Source of the DNA: Rhizobium sp. Q54
Lineage (GTDB): Bacteria > Pseudomonadota > Alphaproteobacteria > UBA2966 > CAIVPW01
NCBI GenBank assembly: GCA_945947575.1
Contig: CAMEYM010000005.1
Coordinates: 1-64,000, forward strand
Direction: 5' to 3'
DNA: 64,000 bases
Of this stretch, positions 1 to 64,000 are shown piece after piece. Made by a program: the position numbers and the translations under genes. The notes beneath the pieces were generated by a model. That model made no database searches. It was given only the letters and a program-made list of their open reading frames with translations, and was not told the DNA's origin. The stretch's first letter is position 1; each line of letters opens with the position of its first letter.

Positions 1-743
1 TCCCGCCGCCTGCCGCGGCCGTGACACCTGCCGTTCCCGCCACGCCGCCGCAGACCGCCGCCGTGACGCCCGCGCCCGCGCCGCGCGCGGTAACGCCGGC
101 TCCGGCCCCGGTTCCCGCGCCCCAGGCCGCGGCGCCCGCAACTTTGCCGCCGACGCCGGGCCGCAACGAAGTACCGGCGCTGACGCCCGCTCCCGCTCCC
201 GCTCCGGCGGTGAGGCCGCCCGTTGCCGCGGTACCGCCGCCGGTCGCGGCGACTCCCGCACCGGTGCCGCCGGCAGTCGTGCGGCCGCCAGCCACCACGC
301 AGGCGCCCGCTGTCACGCCGCCAATCGCTACGCCCGCGCCCGCGGCGCCCCCCGCTGTCGCCCAGACGCCGCGCGCCGCAACGGCGGCGCCCGCGCCGGC
401 GCCGCAACAGCTTGCCGCGCTGCCGCCGGCGGGCGGCCAGCTCAGCCGCATCGAATTCCCGGCAACCGACGCCAACCTGACCACCGCGGGTCAGGACAGC
501 CTGCGCCGTATCGCGACCCTGATCGGCAACACTGAGCGGCGCGTCCTCATCAACGCCTACGCCGCCGGCACCCAGGATACGATCAGCGCGTCACGCCGCC
601 TGTCGCTCTCCCGCGCCCTCAACGCCCGCGCCTATCTGATCGAGCAGGGCGTGCGCTCGACGCGCATCGACGTGCGCGCCGTCGGCCTGCCCGAGGACAC
701 TGGCCCGGCCGATCGCGTCGACGTCGTCTTGCTGCCGCAATGA
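1..743 (+). CDS. Pro/Ala-rich protein with C-terminal OmpA-like domain, 5' truncated by the window
   Basis: The reading frame is open back to the first base, so the gene begins before the window; the GTG at 21 is only the first in-window candidate. About 140 residues of Pro/Ala/Val-rich low-complexity sequence come first, the kind of linker that spans periplasm or cell wall. A roughly 100-residue domain follows with OmpA/MotB-like character: a strand with IEFPATDANLT, a helix with QDSLRRIATLI, and a C-terminal RSTRIDVRAVGLPEDTGPAD segment. This fold usually binds peptidoglycan. The two downstream genes (MotA/TolQ-like and OmpA/MotB-like) read the same way and suggest one envelope operon. The exact role is unknown. 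Confidence 0.7.
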   Translation, partial: PPPAAAVTPAVPATPPQTAAVTPAPAPRAVTPAPAPVPAPQAAAPATLPPTPGRNEVPALTPAPAPAPAVRPPVAAVPPPVAATPAPVPPAVVRPPATTQAPAVTPPIATPAPAAPPAVAQTPRAATAAPAPAPQQLAALPPAGGQLSRIEFPATDANLTTAGQDSLRRIATLIGNTERRVLINAYAAGTQDTISASRRLSLSRALNARAYLIEQGVRSTRIDVRAVGLPEDTGPADRVDVVLLPQ

Positions 744-867
744 CAAGGTACCCAGTCGGTCCCCGCTTGAGCCGCAACCGAAGCAGGGTTTCGTGACGAC
801 AGCGACATCCTTCCGCCGTACCGGCGGCGTGCGCGAACGCTCCACTCCACCCGCCGCGCCACCCTCC

Positions 868-2031
868 ATGACCAATCCGCGGCGCTATCTCGTGCGCCAG
901 GTACTGTTCGTCTTCGCGGTGCTCGCCGCCGCGCTCGCGCTCTACGCGACGGGCCCGCTCGAGGAAGCCTTCCTCGCCAACCCGCTGCTCAACAGCTTCA
1001 TCCTGTTCGTGCTGCTGCTCGGCGTCTTCTATTCGCTGCGCCTGGTGCAGCGCCTGCAGAACGAGGTGCGCTGGATCGAGGCATACCGCCGCCAGGAGTT
1101 GGCGCCGCGGCACGCACCCGTGCTGCTCGCGCCGATGGCCACTTTGCTCGGCGACGAGAACCGCCGCATCTCGCTTTCGACCATGTCGATGACCTCGATC
1201 CTCGACTCGATCTCCTCGCGTTTGGACGAGTCGCGCGAGATCTCGCGCTACATGACCGGCCTGATGATCTTCTTGGGCCTGCTCGGCACCTTCTGGGGCC
1301 TGATCGAGACCATCAGCGCGGTCGGCCGCACGGTCACGAACTTGTCGATGACCGGCGACGCCATGACGCTGTTCGCCGACCTCATCGGAGGCCTCACCGC
1401 GCCCCTGCGCGGCATGGGCACGTCGTTCTCGGCGTCCCTGTTCGGCCTGTCCGGCGCCCTCGTGCTTGGCTTCCTCGATCTGCAGACCGGCCAGGCCCAG
1501 AACCGCTTCTACAACGAGTTGGAAGAGTGGCTGTCCAGCTTCACGCGCCTCTCCAGCGGCGCCCTCGGCGGCGGCGACCAGTCGGTGCCGGCCTACGTCA
1601 GCGCGCTCCTGGAGCAGACCGCCGAAAGCCTCGACACCTTGCAGCGCACCATCGCGCGCGGCGAGGACAGCCGCGCCTCCTCCAACAACGCGCTGCTGGC
1701 GCTGTCCGACCGTCTCGCGACCTTGAGCGACTCGATGCGCGCCGAGCAGGACCTCATGGTCAAGCTCGCCGAGGCGCAGCTCGAGGTGCGCCCCGTCCTG
1801 CGCCGCCTCGCCGATGCCCTCGACCAGAACCGCCAGGTCCAGCTCGATGAGTCGAGCCGCGGCCACCTGCGCAATCTCGACGTCTACGTCATGCGCCTCT
1901 TGGAAGAGTCGGCCGCCGGCCGCCAGCAGATCGTCGAAGAGTTCCGCAGCGAGATAAAGCTGCTCGCCCGCACCCTCGGCGCGCTCAACCAGCAGCAACC
2001 GCCGCGCCGCATCGGCGACCGGGGCGAGTAA
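868..2031 (+). CDS. MotA/TolQ/ExbB-like proton-channel membrane protein
   Basis: A 387-residue inner-membrane protein. Hydrophobic segments lie near residues 11-28, 42-60, 128-150 and 183-205. The third and fourth are the pair typical of MotA/TolQ channels (FLGLLGTFWGLIETI, then SASLFGLSGALVLGFLD). The C-terminal half is polar and helical, consistent with a cytoplasmic domain. I chose the ATG at 868, right before NPRRYLVRQVLF; an in-frame GTG at 793 with a weak AGGG upstream would add 25 low-complexity residues. The next gene, 27 bp downstream, encodes a MotB/OmpA-like partner, so the two probably form a stator-like complex that uses the proton gradient. No flagellar genes are nearby, so a non-flagellar envelope function is more likely. 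Confidence 0.8.
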   Translation: MTNPRRYLVRQVLFVFAVLAAALALYATGPLEEAFLANPLLNSFILFVLLLGVFYSLRLVQRLQNEVRWIEAYRRQELAPRHAPVLLAPMATLLGDENRRISLSTMSMTSILDSISSRLDESREISRYMTGLMIFLGLLGTFWGLIETISAVGRTVTNLSMTGDAMTLFADLIGGLTAPLRGMGTSFSASLFGLSGALVLGFLDLQTGQAQNRFYNELEEWLSSFTRLSSGALGGGDQSVPAYVSALLEQTAESLDTLQRTIARGEDSRASSNNALLALSDRLATLSDSMRAEQDLMVKLAEAQLEVRPVLRRLADALDQNRQVQLDESSRGHLRNLDVYVMRLLEESAAGRQQIVEEFRSEIKLLARTLGALNQQQPPRRIGDRGE

Positions 2032-2058
2032 GTGGCGCGCGGCGCCGGCGGCATCTAG

Positions 2059-3516
2059 ATGGCGCGCGGAGCGCGGGCGACCCGGGGAGTACGCGGACCG
2101 ACCGAAGGTATCTGGCCGGGCTTCGTTGACGCCCTTTCGACGCTGCTGCTCGGCGTCATCTTCCTCCTCGTCGTGCTTATGCTCGCGCACTTCTTCCTGG
2201 CGCAGGCACTCACCGGCCGCGAGGAGGCGCTGACCCGCCTCAACAGCCAGATCGCCCAGCTCACCGACATGCTCGCGCTCGAGCGCAAGGCCGCCGACGA
2301 GACGCGCCAGACGGTGCAGCAACTGGGCGCGACGCTACAGGCGGTGAACCGCGAGCGCGACGAACTGAACCTCCGCCTCCGCGATGCGACGACGCGCGCC
2401 ACTACGGCGGAAGCTGCTCTCACCGATGCCAACCGCACGGTGCAGACGGACCGCGAGACCATCGCCGCGCGCCTCGCCGAGATCGAGCGCCTCAACCGCG
2501 ACATCGTCGCTCTCCGTCAGACTCGCGACCGCCTCGAAGGGGAAGTCGCGGCGTTGACCATCGCGCTCGACAATGCCGGCGCCGATGCCGACCGCGCCAA
2601 CGCGCGCCTGACCGACGCCGAGGCCGAGGCCCGCCGCCGCGCCGCCGCCTTGGAGGCCGCGCTGCGCGACCTCACGACGCTGCGCGACCGCGGCGCCGAG
2701 CTGGAAGCGCGCGTCGCCACCAACGAGGAGCGCACGCTGCTTGCCCAGCGCGAGCTGCAGCAGCGCGAGATCCGCCTCGCCGAGCTGGAAGCGCTCTACA
2801 ACCGCACCAACACCGACCTGCAGACGACGACCGCGGCTCTCACGCTGACCCAGCAGCAGAAGGCCGACGCCGACCGCCTCACCACCGCGGCGCAGCAGCA
2901 GGTGGCGCTCTTGAACCAGCAGCTCGGCGCCCTGCGCGAGCAGCTGCTGGCTCTGCAGGAGGTGCTCAACGCCGCCGAAGCGAAAGACAAAGAGGCCCAG
3001 GTCGTCATCGAGAACCTCGGCGCCCGCCTCAACCTCGCCCTTGCCCAGCGCGTCGAGGAACTCGCCGGCTACCGCTCCGAATTCTTCGGCCGCTTGCGCC
3101 AGCTTCTAGGCGACCGTCCCGACGTGCGCGTCGTCGGCGACCGCTTCGTCTTCCAGTCCGAAGTCCTGTTCGACGCCGGCGCCGACCAGCTCGGCGACGC
3201 CGGCAAGGCCGAGCTCGCCAAGTTCGCCCAGACGCTCCTCTCGATCTCGCGCGAAATCCCCACCGAGCTGCCGTGGGTGCTGCGCGTCGATGGCCACACC
3301 GACGTCCGCCCGATCGCCACCGCGCGCTTCCCCTCCAACTGGGAGCTGTCCACGGCCCGAGCTGTCTCGGTGGTGAAGTACCTGGTGGAGCAGGGCGTGC
3401 CGGTGTCGCGCCTGGCGGCCACCGGCTTCGGCGAGTATCAGCCGCTGGACCCGGGCAACGACGAGATCGCCTACCGCCGCAACCGCCGCATCGAACTGAA
3501 GCTCACCGAACGCTAG
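2059..3516 (+). CDS. Membrane-anchored coiled-coil protein with OmpA/MotB peptidoglycan-binding domain
   Basis: 485 residues. A single membrane helix near residues 22-45 (LSTLLLGVIFLLVVLMLAHF) is preceded by WPGFVDA, as in MotB-type proteins. A long Ala/Arg/Glu-rich coiled coil runs from about 50 to 335. The C-terminal 130 residues are an OmpA-like domain with DGHTDVRP near residue 410 and the terminal YRRNRRIELKL, both family hallmarks. MotB proteins are normally about 300 residues; the extra length is the coiled coil, which could reach across the periplasm. It directly follows the MotA/TolQ-like gene and is probably co-transcribed with it. Its job is probably to anchor that channel to peptidoglycan. 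Confidence 0.82.
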   Translation: MARGARATRGVRGPTEGIWPGFVDALSTLLLGVIFLLVVLMLAHFFLAQALTGREEALTRLNSQIAQLTDMLALERKAADETRQTVQQLGATLQAVNRERDELNLRLRDATTRATTAEAALTDANRTVQTDRETIAARLAEIERLNRDIVALRQTRDRLEGEVAALTIALDNAGADADRANARLTDAEAEARRRAAALEAALRDLTTLRDRGAELEARVATNEERTLLAQRELQQREIRLAELEALYNRTNTDLQTTTAALTLTQQQKADADRLTTAAQQQVALLNQQLGALREQLLALQEVLNAAEAKDKEAQVVIENLGARLNLALAQRVEELAGYRSEFFGRLRQLLGDRPDVRVVGDRFVFQSEVLFDAGADQLGDAGKAELAKFAQTLLSISREIPTELPWVLRVDGHTDVRPIATARFPSNWELSTARAVSVVKYLVEQGVPVSRLAATGFGEYQPLDPGNDEIAYRRNRRIELKLTER

Positions 3517-3528
3517 TCAGCGGAACCG

Positions 3529-3575
3529 GTGCGCCCCCACCCCCGTGCCGGGGAGGGCAGGGTGGGGGGTCGCAC
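3529..3575. repeat. C/G-rich imperfect inverted repeat between genes
   Basis: Left arm GTGCGCCCCCACCC is answered by GGGTGGGGGGTCGCAC, with CCGTGCCGGGGAGGGCA between. It lies just after the OmpA/MotB-like gene and before the LpxR-like gene. C-rich palindromes of this CCCCACCC/GGGTGGGG type are scattered between genes in many alphaproteobacteria. It could also act as a hairpin in the 3' end of the upstream transcript; no T-run follows. Confidence 0.5.
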
Positions 3576-3645
3576 GGTGCTCGCTGTGGGCCGTGCGGCT
3601 CGGCTGTCATCAACCTCACAGTCGCGACGCCGCGTTCCGGGTATC

Positions 3646-4686
3646 ATGCTGCCCATGCGGGGGAACGTTCGTCTCGCGGCCGCTGCCGCCATGCTCATCG
3701 CTTGCGCGTCACCCGCGCTCGCCCAGAACGCGCCGCCGCAGCAGCCGCAAACGCTGGCGCTGACGTTCCAGATCGACAACGACTACTTCACCAACGCCGA
3801 CTACCACTACACCAACGGTCTGCGCTTCTCGTACATGCCGGCCAACCCGTGGCCGGTCGTCGATCGGCTCGCCGACGTCCTGCTGCTGCCGCCGACCTTG
3901 CTGGTGGGCGTTGCGCCCGATGCCGAGCGCCGCATCAGCTACATCCTCGGCCAGAGCATGTTCACGCCGAACAACATCCGCGAGGACCAGCTCATCATCG
4001 AGGAGCGGCCGTACGCGGCCTGGCTGTACGCCGGCGTTGCTTTGCACCGCGTGGGGCGCCGCACCCTCGATTCCATCGAGCTCGATGTCGGCATCGTCGG
4101 CCCCTCCGCGCTGGGCCGCGCGGTCCAGACCGAATGGCACGAGGTGGTCGGCGTCGGCAAGCCGCGTGGCTGGGACAACCAGCTCGCGGACGAGCCGGCC
4201 GTTCTGCTGACCTTCGAGCGCAAGATGCGCCACGGCTCCGAGGCAGCGCTGCGCAACCCGGCGCTCAGCATGGATTGGCTGACGAGCTACGGTGTCGCTG
4301 TCGGCAACGTCTACATGCTGGCCGACGCCGGGGCGCTCATTCGCGTCGGTCAACGCATGCCGCCGGATTTCGGTCCGCCGCGCATCAAGCCGACCCTGTC
4401 CGGTGCCGACTACGCGCCCTACCTCGCCGCAGGCGAATTCGCCTGGTACGGCTTCGCCGGCGCCAACGTGCGCGTGGTGGGGCGCGACATCTTCCTCGAC
4501 GGCAACACCCGCAATCCGAGCCACCACGTCGACTCGAAGCCGTTCGTCGCAGAGTTGCAAGCCGGGTTGGCGGCGTTCTACGGGCCGGTGCGCCTCACGT
4601 ACATGTTCGTCTACCGCAGCCGCGAGTACTCGCAGCAGGCCGGCGCCGACCGCTTCGGAGGCCTGAGCGCGACGCTGCGATTCTAG
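3646..4686 (+). CDS. LpxR-like lipid A deacylase family outer-membrane protein (DUF2219)
   Basis: 346 residues. The N-terminus is a signal peptide ending near ALAQ. The mature start carries the family hallmark FQIDNDYFTNADYHYTNGLR, matching the N-D-x-F-x-x-T-D-x-x-Y-T-N-G pattern of LpxR/DUF2219 proteins. The last residue is Phe after alternating residues (SATLRF), as expected of an outer-membrane beta-barrel. LpxR removes the 3'-acyloxyacyl chain of lipid A; whether this member has the same reaction cannot be read from sequence. The start is the ATG at 3646; the longer frame from 3529 overlaps the GC repeat and has no signal-like start. Confidence 0.8.
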   Translation: MLPMRGNVRLAAAAAMLIACASPALAQNAPPQQPQTLALTFQIDNDYFTNADYHYTNGLRFSYMPANPWPVVDRLADVLLLPPTLLVGVAPDAERRISYILGQSMFTPNNIREDQLIIEERPYAAWLYAGVALHRVGRRTLDSIELDVGIVGPSALGRAVQTEWHEVVGVGKPRGWDNQLADEPAVLLTFERKMRHGSEAALRNPALSMDWLTSYGVAVGNVYMLADAGALIRVGQRMPPDFGPPRIKPTLSGADYAPYLAAGEFAWYGFAGANVRVVGRDIFLDGNTRNPSHHVDSKPFVAELQAGLAAFYGPVRLTYMFVYRSREYSQQAGADRFGGLSATLRF

Positions 4687-4705
4687 CCGCCGCGCGACCT
4701 CCTGG

Positions 4706-4746
4706 TTACATAATGTATTGACAAGCACGATACATTATGTATAATG
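4706..4746 (+). promoter_or_regulatory. Consensus sigma70 promoter overlapped by two identical-type operators
   Basis: TTGACA at 4718-4723 and TATAAT at 4740-4745 are both perfect consensus with a 16-bp spacer. Two 11-bp palindromes of the form TACAT-W-ATGTA lie at 4707-4717 and 4731-4741. They are centred 24 bp apart, one abutting the -35 and one covering the spacer and -10. Such an arrangement fits repression by a dimeric TetR- or MarR-like protein. It is a sharp AT-rich patch in GC-rich sequence. A good ribosome site (GGAGG) and ATG follow at 4769. Confidence 0.7.
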
Positions 4747-4768
4747 GGCCGACCGCCTGGAGGAGCCC

Positions 4769-4954
4769 ATGACCAAGCCCATCGTAGCGCTGAGACGCGG
4801 CCGCCCAGCCCAGGAGGCGGCGCCGCCCCCCATATTCACCGTAGATCGCCCACACCCACCGTACTTGGGCGAAAAATCTCAGCGCACAGCCCGTGCCGGC
4901 GGCATCGCGTCGTGGAAGGCCGCGTCGAATTGCAGCGCGGCGAGGCGCGCGTAG
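4769..4954 (+). pseudogene. Short ORF behind the strong promoter, possibly a truncated regulator gene
   Basis: 61 codons starting at an ATG with GGAGG about 7 bases upstream. The first residues (MTKPIVALRRGRPAQEAAPP) resemble the basic RGRP-type leader seen before the helix-turn-helix of many TetR-family repressors. No helix-turn-helix follows. The sequence instead becomes Pro-rich and then runs antisense into the 3' end of the ABC transporter gene (from 4879). I infer the promoter, operators and first codons of an autoregulated repressor whose body was lost. A genuine small protein cannot be excluded. Confidence 0.35.
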
Positions 4955-6696
4955 AGGCCGCCTTGGGCGACCAGCTCGGCATGCGTGCCCTGGGCGGCGA
5001 TCTGGCCACGGTCGAGCACGACGATGTGGTCGGCGCGCAGCACGGTGGCGAGGCGATGGGCGATGACCAACGTCGTGCGCCCCTGCATGAGAGGACCGAG
5101 TGCTGCCTGCACCGCGCTCTCGGACTCGGCGTCCAGCGCCGACGTCGCCTCGTCGAGCAGCAGGATCGGCGCGTCGCGCAGGATGGCGCGGGCGATGGCG
5201 ATGCGCTGGCGCTGTCCGCACGACAGGCGCAGGCCGCGCTCGCCGACCTGGGTGTCGTAGCCGGCAGGCAATGCTTCGATGAACTTCGCCGCCTGGGCGG
5301 CTTCGGCGGCGGCGCGCACCTCGGCGTCGGTTGCATCCGGTCGCCCGTAGCGAATGTTGTCCGCCGCGGTCGTGCCGAACACCATGGCGTCCTGGGGCAC
5401 CAGGGCGATGCGCTTGCGCACCTCGCGCGGGTCGGCCTCGTTGATCGCGACGCCATCGACGGCGATGCGGCCGCTCTGCGGGTCGTAGAAGCGCAGCAGC
5501 AGCTGGAACACGGTGCTCTTGCCCGCGCCGGACGGCCCGACCAGCGCGACGCGCTGGCCCGGCTTGATGCGCAGTGAGAAGTTCTTGAGCGCGCTTTCCT
5601 CCGGCCGCGTCGGATACGAGAAGCTCACGCGCTCGAAGACGATCTCGCCGCGCGCCGGGTGGGGGAGCGCGACCGGCAGGGCCGGGGCCGCGATCTTCGG
5701 TTCGGTGGCGAGCAACTCCAGCAGCCGCTCGGTGGCGCCGGCGGCGCGCTGCAGATCGCCGACAACTTCCGAAAGCGCCCCCACCGCGCCGGCGGTGATG
5801 ACCGAGTAGAAGATGAAGGCCGTCAACTCGCCGGCGCTCATGCCGCCGTGCATCACGTCGCGGGCGCCGATCCACAGCACTGCAACGACGGCGCCGAACA
5901 TCAGCAACATGACGCTGAAGGTCAGCATGCTGCGGTTGCGCACCAGCAGCCGCGCCGTCGCGAACGACTCCTCCACGGCGCTGCCGTACGCGGCGCGGTC
6001 GAGATCCTCGTGGTTGAACGCCTGCACCGTTTGCACGGCGTTGATGCTTTCGCCCGCGTGAGCGGCCGTGTCGGCGACGCGGTCCTGGGTCTTGCGCGAC
6101 AGGCCGCGTACGCGGCGCCCGAACACCAGCAATGGCGCGACGATGAACAGGATGCCGAGGAACACGAGGGCAGCGAGCTTGGGGCTCGTCACCGCCAGCA
6201 GCACCGCGCCGCCCAGGAACAGGACCAGGTTGCGCAACGCCATCGAGGCGCTCGAGCCGACCACCGATTGCAGGAGCGTGGGATCGGTGGTGAGGCGGGA
6301 GAGCACCTCGCCCGTGCGCGTCACCTCGAAGAACTCCGGCGACAATCCAATGACGTGGCCGTACACGCGCTGGCGGATGTCGGCGACCATGCGCTCGCCG
6401 AGCCACGACACCAGGTAGTGGCGCGCGAACGTCGCGCTGGCGAGCAGCGCCACGATGCCGAACATCAGCAGGAAGTACCGGTCGATGGCCTCGGGCGTGC
6501 CGCTCAGCAGGCCGCGATCGACCAGCACGCGCAGGCCCTGTCCGATCAGAAGGGTCGACGTTGCTGCCACCAGCAGGGCGACCGCCGCGCCGGCGACCAG
6601 CCAGCGGTAGGGCCGCACGAACTGCCACGCCGCCGCCAGGTGGCGGAGGTTCTTGGAGCTCGGCCGTTGCGGCAGACCGCCGTCCCAGCGCGCCAC
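4879..6696 (-). CDS. ABC exporter half-transporter (MsbA/LmrA type)
   Basis: 605 residues with an N-terminal six-helix membrane domain (about 35-320) fused to an ATPase domain. In the ATPase I see Walker [10 protein letters not shown], the signature [14 protein letters not shown], Walker [13 protein letters not shown] and a switch histidine in LVIAHRL. The signature has Cys where the canonical LSGGQ has Gly, a mild variant. Such proteins act as dimers and export lipids or hydrophobic compounds. The start is a GTG that overlaps the TAG stop of cyaY by one base, so the two are probably co-transcribed. The substrate is unknown. Confidence 0.88.
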
Positions 6697-7004
6697 TATC
6701 GCAAGTCCACGGCGATGTCGGCGGCGGCGAGTTCGGCCGTCAGCTTGGCAAAGAAGTGGCTGCCGTCGCGGGTCGAAACCCAGTCGCTGCCACGGGATTC
6801 GAAGTGGTGGGCGCCGGAGAGGGGCGACGAGTACCAGAGCTGTTGCAAGGGCGCGTGCTTGTTGATCAGGAAGGTGCGTCCGTCGTCGGTAGTGAGCGTC
6901 AGGACCCCGCCGGCGAGATCGACATCGCCGCCGCCGTCCTCCATCGCCTCGGCCAACTTGGCCAGGGTCTTGGCGGCCAAGGCCTCGAACTCCTGTTCGT
7001 TCAT
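6696..7004 (-). CDS. cyaY: Iron donor protein CyaY (bacterial frataxin)
   Basis: 102 residues, normal length for CyaY. It has an acidic N-terminal helix ([21 protein letters not shown]) followed by the frataxin beta-sheet core with [32 protein letters not shown] and the WVSTRDG turn. Frataxins bind iron through the acidic ridge and modulate the cysteine desulfurase during Fe-S cluster assembly in the cytoplasm. The ATG at 7004 is the natural start; the longer open frame upstream overlaps rpmE antisense. Its stop touches the start of the ABC exporter gene. Confidence 0.92.
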
Positions 7005-7115
7005 GGGCCTTCTTCTTTGCGCCCCTCCGGGGCGACGCCTTGCATTGGCGCGGGAAGCGGGGTTATACAGGCGCCGCCGCCAAACGGCACCAACCCCATC
7101 GAGCGAGCGCAAGTC

Positions 7116-7346
7116 ATGAAGACCGGCATTCACCCGGAGTACCACACCATCAATGTCGTCATGACCGACGGCACCACGTTCCAGACGCGCTCGACGTGGG
7201 GCAAAGAGGGCGACTCCATCACCCTCGACATCGACCCGGCTTCGCACCCGGCCTGGACCGGCCGCGGCGGCCACCTCGTCGATACCGCCGGCCAGGTCGC
7301 CAAGTTCAACAAGCGCTTCCAGGGCTTCACCGGCAAGAACAAGTAG
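7116..7346 (+). CDS. rpmE: 50S ribosomal protein L31
   Basis: 76 residues beginning [20 protein letters not shown], with [10 protein letters not shown] and the HPAWTGRGG block typical of bacterial L31. It has no cysteines, so it is the zinc-free (C-minus) form. L31 sits at the inter-subunit bridge of the ribosome. The ATG at 7116 matches the usual L31 start and fixes the gene within a longer open frame. A clear rho-independent terminator follows at 7377. It is divergent from cyaY. Confidence 0.95.
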
Positions 7347-7376
7347 GCACGCCCGGCGGGTCGCGCCACGATTGGG

Positions 7377-7413
7377 AGGCCGCCCAAGTGATTGGGCGGC
7401 CTTATTATTTTTC
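7377..7413 (+). terminator. Rho-independent terminator after rpmE
   Basis: AGGCCGCCCAA pairs with TTGGGCGGCCT around a GTGA loop, followed by TATTATTTTT. It lies 30 bases past the rpmE stop and isolates rpmE from the heat-shock promoter that begins at 7427. Confidence 0.9.
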
Positions 7414-7426
7414 TGGCAGTCGGAGT

Positions 7427-7454
7427 CTTGAACTGCCAGAGGCGGTCCCCACAT
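7427..7454 (+). promoter_or_regulatory. Sigma32 (RpoH)-type heat-shock promoter for hsp20
   Basis: CTTGAA at 7427-7432 and CCCCACAT at 7447-7454 are separated by 14 bases, close to the sigma32 consensus CTTGAAA-N(11-16)-CCCCATnT. Transcription would start near 7461, giving a leader of about 100 bases. rpoH itself is present at 26882-27775. Confidence 0.75.
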
Positions 7455-7471
7455 GAGCGTACGTGCAGTGC

Positions 7472-7563
7472 GTCGGGTCCTCGGACCGACCGCTGCCGGC
7501 AGCTTGGCCCCTTCGGGCAAGCGGCCACGCCCACTGCAAATTGCTCATTGGAGGATTTGGATC
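7472..7563 (+). promoter_or_regulatory. ROSE-like RNA thermometer in the hsp20 5' leader
   Basis: The leader can fold into successive hairpins: 7472-7490 (GTCGGGTCC/GGACCGAC), 7492-7503 (GCTG/CAGC) or the overlapping 7502-7522 (GCTTG-CCC/GGG-CAAGC), and finally 7538-7558. In the last, AAATTGCTC pairs with GAGGATTT and hides the ribosome site. It holds the diagnostic ROSE pairing: TTGCT opposite AGGA with one unpaired G (7543). ROSE elements melt on heating and release translation of small heat-shock genes, mostly in alphaproteobacteria. Position, gene type and motif all agree. Confidence 0.8.
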
Positions 7564-8016
7564 ATGCGTCTCTACACCGTGAATTCTGGCGTTCCGGCTC
7601 CCTGGGGCTTCGACGCTTTCGAGACCTTCGATCGCCTGTTTGCGCCACTCGGCCGCGCCGACAACGGCCCCGCCTATGACGTAGCGCAAAAGGACGAAGA
7701 TCACTTCCGCGTCGACATCGCGGTTCCCGGCTACGCCGAGAACGAACTCGCGATCACCCAGGAAGCCCAGGACCTGATCGTCACCGGCGAGACGGCTGCT
7801 GCCGCCACCGAGGGCGTCAGCTACATGCGCCGCGCCATCGGCACCGGCGAGTTCGAGAGCCGCTTCGCTCTGGGCGATAACGTCCGCGTCGCGGGCGCCA
7901 AGCTTACCAACGGCGTCCTCTCGATCGATCTGGTCCGCGAGGTGCCCGAGGCCCTGAAGCCGCGCCACATCTCGATCAACGGCACCACGCCGGCGCTCGA
8001 CGCCAAGGCCGCCTAA
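7564..8016 (+). CDS. Small heat-shock protein, Hsp20/IbpA family
   Basis: 150 residues. The N-terminal region (FDAFETFDRLFAPLGR) matches the IbpA-type leader, and the alpha-crystallin domain spans about 38-130 (YDVAQKDEDHFRVDIAVPGY, then FALGDNVRVAGAKLTNGVLS). Hsp20 proteins are ATP-independent holdases that keep unfolding proteins soluble in the cytoplasm. The ATG at 7564 sits behind GGAGG at 7550-7554, which is the strand sequestered in the ROSE hairpin. A sigma32-type promoter lies upstream and a terminator at 8047, so the gene is monocistronic. Confidence 0.93.
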   Translation: MRLYTVNSGVPAPWGFDAFETFDRLFAPLGRADNGPAYDVAQKDEDHFRVDIAVPGYAENELAITQEAQDLIVTGETAAAATEGVSYMRRAIGTGEFESRFALGDNVRVAGAKLTNGVLSIDLVREVPEALKPRHISINGTTPALDAKAA

Positions 8017-8046
8017 CGGCATCGACCCCTCCCTCGGGAAAACAAA

Positions 8047-8083
8047 CGGGCCGCCTTCATTAAGAAGGCGGCCCGAGTTTTTT
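8047..8083 (+). terminator. Rho-independent terminator after hsp20
   Basis: CGGGCCGCCTT pairs with AAGGCGGCCCG around CATTAAG, followed by AGTTTTTT. It ends the hsp20 transcript. Confidence 0.9.
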
Positions 8084-8214
8084 GTAGAGGGAGGCTCGTC
8101 CCGCTAACTAAGCTCGCGTACTACGCTCGCTACCAAAGGATCGGCCAAATACTCGGCCGTCGTTCGATGGCCAGTACCCTAGGCGCCAAAGGTTAAAGGG
8201 ACCTTAAGAGGCCC

Positions 8215-9222
8215 ATGAGCGACGACACCATGCTCGCCATCGCCATCCGGACCCCCGGTGGACCGGAGGTCTTGGTGCCCGAGCGCCGTCCCGCGCCCGT
8301 CGCCGGCATCGGCGACGTGTTGATCCGGGTCAGCGCCGCCGGCGTGAACCGCCCCGACCTCCTGCAGCGCCAGGGCAAGTACCCGCCGCCGAAGGGCGCC
8401 TCCGACATCCTCGGCCTCGAAGTTGCAGGCACCGTTATCGCCTCCGGCCCGGGCGCCCACCGCTTCCGGCCGGGCGAACGCGTCTGCGCCCTGGTCAATG
8501 GCGGCGGCTACGCCGAGCTGTGCGCCGTGCCCGAGGGCCAGGTGATGCCGGTGCCCGCCGGACTCTCCGATGTCGAAGCTGCCGCACTCCCCGAAACCTT
8601 CTTTACCGTGTGGGCCAACGTCTTCGACGACGCCAAGCTGCTCGCCGGCGAGCGGCTGCTGGTGCACGGCGGTACGAGCGGCATCGGCACGACCGCCATC
8701 CAACTTGGCTCCGCCCTCGGCGCGACGGTGTTTGCCACCGCCGGCAGCGACGCCAAGGTGGACGCCTGTGTGCGTCTCGGCGCCACCCAGGCGTTCAACT
8801 ACCGCGCCGGCTCGTTCGCCGAAGCCGTGCTGGCCGCGACGGGCGGCGAGGGAGTGGACGTCGTGCTCGACATGGTCGGCGGCGCGTACCTCGCGCAGAA
8901 CCTGCGTGTGCTCCGCGCCAAGGGGCGCCTGGCGCTGATCGCCTTCCTCGGCGGCAGCAAGACCGAGGTCGACCTCCTGCCGGTCTTGCAGAAGCACCTG
9001 GTAGTCACGGGCTCGTTGATGCGACCCCGGACCGCCGCCGAGAAGGCCGCGATCGCTGCCCGGCTCGAGGCCCGGGTCTGGCCCCTCTTGGCGGCCCGCC
9101 GGATCCGCCCGGTGATCGATTCGACCTTCCCCCTGGCCGATGCGGCCAAGGCCCACGCCCGCCTCGAAGAGGGCGGACACGTTGGCAAAGTGGTATTGAC
9201 GCGGGACCCGCCTACCCCCTAG
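8215..9222 (+). CDS. NAD(P)H-quinone oxidoreductase, zinc-free MDR family (PIG3-like)
   Basis: 335 residues of the medium-chain dehydrogenase/reductase fold without the zinc ligands. Visible motifs are AAGVNRPDLLQRQGKYPPP, the LGLEVAGTV block, VNGGGYAE, ALPETFFTVWANVF, and the nucleotide-binding HGGTSGIGTTAIQL near residue 155. These are characteristic of the TP53I3/PIG3-type quinone oxidoreductases, which reduce quinones or related carbonyls with NADPH. It stands alone between terminators and trcR; 131 bases of leader hold no recognised regulatory element. Confidence 0.88.
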   Translation: MSDDTMLAIAIRTPGGPEVLVPERRPAPVAGIGDVLIRVSAAGVNRPDLLQRQGKYPPPKGASDILGLEVAGTVIASGPGAHRFRPGERVCALVNGGGYAELCAVPEGQVMPVPAGLSDVEAAALPETFFTVWANVFDDAKLLAGERLLVHGGTSGIGTTAIQLGSALGATVFATAGSDAKVDACVRLGATQAFNYRAGSFAEAVLAATGGEGVDVVLDMVGGAYLAQNLRVLRAKGRLALIAFLGGSKTEVDLLPVLQKHLVVTGSLMRPRTAAEKAAIAARLEARVWPLLAARRIRPVIDSTFPLADAAKAHARLEEGGHVGKVVLTRDPPTP

Positions 9223-9361
9223 AGCTTGTGTACGGGTTCGGATTAAGGGTGACCGTTTCGGTTGACCCCCGCGCCCGGCCCACACACCTTAGTTGACGAA
9301 CCGAGCACGCTGCCCGGCCCCGGGGCCGCTACGTGACGCCCGCCCCCAAGGAGAAGCATTC

Positions 9362-10018
9362 ATGGCGCTGCCGCTGATGCCCAAAGCCACCGCAGTCTGG
9401 TTGGTCGACAACACGTCGCTGACCTTTGATCAGGTTGCCGACTTCACCGGGTTGCACCCGCTTGAGGTCAAGGGCATTGCCGACGGCGAAGTTGCGGTCG
9501 GTCTTCAGGGCGTCGATCCGACTCTGTCGGGTCAGGTCACCCAGGAGGACATCCGCCGCTGCGAGGCCGACCCATCGGGCCGCCTCAACATGGTCGTCAC
9601 CAGCGTGCCGGCGCCCAAGGCGCGCACCAAGGGTCAGCGCTACACGCCGGTGTCCAAGCGCCAGGATCGCCCCGCCGCCATCCTTTGGCTGCTGCGCTAT
9701 CACCCGGAGCTTTCGGACGCGCAAGTGTCGCGCCTGGTCGGCACCACCAAGCCGACCATCGTCTCGGTGCGCGAGCGCACGCATTGGAACATCCAGCAGC
9801 TGAAGCCGAACGATCCGGTCAGCCTCGGCTTGTGCAGCCAGCAGGATCTCGACGACGCGCTGCATCGTGCGCGCGAGCGCGAGCGCCGCAAGGCCGATCG
9901 CACGCGCCGCGAGCAGGCGCGTGCGCAGCGCGCTGCCGACGGGGTGCCGGGCGAGACGCCGGACGCCGCCGCCGTTCCGGCCGACGATACTTCGCCGAAG
10001 GTCGAGGAGGGGGCTTAA
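9362..10018 (+). CDS. trcR: Cell-cycle transcriptional regulator TrcR (DUF1013)
   Basis: 218 residues starting MALPLMPKATAVWLVDNTSL, the conserved opening of DUF1013 proteins, with DFTGLHPLEVKGIADGE and a helix-turn-helix-like block (LLRYHPELSDAQVSRLVGTT) near 110-135. The C-terminal third is a basic, then acidic, low-complexity tail. The family is essentially confined to Alphaproteobacteria, where TrcR is described as a cell-cycle transcription regulator. The ATG at 9362 has AAGGAGAAG upstream; the longer frame from 9293 adds no conserved sequence. Confidence 0.88.
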   Translation: MALPLMPKATAVWLVDNTSLTFDQVADFTGLHPLEVKGIADGEVAVGLQGVDPTLSGQVTQEDIRRCEADPSGRLNMVVTSVPAPKARTKGQRYTPVSKRQDRPAAILWLLRYHPELSDAQVSRLVGTTKPTIVSVRERTHWNIQQLKPNDPVSLGLCSQQDLDDALHRARERERRKADRTRREQARAQRAADGVPGETPDAAAVPADDTSPKVEEGA

Positions 10019-10086
10019 GCCCCAGCGGGGCGCCGGGCGTTGCCCGCAAAGCGGGACGCCCGCGCGCCAGGCACAAAAAATCGCCG

Positions 10087-10254
10087 CTAGGCAGAGCCTG
10101 CGACGCCGGTGATCTGCTCTTTCAGCCGAAGTTTCAGCCGCTTCAACTCGTTGATCCGGGCATCGTCCGGGTCGTTCTTCGCGTACTCATGCTGGATTTC
10201 CGTATCGATCCGGCGATGCTCGGACCGCAGCGCATCGATGCCTCTGTTCTCCAT
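10087..10254 (-). CDS. Small DUF465/YdcH-like protein
   Basis: 55 codons that the usual length cut-off would miss. The product, from MENRGIDALRSEHRRIDTEI to KLRLKEQITGVAGSA, has the DUF465 pattern: a helical hairpin with L-x-x-EH-x-x-ID, an acidic turn (NDPDD) and INELKRLKLRLKEQI. Function of the family is unknown. A second DUF465 protein lies 630 bases away on the other strand, with the TIGR02444 gene between. Confidence 0.85.
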   Translation of the reverse strand: MENRGIDALRSEHRRIDTEIQHEYAKNDPDDARINELKRLKLRLKEQITGVAGSA

Positions 10255-10305
10255 CGTGCACAACCTCCAGAGTTGCAGACCTGGGTAGCGTACGCCTCCG
10301 AAATC

Positions 10306-10863
10306 CTATCCGCCACCTGCTTCGTTTCCCTGCCGGCGGCCTGGAAACGCGACCGCCAGGATGCGGGCCAGGTCGCGGTCGTCCTCGGGCGAAGGATCCA
10401 CCCGAAGTAAGGTGAAATACCGAGCAAAGCTGGTTGCCGCTTGGGCAATCGCCGCCTCGGAATTGACCGCCCGGGACGCCGGCCGGCCGATGATCTCGAC
10501 CAGCATCATCTGCTCGATGCTCTCGGCCTCGAGCTCAGCCTTGACGGTGTCGGCGCGCACAGATTCGCTCAGGTCCTTGGGCACCGGATCGACGCCCCGT
10601 TCGAGTACCTGGCGCGCGCTGCGCAGGGGCAACACGACGTCGCGCCGCCACGGTCCGACCGCGGCCACCGCGCGCAGCAGCTTGTCGTTGTCGAGCTCGC
10701 CGGCGCCCGTCGCTGCCGCCCAGGTGCACAGCAGCAGGATGTTGACGTCGATATCGGCGCGGGCGCGGTGGCGTTCCTGGATCGCCAGGCACGCGGCCGC
10801 GACACGGCTGTTTCCGTACAGGAGCACCGAGTATTCCCAGAATGGATTGGGCCGCATCGTCAT
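10306..10863 (-). CDS. TIGR02444 family protein (DUF2390)
   Basis: 185 residues. The start MTMRPNPFWEYSVLLYGNSR, then AAACLAIQERHRARADINILL-type sequence and the block LLLCTWAAATGAGELD with VGPWRRDVVLPLRSARQ, match the TIGR02444/DUF2390 family of proteobacterial proteins of unknown function. No membrane helix or signal is present, so it is probably cytoplasmic. It is divergent from the DUF465 gene at 10882, with only 18 bases between the two starts. Confidence 0.75.
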   Translation of the reverse strand: MTMRPNPFWEYSVLLYGNSRVAAACLAIQERHRARADIDVNILLLCTWAAATGAGELDNDKLLRAVAAVGPWRRDVVLPLRSARQVLERGVDPVPKDLSESVRADTVKAELEAESIEQMMLVEIIGRPASRAVNSEAAIAQAATSFARYFTLLRVDPSPEDDRDLARILAVAFPGRRQGNEAGGG

Positions 10864-10881
10864 GGCGTGTATCCTGCGTAC

Positions 10882-11112
10882 ATGATGACGCCGTCGGACA
10901 GCAACGCGTCCGGCCGCAAGGAGCTGCAACGCAAGCTCATCGAGTTGCGCGAGGAGCATCGCGACCTCGACCAAGCCATTGCAGCCATGAACGAGCCGGG
11001 CGGCGACAGCGCCAACCAGGTTCGCGTCCAACGCCTCAAGAAGCGCAAGCTCGCCCTCAAGGACCAGATTGCGCAGATCGAAAGCGCGCTCCTGCCGGAC
11101 ATTATTGCATAG
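10882..11112 (+). CDS. DUF465/YdcH-like small protein
   Basis: 76 residues, from MMTPSDSNASGRKELQRKLI, with the family core ELREEHRDLDQAIAAM, a polar loop and VQRLKKRKLALKDQIAQIE. The predicted structure is a two-helix hairpin. The function is not known. ATG at 10882 begins 18 bases from the divergent TIGR02444 gene. It is longer than the DUF465 protein at 10087 by an N-terminal leader and a longer loop. Confidence 0.85.
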   Translation: MMTPSDSNASGRKELQRKLIELREEHRDLDQAIAAMNEPGGDSANQVRVQRLKKRKLALKDQIAQIESALLPDIIA

Positions 11113-11181
11113 GCTGCGCGGCTTGCAGGCTGAGTGGGCGTCCCTATACTGCGCCCCCCAACGCTTGTGGGACCAACTAGA

Positions 11182-11667
11182 ATGACCAATCCCGTCGTCG
11201 GCATCGTCATGGGCAGCCAGTCCGACTGGCCCACCCTGAAGCATGCCCAAGAGACCCTGAAGACGCTCGGCATCGCCAGCGAGGCCAAGGTGCTGTCCGC
11301 GCATCGCCAGCCGGTGGCGCTCGAGAAGTGGGTGACCGGTCTGGAAGCGCGCGGCTTCAAAGTGGTCATCGCCGGTGCCGGCATGGCCGCCGCGTTGCCG
11401 GGTGTGGTTGCGGCCAGGACGCGCCTCCCTGTGCTGGGCGTTCCGATGGAAAGCAAGCTCGACGGACTCGATAGCATCTTGTCGATGGTGCAGATGCCCG
11501 CCGGCATCCCCGTCGGCACCCTTGCCGTAGGCCGCGCCGGTGCCGTCAACGCGGCACTGCTCTCGGCTGCGATCCTCGCGCTCAGCGATCCGAAGATCGC
11601 AACCAGCCTGAACGAATTCCGCGCCAAGCAGTCCAACGCATCGGAAACGCCCCAGGACCCTGCGTAG
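11182..11667 (+). CDS. purE: N5-carboxyaminoimidazole ribonucleotide mutase PurE
   Basis: 161 residues, normal class I PurE length. It has the phosphate-binding [10 protein letters not shown], the catalytic VLSAHRQP and [24 protein letters not shown], and the [18 protein letters not shown] block. PurE converts N5-CAIR to CAIR in purine synthesis. Its usual partner purK is not adjacent in this window. The last 86 bases overlap the 3' end of the convergent coq9 gene. Confidence 0.95.
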
Positions 11668-12343
11668 CGACGGCGCCGGCGCCGCGGATCACCGCGCGCG
11701 CCACGCTGAAGCTGTTGGTCGCCAGCGACTCGACGGCTGCCTGGGCACGCGCCTTGGTCTTGCCGAAGGTGGCGATGTCCTTCAGGCGCCGGCCGAGGAA
11801 CGCCCACGTCTCCGTGGACCCATCGTTTTCATCGCTGAGCCACACGAGCACCGTCGCCGCGTAGATCGCGCCGAGACTGGCGCGCTTGGTGTACCAGCTG
11901 AAATCGAGCGATTGATCGCCGACCGCGCGCCAGATCGCGTCCGTCGTCCGACCGAGGCTGCGCGCGCCGGAGCCGAAGTTCACCGGCAACGCGTGAAATG
12001 CGACGGCCCGCGCTGCGGCGCGACGGCTTCCGTTCGCGTCCGCCATCGCCTCAATGCGCAGACGTACCGCAAGGGCGACGCGCTGGCCGACCCGCAGCTC
12101 GGGGAGGTCGTGGCGCGCGAGGTCCTCGACCATGCGCCGGTCGCACCAGCGGTGAAACTCCTCGACCAGGCTGCGTGCACCGCGCGGGAACGCGCGGGCC
12201 GCGAGCGGGGCATCGATACCGGCCGCCGCGATGGCGTGGTCCAGGACGGCGTCCGTCCAACCATGCTCGCCCGCCTCGGTGACGGCCGCAGCGACGACGG
12301 CGTCGCACGCCGTCTCAAGCCGATCGAGCGGCGCGCGCTTCAT
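11582..12343 (-). CDS. COQ9 family ubiquinone biosynthesis protein
   Basis: 253 residues of all-helical, TetR-like fold. The C-terminal half has the COQ9 hallmark [22 protein letters not shown] followed by [22 protein letters not shown]9 binds lipids and delivers the quinone intermediate to COQ7 in mitochondria; the alphaproteobacterial members are presumed to do the same. It overlaps def upstream by four bases (ATGA), so the two are translationally coupled. The 3' end overlaps purE on the other strand by 86 bases. Confidence 0.88.
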
Positions 12344-12900
12344 TCGGCGTGCGCCTCGTCGCCCGTCTCGGTCCCTTGGCCCAGGAACCGCTCGAATTCC
12401 GACTCGAACACCAACAGGCCGAGATCCTTCATGCGCTGCGGATAAAGGACGCCGTCGAGGTGATCGACCTCGTGCTGCACGACGCGCGCGTGGTAGCCCG
12501 ACACGGTGCGGTCGATCTTCTCGCCGCTCGGCGTCACGCCGCGATAGCGGATCTTGGTGTAGCGCGGCACCACGCCGCGCAGGCCGGGCACCGACAGGCA
12601 GCCCTCCCAGCCTTCGTCCATCTCCTCGCCGAGGGCCGTGATCTCGGGGTTGATCAGCGCCAGCACCGGCCCGTTCGGGCCCTCCGGCTGCTTGGGGTCG
12701 TCCGGCGGCGGCCGGAACACGACGATGCGCTTGTTGATGTGCACCTGGGTCGCGGCGAGGCCGCGGCCGTCGGCGTCATCCATGGTCTCGATCATGTCGG
12801 CGACCACGCGCTTGATCTCGGGCGAAGTCGGATCAGCGACCGGCTCTGCCGGCCGCATCAGTACCGGGTGCCCCATCCGCGCGATCTTGAGGATGGCCAT
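12340..12900 (-). CDS. def: Peptide deformylase
   Basis: 186 residues with all three catalytic motifs: GRGLAATQV (motif I, GxGLAAxQ), EGCLSVPG (motif II, metal-binding Cys) and QHEVDHLDG (motif III, HExxH). It removes the N-formyl group from nascent proteins using Fe2+. It sits between pntB upstream (7 bases) and coq9 downstream (4-base overlap). It is therefore probably the fourth gene of a pntAA-pntAB-pntB-def-coq9 transcript. Confidence 0.95.
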   Translation of the reverse strand: MAILKIARMGHPVLMRPAEPVADPTSPEIKRVVADMIETMDDADGRGLAATQVHINKRIVVFRPPPDDPKQPEGPNGPVLALINPEITALGEEMDEGWEGCLSVPGLRGVVPRYTKIRYRGVTPSGEKIDRTVSGYHARVVQHEVDHLDGVLYPQRMKDLGLLVFESEFERFLGQGTETGDEAHAE

Positions 12901-12907
12901 GCGCGCC

Positions 12908-14296
12908 TCAGAGTTCCTTGCCGATGTCCTGCATCATCTTCTTGGCGTCGGCGAGCAGCATCATCGTATTCGGCGAATAGAATAGCTCGTTGTCGATTCC
13001 GGCATAGCCCACGCCTTTCATCGAGCGCTTGATGAACAGGACGGTCTTGGCCTTGTCGACCTCCAGGATCGGCATGCCAAAGATCGGGCTCTTGGGATCG
13101 TTCTTGGCGGCCGGATTGGTGACGTCGTTGGCGCCGATGACGATGGCCACATCCGTGTTGGAGAAGTCTGGGTTGATCTCCTCCAACTCGTGGACGTCCT
13201 CGTAGGGGACATTCGCCTCGGCCAGCAGCACGTTCATGTGGCCGGGCATGCGTCCCGCGACGGGATGGATGCCATAGCGCACTTTGATGCCCTGGGACTT
13301 CAGCTTCTCGGCGACCTCGGCGAGGACGTGCTGGGCCTGCGCCACCGCCATGCCGTAGCCGGGCACGATCACCACCGATCCGGCGTTCCGCAGCAGGAAC
13401 GCGGCGTCCTCGGCCGAGCCTTCTTTGTGCGGCTTATCGGTCTTCGACCTCGCCGTCGTGGCGACGGCGCCGAAGCCTCCCAGGATGACGGAGATGAACG
13501 AGCGGTTCATCGCCTTGCACATGATGTAGCTGAGGATGGCGCCCGACGAGCCGACCAGTGCGCCGGTGACGATCAGCGCCGAGTTCCCCAGTGTGAAGCC
13601 GATGCCGGCCGCGGCCCAACCCGAATAGGAGTTGAGCATCGAGATCACCACCGGCATGTCGGCGCCGCCGATCGGGATGATCAGCAGGATGCCGATGGCG
13701 AAGGCGAGCCCGGTGAAGATCCAGAACCACTGCGGATCGGGAGTCTGGGCGAACATCGCGATCAGCACGGCGATGACCACGCCGATGGCGAGGTTGAGCC
13801 AGTGCTGCCCGGGGAACATGACGGGATCACCCGACAGCAGGCCCGCCAGCTTCGCGAACGCCACAATGGAGCCCGAGAACGTGATGGCGCCGATGACCAC
13901 GCCCAACGCCATCTCGATGCGGCTCGCCATCTTGATGGCGCCACTCTCGTCGACGATGCCGAACGAGTCCGGACTCAAGAACGCGGCGGCGGCGACCAGC
14001 ACGGCGGCCATGCCGACCAGGCTGTGGAAGCCGGCGATCAGCTCCGGCATCGCCGTCATCTGAATGCGGCGGGCGATGATCGTGCCGATGATGCCGCCGA
14101 CCGCGATGGCGGCGAGGATGCCGCCGTAGGAGACGATGCTTGGATCGAGCACGGTCGTGCCGATGGCGATCGCCATGCCGGCGATGCCCATCATGTTGCC
14201 GCGGCGCGCAGCACCAGGCGACGACAGCCCGCGCAGCGCCAGGATGAACAGGACCGAGGCGACGAGGTAGGCGAGGGCGGTGAGGTTCGCGGACAC
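12908..14296 (-). CDS. pntB: NAD(P) transhydrogenase subunit beta
   Basis: 462 residues: about nine hydrophobic segments, then the NADP-binding dIII domain with VPGYGMAVAQAQH near 320, GRMPGHMNVLLAEA and the GANDVTNPAA loop. The start is a GTG at 14296 directly after the pntAB stop. The complex couples proton entry to hydride transfer from NADH to NADP+. It is the last of the three-gene split transhydrogenase. Confidence 0.95.
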   Translation of the reverse strand: MSANLTALAYLVASVLFILALRGLSSPGAARRGNMMGIAGMAIAIGTTVLDPSIVSYGGILAAIAVGGIIGTIIARRIQMTAMPELIAGFHSLVGMAAVLVAAAAFLSPDSFGIVDESGAIKMASRIEMALGVVIGAITFSGSIVAFAKLAGLLSGDPVMFPGQHWLNLAIGVVIAVLIAMFAQTPDPQWFWIFTGLAFAIGILLIIPIGGADMPVVISMLNSYSGWAAAGIGFTLGNSALIVTGALVGSSGAILSYIMCKAMNRSFISVILGGFGAVATTARSKTDKPHKEGSAEDAAFLLRNAGSVVIVPGYGMAVAQAQHVLAEVAEKLKSQGIKVRYGIHPVAGRMPGHMNVLLAEANVPYEDVHELEEINPDFSNTDVAIVIGANDVTNPAAKNDPKSPIFGMPILEVDKAKTVLFIKRSMKGVGYAGIDNELFYSPNTMMLLADAKKMMQDIGKEL

Positions 14297-14587
14297 TTAC
14301 TTCTTCTTTCCGCGGAACATGCTGAGCATGCGCTGCGTCACCACGAAGCCGCCGAAGATGTTCACCGCCGCAAGCGTGATGGCGGCGAGGCCGAGCACCT
14401 TGGCGGCGCTGAAGTCGGCCGGGCCGGCCGCCATCAGGGCGCCAACCACGATGACGCTCGAGATGGCGTTGGTGATGGCCATCAGCGGCGTGTGCAGGGC
14501 GGGCGTCACGCTCCAGATGACGTAGTAGCCGACGAAGATCGCCAGCACGAAGATCGAGAGCTGCCAGATGAGCGGATCGACTTCCAT
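14297..14587 (-). CDS. pntAB: NAD(P) transhydrogenase, membrane part of the alpha subunit
   Basis: 96 residues containing four hydrophobic helices (LSIFVLAIFVGYYVIW, TPLMAITNAISSVIVVGAL, a third in AAKVLGLAAITLAAVNIFGGF). This is the small membrane (dII) piece that is fused to PntAA in E. coli but separate in Rhodospirillum-type organisms. Seven bases separate it from pntAA, and its stop abuts the pntB start. Confidence 0.93.
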   Translation of the reverse strand: MEVDPLIWQLSIFVLAIFVGYYVIWSVTPALHTPLMAITNAISSVIVVGALMAAGPADFSAAKVLGLAAITLAAVNIFGGFVVTQRMLSMFRGKKK

Positions 14588-14594
14588 GAGCGTG

Positions 14595-15761
14595 CTAGTC
14601 CTTGGCCTTCTTGAGCGAGTCGTGGACGATGGCGCCGTCGCGGGTGAGCAGCGCGCCCTTCACGATCTCGTCGTCCCAGTTGATCTTGAGTCCGCCGGCC
14701 TTGTCGGCGAGCGGCGTCAGGAAGTTCAGCAGGTTGCGCGCGTACAGCGCCGAGGCGTCGACGGCCAGCCGGCTCGGCACGTTGATATGGCCGATGACGC
14801 GCACGCCGTTGATCTCGACGACCTCGCCGGCCTTGGAGCCCTCGACGTTGCCGCCGTGCTCGACGGCGAGATCGAGGATCACGGAGCCCGCGCGCATGCC
14901 GCGGATCATCTCGGCGGTGATGAGGATCGGCGCCTTGCGCCCCGGAATGAGCGCCGTGGTGATGGCGATGTCCTGCTTCTTCAGGTGCTCGCCGATGACC
15001 GCGGCCTGTTTGGCGGCCTGATCCTTGTCGAGTTCCTTGGCGTAGCCGGTCTTGGCCGCGGCGTCCGCCACTCCTTCGGGCGAAATGAACGTCGCGCCGA
15101 GGCTTTCGACCTGCTCCTTGGTGGCCGCGCGCACGTCCGTCGCCGAGGTGACGGCGCCAAGGCGGCGCGCCGTGGCGATGGCCTGTAGGCCGGCGACGCC
15201 GGCGCCGAGGATGAAGATCTTGGCGGGCGCCACGGTGCCGGCCGCCGTCATCATCAGTGGAATGGCGCGGCCGAACTCGGCGGTGGCGTCGAGCACGGCC
15301 TTGTAGCCGGCCAGGTTCGACTGCGACGACAGCGCATCCATGCTCTGGGCGCGGCTGATGCGCGGGATCATCTCCATCGCCATCGCCGTGACGCCGGCGC
15401 TGGCGTAGGACGCGGCCTGCGAGGGGTGTCCGAGGGGATCGAGCAGACCGAGCAGGATCGCGCCGCGCGGCACGTTCGCAAGCTCGTCGTTGCCCTCCGA
15501 CCTCTCGAGCGGCCGCTGCACCTTGAGCACGAGACCTGCGTCCTTGTAGGTCGCAGCGGTGTCGTTCGCGATGGTCGCGCCCGCGCCGCGATAGGAGTCG
15601 TCGCTGATGCTGGCGCCGGCCCCCGCGCCCTGCTCGACGGTCACCGCGAAGCCGAGGCCGACGAGCTTCTTCACCGTCTCCGCTGTCGCGGCGACGCGGC
15701 GCTCATGCGGCCGGCGCTCCTTCGGAATCGCTACTTTGAGCGATGCAGCCAAGACCCTCAC
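14595..15761 (-). CDS. pntAA: NAD(P) transhydrogenase subunit alpha, soluble NAD(H)-binding part
   Basis: 388 residues related to alanine dehydrogenase. Motifs are IPKERRPHERRVAATAETV at the N-terminus, AGYKAVLDATAEFGRAIPLM, and the Rossmann GAGVAGLQAIATARRLGA near 180. It binds NAD(H) as domain I of the proton-translocating transhydrogenase. The start is taken as the GTG at 15761, which places the conserved KVAIPKE 8 residues in. It is the first gene of the operon that continues through pntAB, pntB, def and coq9. Confidence 0.94.
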   Translation of the reverse strand: MRVLAASLKVAIPKERRPHERRVAATAETVKKLVGLGFAVTVEQGAGAGASISDDSYRGAGATIANDTAATYKDAGLVLKVQRPLERSEGNDELANVPRGAILLGLLDPLGHPSQAASYASAGVTAMAMEMIPRISRAQSMDALSSQSNLAGYKAVLDATAEFGRAIPLMMTAAGTVAPAKIFILGAGVAGLQAIATARRLGAVTSATDVRAATKEQVESLGATFISPEGVADAAAKTGYAKELDKDQAAKQAAVIGEHLKKQDIAITTALIPGRKAPILITAEMIRGMRAGSVILDLAVEHGGNVEGSKAGEVVEINGVRVIGHINVPSRLAVDASALYARNLLNFLTPLADKAGGLKINWDDEIVKGALLTRDGAIVHDSLKKAKD

Positions 15762-15839
15762 TCCTGGAAAAAAGGGCGGGTCTCGGCCGCCGCCGGCCCC
15801 GCCAAAAGAGGCGGCACTATAGCAAAGAGGTCCGGCGGT

Positions 15840-17045
15840 TCAACGCGGCGGCGCGGTGCCCGGCAGGCGTATGCGAGGGGTGCGGCCTACCGCTCGCGGC
15901 AGGGCGATCAGCCACGTGGCGGCGTTGAGTAGGGCGATGGCCAGGGGCATGGCCAGGGCCGAGTGCGTCATTAGGACGCCGACGGCCTGGGCGACGGCGG
16001 CGCCTGTGAGGAGTTGGAGGAAGCTCAGCGTCCCGCTGGCCGCACCGGCGGCCTCCGGTACGGCGGCGATCGCGCCGGCCTGAGCATTCGGCTGCACCAC
16101 GCCGATGCCGAGCCCGACGAAGCCGCACGGCACCGCAATCGCCCACAGGTGCCACCAACCACCGAGCAGCAGCAGCGCCATGACCAAGCTGGCCAACGCA
16201 GCGATCGAGGCGCCGGCGAGGACCATCCGGTCGATGCTGTGGCGCGCGCCGAAGCGCGCTGACAGCAGCCCGCCCACGGCGTAACCGATGCCGCCGGCGA
16301 TGAACACGAGTCCGTACGCACGGGCGGGCAATTCCAGCACCGTGACGATCATGTGCGGCGCCCCGGCTATGAACGCAAAGAACGCGCCCATGCTGAGCGC
16401 CGACTGCAACGCGTACAGCCGGAACATCGGCTGACGCAGCGGCGCCCACGTATCCGCTCGGACTGGTCCAACCTCCGGCCTGCTTTCGCGCAACGTCACG
16501 AGCGTGACCGCCAGCATCCCCGCACCGATCGCGGCAATGCCGAGGAAGTTGGCGCGCCAACCGAACGCGTCGCTGATGAATCCACCTGCGACCGCGGCCG
16601 CCATCGGCACCAGCGCCATCGCCATCCCGACGATGGAGAGCGCGCGCACCGCGCCAGCAGCGCCGTAGACATCCTGCACGATGGCGCGGGCAGTGGCTCC
16701 CGACGCGGCACCGGCCGCCTGGATGACGCGGCCGAGGATCAGGACAGGCAAGGTCGGCGCCAGCCAGCACAGGACGCTGCCGGCGATGAAGACGCCGAGG
16801 CCCGCGAACGCCACCGGCCGCCGCCCGAAGCGGTCCGAGGCCGGGCCCCAAGCAAGCGTCGCCACCGCCATCGCGAAGAAGGACAAGCTGACGGCGAGTT
16901 GCACGGTCGAAACACCGGCGCCGAATGTTTCCTGCACTGCCGGCAGCGCCGGCAGCATCAGCTGCGTCGCGGCCGGTCCCGCGGCGATGTACGCCGCCAG
17001 GAATCCCAGCAATAGGGCCGACGGCTGCGGGGCGGCGCGACTCAA
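15840..17045 (-). CDS. MFS multidrug exporter, Bcr/CflA type
   Basis: 401 residues with twelve predicted membrane helices. The loop 2-3 motif GPASDRFGRRPVAFAGLGVF and the drug/H+ antiporter motif RVIQAAGAASGATARAIVQD identify the Bcr/CflA group of proton-driven exporters. Its ATG overlaps the TGA of the upstream acyltransferase-like gene by four bases, so they are translationally coupled. That coupling hints that it may export a product of that enzyme, but this is inference only. Confidence 0.85.
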   Translation of the reverse strand: MSRAAPQPSALLLGFLAAYIAAGPAATQLMLPALPAVQETFGAGVSTVQLAVSLSFFAMAVATLAWGPASDRFGRRPVAFAGLGVFIAGSVLCWLAPTLPVLILGRVIQAAGAASGATARAIVQDVYGAAGAVRALSIVGMAMALVPMAAAVAGGFISDAFGWRANFLGIAAIGAGMLAVTLVTLRESRPEVGPVRADTWAPLRQPMFRLYALQSALSMGAFFAFIAGAPHMIVTVLELPARAYGLVFIAGGIGYAVGGLLSARFGARHSIDRMVLAGASIAALASLVMALLLLGGWWHLWAIAVPCGFVGLGIGVVQPNAQAGAIAAVPEAAGAASGTLSFLQLLTGAAVAQAVGVLMTHSALAMPLAIALLNAATWLIALPRAVGRTPRIRLPGTAPPR

Positions 17046-18229
17046 TTCGGGGCGGCTGCGGGCGGTGTGGCGCGCTGCTCCATCATGCTGACGAGACCTT
17101 GCGTCGTATTCTGCAATCGATCGACCAAGTACATCGATAGGTTCATCAGCAGCCGGGCAGCGACCGCCGGAGCGCCACGCGTCAAGCGCTCGAGGAATTC
17201 GCGCGTGATCAGAAGGACCTCGGCGTCGGTCATGGCGGCGACGTCGGCGGTACGCGGGCGGCCGTTCAAGAACGACATCTCGCCGAAGATCTGTCCCTTG
17301 CCGAGCGTCTCGAGTACGTGCGCGCCGCCGGACTTGGAACGACCACGCACCTCGAGCGCTCCTGACATCACCATGTACATGTCATGGCCCGGATCGCCGG
17401 TGCGGACGACCAGGTTGCCTTTTTGGGCGCGCACGATGGTGCCGGAGTGGAGCACCTCTTTCACTTCGGCGTCGGCGAGGCCGCGCAAGAGCGGATAGTC
17501 GTCGACGTGCACGCGCTCGGTCAGGTAGCGCACGAACTCGTCGGTGCCCATGACGCGAGCGCAGCTCGGCTGCGCGTAGTCGGCGAAGCGCTTGGCGAAC
17601 CAGGCGCCGTGCGTAGGGTCGTTCGGGAAGGCGGCCGCCATGCGCGCGAATGGCGAGTGCACGCGGGTGAGGTACTCGACGTCGTCGGCCACCAACGCCA
17701 TCGGCACCGACAGGCCGACGTCGGTATCCAAGACGTTCGCCATGAAGCGCCGGTATCCCATGACCTCGTAGAGCGAGACCAGCGGCGGCGCGCAGTTGAT
17801 GAAGTCGAGCCAAACGCCCTTGCTGCGCCCTTCCTGGTAGATGGCCGCGAGCAGTACGCCGAGCGCCTTCGTCCCGCGGTATTGCGGGGCGATGATCAGG
17901 CGCGATGTGAACGACATCGCCGCGCGAGGCACCTCGAGGATCTTATCCAACTCATAGAACCGGACCTGGTGAGACTCGGGCGCGTCGGGTGCCCAGATCT
18001 GACGCAGCGCAGCAACCACTTCGGTGCCGTCGCTCAGGTACAAAACCGTTGCGACGGCGTCGAGATGGTCGGTGATCATCTTGTTCGCATGGTCGGCGGC
18101 GTCCGGACGCTTCTGCATCTCCTCGACCACGACCCGATAGCGCAGCCGGTAGACCGCTTCCTTTTCCTCGCGCGTCGTCGCCTTCGCGACCCGCAACCGG
18201 TTGCCGGCGCGTCCTGTCTCCTCCGTCAC
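17042..18229 (-). CDS. Acyltransferase-like (autoinducer-synthase/FeeM fold) domain fused to a cyclic-nucleotide-binding domain
   Basis: 395 residues. The N-terminal 190 residues look like the GNAT-related autoinducer synthase/FeeM fold: VYRLRYRVVVEEMQKRPDA, DHLDAVATVLYLSDGTEVV, SRLIIAPQYRGTKALGVLL and CAPPLVSLYEVMGYRRF. FeeM-type enzymes make long-chain N-acyl amino acids from acyl-ACP. The C-terminal part (about 245-370) is a cyclic-nucleotide-binding domain with the phosphate cassette FGEMSFLNGRPRTADV, including the Arg that contacts the phosphate. The combination suggests an acyltransferase controlled by cAMP or a similar ligand. It lies between a second such binding protein and an MFS exporter. 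Confidence 0.65.
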   Translation of the reverse strand: MTEETGRAGNRLRVAKATTREEKEAVYRLRYRVVVEEMQKRPDAADHANKMITDHLDAVATVLYLSDGTEVVAALRQIWAPDAPESHQVRFYELDKILEVPRAAMSFTSRLIIAPQYRGTKALGVLLAAIYQEGRSKGVWLDFINCAPPLVSLYEVMGYRRFMANVLDTDVGLSVPMALVADDVEYLTRVHSPFARMAAAFPNDPTHGAWFAKRFADYAQPSCARVMGTDEFVRYLTERVHVDDYPLLRGLADAEVKEVLHSGTIVRAQKGNLVVRTGDPGHDMYMVMSGALEVRGRSKSGGAHVLETLGKGQIFGEMSFLNGRPRTADVAAMTDAEVLLITREFLERLTRGAPAVAARLLMNLSMYLVDRLQNTTQGLVSMMEQRATPPAAAPN

Positions 18230-18242
18230 CGCGTGCTCCTTC

Positions 18243-18725
18243 CTATGCGGGTTTGGCGCCCGGCCAGGGACGCTTGGGTGCGAGGGCCGAGCGGGTGGGG
18301 CCAGCCTCCCCCACGCCGCCGACCCGCTGCGATGTCGCCTGCAGACGCCGTGCGAGCACTAGCGCCAGTGACTTGTACAAGCGCGCCGCCGTCTGCGGCC
18401 GATCGAGGAGGAGGCCGTCGATCGCGGCCTCGCTCAGATCAACCACGTCGACCGGTGTGGTCGTGACAACATCCGCGGTTGCCCGGCCGTCGGCACCCTG
18501 CAGAAAGGAAATTTCACCGACGACGTCGCCGGTCCCCAACGTCGCCAGAACGACGCCGTCGCTGCGGCGTACTTCGGCGCTGCCGGACAGGATCACCGAG
18601 AGCGAGCTGAACGGGGCGCCGGCCCGGACCAGCATCTCGCCGGCGGCACGCGCGCGCAGGGTGCCACGCTCCAAGCATTCGGCGCGCTCGTCGACCGTCA
18701 GGCTATGCAGGAAAGTGTTCGGCAT
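18243..18725 (-). CDS. Stand-alone cyclic-nucleotide-binding domain protein
   Basis: 160 residues. One CRP-type binding domain covers about residues 5-125: FSSLSVILSGSAEVRR, then the phosphate-binding cassette GEISFLQGADGRATADV. No helix-turn-helix follows, so it is not a CRP-like transcription factor. The C-terminal tail is Pro/Ala-rich. It lies 13 bases upstream of the acyltransferase fusion gene, which carries a second copy of the same domain. They are probably in one operon. Confidence 0.8.
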   Translation of the reverse strand: MPNTFLHSLTVDERAECLERGTLRARAAGEMLVRAGAPFSSLSVILSGSAEVRRSDGVVLATLGTGDVVGEISFLQGADGRATADVVTTTPVDVVDLSEAAIDGLLLDRPQTAARLYKSLALVLARRLQATSQRVGGVGEAGPTRSALAPKRPWPGAKPA

Positions 18726-18783
18726 GCGATCCCCGGCGCGCCCGGCGGCACGCTACCGGAGACAGGCAGGGGAACCAACTGGC

Positions 18784-20130
18784 TTACTGCGGCAGCGGCA
18801 CCCCTGCCTTCTCGAAGGCTGCCTTCTGCCGCTTTCCGAGGGCCTTCACGTCGAAGTCCTCGATCAGGTCGTGGAACATGCGATGCCAGTTGAGCTTGGC
18901 GCGCAGCCGCAGGAACACGGCGCCGAGGCCCACCGAGGCGCGATTCATGAACACCCACTCGCGCGGCGGTGTCACGCCGCCTTCTTCGCGCAAGCGGCGG
19001 TGTACCTCGCGTGCGATGTCCTCGCCGAAGATGCCGCGCGCTTCGATCTCCTGCAGCCGTCGCGGCCGGTCCTCGAGGAGCGGTGCGTAGAGGAACTCCG
19101 CCCAGGTTCGCAGCACCTCGACCACCGCGGGCGTCAGACGCTCGAAGCCCCACGTCGTGAAGGCGTGCATCGCGAGATCCTGGTCGTCATCCCGCACCGA
19201 CCGGTAGAGGTCGATGACTCCTTCGATGAACTTCGGTTCGAAGGCGCGGATGCAACCGAAGTCGAGCAGGTTGATCGAGTCGTCCTCGGCGACCGTGTAG
19301 TTGCCGAGGTGCGGGTCGCCGTGGATGACGCCCGCTTGGTAGAACGGCACGTACCACGCCCGGAACAGCGCCTCGGCGACCTGGTTACGCACGGATTCGG
19401 GCGCGCTCTCCATTTCGGCAAGCGCACGCCCTTCGAGCCACGTCATGGTGAGCAGCCGCTTGGTCGACACCTCGGGCAGCACGCGCGGCACGTGCACGCG
19501 CTCTTCTTTCGCCAACAACGCCGCGTACAGATTCATGTGTCGCGCCTCCAGCTCGTAGTCGAGCTCCTCCCGCAGGCGCGCACCGATCTCGGTGAGCACG
19601 TGGCGCGTGTCGATGCTGCGGTCGAGACGGCGATAGATCGCCAGGATCATCGACAGCTGGCCGAGGTCGGCTTCGACCGCCGCCGCCATGTCGGGGTACT
19701 GCAGCTTGCAGGCGAGCGCGCGGCCGTCCAAGGATTGCGCGCGATGCACCTGGCCGAGCGACGCGGCCGCGGCGGACGTCTTGTCGAAGGTGGAGAACTG
19801 TTCGCCCCAATTGGGCCCGAGCTCGCTGCCCATGCGGCGCTGCACGAACGCCCAGCCCATCGCCGGCGCGTTCGCCTGCAACTCGCTCAGCTCGCGGGCG
19901 AAGTCGGCCGGCAGCGCTTCCGGAATGGTGGCGAGCATCTGCGCCACCTTCATGACCGGGCCCTTGAGGCCGCCCAGTGCGCGCTTCAGCTCGCTGGCTA
20001 CCGCCCCTTCCTTGCCGCCCATCAGGCGCCCGGATGCGGCGCGCGCCGCCACGCCGCCGATCGAGGCGGAGACGCGCGCGTAGCGCGTCAGTCGTCCAGC
20101 TAGCGAGTCGCGCTCACGTCCAGCGGCCAT
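18784..20130 (-). CDS. ABC1 (UbiB/ADCK-like) atypical kinase family protein
   Basis: 448 residues with the ABC1 core: the inhibitory-type helix MKVAQMLATIPEALP (KxGQ position reads KVAQ), the Ala-rich loop ASLGQVHRA, the Lys in ACKLQYP, GDPHLGNY (catalytic loop) and LLDFGCIR (metal-binding Asp). Members support ubiquinone synthesis or lipid handling. The absence of UbiB-type C-terminal membrane helices points to the ADCK-like subgroup. It lies 12 bases downstream of the epimerase gene. Confidence 0.85.
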   Translation of the reverse strand: MAAGRERDSLAGRLTRYARVSASIGGVAARAASGRLMGGKEGAVASELKRALGGLKGPVMKVAQMLATIPEALPADFARELSELQANAPAMGWAFVQRRMGSELGPNWGEQFSTFDKTSAAAASLGQVHRAQSLDGRALACKLQYPDMAAAVEADLGQLSMILAIYRRLDRSIDTRHVLTEIGARLREELDYELEARHMNLYAALLAKEERVHVPRVLPEVSTKRLLTMTWLEGRALAEMESAPESVRNQVAEALFRAWYVPFYQAGVIHGDPHLGNYTVAEDDSINLLDFGCIRAFEPKFIEGVIDLYRSVRDDDQDLAMHAFTTWGFERLTPAVVEVLRTWAEFLYAPLLEDRPRRLQEIEARGIFGEDIAREVHRRLREEGGVTPPREWVFMNRASVGLGAVFLRLRAKLNWHRMFHDLIEDFDVKALGKRQKAAFEKAGVPLPQ

Positions 20131-20142
20131 CGGGCTCCGGGT

Positions 20143-21117
20143 CTAGACGCCATGATACTCCCGGTACCAGGCGACGAATTTCGGCACCCCCACGTCGATC
20201 GGCGTGCGCGGCTCGAAGCCGAGGTCACGGCGCGCCGCCTCGATGTCGGCATAGGTAGCGCGCACGTCGCCGGGCTGCATCGGCTCCAGGACCTGCTTTG
20301 CTTTCTTGCCGATTGCTTTCTCCATCACGGCGATCAGCTTCAGCAGCGGCTCGGACTCGTTGTTGCCGAGATTGTAGACGCGGTGTGGCGGCTTGATGCT
20401 CGCCGGCGGGTTGCGCAACGCTGCGAGCACGCCCGCGACGATGTCGTCGATGAACGTGAAATCGCGCGACATGTCGCCGCGATTGAAGACGCGGATCGGC
20501 TCGCCCGCGAAGATCGCCTTGGCGAACAGGAACATCGCCATGTCGGGCCGGCCCCACGGTCCATAGACCGTGAAGAAGCGCAGACCGGTCTGCGGGATGC
20601 CGTACAGGTGGGCGTAGCTAAAGCTCATCAATTCGTCGGCGCGCTTGGTTGCGGCGTACAGCGAGATCGGCCGATCGACCCGATCCTCGACGGCGAACGG
20701 CAGCTTGTCGTTGCCGCCGTAGACCGAGCTCGAGCTTGCATACACGAGATGCTCGAAACCATCGGTGTGACGGCAGTACTCCAGAATGGCGAGGTGGCCG
20801 ATGATGTTGGCGCCGATGTACTCGAACGGATGTTCGAGAGAATAACGCACGCCGGCCTGCGCCGCGAGGTGGACGACGCGGCGGATCGGGCCGAACGGCG
20901 CCAAGGTCGTGGCGAGCTTCTCGTGCTCGGCAAGGTCCGCCTTGATGAAGGTGAAGCCCTTGTGGCGCCGCAGGCGCTCGAGGCGCGCCTCCTTGAGACG
21001 CACGTCATAGTAGGAGCTGATGGCGTCGAGGCCGACGACCGTCTCGCCGCCGGCGAGCAGCGCCTCGGCGACGTGGTAGCCAATGAAACCGGCAGCGCCG
21101 GTCACCAAAACCGTCAT
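20143..21117 (-). CDS. NAD-dependent sugar epimerase, UDP-glucuronate 4-epimerase type
   Basis: 324 residues. It has the Rossmann motif VTGAAGFIGYHVAEALL at the N-terminus, VVHLAAQAGVRYSLEHPFEY, SSSSVYGGNDKLPF, and the catalytic Tyr/Lys pair in SLYAATKRADELM. TGLRFFTVYGPWGRPDMA is typical of the GAE/LspL group that interconverts UDP-glucuronate and UDP-galacturonate for envelope polysaccharides. No other polysaccharide gene is next to it. Confidence 0.87.
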   Translation of the reverse strand: MTVLVTGAAGFIGYHVAEALLAGGETVVGLDAISSYYDVRLKEARLERLRRHKGFTFIKADLAEHEKLATTLAPFGPIRRVVHLAAQAGVRYSLEHPFEYIGANIIGHLAILEYCRHTDGFEHLVYASSSSVYGGNDKLPFAVEDRVDRPISLYAATKRADELMSFSYAHLYGIPQTGLRFFTVYGPWGRPDMAMFLFAKAIFAGEPIRVFNRGDMSRDFTFIDDIVAGVLAALRNPPASIKPPHRVYNLGNNESEPLLKLIAVMEKAIGKKAKQVLEPMQPGDVRATYADIEAARRDLGFEPRTPIDVGVPKFVAWYREYHGV

Positions 21118-21246
21118 GGAGTCCCAGGAACAAAACGATGGGCGGCGCCGAAGGTCCTCCGGCGTCGCCCCTCAGGCAGCCTAGCACCGCCGCGCTTGGC
21201 TGCGAAGTTCACACGCATCGCGCAGGGAGCGCGCCTCCGGCGCGAC

Positions 21247-21552
21247 TCAGTGCGAGGCGGTCTTGGCGCCCTTGTCGAAGGTGGCTTTCTGGTCGGCCGA
21301 CGCCTCGTTCTGGTACTTCGCCTTCCATTCGGCATAGGGCATGCCATAGACGATGGCGCGTGCGTCCTCGTAGCTGATGTCGTTGATGCCGCGCTCCTCG
21401 GCGGCGGCCCGGTACCACTTCGCCAGGCAGTTGCGGCAGAAGTGCGCGAGGTTCATCAGGTCGATGTTCTGCACTTCCTTGTGCTCGTCGAAGTGCTTGA
21501 GCAGGCGGCGGAACGCTGCCGCCTCGAGCTCGGTGCGCGTACGGTCGTCCAT
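21247..21552 (-). CDS. DUF1244 family protein
   Basis: 101 residues. The central block NLAHFCRNCLAKWYRAAAEE, followed by DARAIVYGMPYAEWKAKYQ, is diagnostic of DUF1244, a short cytoplasmic family of unknown function common in Proteobacteria. Two cysteines (CRNC) might bind metal. Start is the ATG at 21552. It stands between the epimerase and the amidohydrolase on the same strand. Confidence 0.88.
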   Translation of the reverse strand: MDDRTRTELEAAAFRRLLKHFDEHKEVQNIDLMNLAHFCRNCLAKWYRAAAEERGINDISYEDARAIVYGMPYAEWKAKYQNEASADQKATFDKGAKTASH

Positions 21553-21591
21553 GTCTGGGTGCTCCCGGATGCGGTCGCGATTGGCTCTATC

Positions 21592-22404
21592 TTAGGCCGC
21601 GCCCCGCGCCGCTGTCGCCCGCCCAAGGACCTTGGTGTCCAGGGCCTCTCGTGCCGCCGTCAGGAGCGCGCCCAGGCGCCGGGTCCAGGCCGTGATGCCG
21701 GCGTCGTCGGAAAGCAGGTCCTGGCGCACCTCGATCAGCACGTGGGGGCGGCCGTACTCCTCGCCATGGCGGCGGCAGGTGTAGCCCTCCGGGTGGCTGC
21801 CCGAGTACGGCTCGTTGTCGCCCACCACGAGGTCGCCGTCCTGGCGCAACGCCGCCAGGAGGAACTCGGCAACGCGGCGGTCGCGGTCCGACAGGATGCC
21901 GACGTGCCAGGGCCGCGGCGCATCGCTGAGGACCGGCGTGAAGCTGTGGATCGAGGCAAGGAGCGGCGCCCGGCCTTCTTGCTCCACCGCTGCGAGCGCC
22001 GCGGCCACGCACCCGTGATAGGGCTCCAGGTAGGCGCGTTCGCGCCGCGCCCGCTCCTGCGACGACAGGTCGCGGTTGCCGGGAACCGGGATGCCGTGGC
22101 TCAGCGCGGGCATCGAGGTCGTGTGGCCCGGCGCGCGGTTGCAGTCGATGACCAGCCGCGACACGCCCGAGAGCACCGCGGGAACCCCGAGTTGCTGCGC
22201 CAACGCGCGGGTCAGCGCGGCAGCGCCGATGTCCCAGGCGACGTGCAGCGACAGGGCGGCGGGATCGAGGCCGAGCCCGGCCAGCCGCCGCGGAATGCGG
22301 TTGCTGGCATGGTCGCAAATCAGCACAATGCCCGCCCGCGTGGTGCCGGCGATGGCTTCGTACAGGAGCCCTTCTTCGGGGTCGTTGCGTGCCGCGTTGG
22401 TCAG
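21592..22404 (-). CDS. N-formylglutamate amidohydrolase family protein
   Basis: About 244-270 residues. The core has ICDHASNRIPRRLAGLGL, SRLVIDCNRAPGH, IHSFTPV, GDNEPYSG and PHVLIEVRQDLL, the set seen in N-formylglutamate amidohydrolases, which deformylate N-formyl-L-glutamate using zinc. The first ordinary start codon (GTG at 22326) would begin only three residues before the conserved ICDHASN strand. The frame is open further, and a CTG at 22404 with GGAGGC six bases upstream gives a more normal N-terminus (LTNAARNDPEEG). I take the CTG as the probable start. Confidence 0.8.
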   Translation of the reverse strand: MTNAARNDPEEGLLYEAIAGTTRAGIVLICDHASNRIPRRLAGLGLDPAALSLHVAWDIGAAALTRALAQQLGVPAVLSGVSRLVIDCNRAPGHTTSMPALSHGIPVPGNRDLSSQERARRERAYLEPYHGCVAAALAAVEQEGRAPLLASIHSFTPVLSDAPRPWHVGILSDRDRRVAEFLLAALRQDGDLVVGDNEPYSGSHPEGYTCRRHGEEYGRPHVLIEVRQDLLSDDAGITAWTRRLGALLTAAREALDTKVLGRATAARGAA

Positions 22405-22499
22405 CCTGCCGCCTCCAAGATTTGGCGTACCCCTTATACTACCGCCCAGCCCCCGCGGACGGCGCCTCCCGGCGCAACGGGGCTTGAGCTGAACCTGTC

Positions 22500-23936
22500 A
22501 TGCGTCGCCAGCGCAATATCAAGATCATTGCCACCCTCGGACCGGCGAGCTCAACGCTGCCGTTGATCCGCGCGCTATTCGAAGCCGGCGCCGACGTCTT
22601 CCGGCTCAACTTCAGTCACGGGGATCACAAGACGCACCGCGACGTGTTCAACATCATCCGCACGCTCGAGGCGGAGGTTGGACGCCCGATCGGCATCCTC
22701 GGTGACCTGCAAGGCCCCAAGGTGCGCATCGGCACTTTCGTGCAGGGCCCCGTCATCCTGCGCACCGAGCAGACGTTCCGGCTCGACCTCGATCCGCTGC
22801 CGGGTGACGCGACGCGCGTGTGCCTGCCGCATCCCGAGATCTTCGCCGCGGCCACGGTCGATACCGAGCTCCTGATCGACGACGGGCGCCTGCGCCTGCG
22901 CGTCACCAAGTCGAGCCCCGACGTCCTGGAAACGGTCGTGCTTGCGGGCGGCCGCATCTCCGACCACAAGGGTGTCAACGTTCCCGGTGTTGCGCTGCCC
23001 CTGAAGCCGCTGACGCCCAAGGACCGCATCGACCTCGACTTCGCGCTGTCGCTCGGCGTGGACTGGATCGCGCTGTCGTTCGTGCAGCGCGCCCAGGACG
23101 TCGCCGAGGTGCGCGAGTTGATCGCCGGGCGTGCCGGCTTGATGACCAAGGTCGAGAAGCCGACTGCGATCGACGAAATCACCGCGATCCTCGCCTTGTC
23201 CGACGGCCTCATGGTGGCGCGCGGCGACCTCGGCGTCGAAATGCCGATCGAGGCGGTGCCGGGCCTGCAGAAGCGGCTGGTGCGCGCGGCGCGCAGCGCC
23301 GGCAAGCCGATCGTCGTGGCGACGCAGATGCTGGAGTCGATGATCCACGCGCCGACGCCGACCCGCGCCGAAGTCTCCGACGTTGCTACCGCGGTCTACG
23401 ACGGCGCCGATGCCGTCATGCTGTCGGCGGAGTCCGCGGCAGGCGCCTATCCGATCTCTGCCGTGCGGATGATGGCGCGCATCGCCGAGCAGACCGAGAA
23501 GGATCCGCTCTACCGCGCCATCATGAACGCCGACAAGCCGAAGCCGGAATCGACCGCGGCCGACGCCATCAGCGCCGCCGCAGCGCAGACTGCCGAGACA
23601 CTGGGCGCCGCCGCCATCGTCGGCTACACCGACTCCGGATCGACGGCGCTGCGCGCGGCGCGCGAGCGCCCGACGGTGCCGATCATGGGCCTGACGCCGA
23701 AGGTCGCGACGGCGCGCAAGCTCGCGATCGCGTGGGGCGTACACAGCGTGCCGACGCGTGATCCGTCGGGCTTCAACGAGATGCTCGACATCGCCCTGGA
23801 GGCCGCTCTCCGCGACGGCTTCGGTCAGGTGAACGACCGCATCGTGATCATCGCGGGCGTGCCGTTCGGCTCGCCCGGCGCCACCAACATCATGCGCATC
23901 GCGCGCATCCCCGAGGCAGGCGGCAGCGGCAGCTAG
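22500..23936 (+). CDS. pyk: Pyruvate kinase
   Basis: 478 residues, normal length. Motifs in order: KIIATLGPASS, FRLNFSHGDH, GDLQGPKVRIG, FVQRAQDV, TKVEKP (catalytic Lys), VARGDLGVEMP, ATQMLESMI and AVMLSAESAAGAYP, then the allosteric C-terminal domain. It makes pyruvate and ATP from phosphoenolpyruvate. It is divergent from the amidohydrolase gene and convergent with the cyclase-like gene. Confidence 0.96.
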   Translation: MRRQRNIKIIATLGPASSTLPLIRALFEAGADVFRLNFSHGDHKTHRDVFNIIRTLEAEVGRPIGILGDLQGPKVRIGTFVQGPVILRTEQTFRLDLDPLPGDATRVCLPHPEIFAAATVDTELLIDDGRLRLRVTKSSPDVLETVVLAGGRISDHKGVNVPGVALPLKPLTPKDRIDLDFALSLGVDWIALSFVQRAQDVAEVRELIAGRAGLMTKVEKPTAIDEITAILALSDGLMVARGDLGVEMPIEAVPGLQKRLVRAARSAGKPIVVATQMLESMIHAPTPTRAEVSDVATAVYDGADAVMLSAESAAGAYPISAVRMMARIAEQTEKDPLYRAIMNADKPKPESTAADAISAAAAQTAETLGAAAIVGYTDSGSTALRAARERPTVPIMGLTPKVATARKLAIAWGVHSVPTRDPSGFNEMLDIALEAALRDGFGQVNDRIVIIAGVPFGSPGATNIMRIARIPEAGGSGS

Positions 23937-23947
23937 AGCTGCCGCGC

Positions 23948-25768
23948 TTACTCCGTCAGCATCTCCGATTCGTCGCGCCACTGCGCTTCGAACACCGGCA
24001 CCTTCTCGGCGAAGCCCTTGAACTCGGCGGCGCCGAGGTCCTTGAATTTCAGGCCCTTGCCCGTGCACAGGTCGAACACCAGCTTGGAGACCGCAATCTG
24101 GTCCTGGCCGGCGTAGGCCATGACGCGCGCCGCCATCTGAACCGGCGTGCCGAACAGGTCGTTGTTCTCGGCGATGGGTTCGCCGGCGTTGATGCCGATC
24201 TTGACGTGCAGCGGCAGCTCTTGATTGACGCCGGAATGCGCCTTGGCGCTCTTCTGGATCTCCACCGCGGCCTGCACGGCTTCGGACGCCACCGGGAACG
24301 ACGCCATGATGCCGTCGTTGGTCTGCTTGATCTCGGTGCCGCCGTGCATGCGCAGCGACTCGCGCACGATGCGGTTGTGCGCATGCAGCAATTTGGCGGT
24401 GTTCTCGTCGCCGGTCGTCTCGGTGAAGGCGCCGATGATGGAGGTGAACATGACGGCGACGGTGCCGCCCTGTTGCTTCTTCTCGTTGCCCTTCGAGTTC
24501 CAGTGGTCGAGGGCATTCTCGAGGAACATGCCGATGTTGCCCTCGGAGTCGCTGCCCATCGCAGCCTCGTCCTCCTGGGAGAGCTCGCCGCTTGCGGCCT
24601 TGGTCCGCAGATCCTCGTCCTTGAGGTAGATCGCCATGGCTTCGCGCCCGGCGCGGAACATGTCGAGGTAGCGCGGCTCCAATAGATAGTTCTCGTGCTT
24701 GTCGGCGAACTGCGCGGCGCGGTCGTTGCCGCGGCCGGCGGCGCGGATCACCGCTGCCATGATCTCCTTGTTGCGATCCGGCATCGACTTGCGCTCGGCG
24801 TACGCCTCGGCCGCGCCGGCGAGGAACAGGTCGCAGCCGAACTGGTTGAACGTCGATAACTTGCCGCCCTTGAGGAACTGCGAGCTCGACTTCATCAGGA
24901 AGTCCACGCAGCGGGCGAAGAACGTGATGATCGACTTCTTCGCCTCGGTGATCTCCGGTCCACTGTCGCCTTCGAGCTCCGGCGGCGGTGGTGGGTTCTT
25001 GGACTGGGCGGATTCGGCCGGCGCCTCCCGCTTGCCAGACTGCTTGTCCGTGGCGCCCTCCTTGCGTGCCTCCCGCTCGTCGCGGGCTTCACGCGCCAGG
25101 CTCTTAGGCTTGGCGGCAGGCCGCGTGGTGCGGCCGGCCGGCCGGCGCGGCCCCCCGCCTTGGACCTGGAATGCCTGGCTGAATTCGCGCCACGACAGCA
25201 TGTTGGGGAGGATCAGCAGCAGCGAGGCGATGAAGAGCCCGACGAAGACCTTCGTCTGAATCCCTTCGCGGTCGAGGATGAACGTAAAGATCCCGTAGAG
25301 GTCGAAGTAGGCGAAGGCGTACGAAGTCAGGCCCGCTACGAACAGCGCCGAAAGGCCGGCGGCCAGCAGCTTGAACACGACGAGGAACGGTGCGGTGGCG
25401 CCCTGTGGCTTAGTGCCGCGCTGCACGAGCACCGGCACGTCGTCGTCGCCGTCATCGTCTTCCTTATCGCCGTCGACGCTGCTCTGCGCCGGAGCCACCT
25501 CGGCGGGCTTCTCGCGCTCCTTGCGCACGGCAATGCCAAGCTGCGGCACCGCCGGGTTGTTGGACTTGCTCCAAACGCCGACTTCCTTGGTTTCGCCCGT
25601 GGTCGGGTTGAACGTCTCCTCGACCAGAGTGACCCCAAGGACCCCCTGGCGCATCAACAGCGCCTCGGCAGCCTTTTTGGCTTCCTCCCGTTGTTCCGAT
25701 GGAAAGCTGCGGTCACGGGTCCAGCGGCCGCCCTGGTGGCGGTAGACCGCATAGACGACTTCGTTCAA
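23948..25768 (-). CDS. Membrane protein with divergent class III nucleotidyl cyclase domain
   Basis: 606 residues from a TTG start at 25768, chosen because AGGAGGGG lies about 7 bases upstream. A 70-residue N-terminal domain (VYAVYRHQGGRWTRDRSF) is followed by an acidic linker. Two membrane helices (about 130-155 and 175-195) and a charged linker come next. The cyclase homology domain runs from about 434 to the end. The domain is degenerate: the first metal-binding Asp of F-x-D-I is Ser (FTSI, 441-444) and the transition-state Asn reads Gln in TPVQMAAR, while the second metal Asp (TNDGIMASF) and the Arg remain. It may bind rather than cyclise nucleotides. Confidence 0.72.
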   Translation of the reverse strand: MNEVVYAVYRHQGGRWTRDRSFPSEQREEAKKAAEALLMRQGVLGVTLVEETFNPTTGETKEVGVWSKSNNPAVPQLGIAVRKEREKPAEVAPAQSSVDGDKEDDDGDDDVPVLVQRGTKPQGATAPFLVVFKLLAAGLSALFVAGLTSYAFAYFDLYGIFTFILDREGIQTKVFVGLFIASLLLILPNMLSWREFSQAFQVQGGGPRRPAGRTTRPAAKPKSLAREARDEREARKEGATDKQSGKREAPAESAQSKNPPPPPELEGDSGPEITEAKKSIITFFARCVDFLMKSSSQFLKGGKLSTFNQFGCDLFLAGAAEAYAERKSMPDRNKEIMAAVIRAAGRGNDRAAQFADKHENYLLEPRYLDMFRAGREAMAIYLKDEDLRTKAASGELSQEDEAAMGSDSEGNIGMFLENALDHWNSKGNEKKQQGGTVAVMFTSIIGAFTETTGDENTAKLLHAHNRIVRESLRMHGGTEIKQTNDGIMASFPVASEAVQAAVEIQKSAKAHSGVNQELPLHVKIGINAGEPIAENNDLFGTPVQMAARVMAYAGQDQIAVSKLVFDLCTGKGLKFKDLGAAEFKGFAEKVPVFEAQWRDESEMLTE

Positions 25769-25889
25769 AAAACGACCCCTCCTGACCCGGCTGCCCTGGT
25801 GCCCCTCCCAAGGTACGCAGGACGGCCGAGTGTAGTTACCGCTGCCTAGCCCTGGCAACGCTGCGGCTGTGGCCGAAATCACGGTCCAG

Positions 25890-26792
25890 CTAGGGGGTTA
25901 GCCCCAGACAACCGGCAAAAGCTTGGGCTAGGCCGCGCAGGGTGGCCCCGTAGGCGCCAGGCCCCGCCGGCTGGGCTGCCCCCAGGGAGTCGACCACCAC
26001 CAGCCGGGCGCTGGTGCCCTCCGTAAGGGCTTTACCGAGGGCCGCCGGGAACTGCGGTTCCCCGAACACACAGGCCACTCCGGCGTCAGCAATCACCGCG
26101 CGCATCGCCGCCATGCCCTTGGCGCCGGGCACTCGGTCGGGATTCACGGTGAGCGTGCCGAGGCCGCGCAGGGCGTAGCGTGCTTCCAGGTACTGGAAGC
26201 CGTCGTGCAGCGTAAGGAACGGTTGTTGCGCTGCCGGGGCCAGGAGTATGGCGAGCTCCGCGTCGAGCGCCCGCAATTGCTCGACCACCCGCACAGCGTT
26301 GGCAGCGTAGCGCGCCATGTTCTCGGGGTCGCGCTGCGCCAGCGTCGCCGCAACGAACGTGACGACTTGCTGCGCGTTGCCGACATCGAGCCAGAAGTGC
26401 ATGTCGTGCGCGTCGCCGTGGTCGTGCACATGCTCGCCGATACCTGCTTGGCGCAACTCAAGCAGCGCGAGACCCGCTGACTCGGCGAGCCCGATCACCT
26501 CGGCGCGAGTCGCGATGCTCGCAAGCGGCTTGGCGAGAAACGTCTCCAGCGCCGGCCCGACCCACAGCACGATGTCTGCGTTGGCGAGGGCGCGCGTCTC
26601 GGACGGCCGCAGGGAGTAGGTGTGTGGCGACGTCGCGTTGGGGAGCAACAGCGTCGGCACCGCGACGCCGTCCATCACCGCCGCCACCAGGCTGTGCAGC
26701 GGCTTCAACGTGACGACGACGCGGGGCGCGGCCGTGGCGGGGGCGGCGAGGGCAAGTAGCAGCGCGGCCGCGCATCCGAGAGCGTGCTTCAT
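25890..26792 (-). CDS. znuA: Zinc ABC transporter substrate-binding protein ZnuA
   Basis: 300 residues. A signal peptide (ALGCAAALLLALAAPATAAP) is followed by VVVTLKPLHSLVAAVM, ATSPHTYSLRPSE (first zinc His) and a short His-rich loop HVHDHGDAHDMHFWLD. TLHDGFQYLEARYAL and the C-terminal VCVFGEPQF-like block follow. It binds periplasmic Zn2+ for import. The start is the ATG at 26792 next to the signal peptide; a codon 18 bases upstream falls inside the Zur-like site. The permease and ATPase (znuB, znuC) are not in this window, so it is an orphan copy here. Confidence 0.88.
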   Translation of the reverse strand: MKHALGCAAALLLALAAPATAAPRVVVTLKPLHSLVAAVMDGVAVPTLLLPNATSPHTYSLRPSETRALANADIVLWVGPALETFLAKPLASIATRAEVIGLAESAGLALLELRQAGIGEHVHDHGDAHDMHFWLDVGNAQQVVTFVAATLAQRDPENMARYAANAVRVVEQLRALDAELAILLAPAAQQPFLTLHDGFQYLEARYALRGLGTLTVNPDRVPGAKGMAAMRAVIADAGVACVFGEPQFPAALGKALTEGTSARLVVVDSLGAAQPAGPGAYGATLRGLAQAFAGCLGLTP

Positions 26793-26794
26793 AG

Positions 26795-26809
26795 TGTTAT
26801 AGTGTAACA
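26795..26809 (-). promoter_or_regulatory. Putative Zur operator at the start of znuA
   Basis: A 15-bp element, TGTTA-CACTA-TAACA on the minus strand, lies immediately upstream of the znuA ATG. It resembles the AT-rich dyads bound by the zinc repressor Zur. Its position would let bound Zur block transcription or initiation. Confidence 0.55.
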
Positions 26810-26833
26810 TAAAGAAGCGCGGCGCTGAAACGC

Positions 26834-26870
26834 AGGAGCCCCCGGCCGGGTTCCCCGGCCGGGGGCTCCT
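26834..26870 (-). terminator. Strong hairpin between rpoH and znuA, likely rpoH terminator
   Basis: A perfect 17-bp GC-rich stem (AGGAGCCCCCGGCCGGG and its complement) with a 3-base loop lies 12 bases beyond the rpoH stop. The minus-strand T-tract after it is weak (GCGTTTC). It separates rpoH from znuA on the same strand. Confidence 0.75.
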
Positions 26871-26881
26871 GTTGTCGCGGC

Positions 26882-27775
26882 CTAGGCGCGGTTCTCGGTC
26901 GCTGGCAGGGTCTGCCGGTTGCTCTTCACCGCGCGTTGCAGCTTCTCGAAGGCACGCACCTCGATCTGGCGCACGCGCTCGCGGCTGATGCCGTACTCCT
27001 TCGACAGGTCCTCAAGCGTCGCGGGCGAGTCCTTCAGGCGGCGTTCCTCCAGGATGTGGCGCTCGCGCTCGGACAGTCCTTCCATGGCCGAGGCCAGCAG
27101 GCCACGGCGCAGGGTGAGCTCTTCCGAGTCGCCGATCTTAGTCTCCTGGTTCGGCGAGTCGTCCACCAGCCAGTCCTGCCACTCGCCCTCGCCATCCTCG
27201 CGCACGGGTGCGTTCAAGGAATGGTCGGGCGCCGCGAGACGGCGGTTCATGTTGACGACATCCTCTTCCGAGACCGCGAGCTTGTGCGCGATCTTGGTCA
27301 CCGTCTCGTGGTGCAGGTCGCCTTCCTCGAGCGCCTTCAACTGGCCTTTGATCTTGCGCAGGTTGAAGAACAGCTTCTTCTGCGCCGCGGTCGTGCCGAT
27401 CTTCACCAGCGACCACGAGTGCAGGATGTATTCCTGGATGGCGGCGCGAATCCACCACATGGCGTAGGTCGCCAGGCGGAAGCCGCGCTCCGGGTCGAAG
27501 CGCTTGACGGCCTGCATCATGCCGACGTTGCCTTCGGCGATGAGGTCGGCGAGCGGCAAGCCATAGCCGCGGTAGCCCATGGCGATCTTCGCCACGAGAC
27601 GCAGGTGGCTCGTCACCATCTTGTGGGCGGCATCGACATCCCCATGCTCCTGCCACTGCTTGGCGAGCATGTATTCCTCCTGCTGCTCCAGCATCGGAAA
27701 CTTCCGAATTTCCTGGAGGTAGTGGGAGAGATTGGTGTCGGGCGAAAGGTTGGGAACGAGGGACGTGGAAGCCAT
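26882..27775 (-). CDS. rpoH: RNA polymerase heat-shock sigma factor RpoH (sigma32)
   Basis: 297 residues. Region 2 has LVAKIAMGYRGYGLPLADLIAEGNVG and FDPERGFRLATYAMWWIRAAI. The RpoH box is present (GTTAAQKKLFFNLRKIKGQL), and region 4.2 ends YGISRERVRQIEVRAFEKLQ. It directs transcription of chaperone and protease genes on heat stress. The hsp20 gene of this window has a matching promoter. Confidence 0.96.
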   Translation of the reverse strand: MASTSLVPNLSPDTNLSHYLQEIRKFPMLEQQEEYMLAKQWQEHGDVDAAHKMVTSHLRLVAKIAMGYRGYGLPLADLIAEGNVGMMQAVKRFDPERGFRLATYAMWWIRAAIQEYILHSWSLVKIGTTAAQKKLFFNLRKIKGQLKALEEGDLHHETVTKIAHKLAVSEEDVVNMNRRLAAPDHSLNAPVREDGEGEWQDWLVDDSPNQETKIGDSEELTLRRGLLASAMEGLSERERHILEERRLKDSPATLEDLSKEYGISRERVRQIEVRAFEKLQRAVKSNRQTLPATENRA

Positions 27776-27813
27776 GGCGTACCCTCCCTGGTAAGCCTAT
27801 GCCAACGCTGAAG

Positions 27814-28839
27814 CTATATCGGGCTGATACGCAATGTGGAGATCAGCCGGTCTAGTTCAAGTGGCAAGGCGGACGAAAAGGACAGGTCCTCACCCCGCGT
27901 CGGATGCCGAAATCCCAGCATTCCCGCGTGCAATGCCTGTCGGTTCAGGGAATCTGCCGCGTTCTTTGCTCCCGGCCAATGGCGCAATTTGGCAAGGGGC
28001 GCCTTCCCATAGGTGGCATCCCCGACGAGCGGGTGCCCAAGATGGGCCAGGTGCACACGGATTTGATGGGTCCGTCCCGTGCCCAAGCGGCACTCGACCA
28101 GGGCCGCGAGGTCGCCGAACGCCTCGATCACCTTGTACCGGGTCAGCGCCACCCGGCCGCTGTCCCGCACCACCGCCATCTTCTTGCGGTCGCGGTTGCT
28201 GCGGCCGATGTTCGTCTCGATGGTGCCGGCCGTGGACTTCGGCACGCCCCACACAACCGCCTGGTAGACACGCTGCACCCGCCGCGTGCTGAAGTCCTCG
28301 ACCAAGGCGCGGTGGGCGACGTCGGTCTTGGCGACCACCAGCAGGCCGGAGGTGTCTTTGTCCAGCCGGTGGACGATGCCGGGCCGCCGCACCCCGCCGA
28401 TGCCCGACAGGCTATCGCCGCAATGCTCAAGCAGGGCGTTCACCAGCGTGCCGCTGCTGTTGCCGGGGGCCGGGTGGACGACCAGCCCCGCCGGCTTGTC
28501 GATGACGATGACGTCGTCGTCTTCGTAGACAACGACGAGGGGGATCTTCTCGGCGAGCGGCGTCGCCGGCTCCGGCGCCGGCACGGTGACGACGAAGCGC
28601 TGGCCGGGTTTGACCCCCTGGGAGGGGTCCGTTACCGTCGCGCCGTTCTCGACCAGCACGCGGCCCTCCTGGATCAGGGCCTTGAGACGCGCGCGCGACT
28701 GACCGGCAACATGGAGCGCCAGCCACCGGTCCAGGCGCGTTCCAGCCTCGTCAGCCACGACCGGATCGGTGCGCATCACGCTGTCGCTGCTGTCCGCGCG
28801 GGCGGTGCTCTTCGGTTCCAACTTCACGGATTTCGACAT
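27814..28839 (-). CDS. RluA/RluD family 23S rRNA pseudouridine synthase
   Basis: 341 residues. An N-terminal S4-like domain (TRLDRWLALHVAGQSRARLKALIQEGRVLVENG) precedes the catalytic domain. That domain carries HRLDKDTSGLLVVAKT (catalytic Asp), YQAVVWGVP and GRTHQIRVHLAHLGHPLVGD. The architecture is that of RluD, which modifies helix 69 of 23S rRNA. I start it at the ATG at 28839; a longer frame runs antisense through the next genes. Only 12 bases separate it from the divergent small membrane protein. Confidence 0.9.
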   Translation of the reverse strand: MSKSVKLEPKSTARADSSDSVMRTDPVVADEAGTRLDRWLALHVAGQSRARLKALIQEGRVLVENGATVTDPSQGVKPGQRFVVTVPAPEPATPLAEKIPLVVVYEDDDVIVIDKPAGLVVHPAPGNSSGTLVNALLEHCGDSLSGIGGVRRPGIVHRLDKDTSGLLVVAKTDVAHRALVEDFSTRRVQRVYQAVVWGVPKSTAGTIETNIGRSNRDRKKMAVVRDSGRVALTRYKVIEAFGDLAALVECRLGTGRTHQIRVHLAHLGHPLVGDATYGKAPLAKLRHWPGAKNAADSLNRQALHAGMLGFRHPTRGEDLSFSSALPLELDRLISTLRISPI

Positions 28840-28851
28840 CGGTCGTCGTAG

Positions 28852-29151
28852 ATGGTGCAAGAGCAGAATATCCGCGTCCTCAAGGCGATCGTCATCATTA
28901 TGGGGCTGGTGATCGTCTTCGGCCTCGGCGTGCTGCTGGTGGCCATCGGCCGCGAGGTCTCGAGCGCCAGCGCCAGCCGCGCCTTCGATCCCACCGAGCT
29001 CAAGCTGCCGGCGGGCGCGCGGGTGATCGAGATCGAGATCGACGGCGACCGCCTGGCTGTCCTGCTCGATCTGGGGGACGGCCGCCAGCTCATCCAGCTG
29101 TTCGACGCCCGCACCGGGGCGGCGCAGGGCGCCGTCACCATCCAACCATGA
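28852..29151 (+). CDS. Small single-pass membrane protein, DUF6476-like
   Basis: 99 residues. One membrane helix near residues 10-32 (LKAIVIIMGLVIVFGLGVLLVAI) is followed by a small domain with LPAGARVIEIEIDGDRLAVLLDLGDGRQLIQLFD. This matches my recollection of the alphaproteobacterial DUF6476 family. The function is unknown. Its end overlaps the start of the JAMM peptidase gene by four bases. Confidence 0.65.
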   Translation: MVQEQNIRVLKAIVIIMGLVIVFGLGVLLVAIGREVSSASASRAFDPTELKLPAGARVIEIEIDGDRLAVLLDLGDGRQLIQLFDARTGAAQGAVTIQP

Positions 29152-29573
29152 CGGTGACCGCGGTCGAGCTGGCCGCGGCCGATCTGGCCGCCCTGGCTCG
29201 CGCCGCCACGGACGCATTCCCCGAGGAAGCATGCGCGCTCTTCGAAGGCTGGCGCGCCGCGGCCGTCGTACGCGTCGCCCGAGTGCACTTGGCGCCCAAT
29301 GTCGCCGAGGATCGCCGGCGGGGATTCGAGGTAGACCCGCGCCTGCTGTTGCGCCTGCATCGCGAGCTGCGCGGCAGCGATCGCGACATCGTCGGCGTCT
29401 GGCACTCCCATCCGAACGGGAGTGCCGTGCCGTCCGGCACCGATTTGGCGCGCGCCTACGACCGGAGTCTCACGTGGGTCATCACTGCGGTCACGTCGGC
29501 GGGCGCCGGCGCCGTGCGTGCCTATCGCATCGACGCGCAATCGTTCACCGAGATCGCGATCGCGACGCCATGA
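29148..29573 (+). CDS. M67 (JAMM/MPN) family metallopeptidase
   Basis: 141 residues with a complete JAMM zinc site: an upstream Glu in FPEEACALFEG and the motif GVWHSHPNGSAVPSGTDL (HxHP-x7-SxxD). Bacterial stand-alone JAMM proteins cleave small C-terminal extensions of ubiquitin-like sulfur carriers or isopeptide bonds. There are no sulfur carrier genes next to it. It is coupled by ATGA overlaps to genes on both sides. Confidence 0.85.
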   Translation: MTVTAVELAAADLAALARAATDAFPEEACALFEGWRAAAVVRVARVHLAPNVAEDRRRGFEVDPRLLLRLHRELRGSDRDIVGVWHSHPNGSAVPSGTDLARAYDRSLTWVITAVTSAGAGAVRAYRIDAQSFTEIAIATP

Positions 29574-30625
29574 GCGCGGACTTTCGCAGCGACAACGTTG
29601 CCGGCATCGCGCCGGAACTGCTGGCAGCGATCGCCGCCGCCAACTCCGGCACCGCGTCCGCCTATGGCGACGACGAATGGACCGCCGGTCTCACGGCGCG
29701 GTTCCGCACGGTGTTCGAACGCGACGTGGCGGCCTTTCCTCTCGCCACCGGCACCGCCGCCAACGCCTTAGCCCTCTCGGCGATCACGCCGTCGTGGGGG
29801 ATCATCTATTGCCACCAGCACGCCCACATCGTCTCCGACGAATGCGGCGCGCCCGAGTTCTTTACGGGCGGCGCGCGCCTCATGCCGCTGCCCGGCGAGG
29901 GCGGCAAGCTCACCCCCGCAGTCCTGCGCGACGCCATCGCTGCCACGGCGCCGCACGGCGCCCACAACATGCAGCCCGGCGCTGTCAGCATGTCGCAGAC
30001 CACCGAGGTCGGATGTATTTACACACCCGCCGAGGTGCGCGCTCTTGCCGACGTCGCCCATGGCGCGTCGATGAAGCTGCACATGGACGGCGCGCGCCTC
30101 GCCAACGCCGTCGCGGCGCTGAAGGGTTCGGCGGCGGACATCACCTGGCGCGCCGGAGTCGACATCCTGTCCTTCGGCGCCACCAAGAACGGCGCGCTCG
30201 CGGCGGAGGCCGTCGTCTGCTTCGATGCGGACGCTGCGGCCACGTTCGCTTTCCGGCGCAAGCGCGCGGGCCAGCTGTTTTCCAAGATGCGGTTTGTCTC
30301 CGCACAGCTCGACGCCTACCTGAAGGACGGCCTGTGGCTGCGCAACGCTGGCCGCGCCAACGCGTCCGCCGCGCGGCTGGCCGCTGGCATCGGCGCGCTG
30401 CCCGGCGCCGCGTTGCTCGCGCCGGTTCAGGCCAACGAGGTGTTCGCCCGGCTGCCGGTTGGCGTCATCGCCGGGCTGGCGGAGCGGGGCTTTCGCTTCC
30501 ATCCGTGGGACCACGCGCTCGGTCCGGGCTCGATTCGCCTTGTCACCGCATTCAACACCCGCGACGAAGAGGTCGACGCCCTCCTCGCCGCGGCGCGCTT
30601 CTTCGCAGCGGTCGGAAGGAGATGA
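29570..30625 (+). CDS. Low-specificity L-threonine aldolase / beta-eliminating lyase family
   Basis: 351 residues, a fold-type I PLP enzyme. It opens with DFRSDNVAGIAPELLAAI and SAYGDDEWTAGLTARF, has a PLP-binding ATGTAANALALS, MKLHMDGARLANA (cofactor Asp), and SFGATKNGALAAEAVV with the Schiff-base Lys. It splits threonine or allo-threonine to glycine and acetaldehyde. The ATG at 29570 overlaps the previous stop. Confidence 0.9.
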   Translation: MSADFRSDNVAGIAPELLAAIAAANSGTASAYGDDEWTAGLTARFRTVFERDVAAFPLATGTAANALALSAITPSWGIIYCHQHAHIVSDECGAPEFFTGGARLMPLPGEGGKLTPAVLRDAIAATAPHGAHNMQPGAVSMSQTTEVGCIYTPAEVRALADVAHGASMKLHMDGARLANAVAALKGSAADITWRAGVDILSFGATKNGALAAEAVVCFDADAAATFAFRRKRAGQLFSKMRFVSAQLDAYLKDGLWLRNAGRANASAARLAAGIGALPGAALLAPVQANEVFARLPVGVIAGLAERGFRFHPWDHALGPGSIRLVTAFNTRDEEVDALLAAARFFAAVGRR

Positions 30626-30629
30626 GACG

Positions 30630-31088
30630 ATGCTGTACTTGATTCTCGTTTGGCTGCACGTGGTCGCGGCCGCCGTCGCCGTCGGCACCAACGTCACCTA
30701 CGGCGTGTGGATGGCGCGCGTGCGCGGCGCCCCCGCGGCGCTGCCCTTCACTCTGGCGACGGTCAAGGTGCTCGACGACCGCATGGCCAACCCCGCCTAT
30801 GTCGCAGCGGGCATCACTGGCGTGCTCCTGGTGTGGCTCGGACCGTTCGGCTTCTCGACCCCGTGGGTCGCCGCCTCCACCGTGTTGTTCGCGATTGTCG
30901 CCGGCCTTGGCTTCTTCGCCTACACGCCGACCCTGCGCGCGCAGGTCCAGCTCGCTGTCGCCGGGCGTGCCGACACGCCGGAGTTCGCGGCGTTGGCAAA
31001 GCGTGGCGCGATGCTCGGGCCCATCCTCGGCGTCCTCGTCATCGCCATCCTGTTCCTGATGGTCGTGAAGCCGACCCTTTGGGGATAG
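30630..31088 (+). CDS. DUF2269-like integral membrane protein
   Basis: 152 residues and four hydrophobic helices (LYLILVWLHVVAAAVAVGTNV, AAGITGVLLVWLG, ASTVLFAIVAGLGFF, GPILGVLVIAILFLMVV). The opening WLHVVAAAVAVGT, with a helix-1 His, is typical of DUF2269 and related heme-binding-like membrane families. Function is unknown. It starts four bases after the aldolase stop with AAGGAG upstream. Confidence 0.7.
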   Translation: MLYLILVWLHVVAAAVAVGTNVTYGVWMARVRGAPAALPFTLATVKVLDDRMANPAYVAAGITGVLLVWLGPFGFSTPWVAASTVLFAIVAGLGFFAYTPTLRAQVQLAVAGRADTPEFAALAKRGAMLGPILGVLVIAILFLMVVKPTLWG

Positions 31089-31322
31089 GTCGCGCTCAAG
31101 TCGCGGCCGCCCCTAAGCTCCGGCGCTGCCAGCACTTTCTGGTCCGGCTCCGGCTTCGTTTTTGACACAGAAGCCTCACGCCTCTGTCACGCCCGCGCTG
31201 CTACTTGCTAGGGCGACATCGTCGGCTGTGCGCATTCGAACATCGCAGGGTGGGACGGGCGCGTACGGTCGTCCAAATCCCTGATCGAGGGCCTCGGTCT
31301 CGTCAAAGTACGGAGGGTGGCC

Positions 31323-31499
31323 ATGTTGGGCTGGGCAGTCATGTTTCTGCTGGTTGCGATCGTAGCCGGCGTTCTCGGTTTTGGCGGCGTCGCTGCCGTC
31401 TCGACCAACATCGCGCAGATCTTGTTCTTCATCTTCCTGATCGCGTTCGTGGTCTCGCTCATCGTCCACCTCGCGCGCGGACGCACCCCACCGATGTAG
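31323..31499 (+). CDS. DUF1328 small membrane protein (YtjA-like)
   Basis: 58 residues with two helices: [22 protein letters not shown] and [21 protein letters not shown]. The pattern is that of DUF1328 proteins, often induced by osmotic or envelope stress. GGAGG lies about 8 bases before the ATG. The two genes that follow are also small stress-type membrane proteins. Confidence 0.85.
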
Positions 31500-31564
31500 C
31501 CAAGCGACGGAACGAGCACGGCCGTGACGCAATGAAACAGAACACCATGTCTGGAGGACGCAAG

Positions 31565-31894
31565 ATGCGCGAATCCCGTACTACCGACTCCCTCGCCGAT
31601 TTCGAGGCGCTGCAGGCGCAGCTCACCAAGATGCGCGCCGAGTTCGAGAAGCTGACCGAGGCGGTCGCCGACAGCCTCGACGACACCCGTGGCAAAGCGC
31701 GCAAGATCCTGCACGATGCCAAGGAATACGCGAACCAGGCCAAGGACTACGCCGTCAACGCCAAGGACTACGCGCGCGACCGCGCCGTCACGGCCGAGCA
31801 CGCCGTCGAGGACACCGTGAAGGATCACCCTTTGTCGATGCTGGCGGTCGCCGCCGGTATCGGCTTCGTCATCGGCGCGATTCTGCGGCGCTAG
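31565..31894 (+). CDS. ElaB/YqjD-like (DUF883) tail-anchored protein
   Basis: 109 residues. A long amphipathic helix with Lys/Ala/Asp repeats (AKEYANQAKDYAVNAKDYAR) leads to a C-terminal membrane anchor PLSMLAVAAGIGFVIGAILRR, the DUF883 signature. Relatives bind ribosomes at the inner membrane in stationary phase. The start at 31565 has TGGAGGA upstream; an alternative ATG at 31532 lacks one. Confidence 0.82.
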   Translation: MRESRTTDSLADFEALQAQLTKMRAEFEKLTEAVADSLDDTRGKARKILHDAKEYANQAKDYAVNAKDYARDRAVTAEHAVEDTVKDHPLSMLAVAAGIGFVIGAILRR

Positions 31895-31929
31895 GTCCCT
31901 CCCCCCAGCGCCGCCGCGGGCAGAGATCC

Positions 31930-32394
31930 ATGGTTCGCGCTCTCCTTAGGGGACTGGCGACCATGGTCGCCTTGCCCCGCGCCGCCGGAGCCGCCAAGCG
32001 CAGCATCCGGCGCGCCTCGACGACCCTTGGAGTCTACGCCGCAGCCGGTGCGCTTCTGATTGCCGGCTGCGGCTTCCTGCTCGCCGCGCTCGTCATCTAC
32101 CTGACGGCGCAGTACGGCGCGCTCTACGCCACCCTGATGGTGGGCGGCGGTCTCATGGTCCTCGGTGTCGCGATGATCGTGGTCCTCAAGATTGCCCAGG
32201 CGCGGCCACGCCGGTTCCACGCGGTCGCCCACGCCGAAGCCGCGTTCGCGCTGCCGCCCGAGGCCGCCTCGGAAGCGGACTTGTTCGAGGCCCGGCTCGC
32301 CGAGGCCACCAACAAGCACGCGGTGCCGCTGGCCCTCGGCGCCCTGGCGATCGGTGTCCTGACCGGGTTCTTGCGCGGCAAGTCCAAGAACTAG
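31930..32394 (+). CDS. Small membrane protein of the DUF1469/holin-like type
   Basis: 154 residues with helices at about 36-60 (VYAAAGALLIAGCGFLLAALVIYL), 65-90 and a short C-terminal one (ALGALAIGVLTGFLRG). This two-helix pattern after an ElaB-like gene is the usual DUF1469/putative phage holin arrangement. Nothing else here is phage-like, so it is most likely a stress-linked chromosomal gene. Confidence 0.65.
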   Translation: MVRALLRGLATMVALPRAAGAAKRSIRRASTTLGVYAAAGALLIAGCGFLLAALVIYLTAQYGALYATLMVGGGLMVLGVAMIVVLKIAQARPRRFHAVAHAEAAFALPPEAASEADLFEARLAEATNKHAVPLALGALAIGVLTGFLRGKSKN

Positions 32395-32454
32395 GCGGCC
32401 GCCGGCTCCTTGTTCCTTGATCGTCCCGCCGCGGACCGGTATCTCTGGGTCCGG

Positions 32455-32530
32455 GTCCCCTTCGTCTAGTGGCCCAGGACATCGCCCTCTCACGGCGAGA
32501 ACAGGGGTTCGACTCCCCTAGGGGACGCCA
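32455..32530 (+). tRNA. tRNA-Glu (anticodon CTC)
   Basis: The acceptor stem GTCCCCT pairs with AGGGGAC, the D arm is GTCT/GGAC, and the anticodon arm TCGCC-CTCTCAC-GGCGA gives anticodon CTC, reading GAG. The T arm is AGGGG-TTCGACT-CCCCT, and an encoded CCA ends at 32530. All stems are fully paired. Confidence 0.95.
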
Positions 32531-32598
32531 ATACTTCCAACGAGCGGCGGACTTGGCGCGGGCCGCATACGGCCAGCGTACGGCGAAGACGGAACCCG

Positions 32599-33327
32599 AT
32601 GATCGCCGCTCTTGTCGTCTTCGGCCTCGCGCTGATCGGTGTCGCCATTCTGGGTGGCCGCGTAACAGCGACCCTGGCCTCGCCGGCCACACGGCTCACG
32701 CTCTTTGGCCTTGGCGCGGCATCCCTGCTTGCGGCAGGAACCGCTGTGATTCTGACGCTGGTGCAGGCGCCGGCCCAACCAACGGCAGCGGTTCCCGCGA
32801 CCCAAACGCCGCGCATCCCGCGCGCAATGGTCGTCGGCGATGATGGTCCCGAGGGATCGATCCGGCGGTCGGACCCGTCCTTCCAAGCCGCACTCGCGGC
32901 ATTCGAGGAGCAGCTTCGCCGCCGCGGCTTCGCGGTCTCCGATGGCCGCGCGCTTTCGACCGTCAACGAGCTGGACGGGGTGCGCCGCGCAGACACGGAG
33001 ATCGTTCAGATCGCGCGCCGTCAGCAGCGCGAACCAATCGACGCCGTCGTGGTGTTCGCGCTGTTCGTGCGCCTCGAGTTCGGCCAGGGCGGGCCAACCT
33101 TGGCGGGCCGCAGCAACACGATCCTGTCGGGCCGCGGCGTCGCGACTCTGCTGCGGGCTGCGGACTCCGCCAGCGTTGGCGTCTTCGAGGCGATTTCCCC
33201 GTCGCGCTGGCCCGCCGGGTTCGACTGCGCGCGGACGTGCCAGGTCGAGGTGACAGGGGCCGAGGCGCCTCTCGTCGCCGAAGCCATTGCGGACCAAGTC
33301 GTCGCCGCGCTGAAGAACGTGCGGTAG
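32599..33327 (+). CDS. Unrecognised membrane-anchored protein
   Basis: 242 residues. Two N-terminal hydrophobic helices (IAALVVFGLALIGVAILGG and LTLFGLGAASLLAAGTAVILTLV) precede a soluble domain of about 170 residues. That domain contains FQAALAAFEEQLRRRGFAV, IDAVVVFALFVRLEF and a cysteine pair FDCARTC. I do not recognise the family. The alternating beta/alpha pattern and a lipid-facing anchor suggest a periplasmic sensor or lipoprotein-assembly factor, but this is a guess. It lies between tRNA-Glu and the quinoprotein island. Confidence 0.6.
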   Translation: MIAALVVFGLALIGVAILGGRVTATLASPATRLTLFGLGAASLLAAGTAVILTLVQAPAQPTAAVPATQTPRIPRAMVVGDDGPEGSIRRSDPSFQAALAAFEEQLRRRGFAVSDGRALSTVNELDGVRRADTEIVQIARRQQREPIDAVVVFALFVRLEFGQGGPTLAGRSNTILSGRGVATLLRAADSASVGVFEAISPSRWPAGFDCARTCQVEVTGAEAPLVAEAIADQVVAALKNVR

Positions 33328-33540
33328 CGGCTGACGCCCATCGATCGGGCTCGGTTGGCGCATGCGGCTCTTCCACTTCAGCGATGATCCCGGGATCGGA
33401 ACGTTCCTGCCGCGCCCCGTGGGCGTCGCAGCGGCGCGTCCCGCCGGCAGGGAGTGGCTGGGCTGGGCCACCTCGCAAGGTTCGGCGGCGGTCGCTTTCC
33501 GGTGATTTGCGCCCTCGGCGCGACCGGCGCACACTGGCGC

Positions 33541-34074
33541 ATGCTTTGCCCTCGCGCCTGTCGCGCTCTGCTCGCCGCCATTGTGCTCGCTTTCGCCGCG
33601 CCGGCGATGGCCCAGCCGGCCGACCCCGCCGTCGTCGAAGCCGGCATGCGCCTCTACAAGTCCGATGCCGCCGACTGCGAGTTTTGCCACGGCTGGCAGG
33701 GCCTGGGCCGCCAGCACACCGTCTTCTTCAGCGACACCGTCGCCTTCGGTCCTTCGCTGGTGGACAGCAAGATGACGCGCGAGCAGATGATCGCCGTCGT
33801 CTCGTGCGGCAAACGCGGCGGCGGTCTCATGCCGCGCTATCGCGGCGACTCCTGGTCGGCCGCCTACCGTTGCGACGGCAAGGTCGCCGCCGACATCACC
33901 GCCGCCGATCCGCCCCTGCCGTTGAACGGCCAGCGCCAGCTCACGCCGTCCCAGATCGAGGCCGTCGTCACCTACGTGCAGGCGGTCTACCAGGGCACGG
34001 GCATGAACGTGGAGAGCTGCCTCAAGTATTGGGGCACGGCCAACCGGGCCTGCGACGTCTTCGCCGGCCGCTGA
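33541..34074 (+). CDS. Periplasmic cytochrome c with extra conserved cysteines (paralogue 1 of 4)
   Basis: 177 residues. A signal peptide ends at AMAQ; the heme site is CEFCH (Cys46, Cys49, His50), and the likely axial Met is in GLMPRY. Four further cysteines occur in VSCGKRG, YRCDGK, and the C-terminal SCLKYWG...ACDVF block. The same four cysteines and spacing recur in the cytochromes at 34947, 35510 and 36034, so two disulfides are likely. It presumably shuttles electrons from the quinoprotein dehydrogenases of this island. Start ATG 33541 is directly before the signal peptide. Confidence 0.85.
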   Translation: MLCPRACRALLAAIVLAFAAPAMAQPADPAVVEAGMRLYKSDAADCEFCHGWQGLGRQHTVFFSDTVAFGPSLVDSKMTREQMIAVVSCGKRGGGLMPRYRGDSWSAAYRCDGKVAADITAADPPLPLNGQRQLTPSQIEAVVTYVQAVYQGTGMNVESCLKYWGTANRACDVFAGR

Positions 34075-34188
34075 GGCCCCTCAAGCTTCGGCTTCCTTTC
34101 AAGACTCGGTGAAGGGCAACCCCACCGCCTGGGCTGCGCGGCTGGATACTCGCCTGACCCGCGCTATACAGCTATTCTGAGGCCTTCA

Positions 34189-34950
34189 ATGTCGGCCGCC
34201 GCCGCGGGGCGCGGCCCCGAAATCGGGCACTTTTCGATGGCAAGTCGCGGATTCCTCGTCGCCAACGTCGTCTTGTGGGTCGGCGCCGCCGCTGTCCTCG
34301 GCTACGTGTTCCTGCAGAACAGGCCGCCCAGCGTCGAGGGCGAGCCGGTGGTTGTTGCGGCGAATGGCAAGCAGGCGACTGCTCCCGCAGCCCAGCGCGC
34401 CGGCGGCGGTGCGGCGGGCGGCGCGCAGGTAGCGGAGCGCCCGGTGCCCAAGCTCGACGAGCGCGGCTTCTTCATCGAGGACTTCTACAAGCCCCAGGCC
34501 TACGACCTGCAGGCCGACCTTGCGGCGGCGACCGCCGAGGGCAAGACGCTGCTTGTCATGTGGGAGCGCGAGTTCTGCGAGTACTGCCAGCAGCTGCACG
34601 AGACCATCCTGCTCGACCCGAAGCTGCACGACTATCTCGCCAACACCTTCTACGTCGTGCGCTACGACTTCTATGCGCGCAGCGGCAAGAAGGTGAAGGA
34701 CTTCGACGGCACCGAGTGGCGCGAGGACGACCTCGCGCGGCGCCATCGCGTGCTCGGCACGCCGGCCCTCGAGTTCCGCGTCGAGGGCGGCAAGGAAGTG
34801 CTGCGCATTCCTGGCCTCGTTCCCGCCGACGTGTTGCTCGTCGCCTTCCAGTTCGTCGAGAACCGCATCTACGAGAGCGGCAAGAACATCAACCAGTACC
34901 TGATCGAGATCGGCGCGGTCGGCGAGCCCGGGGGGCGTGCCGGCCCGTGA
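34189..34950 (+). CDS. Membrane-anchored thioredoxin-fold protein (SoxW-like)
   Basis: 253 residues. One N-terminal membrane helix (FLVANVVLWVGAAAVLGYVFL) and an Ala/Gly-rich linker precede a thioredoxin fold with redox pair CEYC near residue 130 (WEREFCEYCQQLHE) and a cis-Pro turn GTPALEF. Such proteins reduce or isomerise disulfides in the periplasm, for instance during cytochrome c maturation. The four neighbouring cytochromes each carry four non-heme cysteines, which offers an obvious substrate. Its TGA overlaps the GTG of the next cytochrome. Confidence 0.8.
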   Translation: MSAAAAGRGPEIGHFSMASRGFLVANVVLWVGAAAVLGYVFLQNRPPSVEGEPVVVAANGKQATAPAAQRAGGGAAGGAQVAERPVPKLDERGFFIEDFYKPQAYDLQADLAAATAEGKTLLVMWEREFCEYCQQLHETILLDPKLHDYLANTFYVVRYDFYARSGKKVKDFDGTEWREDDLARRHRVLGTPALEFRVEGGKEVLRIPGLVPADVLLVAFQFVENRIYESGKNINQYLIEIGAVGEPGGRAGP

Positions 34951-35507
34951 TCGCTGGCGTGCGCGCGCTCCTCGCTGCCGCCGTCGCGGCGGCTGTGTCG
35001 CTCCCGTTTGCCGCTTTCGTTGTGGCCCAGGAGTTCGACTTCGACGCTCCGCCGAAGCCGGTGCTCACGGGTATCGACCTCGGCATTTCGGTCTACCGGC
35101 CGGAACTGGGCAACTGCCAGCTGTGCCACGGGTGGAGCGGGCTCGGCGGCAACGCTTTCGAGGACAACAACGGCAAGCAATGGGACCCGGGTCCCTCGCT
35201 CGTCGACTCGAAGATGACGGCCGAGGAGATGATCGAGATCATCTCGTGCGGCAAGCTCGGCCACAGCATCATGCCGCAGTACCTCGAGGACGCGTGGAAG
35301 CCCGAGCGTCCGTGCTGGGGCAAGACGGCGGCCGAGGTGCCGGACACCGAACGCGCCGGTCTGTGGGGTGCTCCCCTCTACGTCGATGAGATCGAAGCCG
35401 TGGTGCTGTGGATTCAGACCGCGTACCAGGGCAAGCAGTTCTCGCTGGAGCACTGCCTCCTGTACTTCGGTACGCCCGACGCTGCCGGCTGCAACTACCT
35501 GCGCTGA
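34947..35507 (+). CDS. Periplasmic cytochrome c with extra conserved cysteines (paralogue 2 of 4)
   Basis: 186 residues starting with a GTG overlapping the previous stop (GTGA). After a signal peptide ending FVVAQ, the heme site is CQLCH (Cys57, Cys60, His61) and the probable axial Met lies in SIMPQY. Extra cysteines: ISCGKLG, ERPCWGK, and HCLLYFG...GCNYL. A conserved GPSLVDSKMT segment follows the heme domain, shared with paralogue 1. It is part of the tight thioredoxin-cytochrome run. Confidence 0.87.
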   Translation: MIAGVRALLAAAVAAAVSLPFAAFVVAQEFDFDAPPKPVLTGIDLGISVYRPELGNCQLCHGWSGLGGNAFEDNNGKQWDPGPSLVDSKMTAEEMIEIISCGKLGHSIMPQYLEDAWKPERPCWGKTAAEVPDTERAGLWGAPLYVDEIEAVVLWIQTAYQGKQFSLEHCLLYFGTPDAAGCNYLR

Positions 35508-35509
35508 TC

Positions 35510-36037
35510 ATGACTCCGCGGCTGCGCCCCCACGCGCTGCTCGGCATTTGCTTCTTGATTGCTTCGCCTGCCATCGCGCAGCAATTCGACCCCGCGCAAG
35601 TCGAGGCCGGTATGACGGTTTACAAGCCGGCAGTCGCCAACTGCGAGCCGTGCCACGGCTACGGCGGCAACGGTGCGCTGGCGCTCGATGAGTACGGCGG
35701 CCGCGGCACGGCGTTCGGCCCGCCTCTGACCACCTCGACGATGACGCGCGCGGAGATGATCGATGCCGTTTCGTGCGGCTTTCGCAACGACTGGCTGACC
35801 ATGCCGCAATACCTGCAGAAGGCGTGGACGCCCGAGCGCCCCTGCGGCGGCAAGGTGCGGGCCGACATGAAGCCGGAGGAAAGCCCGCTGCTTGCCGGCC
35901 GCCCCTTGACGGAGGCGCAGATCGAGGCTGTGGTGACGTTCGTGCAGGCGTTCTATCAGGGCGGTACGATGAATCGCGAGAAGTGCGTGCGGTACTGGGG
36001 CGACCGCTCGACGGCCTGCAATATCTTCGCGCAATGA
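35510..36037 (+). CDS. Periplasmic cytochrome c with extra conserved cysteines (paralogue 3 of 4)
   Basis: 175 residues. Signal peptide ending AIAQ, heme site CEPCH (Cys45, Cys48, His49), candidate axial Met in LTMPQY, and the extra cysteines in VSCGFRN, ERPCGGK and KCVRYWG...ACNIF. It starts three bases after the paralogue 2 stop and ends in a 4-base overlap with paralogue 4. The C-terminal helix ending QAFYQGGTMNREK is shared with the other three. Confidence 0.87.
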   Translation: MTPRLRPHALLGICFLIASPAIAQQFDPAQVEAGMTVYKPAVANCEPCHGYGGNGALALDEYGGRGTAFGPPLTTSTMTRAEMIDAVSCGFRNDWLTMPQYLQKAWTPERPCGGKVRADMKPEESPLLAGRPLTEAQIEAVVTFVQAFYQGGTMNREKCVRYWGDRSTACNIFAQ

Positions 36038-36549
36038 AGCGCGCCGCTCTCTTCGCCGCGACGCTCGCCCTGTGCGGCCTGTCCGGCCCGGTCGCCGCCC
36101 AGGAGGCCAGCCCGGCCGTCATCAGCGCCGGCATCCAGATCTACAAGGTCGCGGGCAACTGCTGGGAGTGCCACGGCTGGAGCGGGCAGGGCGGTCTGCC
36201 GTTCGTCATCGGCGACCTCGCGGGTCAGAACCCCGGCCCGGCGCTCGTCGATACCAAGCTCGACCGCGCCGGAATCCTCGAGGCCATCACCTGCGGCAAG
36301 CCGGGCAGCATCCACCCGGTGTTCTCGCGCGAAGCCTGGACGCCGGCGCTCAAGTGCTACGGCAAGACTCGCGCGGACCTCAGGCCTGACGAAAAGCTGC
36401 CGGACATTCAGATCACGCTGACCGAGGGACAGCTCCAGACCGTCACCACGCTCGTGCAGCAGTTCTACCAGGGCAAGACGATGACGAAGGCGAAGTGCTT
36501 GCAGTACTTCGGCGTCACCCAGTCGATCGTCTGCGATCCGTTCCCCTAA
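36034..36549 (+). CDS. Periplasmic cytochrome c, paralogue 4, with Met-to-His axial position
   Basis: 171 residues; signal peptide ending PVAAQ, heme site CWECH (Cys43, Cys46, His47). It keeps the four extra cysteines (ITCGKPG, LKCYGK, KCLQYFG...VCDPF). Where the other three paralogues have the motif MPxY, this one reads SIHPVF. The axial Met is therefore replaced by His and the heme may be bis-His ligated with a lower potential. The ATG overlaps the previous stop. A hairpin follows at 36556. Confidence 0.86.
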   Translation: MKRAALFAATLALCGLSGPVAAQEASPAVISAGIQIYKVAGNCWECHGWSGQGGLPFVIGDLAGQNPGPALVDTKLDRAGILEAITCGKPGSIHPVFSREAWTPALKCYGKTRADLRPDEKLPDIQITLTEGQLQTVTTLVQQFYQGKTMTKAKCLQYFGVTQSIVCDPFP

Positions 36550-36555
36550 AACGCA

Positions 36556-36582
36556 AATGGCCGGGCTTTTGGCCCGGCCATT
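36556..36582. terminator. Hairpin between the cytochrome operon and the convergent NosR-like gene
   Basis: AATGGCCGGGC pairs with GCCCGGCCATT around TTTTG. It lies between the stops of two convergent genes and can serve either strand. No long T-tract follows on either side. Confidence 0.7.
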
Positions 36583-36598
36583 GGTGCGCGGTTGAGTC

Positions 36599-38782
36599 CT
36601 ACTCCGCCGGCATCGGCGACGGGACGCCAATCCCGATTCCCGCCTCGGTGCGCTGGTCCTTGCGCTTCTTGCGCGCGATGAGCGGCGGGCACTTCTCGTC
36701 GTCGTAGTAATCGACCTGGCAGTCGAGGCACTGCAGGCACTCGTTCATGTTGATTTGGCCGGATGGCTCGATGGCGCCGACGGGACAATCGGTCTCGCAG
36801 ATGCGGCACTGGGTGCCGCACTGCGGCTTGCGCTTCAGCCACTTGAACATGCGGATGCGGCCGAACACCGACAGCGCGCCGCCCAGCGGGCACAGGAAGC
36901 GGCAGTAGAAGCGCTCGATGAACAGGCCCGCGGCGAGCAGCGCCACGGCGTAGATCACGTACGGCAGCTCACGGATGAAGTAGACGTTGATGGCCGTCTT
37001 GAACGGCTCGACTTCCTCGAGCGCGTTGGCCATGTCGACCGAGTAGAAGCCGATGCCAATGATGGCTACGGCCAGCACGTACTTCACCGCCCACAGGCGC
37101 TCCTGCAGCGAGGGCGGCACCTTGATCTGCGGCACGCGCAGCAGAATTGCGGCCTTGTTGCTCAGTTCCTGCAATGCGCCGAACGGGCACAGCCAGCCGC
37201 AGAACACGCCACGGCCAAGCAGGAACAGCGTGATCGCGATGTAGATGCCGAGGATGAAGAAGAGCGGATCGAGCAGGAACGTCTCGAGCCCGGTGCCGGT
37301 GAACGGCGCCGTCATGTAGGTAAGGATGTTGATGATCGAGAACTGCGCGCCGACCATCCATCCGAGCCAGACCAGCGTGAAGCTCAGGATGCCGACGCGC
37401 ACGACGTTGTACGCCATGCGGTTCTTCACCAGCACGTCCTGCAGCAGGAAGACGAGCGTCACCGCCACCAGCAGCGCCGCCAGGATGCCGATATTGACGA
37501 GCTCGTTCTGCCAGATATCGATGTAGGCGGGCACGAACACCGGCACCGGCAGCAGCTTGTGCATGTCGGGCAGGTCGTAGGTGAGCGGGATCTCGATCGT
37601 CATGGGCGCGCCGGCCTTGGTGAAACCAGGCTGGATCAGCACCACTTTGAACGGCTTGAGCGGGTCGAGGCCGAGCGTGGGCGGAATCGCGAACACCATG
37701 CTCTCGCGCGACGGCAGCAGGTCGCCCGCGTAAGCGGCGCGGACGAGGATGCGCGCCGACTGGGGTGCGGTGACGAGGAACGACGTGCCGCCCTGCTCGA
37801 TGCGGACCTGGTCGAAAATGTTGCCCGTGGAGCTGCGCAGGTGGCTGTTGCTGACGAAGGACGAATAGCCCTTGTCGGCCATCCAGATGCTGAGGCCGTT
37901 GGCACCTTCGCGCCCCACGATCTCGCGATAGCGCTCGTCGCCGAACATGTTCTGGCCGATCGACGGCGGCGAGAGCAGCGCCGTGTTGAACTGGATGAAG
38001 AGCTCGTCGAGCCGTTCCAACTGTTGCGGGCTGATGTCGGGCCGGGCGCCGGCGCCGCCTTTCGCCTCGAACAGCTTGATGGCGTCGCGCACGGTCAACG
38101 TGATGCCGACGATCGAGCCGCGCTCGATCAGCTCCTGCGCGGTGTAGAGGGTGAAGCCCTTGCGATCGAGCGCGGGCTCGGTGACGACCACTTCTGCTTC
38201 GCCGACAATGTGAGTCGTGAACACGCGCGTCGCGGCATTCTGCATGCCCGCCTTCATCGCGCGGCCGGAGATGCTGGCGCCTGCCAACAGGTCCGGGTTG
38301 ACGGTGCCCCAGCGCTGAATCGTCACGGCCGCGAATCCGGCCAGGAACTCATCCATGCTCCGCTGCGGCACACCGCGGCCGATGATGGTTTCGCTGTGGT
38401 TCTGCAGCACGACGCCGGTCAGCTTGCCGTCCAGCGTCAGTCCGCCGAAGAAGTCGAACGGCTTGCCGGCGTAGCCGGTGGCGTTGACCACATCCATCGT
38501 CGAGAAGATGTAGCCCTTCAGTGCGCCCCCCACCCACACTTCCAGCGCCGGCGTGCGGATGCCCTCGGTCGTCTTCAGTACGACGTCCTTGTCGGGGAAC
38601 AGATCCTTCACCGTCTCCGGCTTGATACGTTGGATGATGGTGCCCGCAACGAACGCAGTCGCGCCCGGGCGCATTTGCACCTGCGCCCACGCCGGTGGAG
38701 CCACGCCCATGCTGAGGCCTGCCGCAACGAAGAGGGCGCACAGCCCTGCGATCCGCCGAAACGCGTGCAACAACCCTGTCAC
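36599..38782 (-). CDS. NosR-like membrane flavin/iron-sulfur protein
   Basis: 727 residues from a GTG at 38782 (GGGAGGG about 7 bases upstream). A signal sequence ends near PPAWAQ. A periplasmic FMN-binding-like domain follows (about 30-170, with AGASISGRAM). Then come several membrane helices and two polyferredoxin-type motifs on the cytoplasmic side: CGWLCPFGALQE and CRFLCPLGG. Two 4Fe-4S clusters close it: CGTQCRICETDCPVGAI and CLQCLDCQVDYYDDEKC. NosR/NirI proteins pass electrons from quinol to the periplasm for nitrous oxide reductase maturation. No nos genes are here; the context is a PQQ island, so it may serve the cytochromes or metal handling. Confidence 0.85.
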   Translation of the reverse strand: MTGLLHAFRRIAGLCALFVAAGLSMGVAPPAWAQVQMRPGATAFVAGTIIQRIKPETVKDLFPDKDVVLKTTEGIRTPALEVWVGGALKGYIFSTMDVVNATGYAGKPFDFFGGLTLDGKLTGVVLQNHSETIIGRGVPQRSMDEFLAGFAAVTIQRWGTVNPDLLAGASISGRAMKAGMQNAATRVFTTHIVGEAEVVVTEPALDRKGFTLYTAQELIERGSIVGITLTVRDAIKLFEAKGGAGARPDISPQQLERLDELFIQFNTALLSPPSIGQNMFGDERYREIVGREGANGLSIWMADKGYSSFVSNSHLRSSTGNIFDQVRIEQGGTSFLVTAPQSARILVRAAYAGDLLPSRESMVFAIPPTLGLDPLKPFKVVLIQPGFTKAGAPMTIEIPLTYDLPDMHKLLPVPVFVPAYIDIWQNELVNIGILAALLVAVTLVFLLQDVLVKNRMAYNVVRVGILSFTLVWLGWMVGAQFSIINILTYMTAPFTGTGLETFLLDPLFFILGIYIAITLFLLGRGVFCGWLCPFGALQELSNKAAILLRVPQIKVPPSLQERLWAVKYVLAVAIIGIGFYSVDMANALEEVEPFKTAINVYFIRELPYVIYAVALLAAGLFIERFYCRFLCPLGGALSVFGRIRMFKWLKRKPQCGTQCRICETDCPVGAIEPSGQINMNECLQCLDCQVDYYDDEKCPPLIARKKRKDQRTEAGIGIGVPSPMPAE

Positions 38783-39002
38783 TTGAACCCTCCCCGGCCG
38801 CCTTGCCCGCGGCGGCGCGTAGAGTACCAATTTCAAGGGGGCCGTTGTGTAGTTCTGAAGCCGCAGTTTCCCTGGGGTTGCTGGCTCCCGGGTGGTTGTC
38901 GGCCGCCTTGTGGACGCCTACCCGCTGTGGTCAATATCCATCCCAAAGCCGCGAGCCGGCCACCGATGGCCCGGCTCCGCAACGGTCTGCAGGGAGGCAA
39001 CC

Positions 39003-40325
39003 GTGAACATTCTGATCGCGCACCTGCGCCGCGCATTGGCCGTGGCCGCCGTCGTTATGGGAGCCGTGCTGGCGCCCGCTTCGGCCCAAGAACTGCCGAT
39101 GTTCGACAAGCCGGTCCACATCGGCGTGTTGCTGCCGGAATTGAAGCCGGAAGCGGGACCCTTCTGGGCCGAGATCGCCAAGGCCGCAAGAGAAGGGACC
39201 ATCGCGACGGAGGAGGACTTCGCGTTCAACGCTGAGCTTGTGGGCATGGACTTCAAGGTTCTCACCGAGACGCCCGTTCGGGGCGACGTCGCTGCGGCGG
39301 CGCAGAGGCTGGTCGATGCGGGCGCCTTCGCGATCATGGGCGGCTACACCAACGCGGAGACGCGGGCATTGGGCGCATGGGCCGAGCAGAAGGGTATTCC
39401 GTTCCTCAACATCGGCGCCTCCGCCGACATCCTGCGCAACGAGCAATGCTTCGCCACGACCTTCCACCTCGAGCCGAGCGCGGCGATGTACCTCGACTCG
39501 ATCGTCGGCTGGTATGTGCGCTCGGGCCTGCGCCAGTGGTACTTCGTCGTCGAGGACAGCGACGAGGGCCGTGCCCAGTATGAGCGCGTGCGCTGGTCCA
39601 TGAACGAGCGCCACTTCGGCGCCCGTGAGGTCGGCCGCATGTATCTGGCGCCCGGCCGGGCCGGCGGCGCCAACCTGGCCGCCGCCGTGCGGCGCGCCAA
39701 TGCCGACGTCGTCATCCTGCTGCAGAGCGCCGCCGACCAGCTGGTGGCGCTGAAGGACCTCGAGACCGGCGGCGTCCCTGGCACGGTTCAGGTCACCGGC
39801 TATCCGCACACCGAGGCGCAGACGCGGGCGTTCTACGAGGCCTCGCGCGCCGTTGCTCCGACCCTCGGCGTCGGCCACCGCGCCGCGGCGTGGGAGGCGA
39901 CCATCGACGCCTACGGCGCGCGCGAGTACAACGCGCGCTACCGCGAGCGTTGGGGCGTGCCCATGGAGGCCACCGCCTGGGCCATCTATCACGCCATGCG
40001 AGCGTTCTATGAGGCGGCGTTCTTCAATCAGGGCAAGACCGATCCGAAGTCGGTCATGAACTACATGATGAATCCGGGCAGCGTGTTCGACTTGCACAAG
40101 GGCGTCGCCACCTCGTTCCGTCCGTGGGATCGCCAGCAGCGCCAGTCGCTCTACCTGATCAAGGTCAACTCGGCCGACCGCGCCACCTCGAAGCTCGCTC
40201 AGGCCCTGCTCGTCGGCGAGCTGCCGGCGATCTATATGCCAGGCACGGATCTGGTCGAGCGGCTCGACCAGATTGGCGATCTGGCCAACCGCAGCCGCTG
40301 CCGCAAACCGACACCCCTGCGCTAG
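39003..40325 (+). CDS. Type I periplasmic binding protein of the PQQ-linked ABC system (PedA-like)
   Basis: 440 residues from GTG 39003 with GGGAGG upstream. Signal peptide ends APASAQ. The two-lobe type I fold shows HIGVLLPELKPEAGPF, GAFAIMGGYTNAETRAL, GIPFLNIGASADIL and a C-terminal block SFRPWDRQQRQSLYLIKV. It fits the binding-protein component that accompanies PQQ-dependent catabolism; the ped operon of Pseudomonas has comparable proteins tied to lanthanide supply. It resembles the protein at 44754-46121 in this final block (NFRPWDHQLRQPLYAIDI). Confidence 0.75.
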   Translation: MNILIAHLRRALAVAAVVMGAVLAPASAQELPMFDKPVHIGVLLPELKPEAGPFWAEIAKAAREGTIATEEDFAFNAELVGMDFKVLTETPVRGDVAAAAQRLVDAGAFAIMGGYTNAETRALGAWAEQKGIPFLNIGASADILRNEQCFATTFHLEPSAAMYLDSIVGWYVRSGLRQWYFVVEDSDEGRAQYERVRWSMNERHFGAREVGRMYLAPGRAGGANLAAAVRRANADVVILLQSAADQLVALKDLETGGVPGTVQVTGYPHTEAQTRAFYEASRAVAPTLGVGHRAAAWEATIDAYGAREYNARYRERWGVPMEATAWAIYHAMRAFYEAAFFNQGKTDPKSVMNYMMNPGSVFDLHKGVATSFRPWDRQQRQSLYLIKVNSADRATSKLAQALLVGELPAIYMPGTDLVERLDQIGDLANRSRCRKPTPLR

Positions 40326-40338
40326 GAGCCGAGGCCCT

Positions 40339-40364
40339 CTTGGTGGTTGATAACAACCACCAAG
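40339..40364 (+). terminator. Perfect hairpin after the binding-protein gene
   Basis: CTTGGTGGTTG pairs with CAACCACCAAG around ATAA, 13 bases past the stop at 40325. No T-run follows, so it may be a weak terminator or an mRNA-stabilising stem separating this gene from the operon that begins at 40560. Confidence 0.55.
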
Positions 40365-40401
40365 GCTGCCGGCATCGTGGCTCCGCGCCGCGTCCTCGCT
40401 T

Positions 40402-40417
40402 GAAATCCTAGGATTTC
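40402..40417. promoter_or_regulatory. 16-bp perfect palindrome upstream of the uptake operon
   Basis: GAAATCCTAGGATTTC is fully symmetric. It lies about 60 bases upstream of the transcription start expected from the sigma54-like promoter at 40443. It is a good candidate operator for a dimeric regulator. Confidence 0.5.
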
Positions 40418-40442
40418 TGCCATTTCTAGCGGGCGCGAAGCC

Positions 40443-40457
40443 TGGCATGACGCTTGC
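40443..40457 (+). promoter_or_regulatory. Sigma54-type promoter of the uptake operon
   Basis: TGGCATGACGCTTGC has GG (40444-40445) and GC (40456-40457) exactly 10 bases apart, and fits TGGCAC-N5-TTGC with one mismatch. It lies about 100 bases before the beta-propeller gene. No sigma54 activator is visible in the window. Confidence 0.5.
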
Positions 40458-40559
40458 CTTATGGAAGGTATTGGAAAAGCCAATGGCCGCGCGGCCCAGG
40501 GGAATTGCGGGTCGCAAAGTCGCCGGCAAAGGCGACGCAGGCCACCAGGGAGGAAGCCG

Positions 40560-41633
40560 ATGAAGTATGTGCCCGTGAAGCACGCGGCCGTGGGGCTCGC
40601 GTTTGCTGCAGGTTTGATTGTCGGGACGCCGTCGCTGGCGCAAACGACTCAGACGATGCTGAACGCCACCAGGGCCGGCGACACGTACCGCGTGTACGTC
40701 GCCAACGAGTACAACGCCGACATCACCGTGATCGACGCGACCACGGACGCGGTCATCGGCACCATCCCGATCTCGGGCCGTCCCGGCTTGGTGCGGCCGC
40801 GCGGCATGGCGCTCTCGCCGGACGGCACGATCATCTACGTCTCGGTCAGTGACTTCCATCCCGAGTTCGAGGTGACGGAGGACAAGATCGTCGCCATCGA
40901 CGTGCGCACCAACCAGATTCTGCAAGAGTTCCGCGCCGGCGGTAACCCCGAGCGCGTCGCCATCAGCCCGGACGGCAAGCAGGTGTGGGCGTCCCTCGAG
41001 GCGCTCGCGCAGGGCGGCGGCTACGACATCGCCACCGGCACCCAGTTCGTCCAGTTCCGCGTCGGCATCGAGGCCGAAGGCGTCGCCGTCAGCCCCGACG
41101 GCAAGTGGGTCTACATCACCGCCGAGGCGACCCACACCACGACCGTCTACGACGTCGAGAACAAGCGCATCCTGAAGCACATCCTGGTCGGTAACCGCCC
41201 GCGCGCGGTGGCCTTTTCGCTCGATGGCACCAAGGCGTACGTGTCTGCCGAGATCGGCGGCACCATCTCGGTGATCGACGTCACCAAGAACCATACGCTG
41301 GTTGCCAGCATCAACCTCGGCCTGGACTCGCGTCCGGTCGAGCTCGTGGTCGACCCGGCGGGCAAGTACGTCTATGTCGCCGGCGGCGGCACCAGCGCGA
41401 TCTACGTGATCGACACCGCCACCAACAAGGTCGCGCAGACCATCAAGGAAAAGATGGGCCGCCGTCCGTGGGGTGTCACCGTCACGCTCGACGGCAAGAA
41501 GGTCTATACGGCCAACGGCCTGTCCGACAGCGTCTCCGTGATCGATCCGGAGTGCATGTGCGTCATCAAGAACATCGCCGTCGGTCGCGGCGCCCACTCG
41601 GTGCAGATCGGCCGCATTCCGGCCGGCGCCTAG
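40560..41633 (+). CDS. Exported YVTN-type beta-propeller of the PQQ-linked system
   Basis: 357 residues. Signal peptide ends PSLAQ. At least six repeats of the YVTN type follow, such as YVANEYNADITVIDATTD, VAISPDGKQVWAS, VAVSPDGKWVYIT and YVYVAGGGTSAIYVIDTATN. This corresponds to the beta-propeller protein that accompanies PQQ-dependent ABC systems. ATG 40560 has GGGAGGAAG upstream; the earlier in-frame ATG at 40461 lies before the signal peptide. It is the first gene of a run ending at 44677. Confidence 0.82.
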   Translation: MKYVPVKHAAVGLAFAAGLIVGTPSLAQTTQTMLNATRAGDTYRVYVANEYNADITVIDATTDAVIGTIPISGRPGLVRPRGMALSPDGTIIYVSVSDFHPEFEVTEDKIVAIDVRTNQILQEFRAGGNPERVAISPDGKQVWASLEALAQGGGYDIATGTQFVQFRVGIEAEGVAVSPDGKWVYITAEATHTTTVYDVENKRILKHILVGNRPRAVAFSLDGTKAYVSAEIGGTISVIDVTKNHTLVASINLGLDSRPVELVVDPAGKYVYVAGGGTSAIYVIDTATNKVAQTIKEKMGRRPWGVTVTLDGKKVYTANGLSDSVSVIDPECMCVIKNIAVGRGAHSVQIGRIPAGA

Positions 41634-41647
41634 AGGAGAGGACTTCG

Positions 41648-42748
41648 ATGCAGTTCCAGAACGCGAAGCGCTGGCTCGCGGCCGGCGCGACCGTAGTCAC
41701 CCTGCTCGCCGCCTCGTCGGCATTCTCGCAGCGTGCCGCTCATAAGTTCGAGCCGTACTACGAGACCATGCTGCCGATCAGCCAGGCATTCGGCATCGAG
41801 ATGCTGGATGCCCGCCTGCGCGTCGCCGAGGCGTACACCACGCCGATCAACGCCGACCTGAAGGTCCAGCTCGGCAACATGGCGACCAAGGACCTCGGCC
41901 GCTTCTACGGCACCCTGCAGCAGAAGAACGCGGCGCTCGCCGCCGAGCTCAAGACGGCGGTGGACGCCGTGATGAAGGCGATCAACGAAGGCCAGCCCGC
42001 CGCCGCTCTGGCGGCGCGTGCGCGGCCGCTGGTCGCCAACGCCTACAACCTCGTCATCGACCCCGCGTTGCGCAACAACCTGCAGTTCAAGAGCGCGCTG
42101 ACGGCGTCGTTGCTGGTCGCCGAGGACGGCGTCTCCGAAGGCTTTGAAGAGGCGGTCAAATACCCCAACCGGCAGCAGTATCCGGCCGGCTGGGGCGCGT
42201 GGGAGCGCGTCGAGGTGCTGTGGAAGGAGCTCGCCGCCGCCACGACGCCCGCGCTTGCCTCCGAGGGCACGCTGCTGATGGACAACATGCGGCCCTTCTA
42301 CAAGACCAAGCACCTGCCGCCGGATCCCTTCCCGATGGAGGATCAGGAGGAGCTTGAGGCTCTCTCCCATGGCATGGCGACGGTGCTCGAGAACATCGCC
42401 GACGCCAGCCTCTACGTGGGTCGCGACATGATCCGCCTCGCCCAGACGCTGAATGACGTGCTGACTCCGGCGTGCGCCGACTACGCGGCCGGCCGCGACG
42501 CCATCGCCACAGAGCGCGTCTACGCCGTGCTCGAGCACTTCGTCTCGGAAGCGAGCGGGCTCAGCGGTGCGATCAGCATCATGGCGCCGGCCGCCGAGAC
42601 TCAGGCCCGGTCGCTCTTTCCGCGGCTTGTCGCCACGCGCTACCAGCCGCTGCCCGGCGGCACCGTCAACACGACGATTTCGGCCGCCGATGCGTGCCGC
42701 GGTCTGGTGACGGTAATGGCCGAGGCAAAGAAAGCAGTAGGCGGCTAG
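41648..42748 (+). CDS. Unknown exported all-helical protein in the uptake operon
   Basis: 366 residues with a signal peptide (WLAAGATVVTLLAASSAFSQ). The mature protein is predicted almost entirely helical: FEPYYETMLPISQAFGIEML, LTASLLVAEDGVSEGFEEAV, WGAWERVEVLWKELAAAT and DNMRPFYKTKHLPPDPFP. The acidic, metal-ligand-rich composition would allow cation binding, but no EF-hand is present. I do not recognise the family. Its place between the beta-propeller and the ABC ATPase, 14 bases after the former, argues for a periplasmic partner of the importer. Confidence 0.75.
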   Translation: MQFQNAKRWLAAGATVVTLLAASSAFSQRAAHKFEPYYETMLPISQAFGIEMLDARLRVAEAYTTPINADLKVQLGNMATKDLGRFYGTLQQKNAALAAELKTAVDAVMKAINEGQPAAALAARARPLVANAYNLVIDPALRNNLQFKSALTASLLVAEDGVSEGFEEAVKYPNRQQYPAGWGAWERVEVLWKELAAATTPALASEGTLLMDNMRPFYKTKHLPPDPFPMEDQEELEALSHGMATVLENIADASLYVGRDMIRLAQTLNDVLTPACADYAAGRDAIATERVYAVLEHFVSEASGLSGAISIMAPAAETQARSLFPRLVATRYQPLPGGTVNTTISAADACRGLVTVMAEAKKAVGG

Positions 42749-42860
42749 CCGCCGCCCGCCACCACCCTCCCAGGGAATCGGCCGCCGCAGCGATGCGACG
42801 GCCGATGGCGCTTCGCGGGGGGTTCTGGCAGGATTTGGACCAGGGGTCGGGAGAACCAAC

Positions 42861-43700
42861 GTGTCATTAGCGGCTGCAACCGCGGCGAAGCCGGAGACGT
42901 CGGCTCTCGCCATCGAGGCCAACTCGCTCGGCCGCCGCTACGGGGATGTAGTCGCGGCCGAAAGCGTGTCCTTCGGCGTCGCCAAGGGCGAGTTCTTCGC
43001 CCTCCTGGGACCGAACGGCGCCGGCAAGACCACCGTCATGCACATGCTGACGACGCTGGTGCAGCCCACCTCGGGCAGCGCCGCGGTCATGGGGCACGAC
43101 GTCGTGCGCGACGCCGAAAAGGTGCGCCGCCAGCTCGGCATGGTGTTCCAGGATCCGGCCCTCGACGAGCGCCTCACCGCCAAGGAGAACCTCGAGATCC
43201 ACGCCGTGCTCTACGGCATTCCGCGCGCCCAGCGCGCCCCGGCGGTACAGCAGGCGCTCGCGTGGGCGTCGCTCGCCGAGGTCGGCAAGCGCCGCGTGCG
43301 CGCGTTCTCCGGCGGCATGAAGCGCCGTCTCGAGCTCGCCCGCGCCATCATGCACGGCCCGCGCGTGTTGTTCCTCGACGAGCCCACCATCGGCCTCGAT
43401 CCGCAGGGCCGCCGCCACTTGTGGGAACGCATCGCCGCCCTGCGCGAGGAAGGCATGACGGTGCTCATGACGACCCACTACATGCCCGAGGCCGAGGCGT
43501 GCGATCGCGTCGGCATCATCGACAAGGGCAAGCTCGTCGATATCGGCGCGCCGAAGGACATCATCGCCAAGCACCCCGGCGCCAAGACGCTCGAAGACGC
43601 CTTCATCAAGCTGACCGGCCGTGCATTTCGTGACGAGGAGGCCACGGCGCACGAGCTCGTCGTCAATTTTGGCAAGCGTGGCGGAGAGCACACCCGATGA
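42861..43700 (+). CDS. ABC transporter ATPase of the PQQ-linked system (PedB-like)
   Basis: 279 residues. Walker A GPNGAGKTT, Q-loop MVFQDPAL, signature AFSGGMKRRLELAR, Walker B VLFLDEPTIGLD and switch His in LMTTHYMPEAE are all intact. It is of the ABC-2/drug-exporter (NodI/CcmA-like) subgroup used by the PQQ-associated ABC systems. Start is GTG 42861. Its stop overlaps the permease start by four bases, so the pair is one transporter. Confidence 0.88.
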   Translation: MSLAAATAAKPETSALAIEANSLGRRYGDVVAAESVSFGVAKGEFFALLGPNGAGKTTVMHMLTTLVQPTSGSAAVMGHDVVRDAEKVRRQLGMVFQDPALDERLTAKENLEIHAVLYGIPRAQRAPAVQQALAWASLAEVGKRRVRAFSGGMKRRLELARAIMHGPRVLFLDEPTIGLDPQGRRHLWERIAALREEGMTVLMTTHYMPEAEACDRVGIIDKGKLVDIGAPKDIIAKHPGAKTLEDAFIKLTGRAFRDEEATAHELVVNFGKRGGEHTR

Positions 43701-44677
43701 CCAACACCGCCGGCGCCCTGCCGGGACGCGCGACCTCCGACGCATCCGGCCTGTCCACGGTCTTCGGCATCGCTCCTGCCGTCGTCTACGTCATGTGGCG
43801 GCGCGAGATGGTGCGCTACCTGCGCGACCGCTCGCAGCTGTGGGGCGGCCTGTCGCGCACCATCCTGTGGCTCGTTGTGCTCGGCTTCGGCCTCGGCGCC
43901 GCGTTGCGCGAGATCGAGGGCTACACCTACGGCCAGTACATCCTGCCGGGCGTCATCACGCTGAACGTGCTGTTCGCTTCGCTGCAATGCGCCATCGCGC
44001 TGGTATGGGACCGCGAGGTCGGCCTGTTGCGCGAGGTGATGGTGTCGCCGGCGCCCATCCTGTCGGTGACCCTCGGCAAGCTCCTAGGCGGCGCCAGCAT
44101 CTCCGTCATCCAGGGCACCATCCCGCTCCTGTTCCTGCCGATCGTCTTCATTCCGCCCGGCGCCAGCCCGTTTGAGTCGGGCGTGCTCGTCACGGCTTTC
44201 CAGGAGGGCGTCGACCCCATCGCGATCGTGCAGGCGTGGGTGGTGATGTTCTTCATGGGCATCTTCATGACCGCGCTCGGCGTCATCATCGCCTCGCGGC
44301 TGAAGACCTACGAGGGCTTCGGCGCCATCTCTAACGGCGTCATTCAGCCGCTCTACTTCCTGTCGGGCTCGATCTTCCCGCTGCGCGGCGTCATCGGCGG
44401 CGTCGGCTTCATGGAGATCCCCGAAGCGATCCGCGACGAGCTGCGCCGCATCGGCATCTTCGCCATCGGCGGCGGCTGGGTCGTGCAGCTGCCCACTTGG
44501 CTGCAGGCGATCGTGTTCTCCAACCCGGTGACCTATCAGCTCGACATGCTGCGCTACGTGCTGCTCGATTTCGAGCAGATGCCGCTGACCGCGGACCTCC
44601 TGGTGACCTTCGCGCTGCCACCCGCCGCGGCGGTGATCGCCGCCTGGTCGATGGCGAACATGCTCAAGAGCAAGTAG
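43697..44677 (+). CDS. ABC-2 type permease of the PQQ-linked system (PedC-like)
   Basis: 326 residues with six hydrophobic helices after a polar N-terminus; conserved blocks are LPGVITLNVLFASLQCAIAL, DREVGLLREVMVSPAP and QPLYFLSGSIFPL, typical of ABC-2 (DrrB/NodJ) permeases. ABC-2 permeases usually export. In ped and lut loci the paired proteins have been linked to lanthanide uptake or supply, so direction is not settled by sequence. A terminator follows at 44698. Confidence 0.85.
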   Translation: MTNTAGALPGRATSDASGLSTVFGIAPAVVYVMWRREMVRYLRDRSQLWGGLSRTILWLVVLGFGLGAALREIEGYTYGQYILPGVITLNVLFASLQCAIALVWDREVGLLREVMVSPAPILSVTLGKLLGGASISVIQGTIPLLFLPIVFIPPGASPFESGVLVTAFQEGVDPIAIVQAWVVMFFMGIFMTALGVIIASRLKTYEGFGAISNGVIQPLYFLSGSIFPLRGVIGGVGFMEIPEAIRDELRRIGIFAIGGGWVVQLPTWLQAIVFSNPVTYQLDMLRYVLLDFEQMPLTADLLVTFALPPAAAVIAAWSMANMLKSK

Positions 44678-44697
44678 CGCCTCGCTGGGACGAAACG

Positions 44698-44736
44698 AAA
44701 GGGCCTCACGGAGCGATCCGTGAGGCCCTTTTTCGT
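44698..44736. terminator. Bidirectional rho-independent terminator
   Basis: AAAGGGCCTCACGGA pairs with TCCGTGAGGCCCTTT around GCGA, followed by TTCGTT. It lies between the convergent permease and binding-protein genes and has A- and T-rich flanks for both strands. Confidence 0.92.
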
Positions 44737-44753
44737 TGGATGCTGCCGCTCGG

Positions 44754-46121
44754 CTAGGCCGGCATGCGGCATGCCGTGTCGGTCGGCCCGTCACCGAATT
44801 GGTCCAGGCGCTGGGTGATGGTCTGGCCAGCGCCGCCGGCGCCCGGCGCGACCTCGCCCTTCAGCTTGCCGAGCGCGACCCACGTCGTCCAGTCGATGCG
44901 GATCCACTCGCTGTTCTGGTCGATGTCGATCGCATAGAGCGGCTGGCGCAGCTGATGGTCCCAGGGGCGGAAGTTGACGCCCGGGCCCTTACCGATGTCG
45001 AAGGTCACGTCCTGGCGCTCCAAGTACTTCACCAGCTCCAGGCCGGCCGTCGACTGGGTCGCCTGGACCGCCTGGAAGATCATCCTCATCGAGGCGAAGG
45101 TGGCCCACCCCGTCGGGTCGACCGGCTCGGCCCAGCGTTGCATGTAGGCCTCGTTGAACGCCTGGGCGCCGTTTTCGGTGACCGTGGAGTCCCACGTGCT
45201 GATGCGCACGCGCGGGTTATGGATCGGCGCCAACTCACGCACCGTGGCGAGGTAGTCGCGCGTCTGGCTGATCGGGTCGGGGAAGTTGATGATCGGGATC
45301 TGCAGCTGCGAGTTTTCGAGCTGCGCCAGAATCGCGATCTGATCGACCGAATAGGTCAGCAGCATGATGACGTCGGCGTTGGCGCGCTGAATCTGGTTGA
45401 ACTCGTTGTAGTAGACGGGGGCCTCGCGTTCGACGGCCGCGCTGCCCACGACCGTACCGCCGGTACCGTGCTTGGCGATTGCCTTGACGGCACGTGCTTG
45501 CAGGGCGCGGCCGTTGGCCGAGTTCTCGTGCAGGATGAACCAACGGCGGCGGTTCTGGGATGCGCCAAAGCTCGCCATCGCGTCGAGGAACATCGCGGCG
45601 CTCGACTCGACATGGAACGTATAGCGGCCGCAGCCGGTGCCGCGCACGGTGTCCGCTGACTCGCCCACGTTGAAGAACGGCACACCGGCGCGTTCGCAGA
45701 CCTTGGAAAGTACCTCGGCCTGGCCGTCGCCGACGCCGCCGATGAGGGCGCACAGGTTGCCGGTCTCGACCAGGCGCTCGACGGCACGGGTCGCCGCCCC
45801 AGGCACCGGCGTGTTGGCGTGCAACAGCTCGAGGCGCAATCCGGCGGCATTCATCTGCTCGCCGACCAGTGCCTCACCGAGCACCGCGCCCATGCGGGCA
45901 GCCTCGCCGACGTAGTCGTTGATCGAGGTCGCGACCGTCGAAAGGCCGGTCTTGGCCGGCACGACAACGGCGATGCGGACCGGACGGGCCTCGGCGACCC
46001 CTCCCAGCACGCCGCGCTGGCGCAGCTGCTCCAGGGTCTGGGAGTGCGCCGGCGGCACGAGTGCGGTCAGCGCCGCGGCGCCGCCAAGGGCGAGGAGTTC
46101 ACGTCGCGTGGTACGGCGCAT
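44754..46121 (-). CDS. Type I periplasmic binding protein with a Tat-like signal
   Basis: 455 residues. The N-terminus MRRTTRRELLALGGAAALTA has a twin-arginine motif before the hydrophobic stretch, unlike the Sec signals of its neighbours. Then come RIAVVVPAKTGLSTVATS, LCALIGGVGDGQAEVL, VPFFNVGESADTVRG and NFRPWDHQLRQPLYAIDI, a type I (amino-acid/urea-like) binding protein. It is probably the second substrate-binding subunit of the PQQ-linked system, as PedA2 is. It begins two bases after the stop of the XoxJ-like gene. Confidence 0.75.
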   Translation of the reverse strand: MRRTTRRELLALGGAAALTALVPPAHSQTLEQLRQRGVLGGVAEARPVRIAVVVPAKTGLSTVATSINDYVGEAARMGAVLGEALVGEQMNAAGLRLELLHANTPVPGAATRAVERLVETGNLCALIGGVGDGQAEVLSKVCERAGVPFFNVGESADTVRGTGCGRYTFHVESSAAMFLDAMASFGASQNRRRWFILHENSANGRALQARAVKAIAKHGTGGTVVGSAAVEREAPVYYNEFNQIQRANADVIMLLTYSVDQIAILAQLENSQLQIPIINFPDPISQTRDYLATVRELAPIHNPRVRISTWDSTVTENGAQAFNEAYMQRWAEPVDPTGWATFASMRMIFQAVQATQSTAGLELVKYLERQDVTFDIGKGPGVNFRPWDHQLRQPLYAIDIDQNSEWIRIDWTTWVALGKLKGEVAPGAGGAGQTITQRLDQFGDGPTDTACRMPA

Positions 46122-46123
46122 GA

Positions 46124-46951
46124 CTAGCGACCCTCGATGTTGAGCATCGGTTCCGCCAGGAACATCAGCGGGATGTGCAGGTCGGCCAGGACCTCCTGGA
46201 TCTCGCCCCAGCGCTTGACGATGGCGATGTCGAACAGGTCGCGGATCGATTCCTCGCCGCGACGGAAACCGATGACCATGTTGAGGAACATCGGCGTAAA
46301 CGGCGGTTCGAACTCGGGCGTCACCGGCAGGACGACGAGCGGCACCTCCGACAGCGCCGCGTAGTATCCGGCGGCGGGGCCCCAGGTGACAGCTATGTCG
46401 TGCTTCTCGTTGATGACGTCGTCGATGGCCGTCTTGAGGTCGTATTCGTAGAACTCGACGATCGCCTTGCCGATCCTGCGCACCTCGAATGCCTCTTGCG
46501 TCGGGCCCAACGGGGGTTGCATCCCGACCTTCAGGGTGGGCAGCAGCGGATCGTCGAACATCTCGATGCGATACGGACGATCGGCGCGCTGGACGAACAC
46601 GTACGGGCTGCGGAAGTAGGCCAGCGTGCCGGTCAGAGTCGGGTGGCCGTCCTCGATCGCCATGATCACGTCGCACTCGCCGGTGCGCAGGTAGTTGTCG
46701 ATCATCGCGGCAGATGCCGGGAACCAGAAGTACGTGAGCTCGGCACCCATCTCCTCGGCGAGGATCTTGGCGATACGGTTCTCGAAGCCGGTACCATCGG
46801 CGTGAGAGAAAGGCATGCGGTTGGGGTCGGCACAGACCCGCATTTCCCAGGCACGTGCGGTGCCGGCCGTTGCCCCGAGGGCCGCCGCGATGAGTGCGGC
46901 CGCCAGTACGACGCGCGACCCCAGCGCGCTCAATCGATCGAACGTACGCAT
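46124..46951 (-). CDS. XoxJ/MxaJ-like quinoprotein-associated binding protein
   Basis: 275 residues, a family 3 solute-binding fold. After a signal peptide (ALIAAALGATAGTARA), WEMRVCADPNRMPFSHADG and GFENRIAKILAEEMGAELTY match the XoxJ/MxaJ type found beside PQQ dehydrogenases. GECDVIMAIEDGHPTL and FRSPYVFVQRADRPY are also present. XoxJ is thought to help load or activate the dehydrogenase rather than feed a transporter. It lies directly downstream of the first dehydrogenase gene, in the same direction. Confidence 0.85.
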   Translation of the reverse strand: MRTFDRLSALGSRVVLAAALIAAALGATAGTARAWEMRVCADPNRMPFSHADGTGFENRIAKILAEEMGAELTYFWFPASAAMIDNYLRTGECDVIMAIEDGHPTLTGTLAYFRSPYVFVQRADRPYRIEMFDDPLLPTLKVGMQPPLGPTQEAFEVRRIGKAIVEFYEYDLKTAIDDVINEKHDIAVTWGPAAGYYAALSEVPLVVLPVTPEFEPPFTPMFLNMVIGFRRGEESIRDLFDIAIVKRWGEIQEVLADLHIPLMFLAEPMLNIEGR

Positions 46952-47120
46952 GCGAAAATACCTACCGTCCTGCGCCCCGTGAGAAGCGCGATTCGCCCCG
47001 AAAATGAAGGAGGCCCGCGGTCGCATAGTACACCCGACCCGCTGGGCCCACGGAGCGTGTTTTATTCACGAATACGAGGGAATGCAACGGTCTCCAAGCG
47101 TCGCGCGCCTCGCGCGCGCC

Positions 47121-47201
47121 CCTTCGGAAAAGAAAGGGGGGAAGGCATACGCCTTCCCCCCCAAACCGTGCGCCGGGTGGGCAACCGCCCACCCGGCGTT
47201 T
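47121..47201 (-). terminator. Two consecutive hairpins ending the first PQQ dehydrogenase transcript
   Basis: Reading the minus strand, the first stem is GCCGGGTGGGC/GCCCACCCGGC (47172-47197). The second is GGGGGGAAGGC/GCCTTCCCCCC (47136-47161), followed by TTTCTTTTCC. They lie just past the dehydrogenase stop at 47211. The XoxJ-like gene begins 170 bases further on. Confidence 0.85.
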
Positions 47202-47210
47202 TCGGGCGAA

Positions 47211-49112
47211 TTAGCCCGGCAGCGCGAACACGTACAGGGTCGTGCCCGAGCGGCGGTAGCGAGCCGGTGCGGTCGGAGACGCGTTGGCCGCTACGGCAGT
47301 GTTGGATGCCGCCGCGCTCGCGATGACGGCGATGTACTGCTTGTTGTTGTAGCGGTAGGTGATCGGCGACTGGCGGAAGGACGAGCCGGCGCGGAACTCC
47401 CACGCCGTTGTGCCGTCACGGGTGTTCATCGCACGCAGGACGCCCGTGTCGTTGCCGCCCTGGAACAGGAGGTCGCCCGCCGTCGCCAGGATCGGGTTAC
47501 GGTTGGCGTCGGTGGTGAACTCCCTTGTCCACACGCGCTTGCGGCCGATCGGATCCTGCGCGATCAGCTGGCCTTGGGCGGTGGTGGGCTGCCCATTGAG
47601 GCCGAGCTGCGGCGAGCCCGAGAGCGAGGTGCGCAGACGATAGCCGCCGGTCATGGCGTTCCCCGGCGTGTAGTCGCCCTTGACCATGCGCAGAGCGCCG
47701 CAGCTGTTGTCGGTGGCCGTGTAGAGCCAGCCGGTCTTCGGGCTGTAGGCGTCCTGCTCCCAGTTGCGGGCCGCGGTACCCGGGCAGAACACGACTTCGG
47801 TGCCGGTGTAATCGGCAGGCTTGTTGTTGGCCATCGGGTCGGCCTGGGTGTACTTCCGACGGTCGGCAAGATCGGTGAACATGATCTTGTTGATGTCGTA
47901 CATCGGCAGGCCAGTGGCCATGTCGACGCCCTTCATGATGTCCTGGTAGGTGTGCATCCAGGGCTCGGAGACGAGCTTGCCGGTGGCGCGATCCCACACA
48001 TAGAACATGCCGTTGCGGGCGGCCTTGACGGCCGTCTTGACGGTCTGACCGTTGATGTTGAGGTCGACGAGCGGCGTGATCAGCGGCTCGTCGAGGTCCC
48101 ACATGTCGGTCGGGGTGATGTTGTAGCCCCACACCAGCTCGCCCGTGGTCGCGTCACGCGCCATCTGCGAAGCGCAGAAGTTGTTGTGGTAGCTGGTCAG
48201 CGTGCCCTTCGCGTCGAGGTCGATCTTGCCCCATTCGCGGCGATAGTCCGGGTTCCACGGACCGCAGTTGCCGGTCGAGTAGTAGAACATGTTCAGGTCG
48301 GGATCGAAGGTGAAGTAGCCCCAAGAGGTGCCACCGCCACGCTTCCACGAATCGCCGAACCAGCTGTCGAGCGCCGGGTTGGCGCCGGCCAGGTACGGAT
48401 AGTTCTTGTTGAAGCGGGCGCCGATGCCGACTTCGTTGTTCGGGCCCATGTTGTACATGGTCCACATGTTGCGGCCGGTGTCGAGGTTGTAGGCATGCAC
48501 CTTGCCGCGCACGCCGAACTCGCCACCTTCGTTGCCGCCGATGAACAGCTTGCCGGCAACGATGTTGTTGCCCGCCATGCCTTCGCCGCGCGTGATATCG
48601 ACGCCGACGGTGCGCCACAGCTGCTCACCCGACTTGGCGTCGAGGCCGATGTTCTGGCCGTCGAGGGTCGAGTAGAAGATCTTGCCTTCGGCGTAGTACA
48701 GACCGCGTGTCTGCGCGCCGCAGCAGGTCTGCGCCGTGGCGAGAGCGACGTCCATGGTGGGACGGAATTCCCACTTGATGACGCCCTGTTTGGCCAAGTC
48801 GAGCGCGTAGACGTAGTTCGGCTTCGGGGACGCGATGTACATCGTGTCGCCGATGACCAGCGGCGAAGCCTCGTGCTGGTCATGGATGCCGATCTGCATC
48901 GTCCAAGCGACGGACAGATTCTTGACGTTGGTCAGGTTGATCTGGTCGAGGGTCGAGTAGTTCCAGCCGTTGTACGTGATGCTCGGCATCACGACGTTGG
49001 CCGGGTCGCGCGAGAGGCGCAGCACGTCCTCATTGGCGACGGCGGTGCCGGAAACGCCCGCAGCGGCGCACAGCGCCAGCGCGGATGTCGTTACCTTCCA
49101 GGTATTCGTCAT
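47211..49112 (-). CDS. PQQ-dependent alcohol dehydrogenase, lanthanide type (copy A)
   Basis: 633 residues with a Sec signal (ALALCAAAGVSGTAVA). It is an eight-bladed quinoprotein of the methanol/ethanol dehydrogenase family. Adjacent cysteines at 130-131 (TCCGAQTRG) form the vicinal disulfide near PQQ. Metal ligands fit Glu198 (GGEFGVRG), Asn282 (YSTGNCGPW) and the catalytic Asp339. Asp341, two residues on (DMWDLDEP), gives the Asp-x-Asp signature of lanthanide enzymes; calcium enzymes have Ala there. It shares a perfectly identical 116-bp block with copy D. The substrate cannot be read from sequence. Confidence 0.93.
   Translation of the reverse strand: MTNTWKVTTSALALCAAAGVSGTAVANEDVLRLSRDPANVVMPSITYNGWNYSTLDQINLTNVKNLSVAWTMQIGIHDQHEASPLVIGDTMYIASPKPNYVYALDLAKQGVIKWEFRPTMDVALATAQTCCGAQTRGLYYAEGKIFYSTLDGQNIGLDAKSGEQLWRTVGVDITRGEGMAGNNIVAGKLFIGGNEGGEFGVRGKVHAYNLDTGRNMWTMYNMGPNNEVGIGARFNKNYPYLAGANPALDSWFGDSWKRGGGTSWGYFTFDPDLNMFYYSTGNCGPWNPDYRREWGKIDLDAKGTLTSYHNNFCASQMARDATTGELVWGYNITPTDMWDLDEPLITPLVDLNINGQTVKTAVKAARNGMFYVWDRATGKLVSEPWMHTYQDIMKGVDMATGLPMYDINKIMFTDLADRRKYTQADPMANNKPADYTGTEVVFCPGTAARNWEQDAYSPKTGWLYTATDNSCGALRMVKGDYTPGNAMTGGYRLRTSLSGSPQLGLNGQPTTAQGQLIAQDPIGRKRVWTREFTTDANRNPILATAGDLLFQGGNDTGVLRAMNTRDGTTAWEFRAGSSFRQSPITYRYNNKQYIAVIASAAASNTAVAANASPTAPARYRRSGTTLYVFALPG
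48352..48467 (-). repeat. 116-bp block identical to copy D (55085-55200)
   Basis: Within dehydrogenase copy A this stretch is identical base for base to 55085-55200 of copy D, including synonymous positions, and diverges on both sides. Copies B and C differ clearly in the same region. Confidence 0.9.
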
Positions 49113-49203
49113 TCATAACCTCCCCTAGGGGCCTGAAGTGCGCTCAGGCGGCGCGGATCGTCCGCCGGTTGGCAAGCTCTTGCGTCCGGCGTCTGACTGC
49201 TAG

Positions 49204-49236
49204 GGATTGTGGTCAAAAAAGGCAGGAGGGGGAAGC
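49204..49236 (-). promoter_or_regulatory. 33-bp box upstream of dehydrogenase copy A
   Basis: On the minus strand: GCTTCC at positions 1-6, TTTTT at 17-21 and ACAATCC at 27-33. The same three blocks at the same spacing occur upstream of copies B (51389-51421) and C (53665-53697). Its inner end lies 92 bases from the ATG. Confidence 0.65.
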
Positions 49237-49337
49237 CCTGGCGGTCGCGCATTGGCGCGCGCCTCCTGTGTCGCGCCGGTGCTGCCCTACTAGGGCTGGT
49301 TGTGTTGCCGGTCCCGCGCCAGTTCGGGAAGCGCTGC

Positions 49338-49376
49338 CCCAAAAAGAAGCGGGGGGAAGGTTGCCCTTCCCCCCGC
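49338..49376 (-). terminator. Terminator after dehydrogenase copy B
   Basis: GCGGGGGGAAGG pairs with CCTTCCCCCCGC around TTGC; the minus-strand tail is TTCTTTTT. It lies 28 bases past the copy B stop. The hairpins after copies B and C share the TTGC loop and a GGGGGAAG-type stem; that after copy D is similar. Confidence 0.88.
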
Positions 49377-49403
49377 AACGTCATGTCCGTGTCTCGCTGC
49401 TAG

Positions 49404-51299
49404 TTAGCCGGGCAGCTTGAACACATAGAGCGTGGTGCCCGAACGACGGTACCGGTTGGCGTCGTTGGCAGCCGCGTTCGCAGCGACGGCAGTGTTCGCC
49501 GCCGCCGAGCTGGCGATGACGGCGATGTACTGCTTGTTGTTGTGCATGTAGGTGATCGGCGATTGGTTCCAACGCGAACCGGTCCGGAACTCCCACACCG
49601 TCTCAAGGGTACGAGCGTTCATGGCGCGCAGAACGCCCTGGTCGTTGCCGCCCTGGAGCAGGAAGCCGCCCGCGGTTGAGCTGACCGGGGTCTGGTTGGC
49701 GACGGCCCAGTCACGTTGAACCGCGATGCGGCGGCCGACCGGGTCCATGGCCTTCAGGCTGCCCGGAGTGGTCGTCACTTGACCGGCGAGATCACGTGCC
49801 GGCTCGGCGGCACCGCCGGCGTTGCGGCGCAGGGTGTAGCCCTGGCCCGGAACGTAATCGCCCTTGATCACGACCTGGGTTTGGCAGGAGTTGTCGGTCG
49901 AAACGTACTTCCAGCCGGTCTGCGGGTTGTAGGTGTCGTTCTGCCAATTGCGCGCAGCGATGCCCGGGCACCACGTGATCTCCGTGCCCGTGTAGTTGTC
50001 CGGCTTGCCCTCGCCGCCGCGCGGGTCGGCCTGGGTGTAACGGCGGCGATCGGCGACGTCGGTAAACGCCATACGATCGATGTCGTACAGCGGCGTGCCG
50101 CGCTCCCAGTCATAGCCCTTCGTGAAGTCGGCGAAGGTATGCATCCACGGCTCGCTGACCAGCTTGCCGGTGGCGCGGTCCCACGCGTGGAACCAGCCGT
50201 TGCGGGCGGCCTTGAGCGCGACCTTGCGCACCTGGCCGTTGACGGTGATGTCGACCAGCGGCGTGTTGAGCGGCTCGTCGAGGTCCCACATGTCCTGCGG
50301 GGTGATGTTGTACGCCCAGATCAGCTCGCCGGTGGTGGCGTCACGGGCCATCTGCGAGGCGCAGAAGTTCGAGTGATAGGTCATCAGGGCGCCCTTGGCG
50401 TCGAGCTCCACCTGACCCCACGGACGGCGATAGTCCGGGTTCCACGGACCGCAGTTGCCGGTCGAGTAGTAGAACATGTTCAGGTCGGGATCGAACGTGA
50501 AGTAGCCCCAGCTGGTGCCACCGCCACGCTTCCACGAGTCGCCGACCCATGTGTCGAGGGCCGGGTTTGCCTGGCTGTGGCCGAAGTAGTTCCTGTTGAA
50601 ACGCGGACCGATGCCGACCTCGTTGCTCGGGCCCATGTTGTACATGGTCCACATCTGACGGCCGGTATCGATGTTGTAGGCGTGCACCTTACCGCGGGCG
50701 CCGCCCTCGCCACCTTCGTTGCCGCCGATGAAGAGCTTGCCGGCGACGATGCCGTTGCCCGCCATGCCCTCGTAGCGCGTGATGTCGGTGCCGACCGTGC
50801 GCCACAGCTGTTCACCCGACTTCGCGTCGAGGCCGATCACCTGGCCGTCGAGGGTGGCGTAGAAGATCTTGTTCTCGGCGTAGTAGAGCGCGCGCGTCTG
50901 CGCGCCGCAGCAGGTCTGCGACGTGGCGAGAGCGACGTCCATGGTCGGACGGAACTCCCACTTGATGACGCCCTGCTTGGTGAGGTCGAGCGCGTAGACG
51001 TAGTTCGGCTTCGGAGAAGCGATGTACATCGTGTCGCCGACGACCAGCGGCGAGGCCTCGTGGCTGTCGAGAATGCCGATCTGCAGCGTCCAGGCGACGC
51101 CGAGATTCTTGATGTTGGTCAGATTGATCTGATCGAGGGCCGAATAGTTCCAGCCGTTGTAGGTGTAGTTAGGCATCACGACGTTGGCCGGGTCCTTCGA
51201 CTTGGCAATTACGTCGGCATTGCCGAACGCGGCGCCGGACGCGCCCGCGACGGCGGCGAACGCCAGCGCGGAGGTCGTTACATTCCACGTCTTTGACAT
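49404..51299 (-). CDS. PQQ-dependent alcohol dehydrogenase, lanthanide type (copy B)
   Basis: 631 residues from the ATG at 51299 (GGGAGGG upstream), with signal peptide ending SGAAFG. It keeps the vicinal disulfide TCCGAQTRA, the Asn in STGNCGPWN, and DMWDLDEPLNTP with the lanthanide-type Asp-x-Asp. It differs from copy A in the loop GIGPRFNRNYFGHSQANPA. In the N-terminal blade it shares DSHEASPLVVGDT with copy D rather than with A or C. The conserved 33-bp box lies 90 bases upstream, as for copy A. Confidence 0.93.
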   Translation of the reverse strand: MSKTWNVTTSALAFAAVAGASGAAFGNADVIAKSKDPANVVMPNYTYNGWNYSALDQINLTNIKNLGVAWTLQIGILDSHEASPLVVGDTMYIASPKPNYVYALDLTKQGVIKWEFRPTMDVALATSQTCCGAQTRALYYAENKIFYATLDGQVIGLDAKSGEQLWRTVGTDITRYEGMAGNGIVAGKLFIGGNEGGEGGARGKVHAYNIDTGRQMWTMYNMGPSNEVGIGPRFNRNYFGHSQANPALDTWVGDSWKRGGGTSWGYFTFDPDLNMFYYSTGNCGPWNPDYRRPWGQVELDAKGALMTYHSNFCASQMARDATTGELIWAYNITPQDMWDLDEPLNTPLVDITVNGQVRKVALKAARNGWFHAWDRATGKLVSEPWMHTFADFTKGYDWERGTPLYDIDRMAFTDVADRRRYTQADPRGGEGKPDNYTGTEITWCPGIAARNWQNDTYNPQTGWKYVSTDNSCQTQVVIKGDYVPGQGYTLRRNAGGAAEPARDLAGQVTTTPGSLKAMDPVGRRIAVQRDWAVANQTPVSSTAGGFLLQGGNDQGVLRAMNARTLETVWEFRTGSRWNQSPITYMHNNKQYIAVIASSAAANTAVAANAAANDANRYRRSGTTLYVFKLPG

Positions 51300-51388
51300 T
51301 TTGCGTTTCCCTCCCAGGAAACAGGTACGCGCCCCCCTCGGAGCGACGTTACCGGTCGGCGGGGCGAACATTCCCCACCAAATCGGCT

Positions 51389-51421
51389 GGATTGTGTTTG
51401 AAAAAGGGCAGGAGGGGAAGC
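51389..51421 (-). promoter_or_regulatory. 33-bp box upstream of dehydrogenase copy B
   Basis: Same layout as at 49204: GCTTCC, TTTTT and ACAATCC at positions 1-6, 17-21 and 27-33 of the minus strand. The intervening CCTGCC-like stretch is also close to copy A. It lies 90 bases from the ATG. Confidence 0.65.
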
Positions 51422-51519
51422 TTCCAGCGGCAAACTGGCAGACCCCTTGTGCGCGCACCTCGCCGCCGCGCGCAATCAAATTTCGCGCCTCGCCGGGGAA
51501 CCAGAGAATCCTTGGCCCG

Positions 51520-51558
51520 CCCAAAAGAAAGAGGGGGAAGACTTGCGTCTTCCCCCTC
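51520..51558 (-). terminator. Terminator after dehydrogenase copy C
   Basis: GAGGGGGAAGAC pairs with GTCTTCCCCCTC around TTGC, followed on the minus strand by TTTCTTTTGGG. It ends the copy C transcript. Confidence 0.88.
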
Positions 51559-51606
51559 TCGTCTTAGGCGCTGCCTACACCGCAGGCAGCGTGTCTTTGC
51601 TGACCG

Positions 51607-53520
51607 TTAGCCGGGCAGCTTGAAGACGTACAGGGTCGAGCCCGAACGGCGGTAGCGGTTCGAGTCGTTCGCGGCTGCGTTCGCAGCGACGGCCGTGTTG
51701 GCCGCGGCCGAGGACGCGATCACGGCGACGAATTGCTTGCCGCCCTGGCTGTAGGTGATCGGCGACTGACGGCAGCGTGAGCCCCACTTGAAGGCCCACA
51801 CTTCTGCACCGGTAGTCGCATTCATGGCACGGAACGAGCCATTGTCGTTACCGCAGGTGAAGAGCAGGTCGCCGGCAGTAGCCATCACCGGAACCTGGTT
51901 CGAGAAGCGGTAGTTGACCGTGAACGCGGTCTTGTTGCCGGCCACGTCGATCGCGAGCAGCTGGCTCTGGTTCGGCGTGTCGGTGCCGTCCACGAGCTTG
52001 TTGGGCAGACCGCCCGGCAGCGTGACTGACTGACGCAGCGTGTAGCCCTGACCGGGGACGTAGTCGCCCTTGATCATGCGCTGGCAGCCGCCGTCGAGGC
52101 TGTTGCTGAAGTACAGGAAGCCCGTCTTCGGCGAGTAGGCGTCGTTGTCCCAGTTACGGGCGTTGGTACCCGGGTAGTAGCACGCTTCGGTACCCGTGTA
52201 GCCGGCTGCGCCGGCAGCAATGGGGCCTGTCCGGTTGGGCAAGTACTTGTCCTGGTCGGCCTTGTCCGTCCAGTAGGCGACGTTGATGTTCATGTTGTGG
52301 CGGCCCGTGGTGCGGTTGATCCACTTCCCCTGGGCATCCTTCTTCCACATGTCCTGGAAGGTGTGCATCCACGGATCGTTCAACATCTCGCCGGTCTGGC
52401 GATCCCAGATGTAGAACAGGCCGTCGCGCGCCGCCTTGATGGCCGTCTTACGGACGGTGCCACCGATGTTGACGTCAACCAGCGGCGTGATCAGCGGATG
52501 GTCGATGTCCCAATGATCTTGCGGCGTGAGGTTGAACGCCCAGATCAACTCGCCGGTGGTGCCGTCGCGGGCCATCTGCGAAGCGCAGTAGTTCGAGCGC
52601 CAGTCGGCGAGGCCGCCGTTGGCGTCGAGATCGAACTTGCCCCACTCGCGGCGATAGTCCGGGTTCCACGGACCGCAGTTGCCGGTCGAGTAGTGGAAGA
52701 TGTTGAGGTCCGGATCCCACGTGAAGTAGCCCCACGCGGTGCCGCCGCCACGCTTCCACGAGTCGCCCCACCAGCTGTCGAGAGCCGGGTTCGGCTTCTT
52801 GTCGTCGACGTAGAAGGGCTTGAACCGCGGGCCGATGCCGACCTCGTTGTTCGGGCCCATGTTGTACATGACCCACTGCTGACGACCGGTGTCGATGTTG
52901 TAGGCCTGCACCTTACCGCGGGCGCCGCCTTCACCACCTTCGTTGCCGCCGATGAACAGCTTGCCGATGACGATGTTGTTGCCGGCCATGCCCTCATAGC
53001 GGGTGATGTCCGTGCCAACCGTGCGCCACAGCTGCTCGCCCGACTTCGCGTCCAGGCCGATGTTCTGGCCGTCGAGGGTCGAGTAGAAGATCTTGCCTTC
53101 GGCGTAATACAGACCACGGGTCTGCGCGCCGCAGCAGGTCTGCGAGGTCGCCAGAGCGACGTCCATGGTGGGACGGAATTCCCACTTGATGACGCCGTCT
53201 TTGGTCAGGTCGAGGGCGTAGACGTAGTTCGGCTTCGGGGACGCGATGTACATCGTGTCGCCGATGACCAGCGGCGAAGCTTCGTGCTGGTCGAGAATGC
53301 CGATCTGCATCGTCCAAGCGACCGACAGGTTCTTGACGTTGGTCAGGTTGATCTGATTCAGCGTCGAGTAGTTCCAGCCGTTGTACGTGATGCTCGGCAT
53401 CACGACGTTGGCCGGATCGGCGGACAGCTTCTTCACGTCGTCGTTGGCGACGGCAGTGCCCGACATCCCCGCGACGGCGGCAAGCGCCAGCGCGGAAGTA
53501 GTTACGTTCCACTTGTTCAT
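51607..53520 (-). CDS. PQQ-dependent alcohol dehydrogenase, lanthanide type (copy C)
   Basis: 637 residues, signal peptide ending SGTAVA. It has TCCGAQTRG, STGNCGPWN and the active-site block DHWDIDHPLITP. Asp-x-Asp is kept, but the flanking residues are His where the other copies have Met and Glu. The loop after GIGPRFKP (FYVDDKKPNPALDSWWGD) is unique among the four. Together these changes around the active site suggest a different substrate from the others. The conserved 33-bp box lies 145 bases upstream. Confidence 0.93.
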   Translation of the reverse strand: MNKWNVTTSALALAAVAGMSGTAVANDDVKKLSADPANVVMPSITYNGWNYSTLNQINLTNVKNLSVAWTMQIGILDQHEASPLVIGDTMYIASPKPNYVYALDLTKDGVIKWEFRPTMDVALATSQTCCGAQTRGLYYAEGKIFYSTLDGQNIGLDAKSGEQLWRTVGTDITRYEGMAGNNIVIGKLFIGGNEGGEGGARGKVQAYNIDTGRQQWVMYNMGPNNEVGIGPRFKPFYVDDKKPNPALDSWWGDSWKRGGGTAWGYFTWDPDLNIFHYSTGNCGPWNPDYRREWGKFDLDANGGLADWRSNYCASQMARDGTTGELIWAFNLTPQDHWDIDHPLITPLVDVNIGGTVRKTAIKAARDGLFYIWDRQTGEMLNDPWMHTFQDMWKKDAQGKWINRTTGRHNMNINVAYWTDKADQDKYLPNRTGPIAAGAAGYTGTEACYYPGTNARNWDNDAYSPKTGFLYFSNSLDGGCQRMIKGDYVPGQGYTLRQSVTLPGGLPNKLVDGTDTPNQSQLLAIDVAGNKTAFTVNYRFSNQVPVMATAGDLLFTCGNDNGSFRAMNATTGAEVWAFKWGSRCRQSPITYSQGGKQFVAVIASSAAANTAVAANAAANDSNRYRRSGSTLYVFKLPG

Positions 53521-53664
53521 ATAAGCCCTCCCATTAGGACTTCTGAGGCACGAACGGGCGCCGCGGTTTCGCTTCGCCGTTCGCGATTTCGCTGAGGTGC
53601 TCGGCGGGGTACGCACAAGGCAAACGCCTCGAGCGATCTCGCTGTGTCGCCCCCCAACTAGGGG

Positions 53665-53697
53665 GGATTGTCTGCGAAAAACCGAACCGGCGGAAGC
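53665..53697 (-). promoter_or_regulatory. 33-bp box upstream of dehydrogenase copy C
   Basis: GCTTCC, TTTTT and ACAATCC at the same three offsets as in the boxes of copies A and B, although the sequence between is different here. This makes the three blocks the likely recognised part. Confidence 0.6.
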
Positions 53698-53864
53698 CTG
53701 AGTCTTCCGCGCTCACGGTAGCGTTCCTGCTCAGGAAATGAGCAGCCACCACGTGTGTCGCGGCACATACGTCGCGGCACATAATAAGAGAGGGGGGGGG
53801 CCTAGGCCTTCTCCTCCAAACACGGTGTTGTTTGTGGCGTCGCCAAGCTGAAGGAGCCAACGGA

Positions 53865-53894
53865 GAAGGGGGAGAACTTGCGTCCTCCCCCTTC
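53865..53894 (-). terminator. Hairpin after dehydrogenase copy D
   Basis: GAAGGGGGAG-A-AC pairs with GT-C-CTCCCCCTTC around TTGC, with one mismatch. No T-tract follows on the minus strand, so termination may be inefficient. Confidence 0.65.
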
Positions 53895-53925
53895 AAACCT
53901 TTAGTTCGCTCGATCTTGCTGGTGC

Positions 53926-55839
53926 TTAGCCGGGCAGTTTGAACACGTACAGCGTGGTGCCCGAACGGCGGTAACGGTTGGCGTCGGTGGCAGCCGCAGT
54001 CGCCGCAACGGCCGTGTTGGCGGCCGCCGAGCTCGAGATGATCGCGATGTACTGCTTGCCGCCGAACGAGTAGCTGATCGGCGATTGGTTGTAGCGAGCG
54101 CCGGAGCGGAACGTCCACGCGATGTCTCCGGTGCGCGCGTTGAACGCCCGCAACACGCCGGAGTCGTTGCCGCCCTGGAACAGCAGTCCGCCTGCGGTGG
54201 CGAGGATGGGCAGCGCGTTGGCGTCGCCGGTGTTCCAGTCCTTGCTCCATACGGTGCGGCGGTTGACCGGATCATTGGCGAGTAGCTGACCCGAAACGGT
54301 GGTCACCTTGCCGGTCACGTCCTTGGCCGGGTTGGTGACGCCGGCGGCGCCGCGCGTCAGGTTGTAGCCTTGGCCCGGCACGTAGTCGCCGCGCACGGCT
54401 GCAAGCGTCGAGCAGCTCGTGTTGTTTGGCGTGTAGAGGAGTCCGGTCTGCGGTGAGAACGCGTCGTTGTGCCAGTTACGGGCCGACGTGCCGGGGCAGT
54501 AGTAGACCTCGGTGCCAACGTAGTTCGTGACGGTCTTCGGCGCCGGATCGTGCTGGGTGTACTTGCGGCGATCGGCGACGTCGGTGAACAGGATCTTGTC
54601 CATGTCGTAGTTGGGCAGGCCGGTCGTCATGTTGACGTAGTTGGCGGTCGGATTGCCCGGGTTGCGGAAGATGTCGGAGTACGTGTGCATCCACGGCTCC
54701 ATCACCAGCTTGCCGTTGGCGCGATCCCACACATAGAAGAGTCCGTTGCGCGCGGCCTTGATCGCCACCTTGCGGGTGGTGCCGCCGATGTTGAGATCGA
54801 CGAGCGGCGTGATCAGCGGCTCGTCGAGGTCCCACATGTCGGCCGGCGTCAGGTTGTAGGCCCACACCAACTCGCCGGTGATGGCGTCGCGTGCCATCTG
54901 CGAGGCGCAGAAGTTGTTGTGGTAGGCGACCAGGCCGCCGTTGGCGTCGAGGTCGGACTTGCCCCATTCGCGGCGATAGTCCGGGTTCCACGGGCCGCAG
55001 TTGCCGGTCGAGTAATAGAAGAGACCGACCTCGGGGTCGTACGTGAAGTAGCCCCAGCTGGTGCCACCGCCGCGCTTCCACGAGTCGCCGAACCAGCTGT
55101 CGAGCGCCGGGTTGGCGCCGGCCAGGTACGGATAGTTCTTGTTGAAGCGGGCGCCGATGCCGACTTCGTTGTTCGGGCCCATGTTGTACATGGTCCACAT
55201 CATGCGGCCGGTGTCGATGTTGTAGGCCTGCACCTTGCCGCGGGCGCCGCGCTCGCCGCCTTCGTTGCCGCCGATGAACAGCTTGCCGATGACGATGTTG
55301 TTGCCGGCCATGCCTTCACCGCGCGTGATGTCGGTGCCGACGGTGCGCCACAGCTGCTCGCCGCTCTTTGCGTCGAGGCCGATGTTCTGGCCGTCGAGGG
55401 TCGAGTAGAAGATCTTGCCTTCGGCGTAATACAGGCCGCGGGTCTGCGCACCGCAGCAGGTCTGCGCCGTGGCGAGCGCTACGTCCATGGTCGGACGGAA
55501 CTCCCACTTGATGACCCCTTCCTTGGCGAGATCGAGGGCGTAGACGTAGTTGGGCTTCGGAGACGCGATGTACATCGTGTCGCCGACGACCAGGGGTGAC
55601 GCCTCGTGGCTGTCGAGGATGCCGATCTGCAGCGTCCACGCAACCTGCAGGTTCTTGACGTTGTTCAGGTTGATCTGCTCGAGGGCCGAGTAGTTCCAGC
55701 CGTTGTACGTGATGCTCGGCATCACGACATTTGCCGGATCCTTCGACTTGGCGAGTACGTCATCATTCGCGAATGCGGTACCGGACACGCCGGCGACGGC
55801 AATTGCCGCCAGCGACGTCGACACTTTCCACTTCGACAT
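53926..55839 (-). CDS. PQQ-dependent alcohol dehydrogenase, lanthanide type (copy D)
   Basis: 637 residues, signal peptide ending VSGTAFA. It has TCCGAQTRG, STGNCGPWN and DMWDLDEPLITP with Asp-x-Asp. It shares DSHEASPLVVGDT with copy B but the central GIGARFNKNYPYLAGANPA loop with copy A, so it is a mosaic. No copy of the 33-bp box was found in its short leader. A cytochrome c gene lies upstream on the same strand with a terminator between. Confidence 0.93.
   Translation of the reverse strand: MSKWKVSTSLAAIAVAGVSGTAFANDDVLAKSKDPANVVMPSITYNGWNYSALEQINLNNVKNLQVAWTLQIGILDSHEASPLVVGDTMYIASPKPNYVYALDLAKEGVIKWEFRPTMDVALATAQTCCGAQTRGLYYAEGKIFYSTLDGQNIGLDAKSGEQLWRTVGTDITRGEGMAGNNIVIGKLFIGGNEGGERGARGKVQAYNIDTGRMMWTMYNMGPNNEVGIGARFNKNYPYLAGANPALDSWFGDSWKRGGGTSWGYFTYDPEVGLFYYSTGNCGPWNPDYRREWGKSDLDANGGLVAYHNNFCASQMARDAITGELVWAYNLTPADMWDLDEPLITPLVDLNIGGTTRKVAIKAARNGLFYVWDRANGKLVMEPWMHTYSDIFRNPGNPTANYVNMTTGLPNYDMDKILFTDVADRRKYTQHDPAPKTVTNYVGTEVYYCPGTSARNWHNDAFSPQTGLLYTPNNTSCSTLAAVRGDYVPGQGYNLTRGAAGVTNPAKDVTGKVTTVSGQLLANDPVNRRTVWSKDWNTGDANALPILATAGGLLFQGGNDSGVLRAFNARTGDIAWTFRSGARYNQSPISYSFGGKQYIAIISSSAAANTAVAATAAATDANRYRRSGTTLYVFKLPG
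55085..55200 (-). repeat. 116-bp block identical to copy A (48352-48467)
   Basis: Identical to 48352-48467 over 116 bases and divergent outside it. It encodes the loop and blade around GARFNKNYPYLAGANPA. Confidence 0.9.
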
Positions 55840-55883
55840 GAATTAGCCTCCCCTTAGGTTGGTGGTTACGCGCACTACAACGG

Positions 55884-55928
55884 CACCAAAAACGACAAAA
55901 CCGCCGGACGTTGTTTCGGCGCCGGCGG
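55884..55928 (-). terminator. Terminator after the cytochrome c gene
   Basis: On the minus strand CCGCCGG pairs with CCGGCGG around a 14-base loop, followed by TTTTGTCGTTTTT. It lies between the cytochrome c stop and the copy D leader. Confidence 0.8.
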
Positions 55929-55971
55929 CTTTGTGCCTCGATGCGGGCCTACGCCCGCAAGTCTCTGATCC

Positions 55972-56415
55972 TCAGCCGCCCGGACCGCGCTGTGCCTTGA
56001 CCATCTCCGGCGTGGCGTTGCCGCCGAAGGCGTTGCCGAATGAGTTCATCACGTAGGCGGTGATGGCCGCGATCTGGCGGTCGTTCAGCGCGTCGGCGAA
56101 CGGCGGCATGCCGTGCTCGACCGCGCCGACCAGGACCTGACTGATGACGGCGCCCGCGGCCTTCATGTAGTCGTTGCCGGCGAGCTTGGGGCCGTCGCCG
56201 CCCTGGCCGTTGGCGCCGTGGCAGCCGGCACACTCCTTGACGTACAGCGGTCCGCCCTCGCGGATCATGGTTGCCTGATCGACCGCCTGGGCGAGCTGCA
56301 GGTAGCCGCCACCGGTCAGTGCCGGCGCCTGCGGTTGCGGAAGTCCGATGGGCCCGGCTGCGATCAGCCCGAGCGCGCCCGTCAGGGTCATTGCGATTGT
56401 CAGCGGTAGTTTCAT
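55972..56415 (-). CDS. Periplasmic class I cytochrome c of the quinoprotein island
   Basis: 147 residues from ATG 56415. A signal peptide (TIAMTLTGALGLIAAG) and a short Pro-rich stretch precede the heme domain: GGPLYVKECAGCHGANGQGG with site CAGCH, GPKLAGNDY, and axial Met in HGMPPFADAL. It lacks the four extra cysteines of the 33.5-36.5 kb cytochromes and so belongs to a different subgroup. Upstream of dehydrogenase copy D, it is a natural candidate for its direct electron acceptor, as XoxG is for XoxF. Confidence 0.87.
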   Translation of the reverse strand: MKLPLTIAMTLTGALGLIAAGPIGLPQPQAPALTGGGYLQLAQAVDQATMIREGGPLYVKECAGCHGANGQGGDGPKLAGNDYMKAAGAVISQVLVGAVEHGMPPFADALNDRQIAAITAYVMNSFGNAFGGNATPEMVKAQRGPGG

Positions 56416-56687
56416 TGGCCCGAGTCCTCTCGCCACGAAAGAATTCTCACAAATGGGTGGACCTCGCCGATCCGCGAGGCATGTCAGGAACATGTATGTT
56501 AGTACACGGCCCTGGCTGGGATAAAGCCTAGTTGGATGAGGCGCCGGTCGTTGGGCCGATCGGGTTGGGGGAGGCTGCGGAGGCGTAAGCTGCACCGGCT
56601 GGTGGTGGATGCTGTGGTTGTTTGCATCCAACCAGGGCCTGTGCGAGCATCGCCGGCCGCCACATCAAGAGTGCGTATTTTTTGTCC

Positions 56688-58274
56688 ATGAAGCAGGCAT
56701 CTTCCGCCGGGGCTGAGCCACCGGCTGCGCCGAATGGCGCGACCGACGCCCGCCTTGCCGGCGTCCTAGAACGGCTCGGACGCGCGCGTCAGCGCACTGC
56801 TTACGGCACGTTCGTGACCATCGCGACCGGCGGCGTGCTGATCGCGCTCACGCTCTTTTGTCTGCTCGAGCTGATGCACGGCCTGCTCGGTTCGCTGGCA
56901 CCCTGGCTCGCCTTCGAGAATGTCGCGGTGCCCCAGTGGCTCGCCGCCTGGCGCCCGGCGCCGGTGCCGCAGCACCTCATGCTCGCCATCGATGTTGCCG
57001 TCGTCGTCATGCTGATCGCGCCGGCTGTCGCACTCCTGCGCCGGCCCGAGATCGATCGCATGGCGCGCGCTGCCGACGCCAAGTTCCAACTGCATGAGAG
57101 CGTAAGCACTGCGCTCGAAGTTGCCGCTGCGCCCAATCGTCACGCCGGTGTCGTCAGCCAGGCGCTGCTCCAGAGCGTCCAGGCGCGCGCCGCGTCGGTG
57201 GTTCCCTCCAACCTCGTGCCGGTGACCCTGCCGCGTGTGGCGCTCGGCGTGCCGGTTCTGATCGCCGTCGCCGCACTGCTGTCGGTGGCGCCGCCGCCGC
57301 CGCTCCTGCAGGAAGCATGGGGAGCACTGCGGGCGTCGCCGGAAGTCGGCACCTTCACCGATGCGGACCGCGACGAGGCCGCCGTGACCCTCCAGGCGAT
57401 TGCCGCGATCCTGAAACAGGACGGCGAGGACCGCGCCGACCCCCAGATCCAGCAGATCGCCCACGATCTCGAGCAACTCGGCAAGCAACTCGCGACCACG
57501 CCCGGCATGGGTATCCAAGACTTGGCGGATGGGCTCGACCGCCTGATGGCGCGCGCCACCGAAGCCTACCAGCGCGTCGGCGAGCAGCCGGAAGCGCCGA
57601 CCAACTTCGGCCGCATGATCGGCGCCGTCGCCACGCAGCTCGGCGCGAACCGCACGAAGACCATCGCGGCCGGCGCCCGCGCCATGCAGCAGCAAGAGGG
57701 CTGGAACCGGCCCGACAATCCCTTCACCGGCCTGCTGACGACGCGCGACGAGTACAACGGCCCTGGCCGCGACGACCCGGCCGACATGGTGCCGCCCGCC
57801 CAGGTGCTGGGCGACGCCGGCGACGGCCGCTTCGGCGCCGAAGGCGACGGCATTGTCGACGCGATCGGTGATGGCCGCGCTCCCGACGACGACGTCTACG
57901 GACCCGATGGTCCGGGCGGCGGCGGCGGCCCGCTTGGCGAGATGGTGGGCGGCGCCGACGGCGAGGGCCCCGGCGACTTCGCCGGCAAGGGCACCACGGG
58001 CAAGCTGTTCGCAGACTACATGGCGCGCCTCGGCCTCGCCGCCGAGCACGAAGTGCTTCTGCAGAACGCTGCCGGCGGCGGTGGCCGCCGCACACGCTTC
58101 AACCTGCCGCCGCAGATGGGTGGCGAGAATGCCAACCTCGGTGGCGCTCCTGCGGCCGCCGGCGGCTGGGTGCAGAAGCAAGAGCAAGAAGTCACCCGCA
58201 CGCCGCTTCCGGCTACGGCGCGCGATATCGTCAGCCGCTACTTCCAAGCATTGATGGTGGAGCGCGGGAAGTGA
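56688..58274 (+). CDS. Membrane protein of unknown function, first gene of the MoxR/Bat operon
   Basis: 528 residues. Three hydrophobic helices (about 38-62, 95-117 and 183-203) lie in the first 210 residues. A helical segment follows (EAAVTLQAIAAILKQDGEDR, IQDLADGLDRLMARATEAYQ), then a long Gly/Asp/Pro-rich region. It ends LPATARDIVSRYFQALM. I do not recognise the family, though the build resembles the large membrane proteins beside BatA in other alphaproteobacteria. The stop overlaps the next gene start (GTGA). Confidence 0.7.
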   Translation: MKQASSAGAEPPAAPNGATDARLAGVLERLGRARQRTAYGTFVTIATGGVLIALTLFCLLELMHGLLGSLAPWLAFENVAVPQWLAAWRPAPVPQHLMLAIDVAVVVMLIAPAVALLRRPEIDRMARAADAKFQLHESVSTALEVAAAPNRHAGVVSQALLQSVQARAASVVPSNLVPVTLPRVALGVPVLIAVAALLSVAPPPPLLQEAWGALRASPEVGTFTDADRDEAAVTLQAIAAILKQDGEDRADPQIQQIAHDLEQLGKQLATTPGMGIQDLADGLDRLMARATEAYQRVGEQPEAPTNFGRMIGAVATQLGANRTKTIAAGARAMQQQEGWNRPDNPFTGLLTTRDEYNGPGRDDPADMVPPAQVLGDAGDGRFGAEGDGIVDAIGDGRAPDDDVYGPDGPGGGGGPLGEMVGGADGEGPGDFAGKGTTGKLFADYMARLGLAAEHEVLLQNAAGGGGRRTRFNLPPQMGGENANLGGAPAAAGGWVQKQEQEVTRTPLPATARDIVSRYFQALMVERGK

Positions 58275-61200
58275 GCTTGCTGGCCCCTGGCTGGCTCGTT
58301 CTGGGGGCGCTGATCGGACTTGTGCTGGTTCTGCACATGCGCCGGCGGCGCCAGCTGGACGTACCCAGCGTCGTGCTTTGGCGTCTGCTCGAGAACACCG
58401 TCGCGCCGCGTCGCGCGCTGCGGCGTCCGCCGGCCAGCCTGTTGCTGTTCCTGCAAATCGCGGTGGTGGCCCTCGTCGCCATCGCGCTCGCGCAGCCGAT
58501 CCTTTCCGGTGGCCAGAGCGGCGCGCAGCACACCATTTACGTGCTCGACGCGTCGGCCAGCATGCGCGCCACCGATCAGGCGCCGTCGCGCTTCGACACC
58601 GCGCTCGCCCGTCTTGCCGGTCTCATCGAGAGCGACACGACCGGCACCGGCGCGCGCGTCTCCCTGATCACCGCCGGACCCGAAGCGCGCCTCCAGGTCG
58701 CACGCCAGGCCGATGCCGCCGGCATCCTGCCCATCGTGCAGGGGCTGCGCGCCGGTGACGGCAACGCCGACTGGCGCGGTGCCGCGATCCTCATGCAGTC
58801 GCTGGTGCGCGCCGACGAAGCGGCCGAAGTCGTCGTCGTCACCGACGGCGCCGACGCCGGCGTCGCCGAGATCGCCCGCGCCTTCCCCGGTGTTCCGGTA
58901 CGCCGCGCTCTCGTCAGCGGCAATGATTCCGCCAACGTCGGCCTGACCGCCCGCTTCACGCCCATCAATGCCGAGACCGGCGAATGGCGCGTCGAGGGCA
59001 TGGTGCGCTTCAGCGGGCCTACGCCCGATGCCGCCGCCATTGAGGTGATGTTCCAGCCCGCCGGCGTCGATGGCTTCGTCGCGCTCACCACCACCAACGT
59101 GACGCGCGTCGGCAACGACACCACCTTCAGCAGCGAGATGCGCGTGCCGGGCGCCGGCGTCGTGCGCCTGCAGCTTGCCGCCGACGCGGGCCCGCACGAC
59201 AACAGCGTCCACTTCGCCGTGCGCCGCGAGCCGGTCAAGGCGCGCGTTCTCTATCTCGGCTCGCCGTCGGTGCCGCTGCTCGCCGCGCTGCAGTCGATCC
59301 ACTACGTCGAGGTGGTTGCCGCCGACGCGCTGCCGCCCGACGACCAGATCTTCGACCTCGTGGTCGTCGACGGCATGACGCTGCAGCGCCGCCCGGAGAC
59401 CAACACGCTGTGGGTGGGCGGCGGGCACGTGGCGTCGCTCAGTCCGCCCATTCCCCTGCGCGATCCTTACGTCACCGGCTGGGAGCGCGATCACCCGCTC
59501 GCCGAGCAGGTCGACTGGACCGCCATCTCGCCCGAGCTCGGCTTCCGCGTGCCGCGTCTGCCGGGCGCTACCGTGCTGGCCGAGTCGGGCGGCCTGCCGC
59601 TCGTTCAGGCGCGCACTACTCCGTTCGGCCGCGAGGTGCAGCTCGCGTTCCAGATCGATGACACCGGCTGGTCTGATCGCTCCAGCTTCCCGGTGTTTGT
59701 CACCAATTTCGTGCGTTGGCTGGGCGTCGACCTCGGTGCCGTGTCCGAGCCGAACTGCCAGGTCGGCGTCCTCTGCCCGTTGCCGTCGCGCTTTTTGGGC
59801 GCGCGCATCGTCTCGCCCGACGGAGCCGAGCGCACTCTGATCAGCACCGCGGGAGTCGATTTCCTGGTGCCCGGCATGGAGCGTGGCTTCGCGCCCGAGC
59901 GCGCCGGCATCTATCGCGTCGTCACGCCCGATGAGACCCGTCTCATCACGGTCGCGGCCGCAACTACCGGCGAGACGTCTCTCGCCGCCTTCGAGGACTC
60001 CGCCACCGACGAAGTCGGCGCCGGCAGTTCGCTGCGCGTCTGGTGGTGGCTGCTGGCCGCCGCCCTCGTCATCCTGCTGGTAGAGACCTGGATCTCCGGC
60101 CGCGGCACCGAGCAGTTCCTGCGTCCCGAGGCCCTCGGCTCGTCGCGCGCGCTGTCGGGCCGCCGCCGCCTGCTGCTGGGCCTGCGCGTCGCCGGCATCG
60201 CCGTCCTGGTCGGCGCCTTGTCCGGTATGCCGCTGCCCTCGCGCGTGCCCGCCGAAGAGCTGGTGGTCGTCGTCGGTACCGACTTCGGCACCGACAAGCG
60301 CAACGTCGATCGTGATCGTTTGCTCGCCGAGATCGGCACGCGTCTCGCCGACCGCGGTGACGAAGCCAACGCCGGCGTCGTCGTCGCCGGGGCGCCGCCG
60401 CGCGTCGCCGTCGATATCGGCGCGGGTGGCGAGTGGCGCGAGGATCCGTTCCGCTCCGTCGCTCCCGGCACCAACCTCGAGCGCGCCACCAACCTCGCGT
60501 CGGCGATGCTGCGCGCCGACCGTCCGGGCCGCATTGTTCTCGCCACCGAAGGCAACGAGACCGCCGGTGAGATCGCCCGCGCGCTCCCCAGCCTGCGCGC
60601 GCGCGGCGTCGCCGTGGACGTGCGCCCGCTCACCGAGCTGCCGCCCGGCGAGGTGCTGGTCGAATCGGTGGGCGCGCCGGCCCGCGTCTATCGCGGCGAC
60701 ACGTTCCTGCTTGATGCCGTCATCTACGCCCAGGCGCCGCAGAAGGGCGTCTTCACCATCTACCGCGGCGGCGAGGCGGTGCTCGAGAACGAGGTCGATC
60801 TGCTCGCCGGACGCAACCGGGTCGAGACCGCGGTCAACGCCGGCGACGCCGGCACGCTCCTGCTCGAAGTGGCAGTGCAGGCGCCGCGCGACACGTTTGC
60901 CGAAAACAACAAGAACGGCGCCATCGTCACCATCGCCGCCAATCCCAACGTCGTCGTCATCACCCAGGACCTCATCGTCGGCGAGTACTTCCAGCGTGCC
61001 ATCGCCGTGCAGGGCCTGACCGCCAAGGTCATCACGCCCACCCAGGCGCCCAAGAAGCTCGACGACTGGTTGCAGTACGACAGCGTCGTGCTGATGAACG
61101 TCCCGGCGCTGGCCCTCGACACCAGCCAGCAGGAGCAGATCGAGGAGCTCGTCTCGGTCCACGGCAAGGGCCTGTTCATTCTCGGCGGCGAGACCTCGTT

Positions 61201-62653
61201 CGGCCCGGGTGGCTACTTCGGCACTCCGTTCGAGCGCATGTCGCCCCTCTCCTCGCGAATCCCGCACGAGACGCCCAAAGTTGCGCTGGTGTTCGTGCTC
61301 GACCGCTCCGGCTCGATGTCGGCCGCCGCGGACGAGACCGGCCGCCTGACGCGCCTCGACGTCGCCAAGGAAGCGACGCTGACCGCGGTCAGCCTGCTCA
61401 ACGATGACGCTCGCGTCGGCATCGTCGTGTTCGACGGCGAAGGCTACGTGCTGGTGCCGCTGCAGCAGCAAAAGGATGAGGCCGCCATCGATCGCGCCCT
61501 CGGGCCGCTCATCCCCGGCGGCGGCACGTTCATCTTCCCGGGTCTCGAACTTGGCGTCAGCATGATCGAGCGCGTCGATGCTTCAGCGAAGCACATCGTG
61601 GTGATGACCGACGGCCTGTCGCAGGAAGCGAACTTCGCCGCGCTGATCGCGCGCGCCAAAAACGCCAACATCTCGATCTCGGCGATCGCCATCTCCAGCG
61701 CTGCCGATCCGCGCCAGCCGCAGGCGATTGCCGAGGCGGCGGGCGGCCAGTTTTATCACACCGAAGACATGCGAGCCCTGCCCAGCATCCTCAGCCAAGA
61801 GACGCTGATGCTGTCGAGTTCGCCGGTGAAGAAGGTTGTCGCCCCGGTCAACTGGGAGAACCGCGACGCCGCGTTCCTTGCCGGCCTGCCCAATACCCTG
61901 CCGCCGGTGCACGCCTACATCCGCACCACCGCGCAGCCGCAGGCCGACCTGCACATGACCGTCACCGATGACAAGGGCGAGAAGGAGCCCTTGATGGCAA
62001 GCTGGCGCTACGGCAACGGCAAGGTGCTCGCGCTCGCCACCCACGGCGCCGGTCTCGGCACCGAGGCGTGGATCGATCTGCCCGAGTACCCGCTGATGTG
62101 GTCGCAGGCCATCCGTCACTTCCTGCCCGACGCCAAGGGCCCGGGCGTGCACGTCACCATCCAGCGCCAGGGCGACGATCTCCAGGTCGCGGCGGACCTG
62201 GTCGCCACCAACGGCACGCCCATCGTCAATCGCGCGGTCGTGGCCACCGGCCCGGACGGCGCCACCACGACTCTGCGCGAGGTCGGCGGCGGCCACTACG
62301 AGGGCATGTTCCCCTCGGTTTCGACTGGCGCTTGGCGCGTCGAGGTCAAGGCCGACGAGTTGGTCGGCGAGGCGCATACCTACATCGCCTATCCGGCGCG
62401 CTACGACTTCGCGCGCTCCGACTTCGACAAGCTGCGCGCGCTGGCCGGCATGAGCGGCGGCCGCCTGCTGCCCGGCGAGCAATCGGTGTTCTCCGATGCG
62501 ATGCAATGGATCGCCGCCCCCGGCTGGCGATTCTGGGCCATCGTCGCGCTATTGTTGTTCCTGACGGACCTGACGATCCGCTACGCGCCGAACCTGTTCG
62601 GCCTGTTGCGGCGCTCGTCTGACAATCGTGCCGCCGCTGCGGCGTCGGCCTAA
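58271..62653 (+). CDS. Giant BatA-like fusion with two von Willebrand A domains and a glutamine-amidotransferase-like domain
   Basis: 1460 residues from a GTG overlapping the preceding stop. The N-terminus is the Bat membrane leader (LAPGWLVLGALIGLVLVLHMRR, QLDVPSVVLWRLL). VWA domain 1 spans about 87-225 (MIDAS DASAS), with membrane helices near 590-608 and 633-650. An amidotransferase-like segment lies near 935-990 (GKGLFILGGETSFGPGGY), VWA domain 2 at about 1005-1180 (DRSGSMS), and a last helix near 1420. Elsewhere the first and second halves are usually separate proteins of about 600-800 residues. It probably works with the MoxR ATPase two genes on. Confidence 0.8.
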   Translation: MSLLAPGWLVLGALIGLVLVLHMRRRRQLDVPSVVLWRLLENTVAPRRALRRPPASLLLFLQIAVVALVAIALAQPILSGGQSGAQHTIYVLDASASMRATDQAPSRFDTALARLAGLIESDTTGTGARVSLITAGPEARLQVARQADAAGILPIVQGLRAGDGNADWRGAAILMQSLVRADEAAEVVVVTDGADAGVAEIARAFPGVPVRRALVSGNDSANVGLTARFTPINAETGEWRVEGMVRFSGPTPDAAAIEVMFQPAGVDGFVALTTTNVTRVGNDTTFSSEMRVPGAGVVRLQLAADAGPHDNSVHFAVRREPVKARVLYLGSPSVPLLAALQSIHYVEVVAADALPPDDQIFDLVVVDGMTLQRRPETNTLWVGGGHVASLSPPIPLRDPYVTGWERDHPLAEQVDWTAISPELGFRVPRLPGATVLAESGGLPLVQARTTPFGREVQLAFQIDDTGWSDRSSFPVFVTNFVRWLGVDLGAVSEPNCQVGVLCPLPSRFLGARIVSPDGAERTLISTAGVDFLVPGMERGFAPERAGIYRVVTPDETRLITVAAATTGETSLAAFEDSATDEVGAGSSLRVWWWLLAAALVILLVETWISGRGTEQFLRPEALGSSRALSGRRRLLLGLRVAGIAVLVGALSGMPLPSRVPAEELVVVVGTDFGTDKRNVDRDRLLAEIGTRLADRGDEANAGVVVAGAPPRVAVDIGAGGEWREDPFRSVAPGTNLERATNLASAMLRADRPGRIVLATEGNETAGEIARALPSLRARGVAVDVRPLTELPPGEVLVESVGAPARVYRGDTFLLDAVIYAQAPQKGVFTIYRGGEAVLENEVDLLAGRNRVETAVNAGDAGTLLLEVAVQAPRDTFAENNKNGAIVTIAANPNVVVITQDLIVGEYFQRAIAVQGLTAKVITPTQAPKKLDDWLQYDSVVLMNVPALALDTSQQEQIEELVSVHGKGLFILGGETSFGPGGYFGTPFERMSPLSSRIPHETPKVALVFVLDRSGSMSAAADETGRLTRLDVAKEATLTAVSLLNDDARVGIVVFDGEGYVLVPLQQQKDEAAIDRALGPLIPGGGTFIFPGLELGVSMIERVDASAKHIVVMTDGLSQEANFAALIARAKNANISISAIAISSAADPRQPQAIAEAAGGQFYHTEDMRALPSILSQETLMLSSSPVKKVVAPVNWENRDAAFLAGLPNTLPPVHAYIRTTAQPQADLHMTVTDDKGEKEPLMASWRYGNGKVLALATHGAGLGTEAWIDLPEYPLMWSQAIRHFLPDAKGPGVHVTIQRQGDDLQVAADLVATNGTPIVNRAVVATGPDGATTTLREVGGGHYEGMFPSVSTGAWRVEVKADELVGEAHTYIAYPARYDFARSDFDKLRALAGMSGGRLLPGEQSVFSDAMQWIAAPGWRFWAIVALLLFLTDLTIRYAPNLFGLLRRSSDNRAAAAASA

Positions 62654-62716
62654 CTTCACGAAATCCGGCCAAAGGAATCCAGCTAGGGTTTGGCTCAGGG
62701 GGAGCGAGGAAACAAG

Positions 62717-63742
62717 ATGGCTACGATGCAAGGCAAGGCCGGCGGCGCCGGCGATATCGATACGGTGGCGCTGGAGCGCCTGCTCGAGCAGCTGCGCAAG
62801 GCGCGCGACGAGATGGCCCGCGCGGTCGTCGGCCAGAAGGACGTCGTCGAGCAGCTCCTCATCGCGCTGATCTGCGGCGGCCACGTACTGCTCGAAGGCT
62901 CGCCCGGCGTCGGCAAGACGCTGCTGGTGCGCACCCTCGGCGGCGTCGCGGGTCTGTCGTTCGCACGCGTGCAGTTCACGCCCGACCTGATGCCCGCGGA
63001 CATCACCGGCTCTCTGGCGCTGATCCCGGACGAGACCGGCCGCACCAAGCTGCAGTTCCAGGCCGGACCGATCTTCACCCAGGTCCTGCTCACGGACGAA
63101 ATCAACCGCGCCACGCCGAAGACCCAGTCGGCGCTCTTGGAGGCCATGGGCGAGCGCACGGTCACCGCGGCGGGCCGCTCGATGGAGCTGCCGAAGCCGT
63201 TCTTCGTGCTCGCGACGCAGAACCCGATCGAGCTTGAGGGCACCTACCGCTTGCCGGAAGCCCAGATCGACCGCTTCCTGTTCAAGAGCCTGGTGAACTA
63301 TCCGTCGGAGAACGACCTCGTCGGCATCTTGGACCTCACCACCGGCGCCGATCAGGTGGTGCCGAAGCAGGTTCTCAACGCCAACGACATCCTGGCGTTG
63401 CAGCGCCTGGTGCGTCAGGTGCCGGTCGCCGCGCACGTTACGCGCGCCGTCGCCCGCTTCGCCCTCATCACCCAGCCGGACCGCAAGGATGGCCCGGCCG
63501 AGGTGGTGAAGTACCTGCGCTTCGGCATCAGCCCGCGCGGCGCGCAGTCGCTCATCCTGGCCGCCAAGGGCCACGCCCTGCTCGCCGGCCGCTACAACGT
63601 CGCCTTCGAGGACTTGAAGGCGATCCTGGCGCCGACGCTGCGCCACCGCTGCCAGCTCAACTACGAGGGCGAGGCCGAGGGCATCAACGCCGACGCGCTG
63701 CTCAACCGCTTGCTCGACACCGAGTCGAAGAAAGCCGCCTAG
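62717..63742 (+). CDS. MoxR family AAA+ ATPase
   Basis: 341 residues. Walker A GSPGVGKT, Walker B VLLTDEINRATPKTQSALL, sensor FVLATQNPIELEGTYRLPEAQIDRF and the C-terminal lid match MoxR ATPases, chaperone-like enzymes paired with VWA proteins for metal insertion or complex assembly. ATG 62717 has GAGG upstream; a TTG 27 bases earlier is possible. It lies between the VWA fusion and a DUF58 gene, the classical order. Confidence 0.93.
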   Translation: MATMQGKAGGAGDIDTVALERLLEQLRKARDEMARAVVGQKDVVEQLLIALICGGHVLLEGSPGVGKTLLVRTLGGVAGLSFARVQFTPDLMPADITGSLALIPDETGRTKLQFQAGPIFTQVLLTDEINRATPKTQSALLEAMGERTVTAAGRSMELPKPFFVLATQNPIELEGTYRLPEAQIDRFLFKSLVNYPSENDLVGILDLTTGADQVVPKQVLNANDILALQRLVRQVPVAAHVTRAVARFALITQPDRKDGPAEVVKYLRFGISPRGAQSLILAAKGHALLAGRYNVAFEDLKAILAPTLRHRCQLNYEGEAEGINADALLNRLLDTESKKAA

Positions 63743-63744
63743 TC

Positions 63745-64000
63745 GTGAGCTACGCGCCGACGCCGAGTCTTCTCAGCCGACTGACGCGTTCCAAGCTGCT
63801 GCCGCGTTGGCAGGCGGCGTCGGTCGGCGTCGGCGAGCGGCGCTCGAAGCAGAAGGGCGCGGGCATGGAATTCGCGGATCACCGCGAGTACCAGCCCGGC
63901 GACGACTTCCGCTACCTCGATGTGCACGTGCATGCGCGTCTCGGTAAGAACTACATCAAGCAGTACGACATCTATCGGGCGCTGCCGATCAACATCATCG
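63745..64000 (+). CDS. DUF58 domain protein, 3' truncated by the window
   Basis: The first 85 codons from GTG 63745 are visible. The DUF58 hallmark is present: GMEFADHREYQPGDDFRYLD, then HARLGKNYIKQYD. DUF58 proteins accompany MoxR and VWA proteins in nearly all Bat-type operons. It starts two bases after the moxR stop. Confidence 0.9.
   Translation, partial: MSYAPTPSLLSRLTRSKLLPRWQAASVGVGERRSKQKGAGMEFADHREYQPGDDFRYLDVHVHARLGKNYIKQYDIYRALPINII

Follow-up and report, generated by a model that had tools for sequence, protein, structure and literature searches.

Four quinoprotein dehydrogenase genes lie here beside a set of ABC transporter genes, which raises the question of whether they form a complete lanthanide-dependent oxidation and metal-handling system, as the original prediction proposed, and of what the ABC genes would do for the neighbouring enzymes. 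The window (the whole stretch analysed) corresponds to bases 1–64000 of contig C5 in a genome of 2.49 Mb and 40 contigs, with a GC content of approximately 0.67. Its nearest relatives are mostly alphaproteobacterial metagenome-assembled genomes, and several of their isolate names (Baikal, Erken and others) look like lake samples.

Island elements were identified from gene calls and curated translations, followed by Pfam and NCBIfam scans. Each predicted element was recovered between positions 33541 and 56415, namely four PQQ dehydrogenases, five cytochromes c, XoxJ-like, NosR-like and thioredoxin-like proteins, two type I binding proteins, a beta-propeller, a helical exported protein and an ABC ATPase with its permease. 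The proposed bounds hold insofar as all of these elements fall inside them; however, the island does not end at 56415, as a conserved MoxR/VWA/DUF58 block extends from 56688 past the end of the window. The description of the system as complete had to be abandoned: PQQ synthesis is encoded on contig C3 (PqqE over cut-off, flanked by genes resembling pqqBCD in order and sequence), the only TonB-dependent receptor of the genome is on contig C20, and a scan of the island proteins for the EF-hand pattern returned no match. What the data do establish is that the quinoprotein island is real and conserved, and that it includes a divergent relative of the Ped/Lut ABC system linked to the dehydrogenases.

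Dehydrogenases and redox partners

The dehydrogenases DH1 (47211–49112), DH2 (49404–51299, with the start set at the ATG at 51299), DH3 (51607–53520) and DH4 (53926–55839) are all encoded on the minus strand and are 68–77 % identical in pairwise comparisons. The Asp-x-Asp predicted for each is present as W-D-x-D in all four, with a difference at the active-site edge of DH3 (WDIDH). This feature alone is weak evidence, since E. coli glucose dehydrogenase Gcd carries D-M-D in the same kind of motif. The complete XoxF metal ligand set (Glu, Asn, Asp and, two residues further along, an additional Asp) is, however, intact in every one of the four. All score below the cut-off of the NCBIfam PQQ alcohol dehydrogenase model TIGR03075 (367–426 bits, the highest being DH1; cut-off 480), and DH1 is 36 % identical to Sinorhizobium meliloti XoxF. 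The best PDB matches are XoxF structures, ranking above MxaF and PedE/PedH-type enzymes; for DH1, phmmer returned XoxF 4mae (336 bits), 7o6z (310 bits), 6oc5 (296 bits) and 6dam (294 bits), followed by MxaF 4tqo (283 bits), with the quinoprotein ethanol dehydrogenases 6zcv/6zcw far lower (191–201 bits). DH1–DH4 share the metal ligands, the CysCys pair and the overall length of the XoxF methanol dehydrogenases 4mae and 7o6z, but differ in being four divergent paralogues and in having an insert with two extra cysteines. From these sequence features, we infer that DH1–DH4 are lanthanide-dependent.

Two further copies are located on contig C6, one of which is 85 % identical to DH3 and keeps the ligand set, while the other is 56 % identical to DH1 and has lost Glu, Asn and the first Asp. 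Three of the dehydrogenase genes are each followed, on the minus strand, by one of the region's three best terminator-like hairpins (DH1, 47135–47162; DH2, 49349–49376; DH3, 51529–51560), so that the dehydrogenase genes are probably transcribed separately. We saw no common regulatory motif 5′ of the four genes, where the upstream gaps align poorly, and found no sigma-70-like sites. Third-codon-position identity between DH1 and DH4 is 82–88 % in alignment columns 130–270 and approximately 50 % in columns 410–560; gene conversion is one explanation for the raised identity in the middle part, stronger constraint there being another.

All five predicted cytochromes c have a CxxCH motif, four on the plus strand and one on the minus strand. 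Cytochromes A (33541–34074, CEFCH) and C (35510–36037, CEPCH) match Pfam Cytochrome_CBB3, the sister-species orthologue of A being 91 % identical. Cytochrome B (34959–35507, CQLCH) has a weak Cytochrome_CBB3 match and cytochrome D (36034–36549, CWECH) weak cytochrome c matches. Between A and B lies a gene for a membrane-anchored thioredoxin-like protein (34189–34950, plus strand, CEYC, Pfam Thioredoxin_2), the position of which is conserved. The minus-strand cytochrome E (55972–56415, PF13442, weak MoxG/PedF matches) occupies the XoxG position and adjoins a dehydrogenase in relatives. The XoxJ/MoxJ-like periplasmic binding protein (46124–46951, minus strand) matches the full TIGR03871 model at 190 bits, below the cut-off of 212.

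The NosR-like gene (36599–38782, minus strand) encodes a polyferredoxin Fe-S membrane protein with a Fer4_5 match, which scores 501 bits against the NosR equivalog cut-off of 1000; the S/T-G-A-T motif of a covalent FMN site was not found in it. No nos_propeller match indicative of NosZ was detected in the genome, a search that had no positive control, as the control genomes gave none either. Among the papers listed by a literature search, none covered both NosR and XoxF clusters.

The ABC module and its counterpart on contig C4

The ABC part was predicted to resemble the ped and lut systems, and its gene order does: on the plus strand, a type I binding protein (SBP1), a YVTN beta-propeller, an ATPase and a permease follow the PedA1-PedA2-PedB-PedC order of the Pseudomonas putida lanthanide transporter (PMC6839425), with one inserted gene encoding the helical protein. 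The scores, by contrast, are all below the family cut-offs. The PedA1-like SBP1 (39003–40325, Peripla_BP_6) reaches 111 of 414 bits (TIGR03863), the PedA2-like propeller (40560–41633) 213 of 287 (TIGR03866), the PedB-like ATPase (42861–43700) 236 of 302 (TIGR03864) and the PedC-like permease (43697–44677, PF01061) 98 of 241 (TIGR03861). The ATPase is of the ABC-2 exporter type, scoring 294 bits against the drrA cut-off of 312, and its closest PDB chains are ABCA exporters. The permease, also of the ABC-2 type, scores 91–98 bits to the PedC model and higher to the daunorubicin-exporter model drrB; its structure prediction has a pLDDT of 36, and its profile returned no match among PDB sequences. 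A second PedA1-like type I binding protein, SBP2 (44754–46121, minus strand, 97 bits to TIGR03863), is conserved beside XoxJ.

The inserted gene (41648–42748, plus strand) encodes an exported all-helical protein (AlphaFold2 pLDDT 84) with no Pfam or NCBIfam family and no PDB structure match at E≤0.001. A resemblance to vinculin-like bundles was treated as noise (best PDB E value 0.0056, TM-score at most about 0.3). It is present in seven of the eight genomes of the window's family as well as in Roseitranquillus sediminis and Bauldia, and some homologues have an acidic stretch near the C-terminus. Among 385 genomes drawn from the class, including three family members, only those three matched, and a plasmid search returned no match.

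The true Ped/Lut-type orthologue proved to be a set on contig C4. It comprises an ATPase, a sensor kinase, a response regulator, two small exported proteins, a YVTN protein, an SBP, PedC (322 bits, cut-off 241) and ApbE, with the SBP scoring 404 bits against 414. The C4 ATPase and permease are each approximately 52 % identical to the xoxF-linked pair of S. meliloti, while the window pair is 29–41 % identical to either. Permease trees resolved three supported groups, namely a C4/S. meliloti type (100/100), a window type (100/99) and a Paracoccus type (95/86). The window ABC genes are thus not Ped/Lut orthologues: the C4 copy is the one that clusters with the S. meliloti pair, and the window has a second, divergent, dehydrogenase-linked module. 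Divergence is no proof of a different function, however, because the choice of root decides which pair among the three permease clades forms a sister group. Each of the eight family genomes searched has a PedC over cut-off. Gene calls on C4 between 50000 and 69000, a stretch that starts 2.1 kb ahead of the ATPase and ends 8.2 kb beyond the permease, include no PQQ dehydrogenase, and the contig carries no PQQ_2 match anywhere.

The window module resembles PedA1A2BC in gene order and in its proximity to PQQ alcohol dehydrogenases, but differs from it in the additional helical protein and second SBP as well as in sequence. The lut cluster of Methylorubrum extorquens likewise ties an SBP, exported proteins, an ATPase and a permease to a XoxF enzyme (PMC7391723); unlike it, the island lacks a TonB receptor and the EF-hand pattern. 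In the xoxF cluster on S. meliloti pSymB (CP140948), cytochrome c, xoxF, cytochrome c, xoxJ, SBP, YVTN and ABC genes are found together; that cluster differs from ours in having one dehydrogenase, glutathione formaldehyde genes and an ABC pair orthologous to C4.

Gene order in relatives

The gene set proved to be a conserved neighbourhood in relatives, so that the lack of conservation that would have counted against the original prediction was not observed. As far as contigs extend, cytE-DH-XoxJ-SBP2 faces permease-ATPase-helical-propeller-SBP1, an order kept in genus mates (L016/L039, L017/L040) and in a second genus of the family, where there is one dehydrogenase (L019/L044); in genome G003, the ABC half is present as far as the contig reaches. 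All nine genes are likewise in this order in R. sediminis (L066), a Rhodobacterales strain, with protein identities of 35–69 %. The divergent ABC permease is present in seven genomes, six of which have DH-XoxJ-SBP2 facing it; the remaining one is cut off by a contig end. R. sediminis encodes four PedC-like permeases scoring above 100 bits, all of which have a dehydrogenase and a XoxJ-like gene nearby (L109–L112), a pairing that fits enzyme-dedicated partners better than a single shared importer.

Within the window's family, NosR-like proteins adjoin the module. The Bauldia MAG TGS_PRO15 has the propeller, helical, ATPase and permease genes after a NosR-like gene and ApbE; further on come SBP2, XoxJ and a dehydrogenase, separated from the permease by other ABC genes. 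In G007, the NosR-like gene and ApbE sit with a C4-type ABC set and a helical homologue.

The block beyond the island, divergent from cytochrome E, is encoded on the plus strand and comprises a membrane protein with no confident Pfam match (56688–58274, conserved beside the dehydrogenase cluster), a conserved 1460-aa BatA/VWA protein (58271–62653; PF07584, PF13519) and a MoxR AAA+ ATPase (62717–63742, PF07726), followed by a DUF58-like gene crossing the window end. Its homologues adjoin quinoprotein clusters in the family and in Bauldia and lie near two other clusters in R. sediminis, so that quinoprotein clusters of two kinds have MoxR/VWA genes next to them. Proteins of this kind, encoded in mxaRSACKL, help metal insertion into MxaF, and by analogy the block is probably a second maturation helper.

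Metal supply and physiology

Taken together, we read the island as a putative periplasmic alcohol/aldehyde oxidation unit of four XoxF-like quinoproteins, with a divergent Ped/Lut relative that would be dedicated to these enzymes and supply or insert their metal (probability about 0.5). DH1–DH4 would use a light lanthanide, and cytochrome E would carry electrons from PQQ towards the oxidase. The ABC-2 pair, propeller, helical protein and two binding proteins would serve the neighbouring dehydrogenases, most likely by providing or inserting, at the inner membrane and in the periplasm, the metal or some other component of their cofactor; the C4 orthologue would handle general uptake, and the MoxR/VWA/DUF58 block would assist maturation. 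A dedicated role is favoured because the window module is tied to dehydrogenase genes and coexists with a Ped/Lut orthologue. In favour of this reading are the intact E/N/D/D ligands, the XoxF structures as best PDB matches, the DH-XoxJ-SBP2 synteny, the dehydrogenase-less stretch of C4, the permease-dehydrogenase pairing in R. sediminis, the NosR-like/ApbE genes found in other lineages with a window- or C4-type module and the recurring MoxR/VWA genes. The interpretation of known systems as cytoplasmic importers, the Asp-x-Asp of Gcd, the root order of the permease clades and the low pLDDT of the permease model count against it.

Known lanthanide enzymes act in the periplasm. PedH is activated in vitro by added lanthanide, yet an inner-membrane ABC system is required for growth at low lanthanide, and why an enzyme of the periplasm should call for uptake into the cytoplasm is an open question according to the authors (PMC6839425). 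Deletion of PedA1A2BC raises the lanthanum requirement of P. putida approximately 100-fold (PMC6839425) and lut ABC mutants hold lanthanum in the periplasm (PMC7391723), phenotypes interpreted as lanthanide import into the cytoplasm (PMC6839425, PMC7391723). Together with the shared SBP-propeller-ATPase-permease order, they make it possible, rather than probable, that the window module is a second lanthanide importer working like PedA1A2BC/LutAEF, perhaps serving a different lanthanide complex or range of concentrations. Against this stand the true orthologue already present on C4 and throughout the family genomes searched, the better fit of the window permease to exporter models, and the four such permeases of R. 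sediminis, each with its own dehydrogenase. The exporter character of the ATPase (ABCA/Drr type) would suit a module that moves a substrate, product or lipid beside calcium or mixed-metal dehydrogenases, a reading to which the non-exclusive Asp-x-Asp and the resemblance of the MoxR/VWA block to helpers of calcium-dependent MxaF also lend themselves; we consider it unlikely given that the full XoxF ligand set is found in all four genes and that the best matches of known structure are lanthanide XoxF enzymes. ATPases and permeases belong to very large families and could in principle be chance neighbours of the dehydrogenases, together with the helical protein, but the nine-gene synteny in another genus of the family and in R. 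sediminis contradicts this, and its recurrence in related genomes leads us to regard chance association as ruled out for practical purposes.

A more specific version of the dedicated role may be drawn from the nos cluster, in which a metal site in the periplasm is matured by the NosDFY ABC system and electrons are proposed to come from NosR, itself flavinylated by a protein of the ApbE type (PMC7660919). Like nosRZDFYLX, the island combines a NosR-like protein, an ABC pair and a periplasmic metalloenzyme, with ApbE (NosX-like) in relatives; unlike there, the metalloenzyme is a quinoprotein, and the likeness is one of gene content. This gene-content parallel is real in relatives with ApbE adjoining the NosR-like gene. 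By extension, the ABC-2 pair might drive conformational cycling of the helical protein, the propeller and both binding proteins so as to load metal into each dehydrogenase, with the NosR-like protein and ApbE giving reducing power, a scheme we regard as speculative and rather improbable.

Growth on methanol is doubtful, because fae was found in none of eight genomes and the glutathione formaldehyde dehydrogenase model gave no full-length match, with nothing above 46 bits in G000 and G004, these being the two formaldehyde routes searched. This is a further point of difference from the XoxF methanol dehydrogenases 4mae and 7o6z; R. sediminis has one glutathione formaldehyde dehydrogenase match over cut-off. 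The island places multi-copy lanthanide-type dehydrogenases in small lake genomes without sign of either searched route. An enzyme-linked ABC clade that coexists with an orthologue of the known transporter makes the two candidate roles, uptake and enzyme loading, separable by gene deletion, and the core module is carried by a named strain, R. sediminis MCCB 386. If nos-like insertion were true, Ped/Lut-type 'importers' in general may act in the metallation of periplasmic enzymes.

Dehydrogenase paralogues and the adjoining MoxR block

Across the middle of their coding sequence, the four XoxF-like PQQ dehydrogenase genes (DH1-DH4, 47211-55839) closely resemble one another, and over the C-terminal third they diverge. 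Third codon positions show this pattern too, which may reflect gene conversion. A paralogue encoded on contig C6 (L026:8435-10303; 56 % to DH1) lacks three of the four metal ligands and is perhaps a metal-free quinoprotein relative. The quinoprotein cluster of the window is adjoined by a MoxR-DUF58-BatA/VWA block (56688-63742, continuing to C5:64626), homologues of which likewise adjoin quinoprotein clusters in other genera.

Genes on other contigs of the genome

Contig C20 carries a second gene of the exported all-helical protein family (L022:13062-14246, ~35 % identical), the product of which has an aspartate run close to its C-terminus; no dehydrogenase gene was found near it on the C20 stretch read (L022). 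On contig C3, seven small-protein genes lie side by side (L083:3-3629), their products sharing the cysteine-rich start CG[TS]CT[LM]CCK, and are directly followed by PQQ synthesis genes. The Ped/Lut-type set on contig C4 (L081:2069-11924) includes a histidine kinase, a response regulator, ApbE and two small exported proteins.

PedC-like permeases in Roseitranquillus sediminis

Roseitranquillus sediminis encodes four PedC-like permeases scoring >100 bits (L109, L110, L111 and L112); close to each of them lie a separate PQQ dehydrogenase gene and a XoxJ-like gene.
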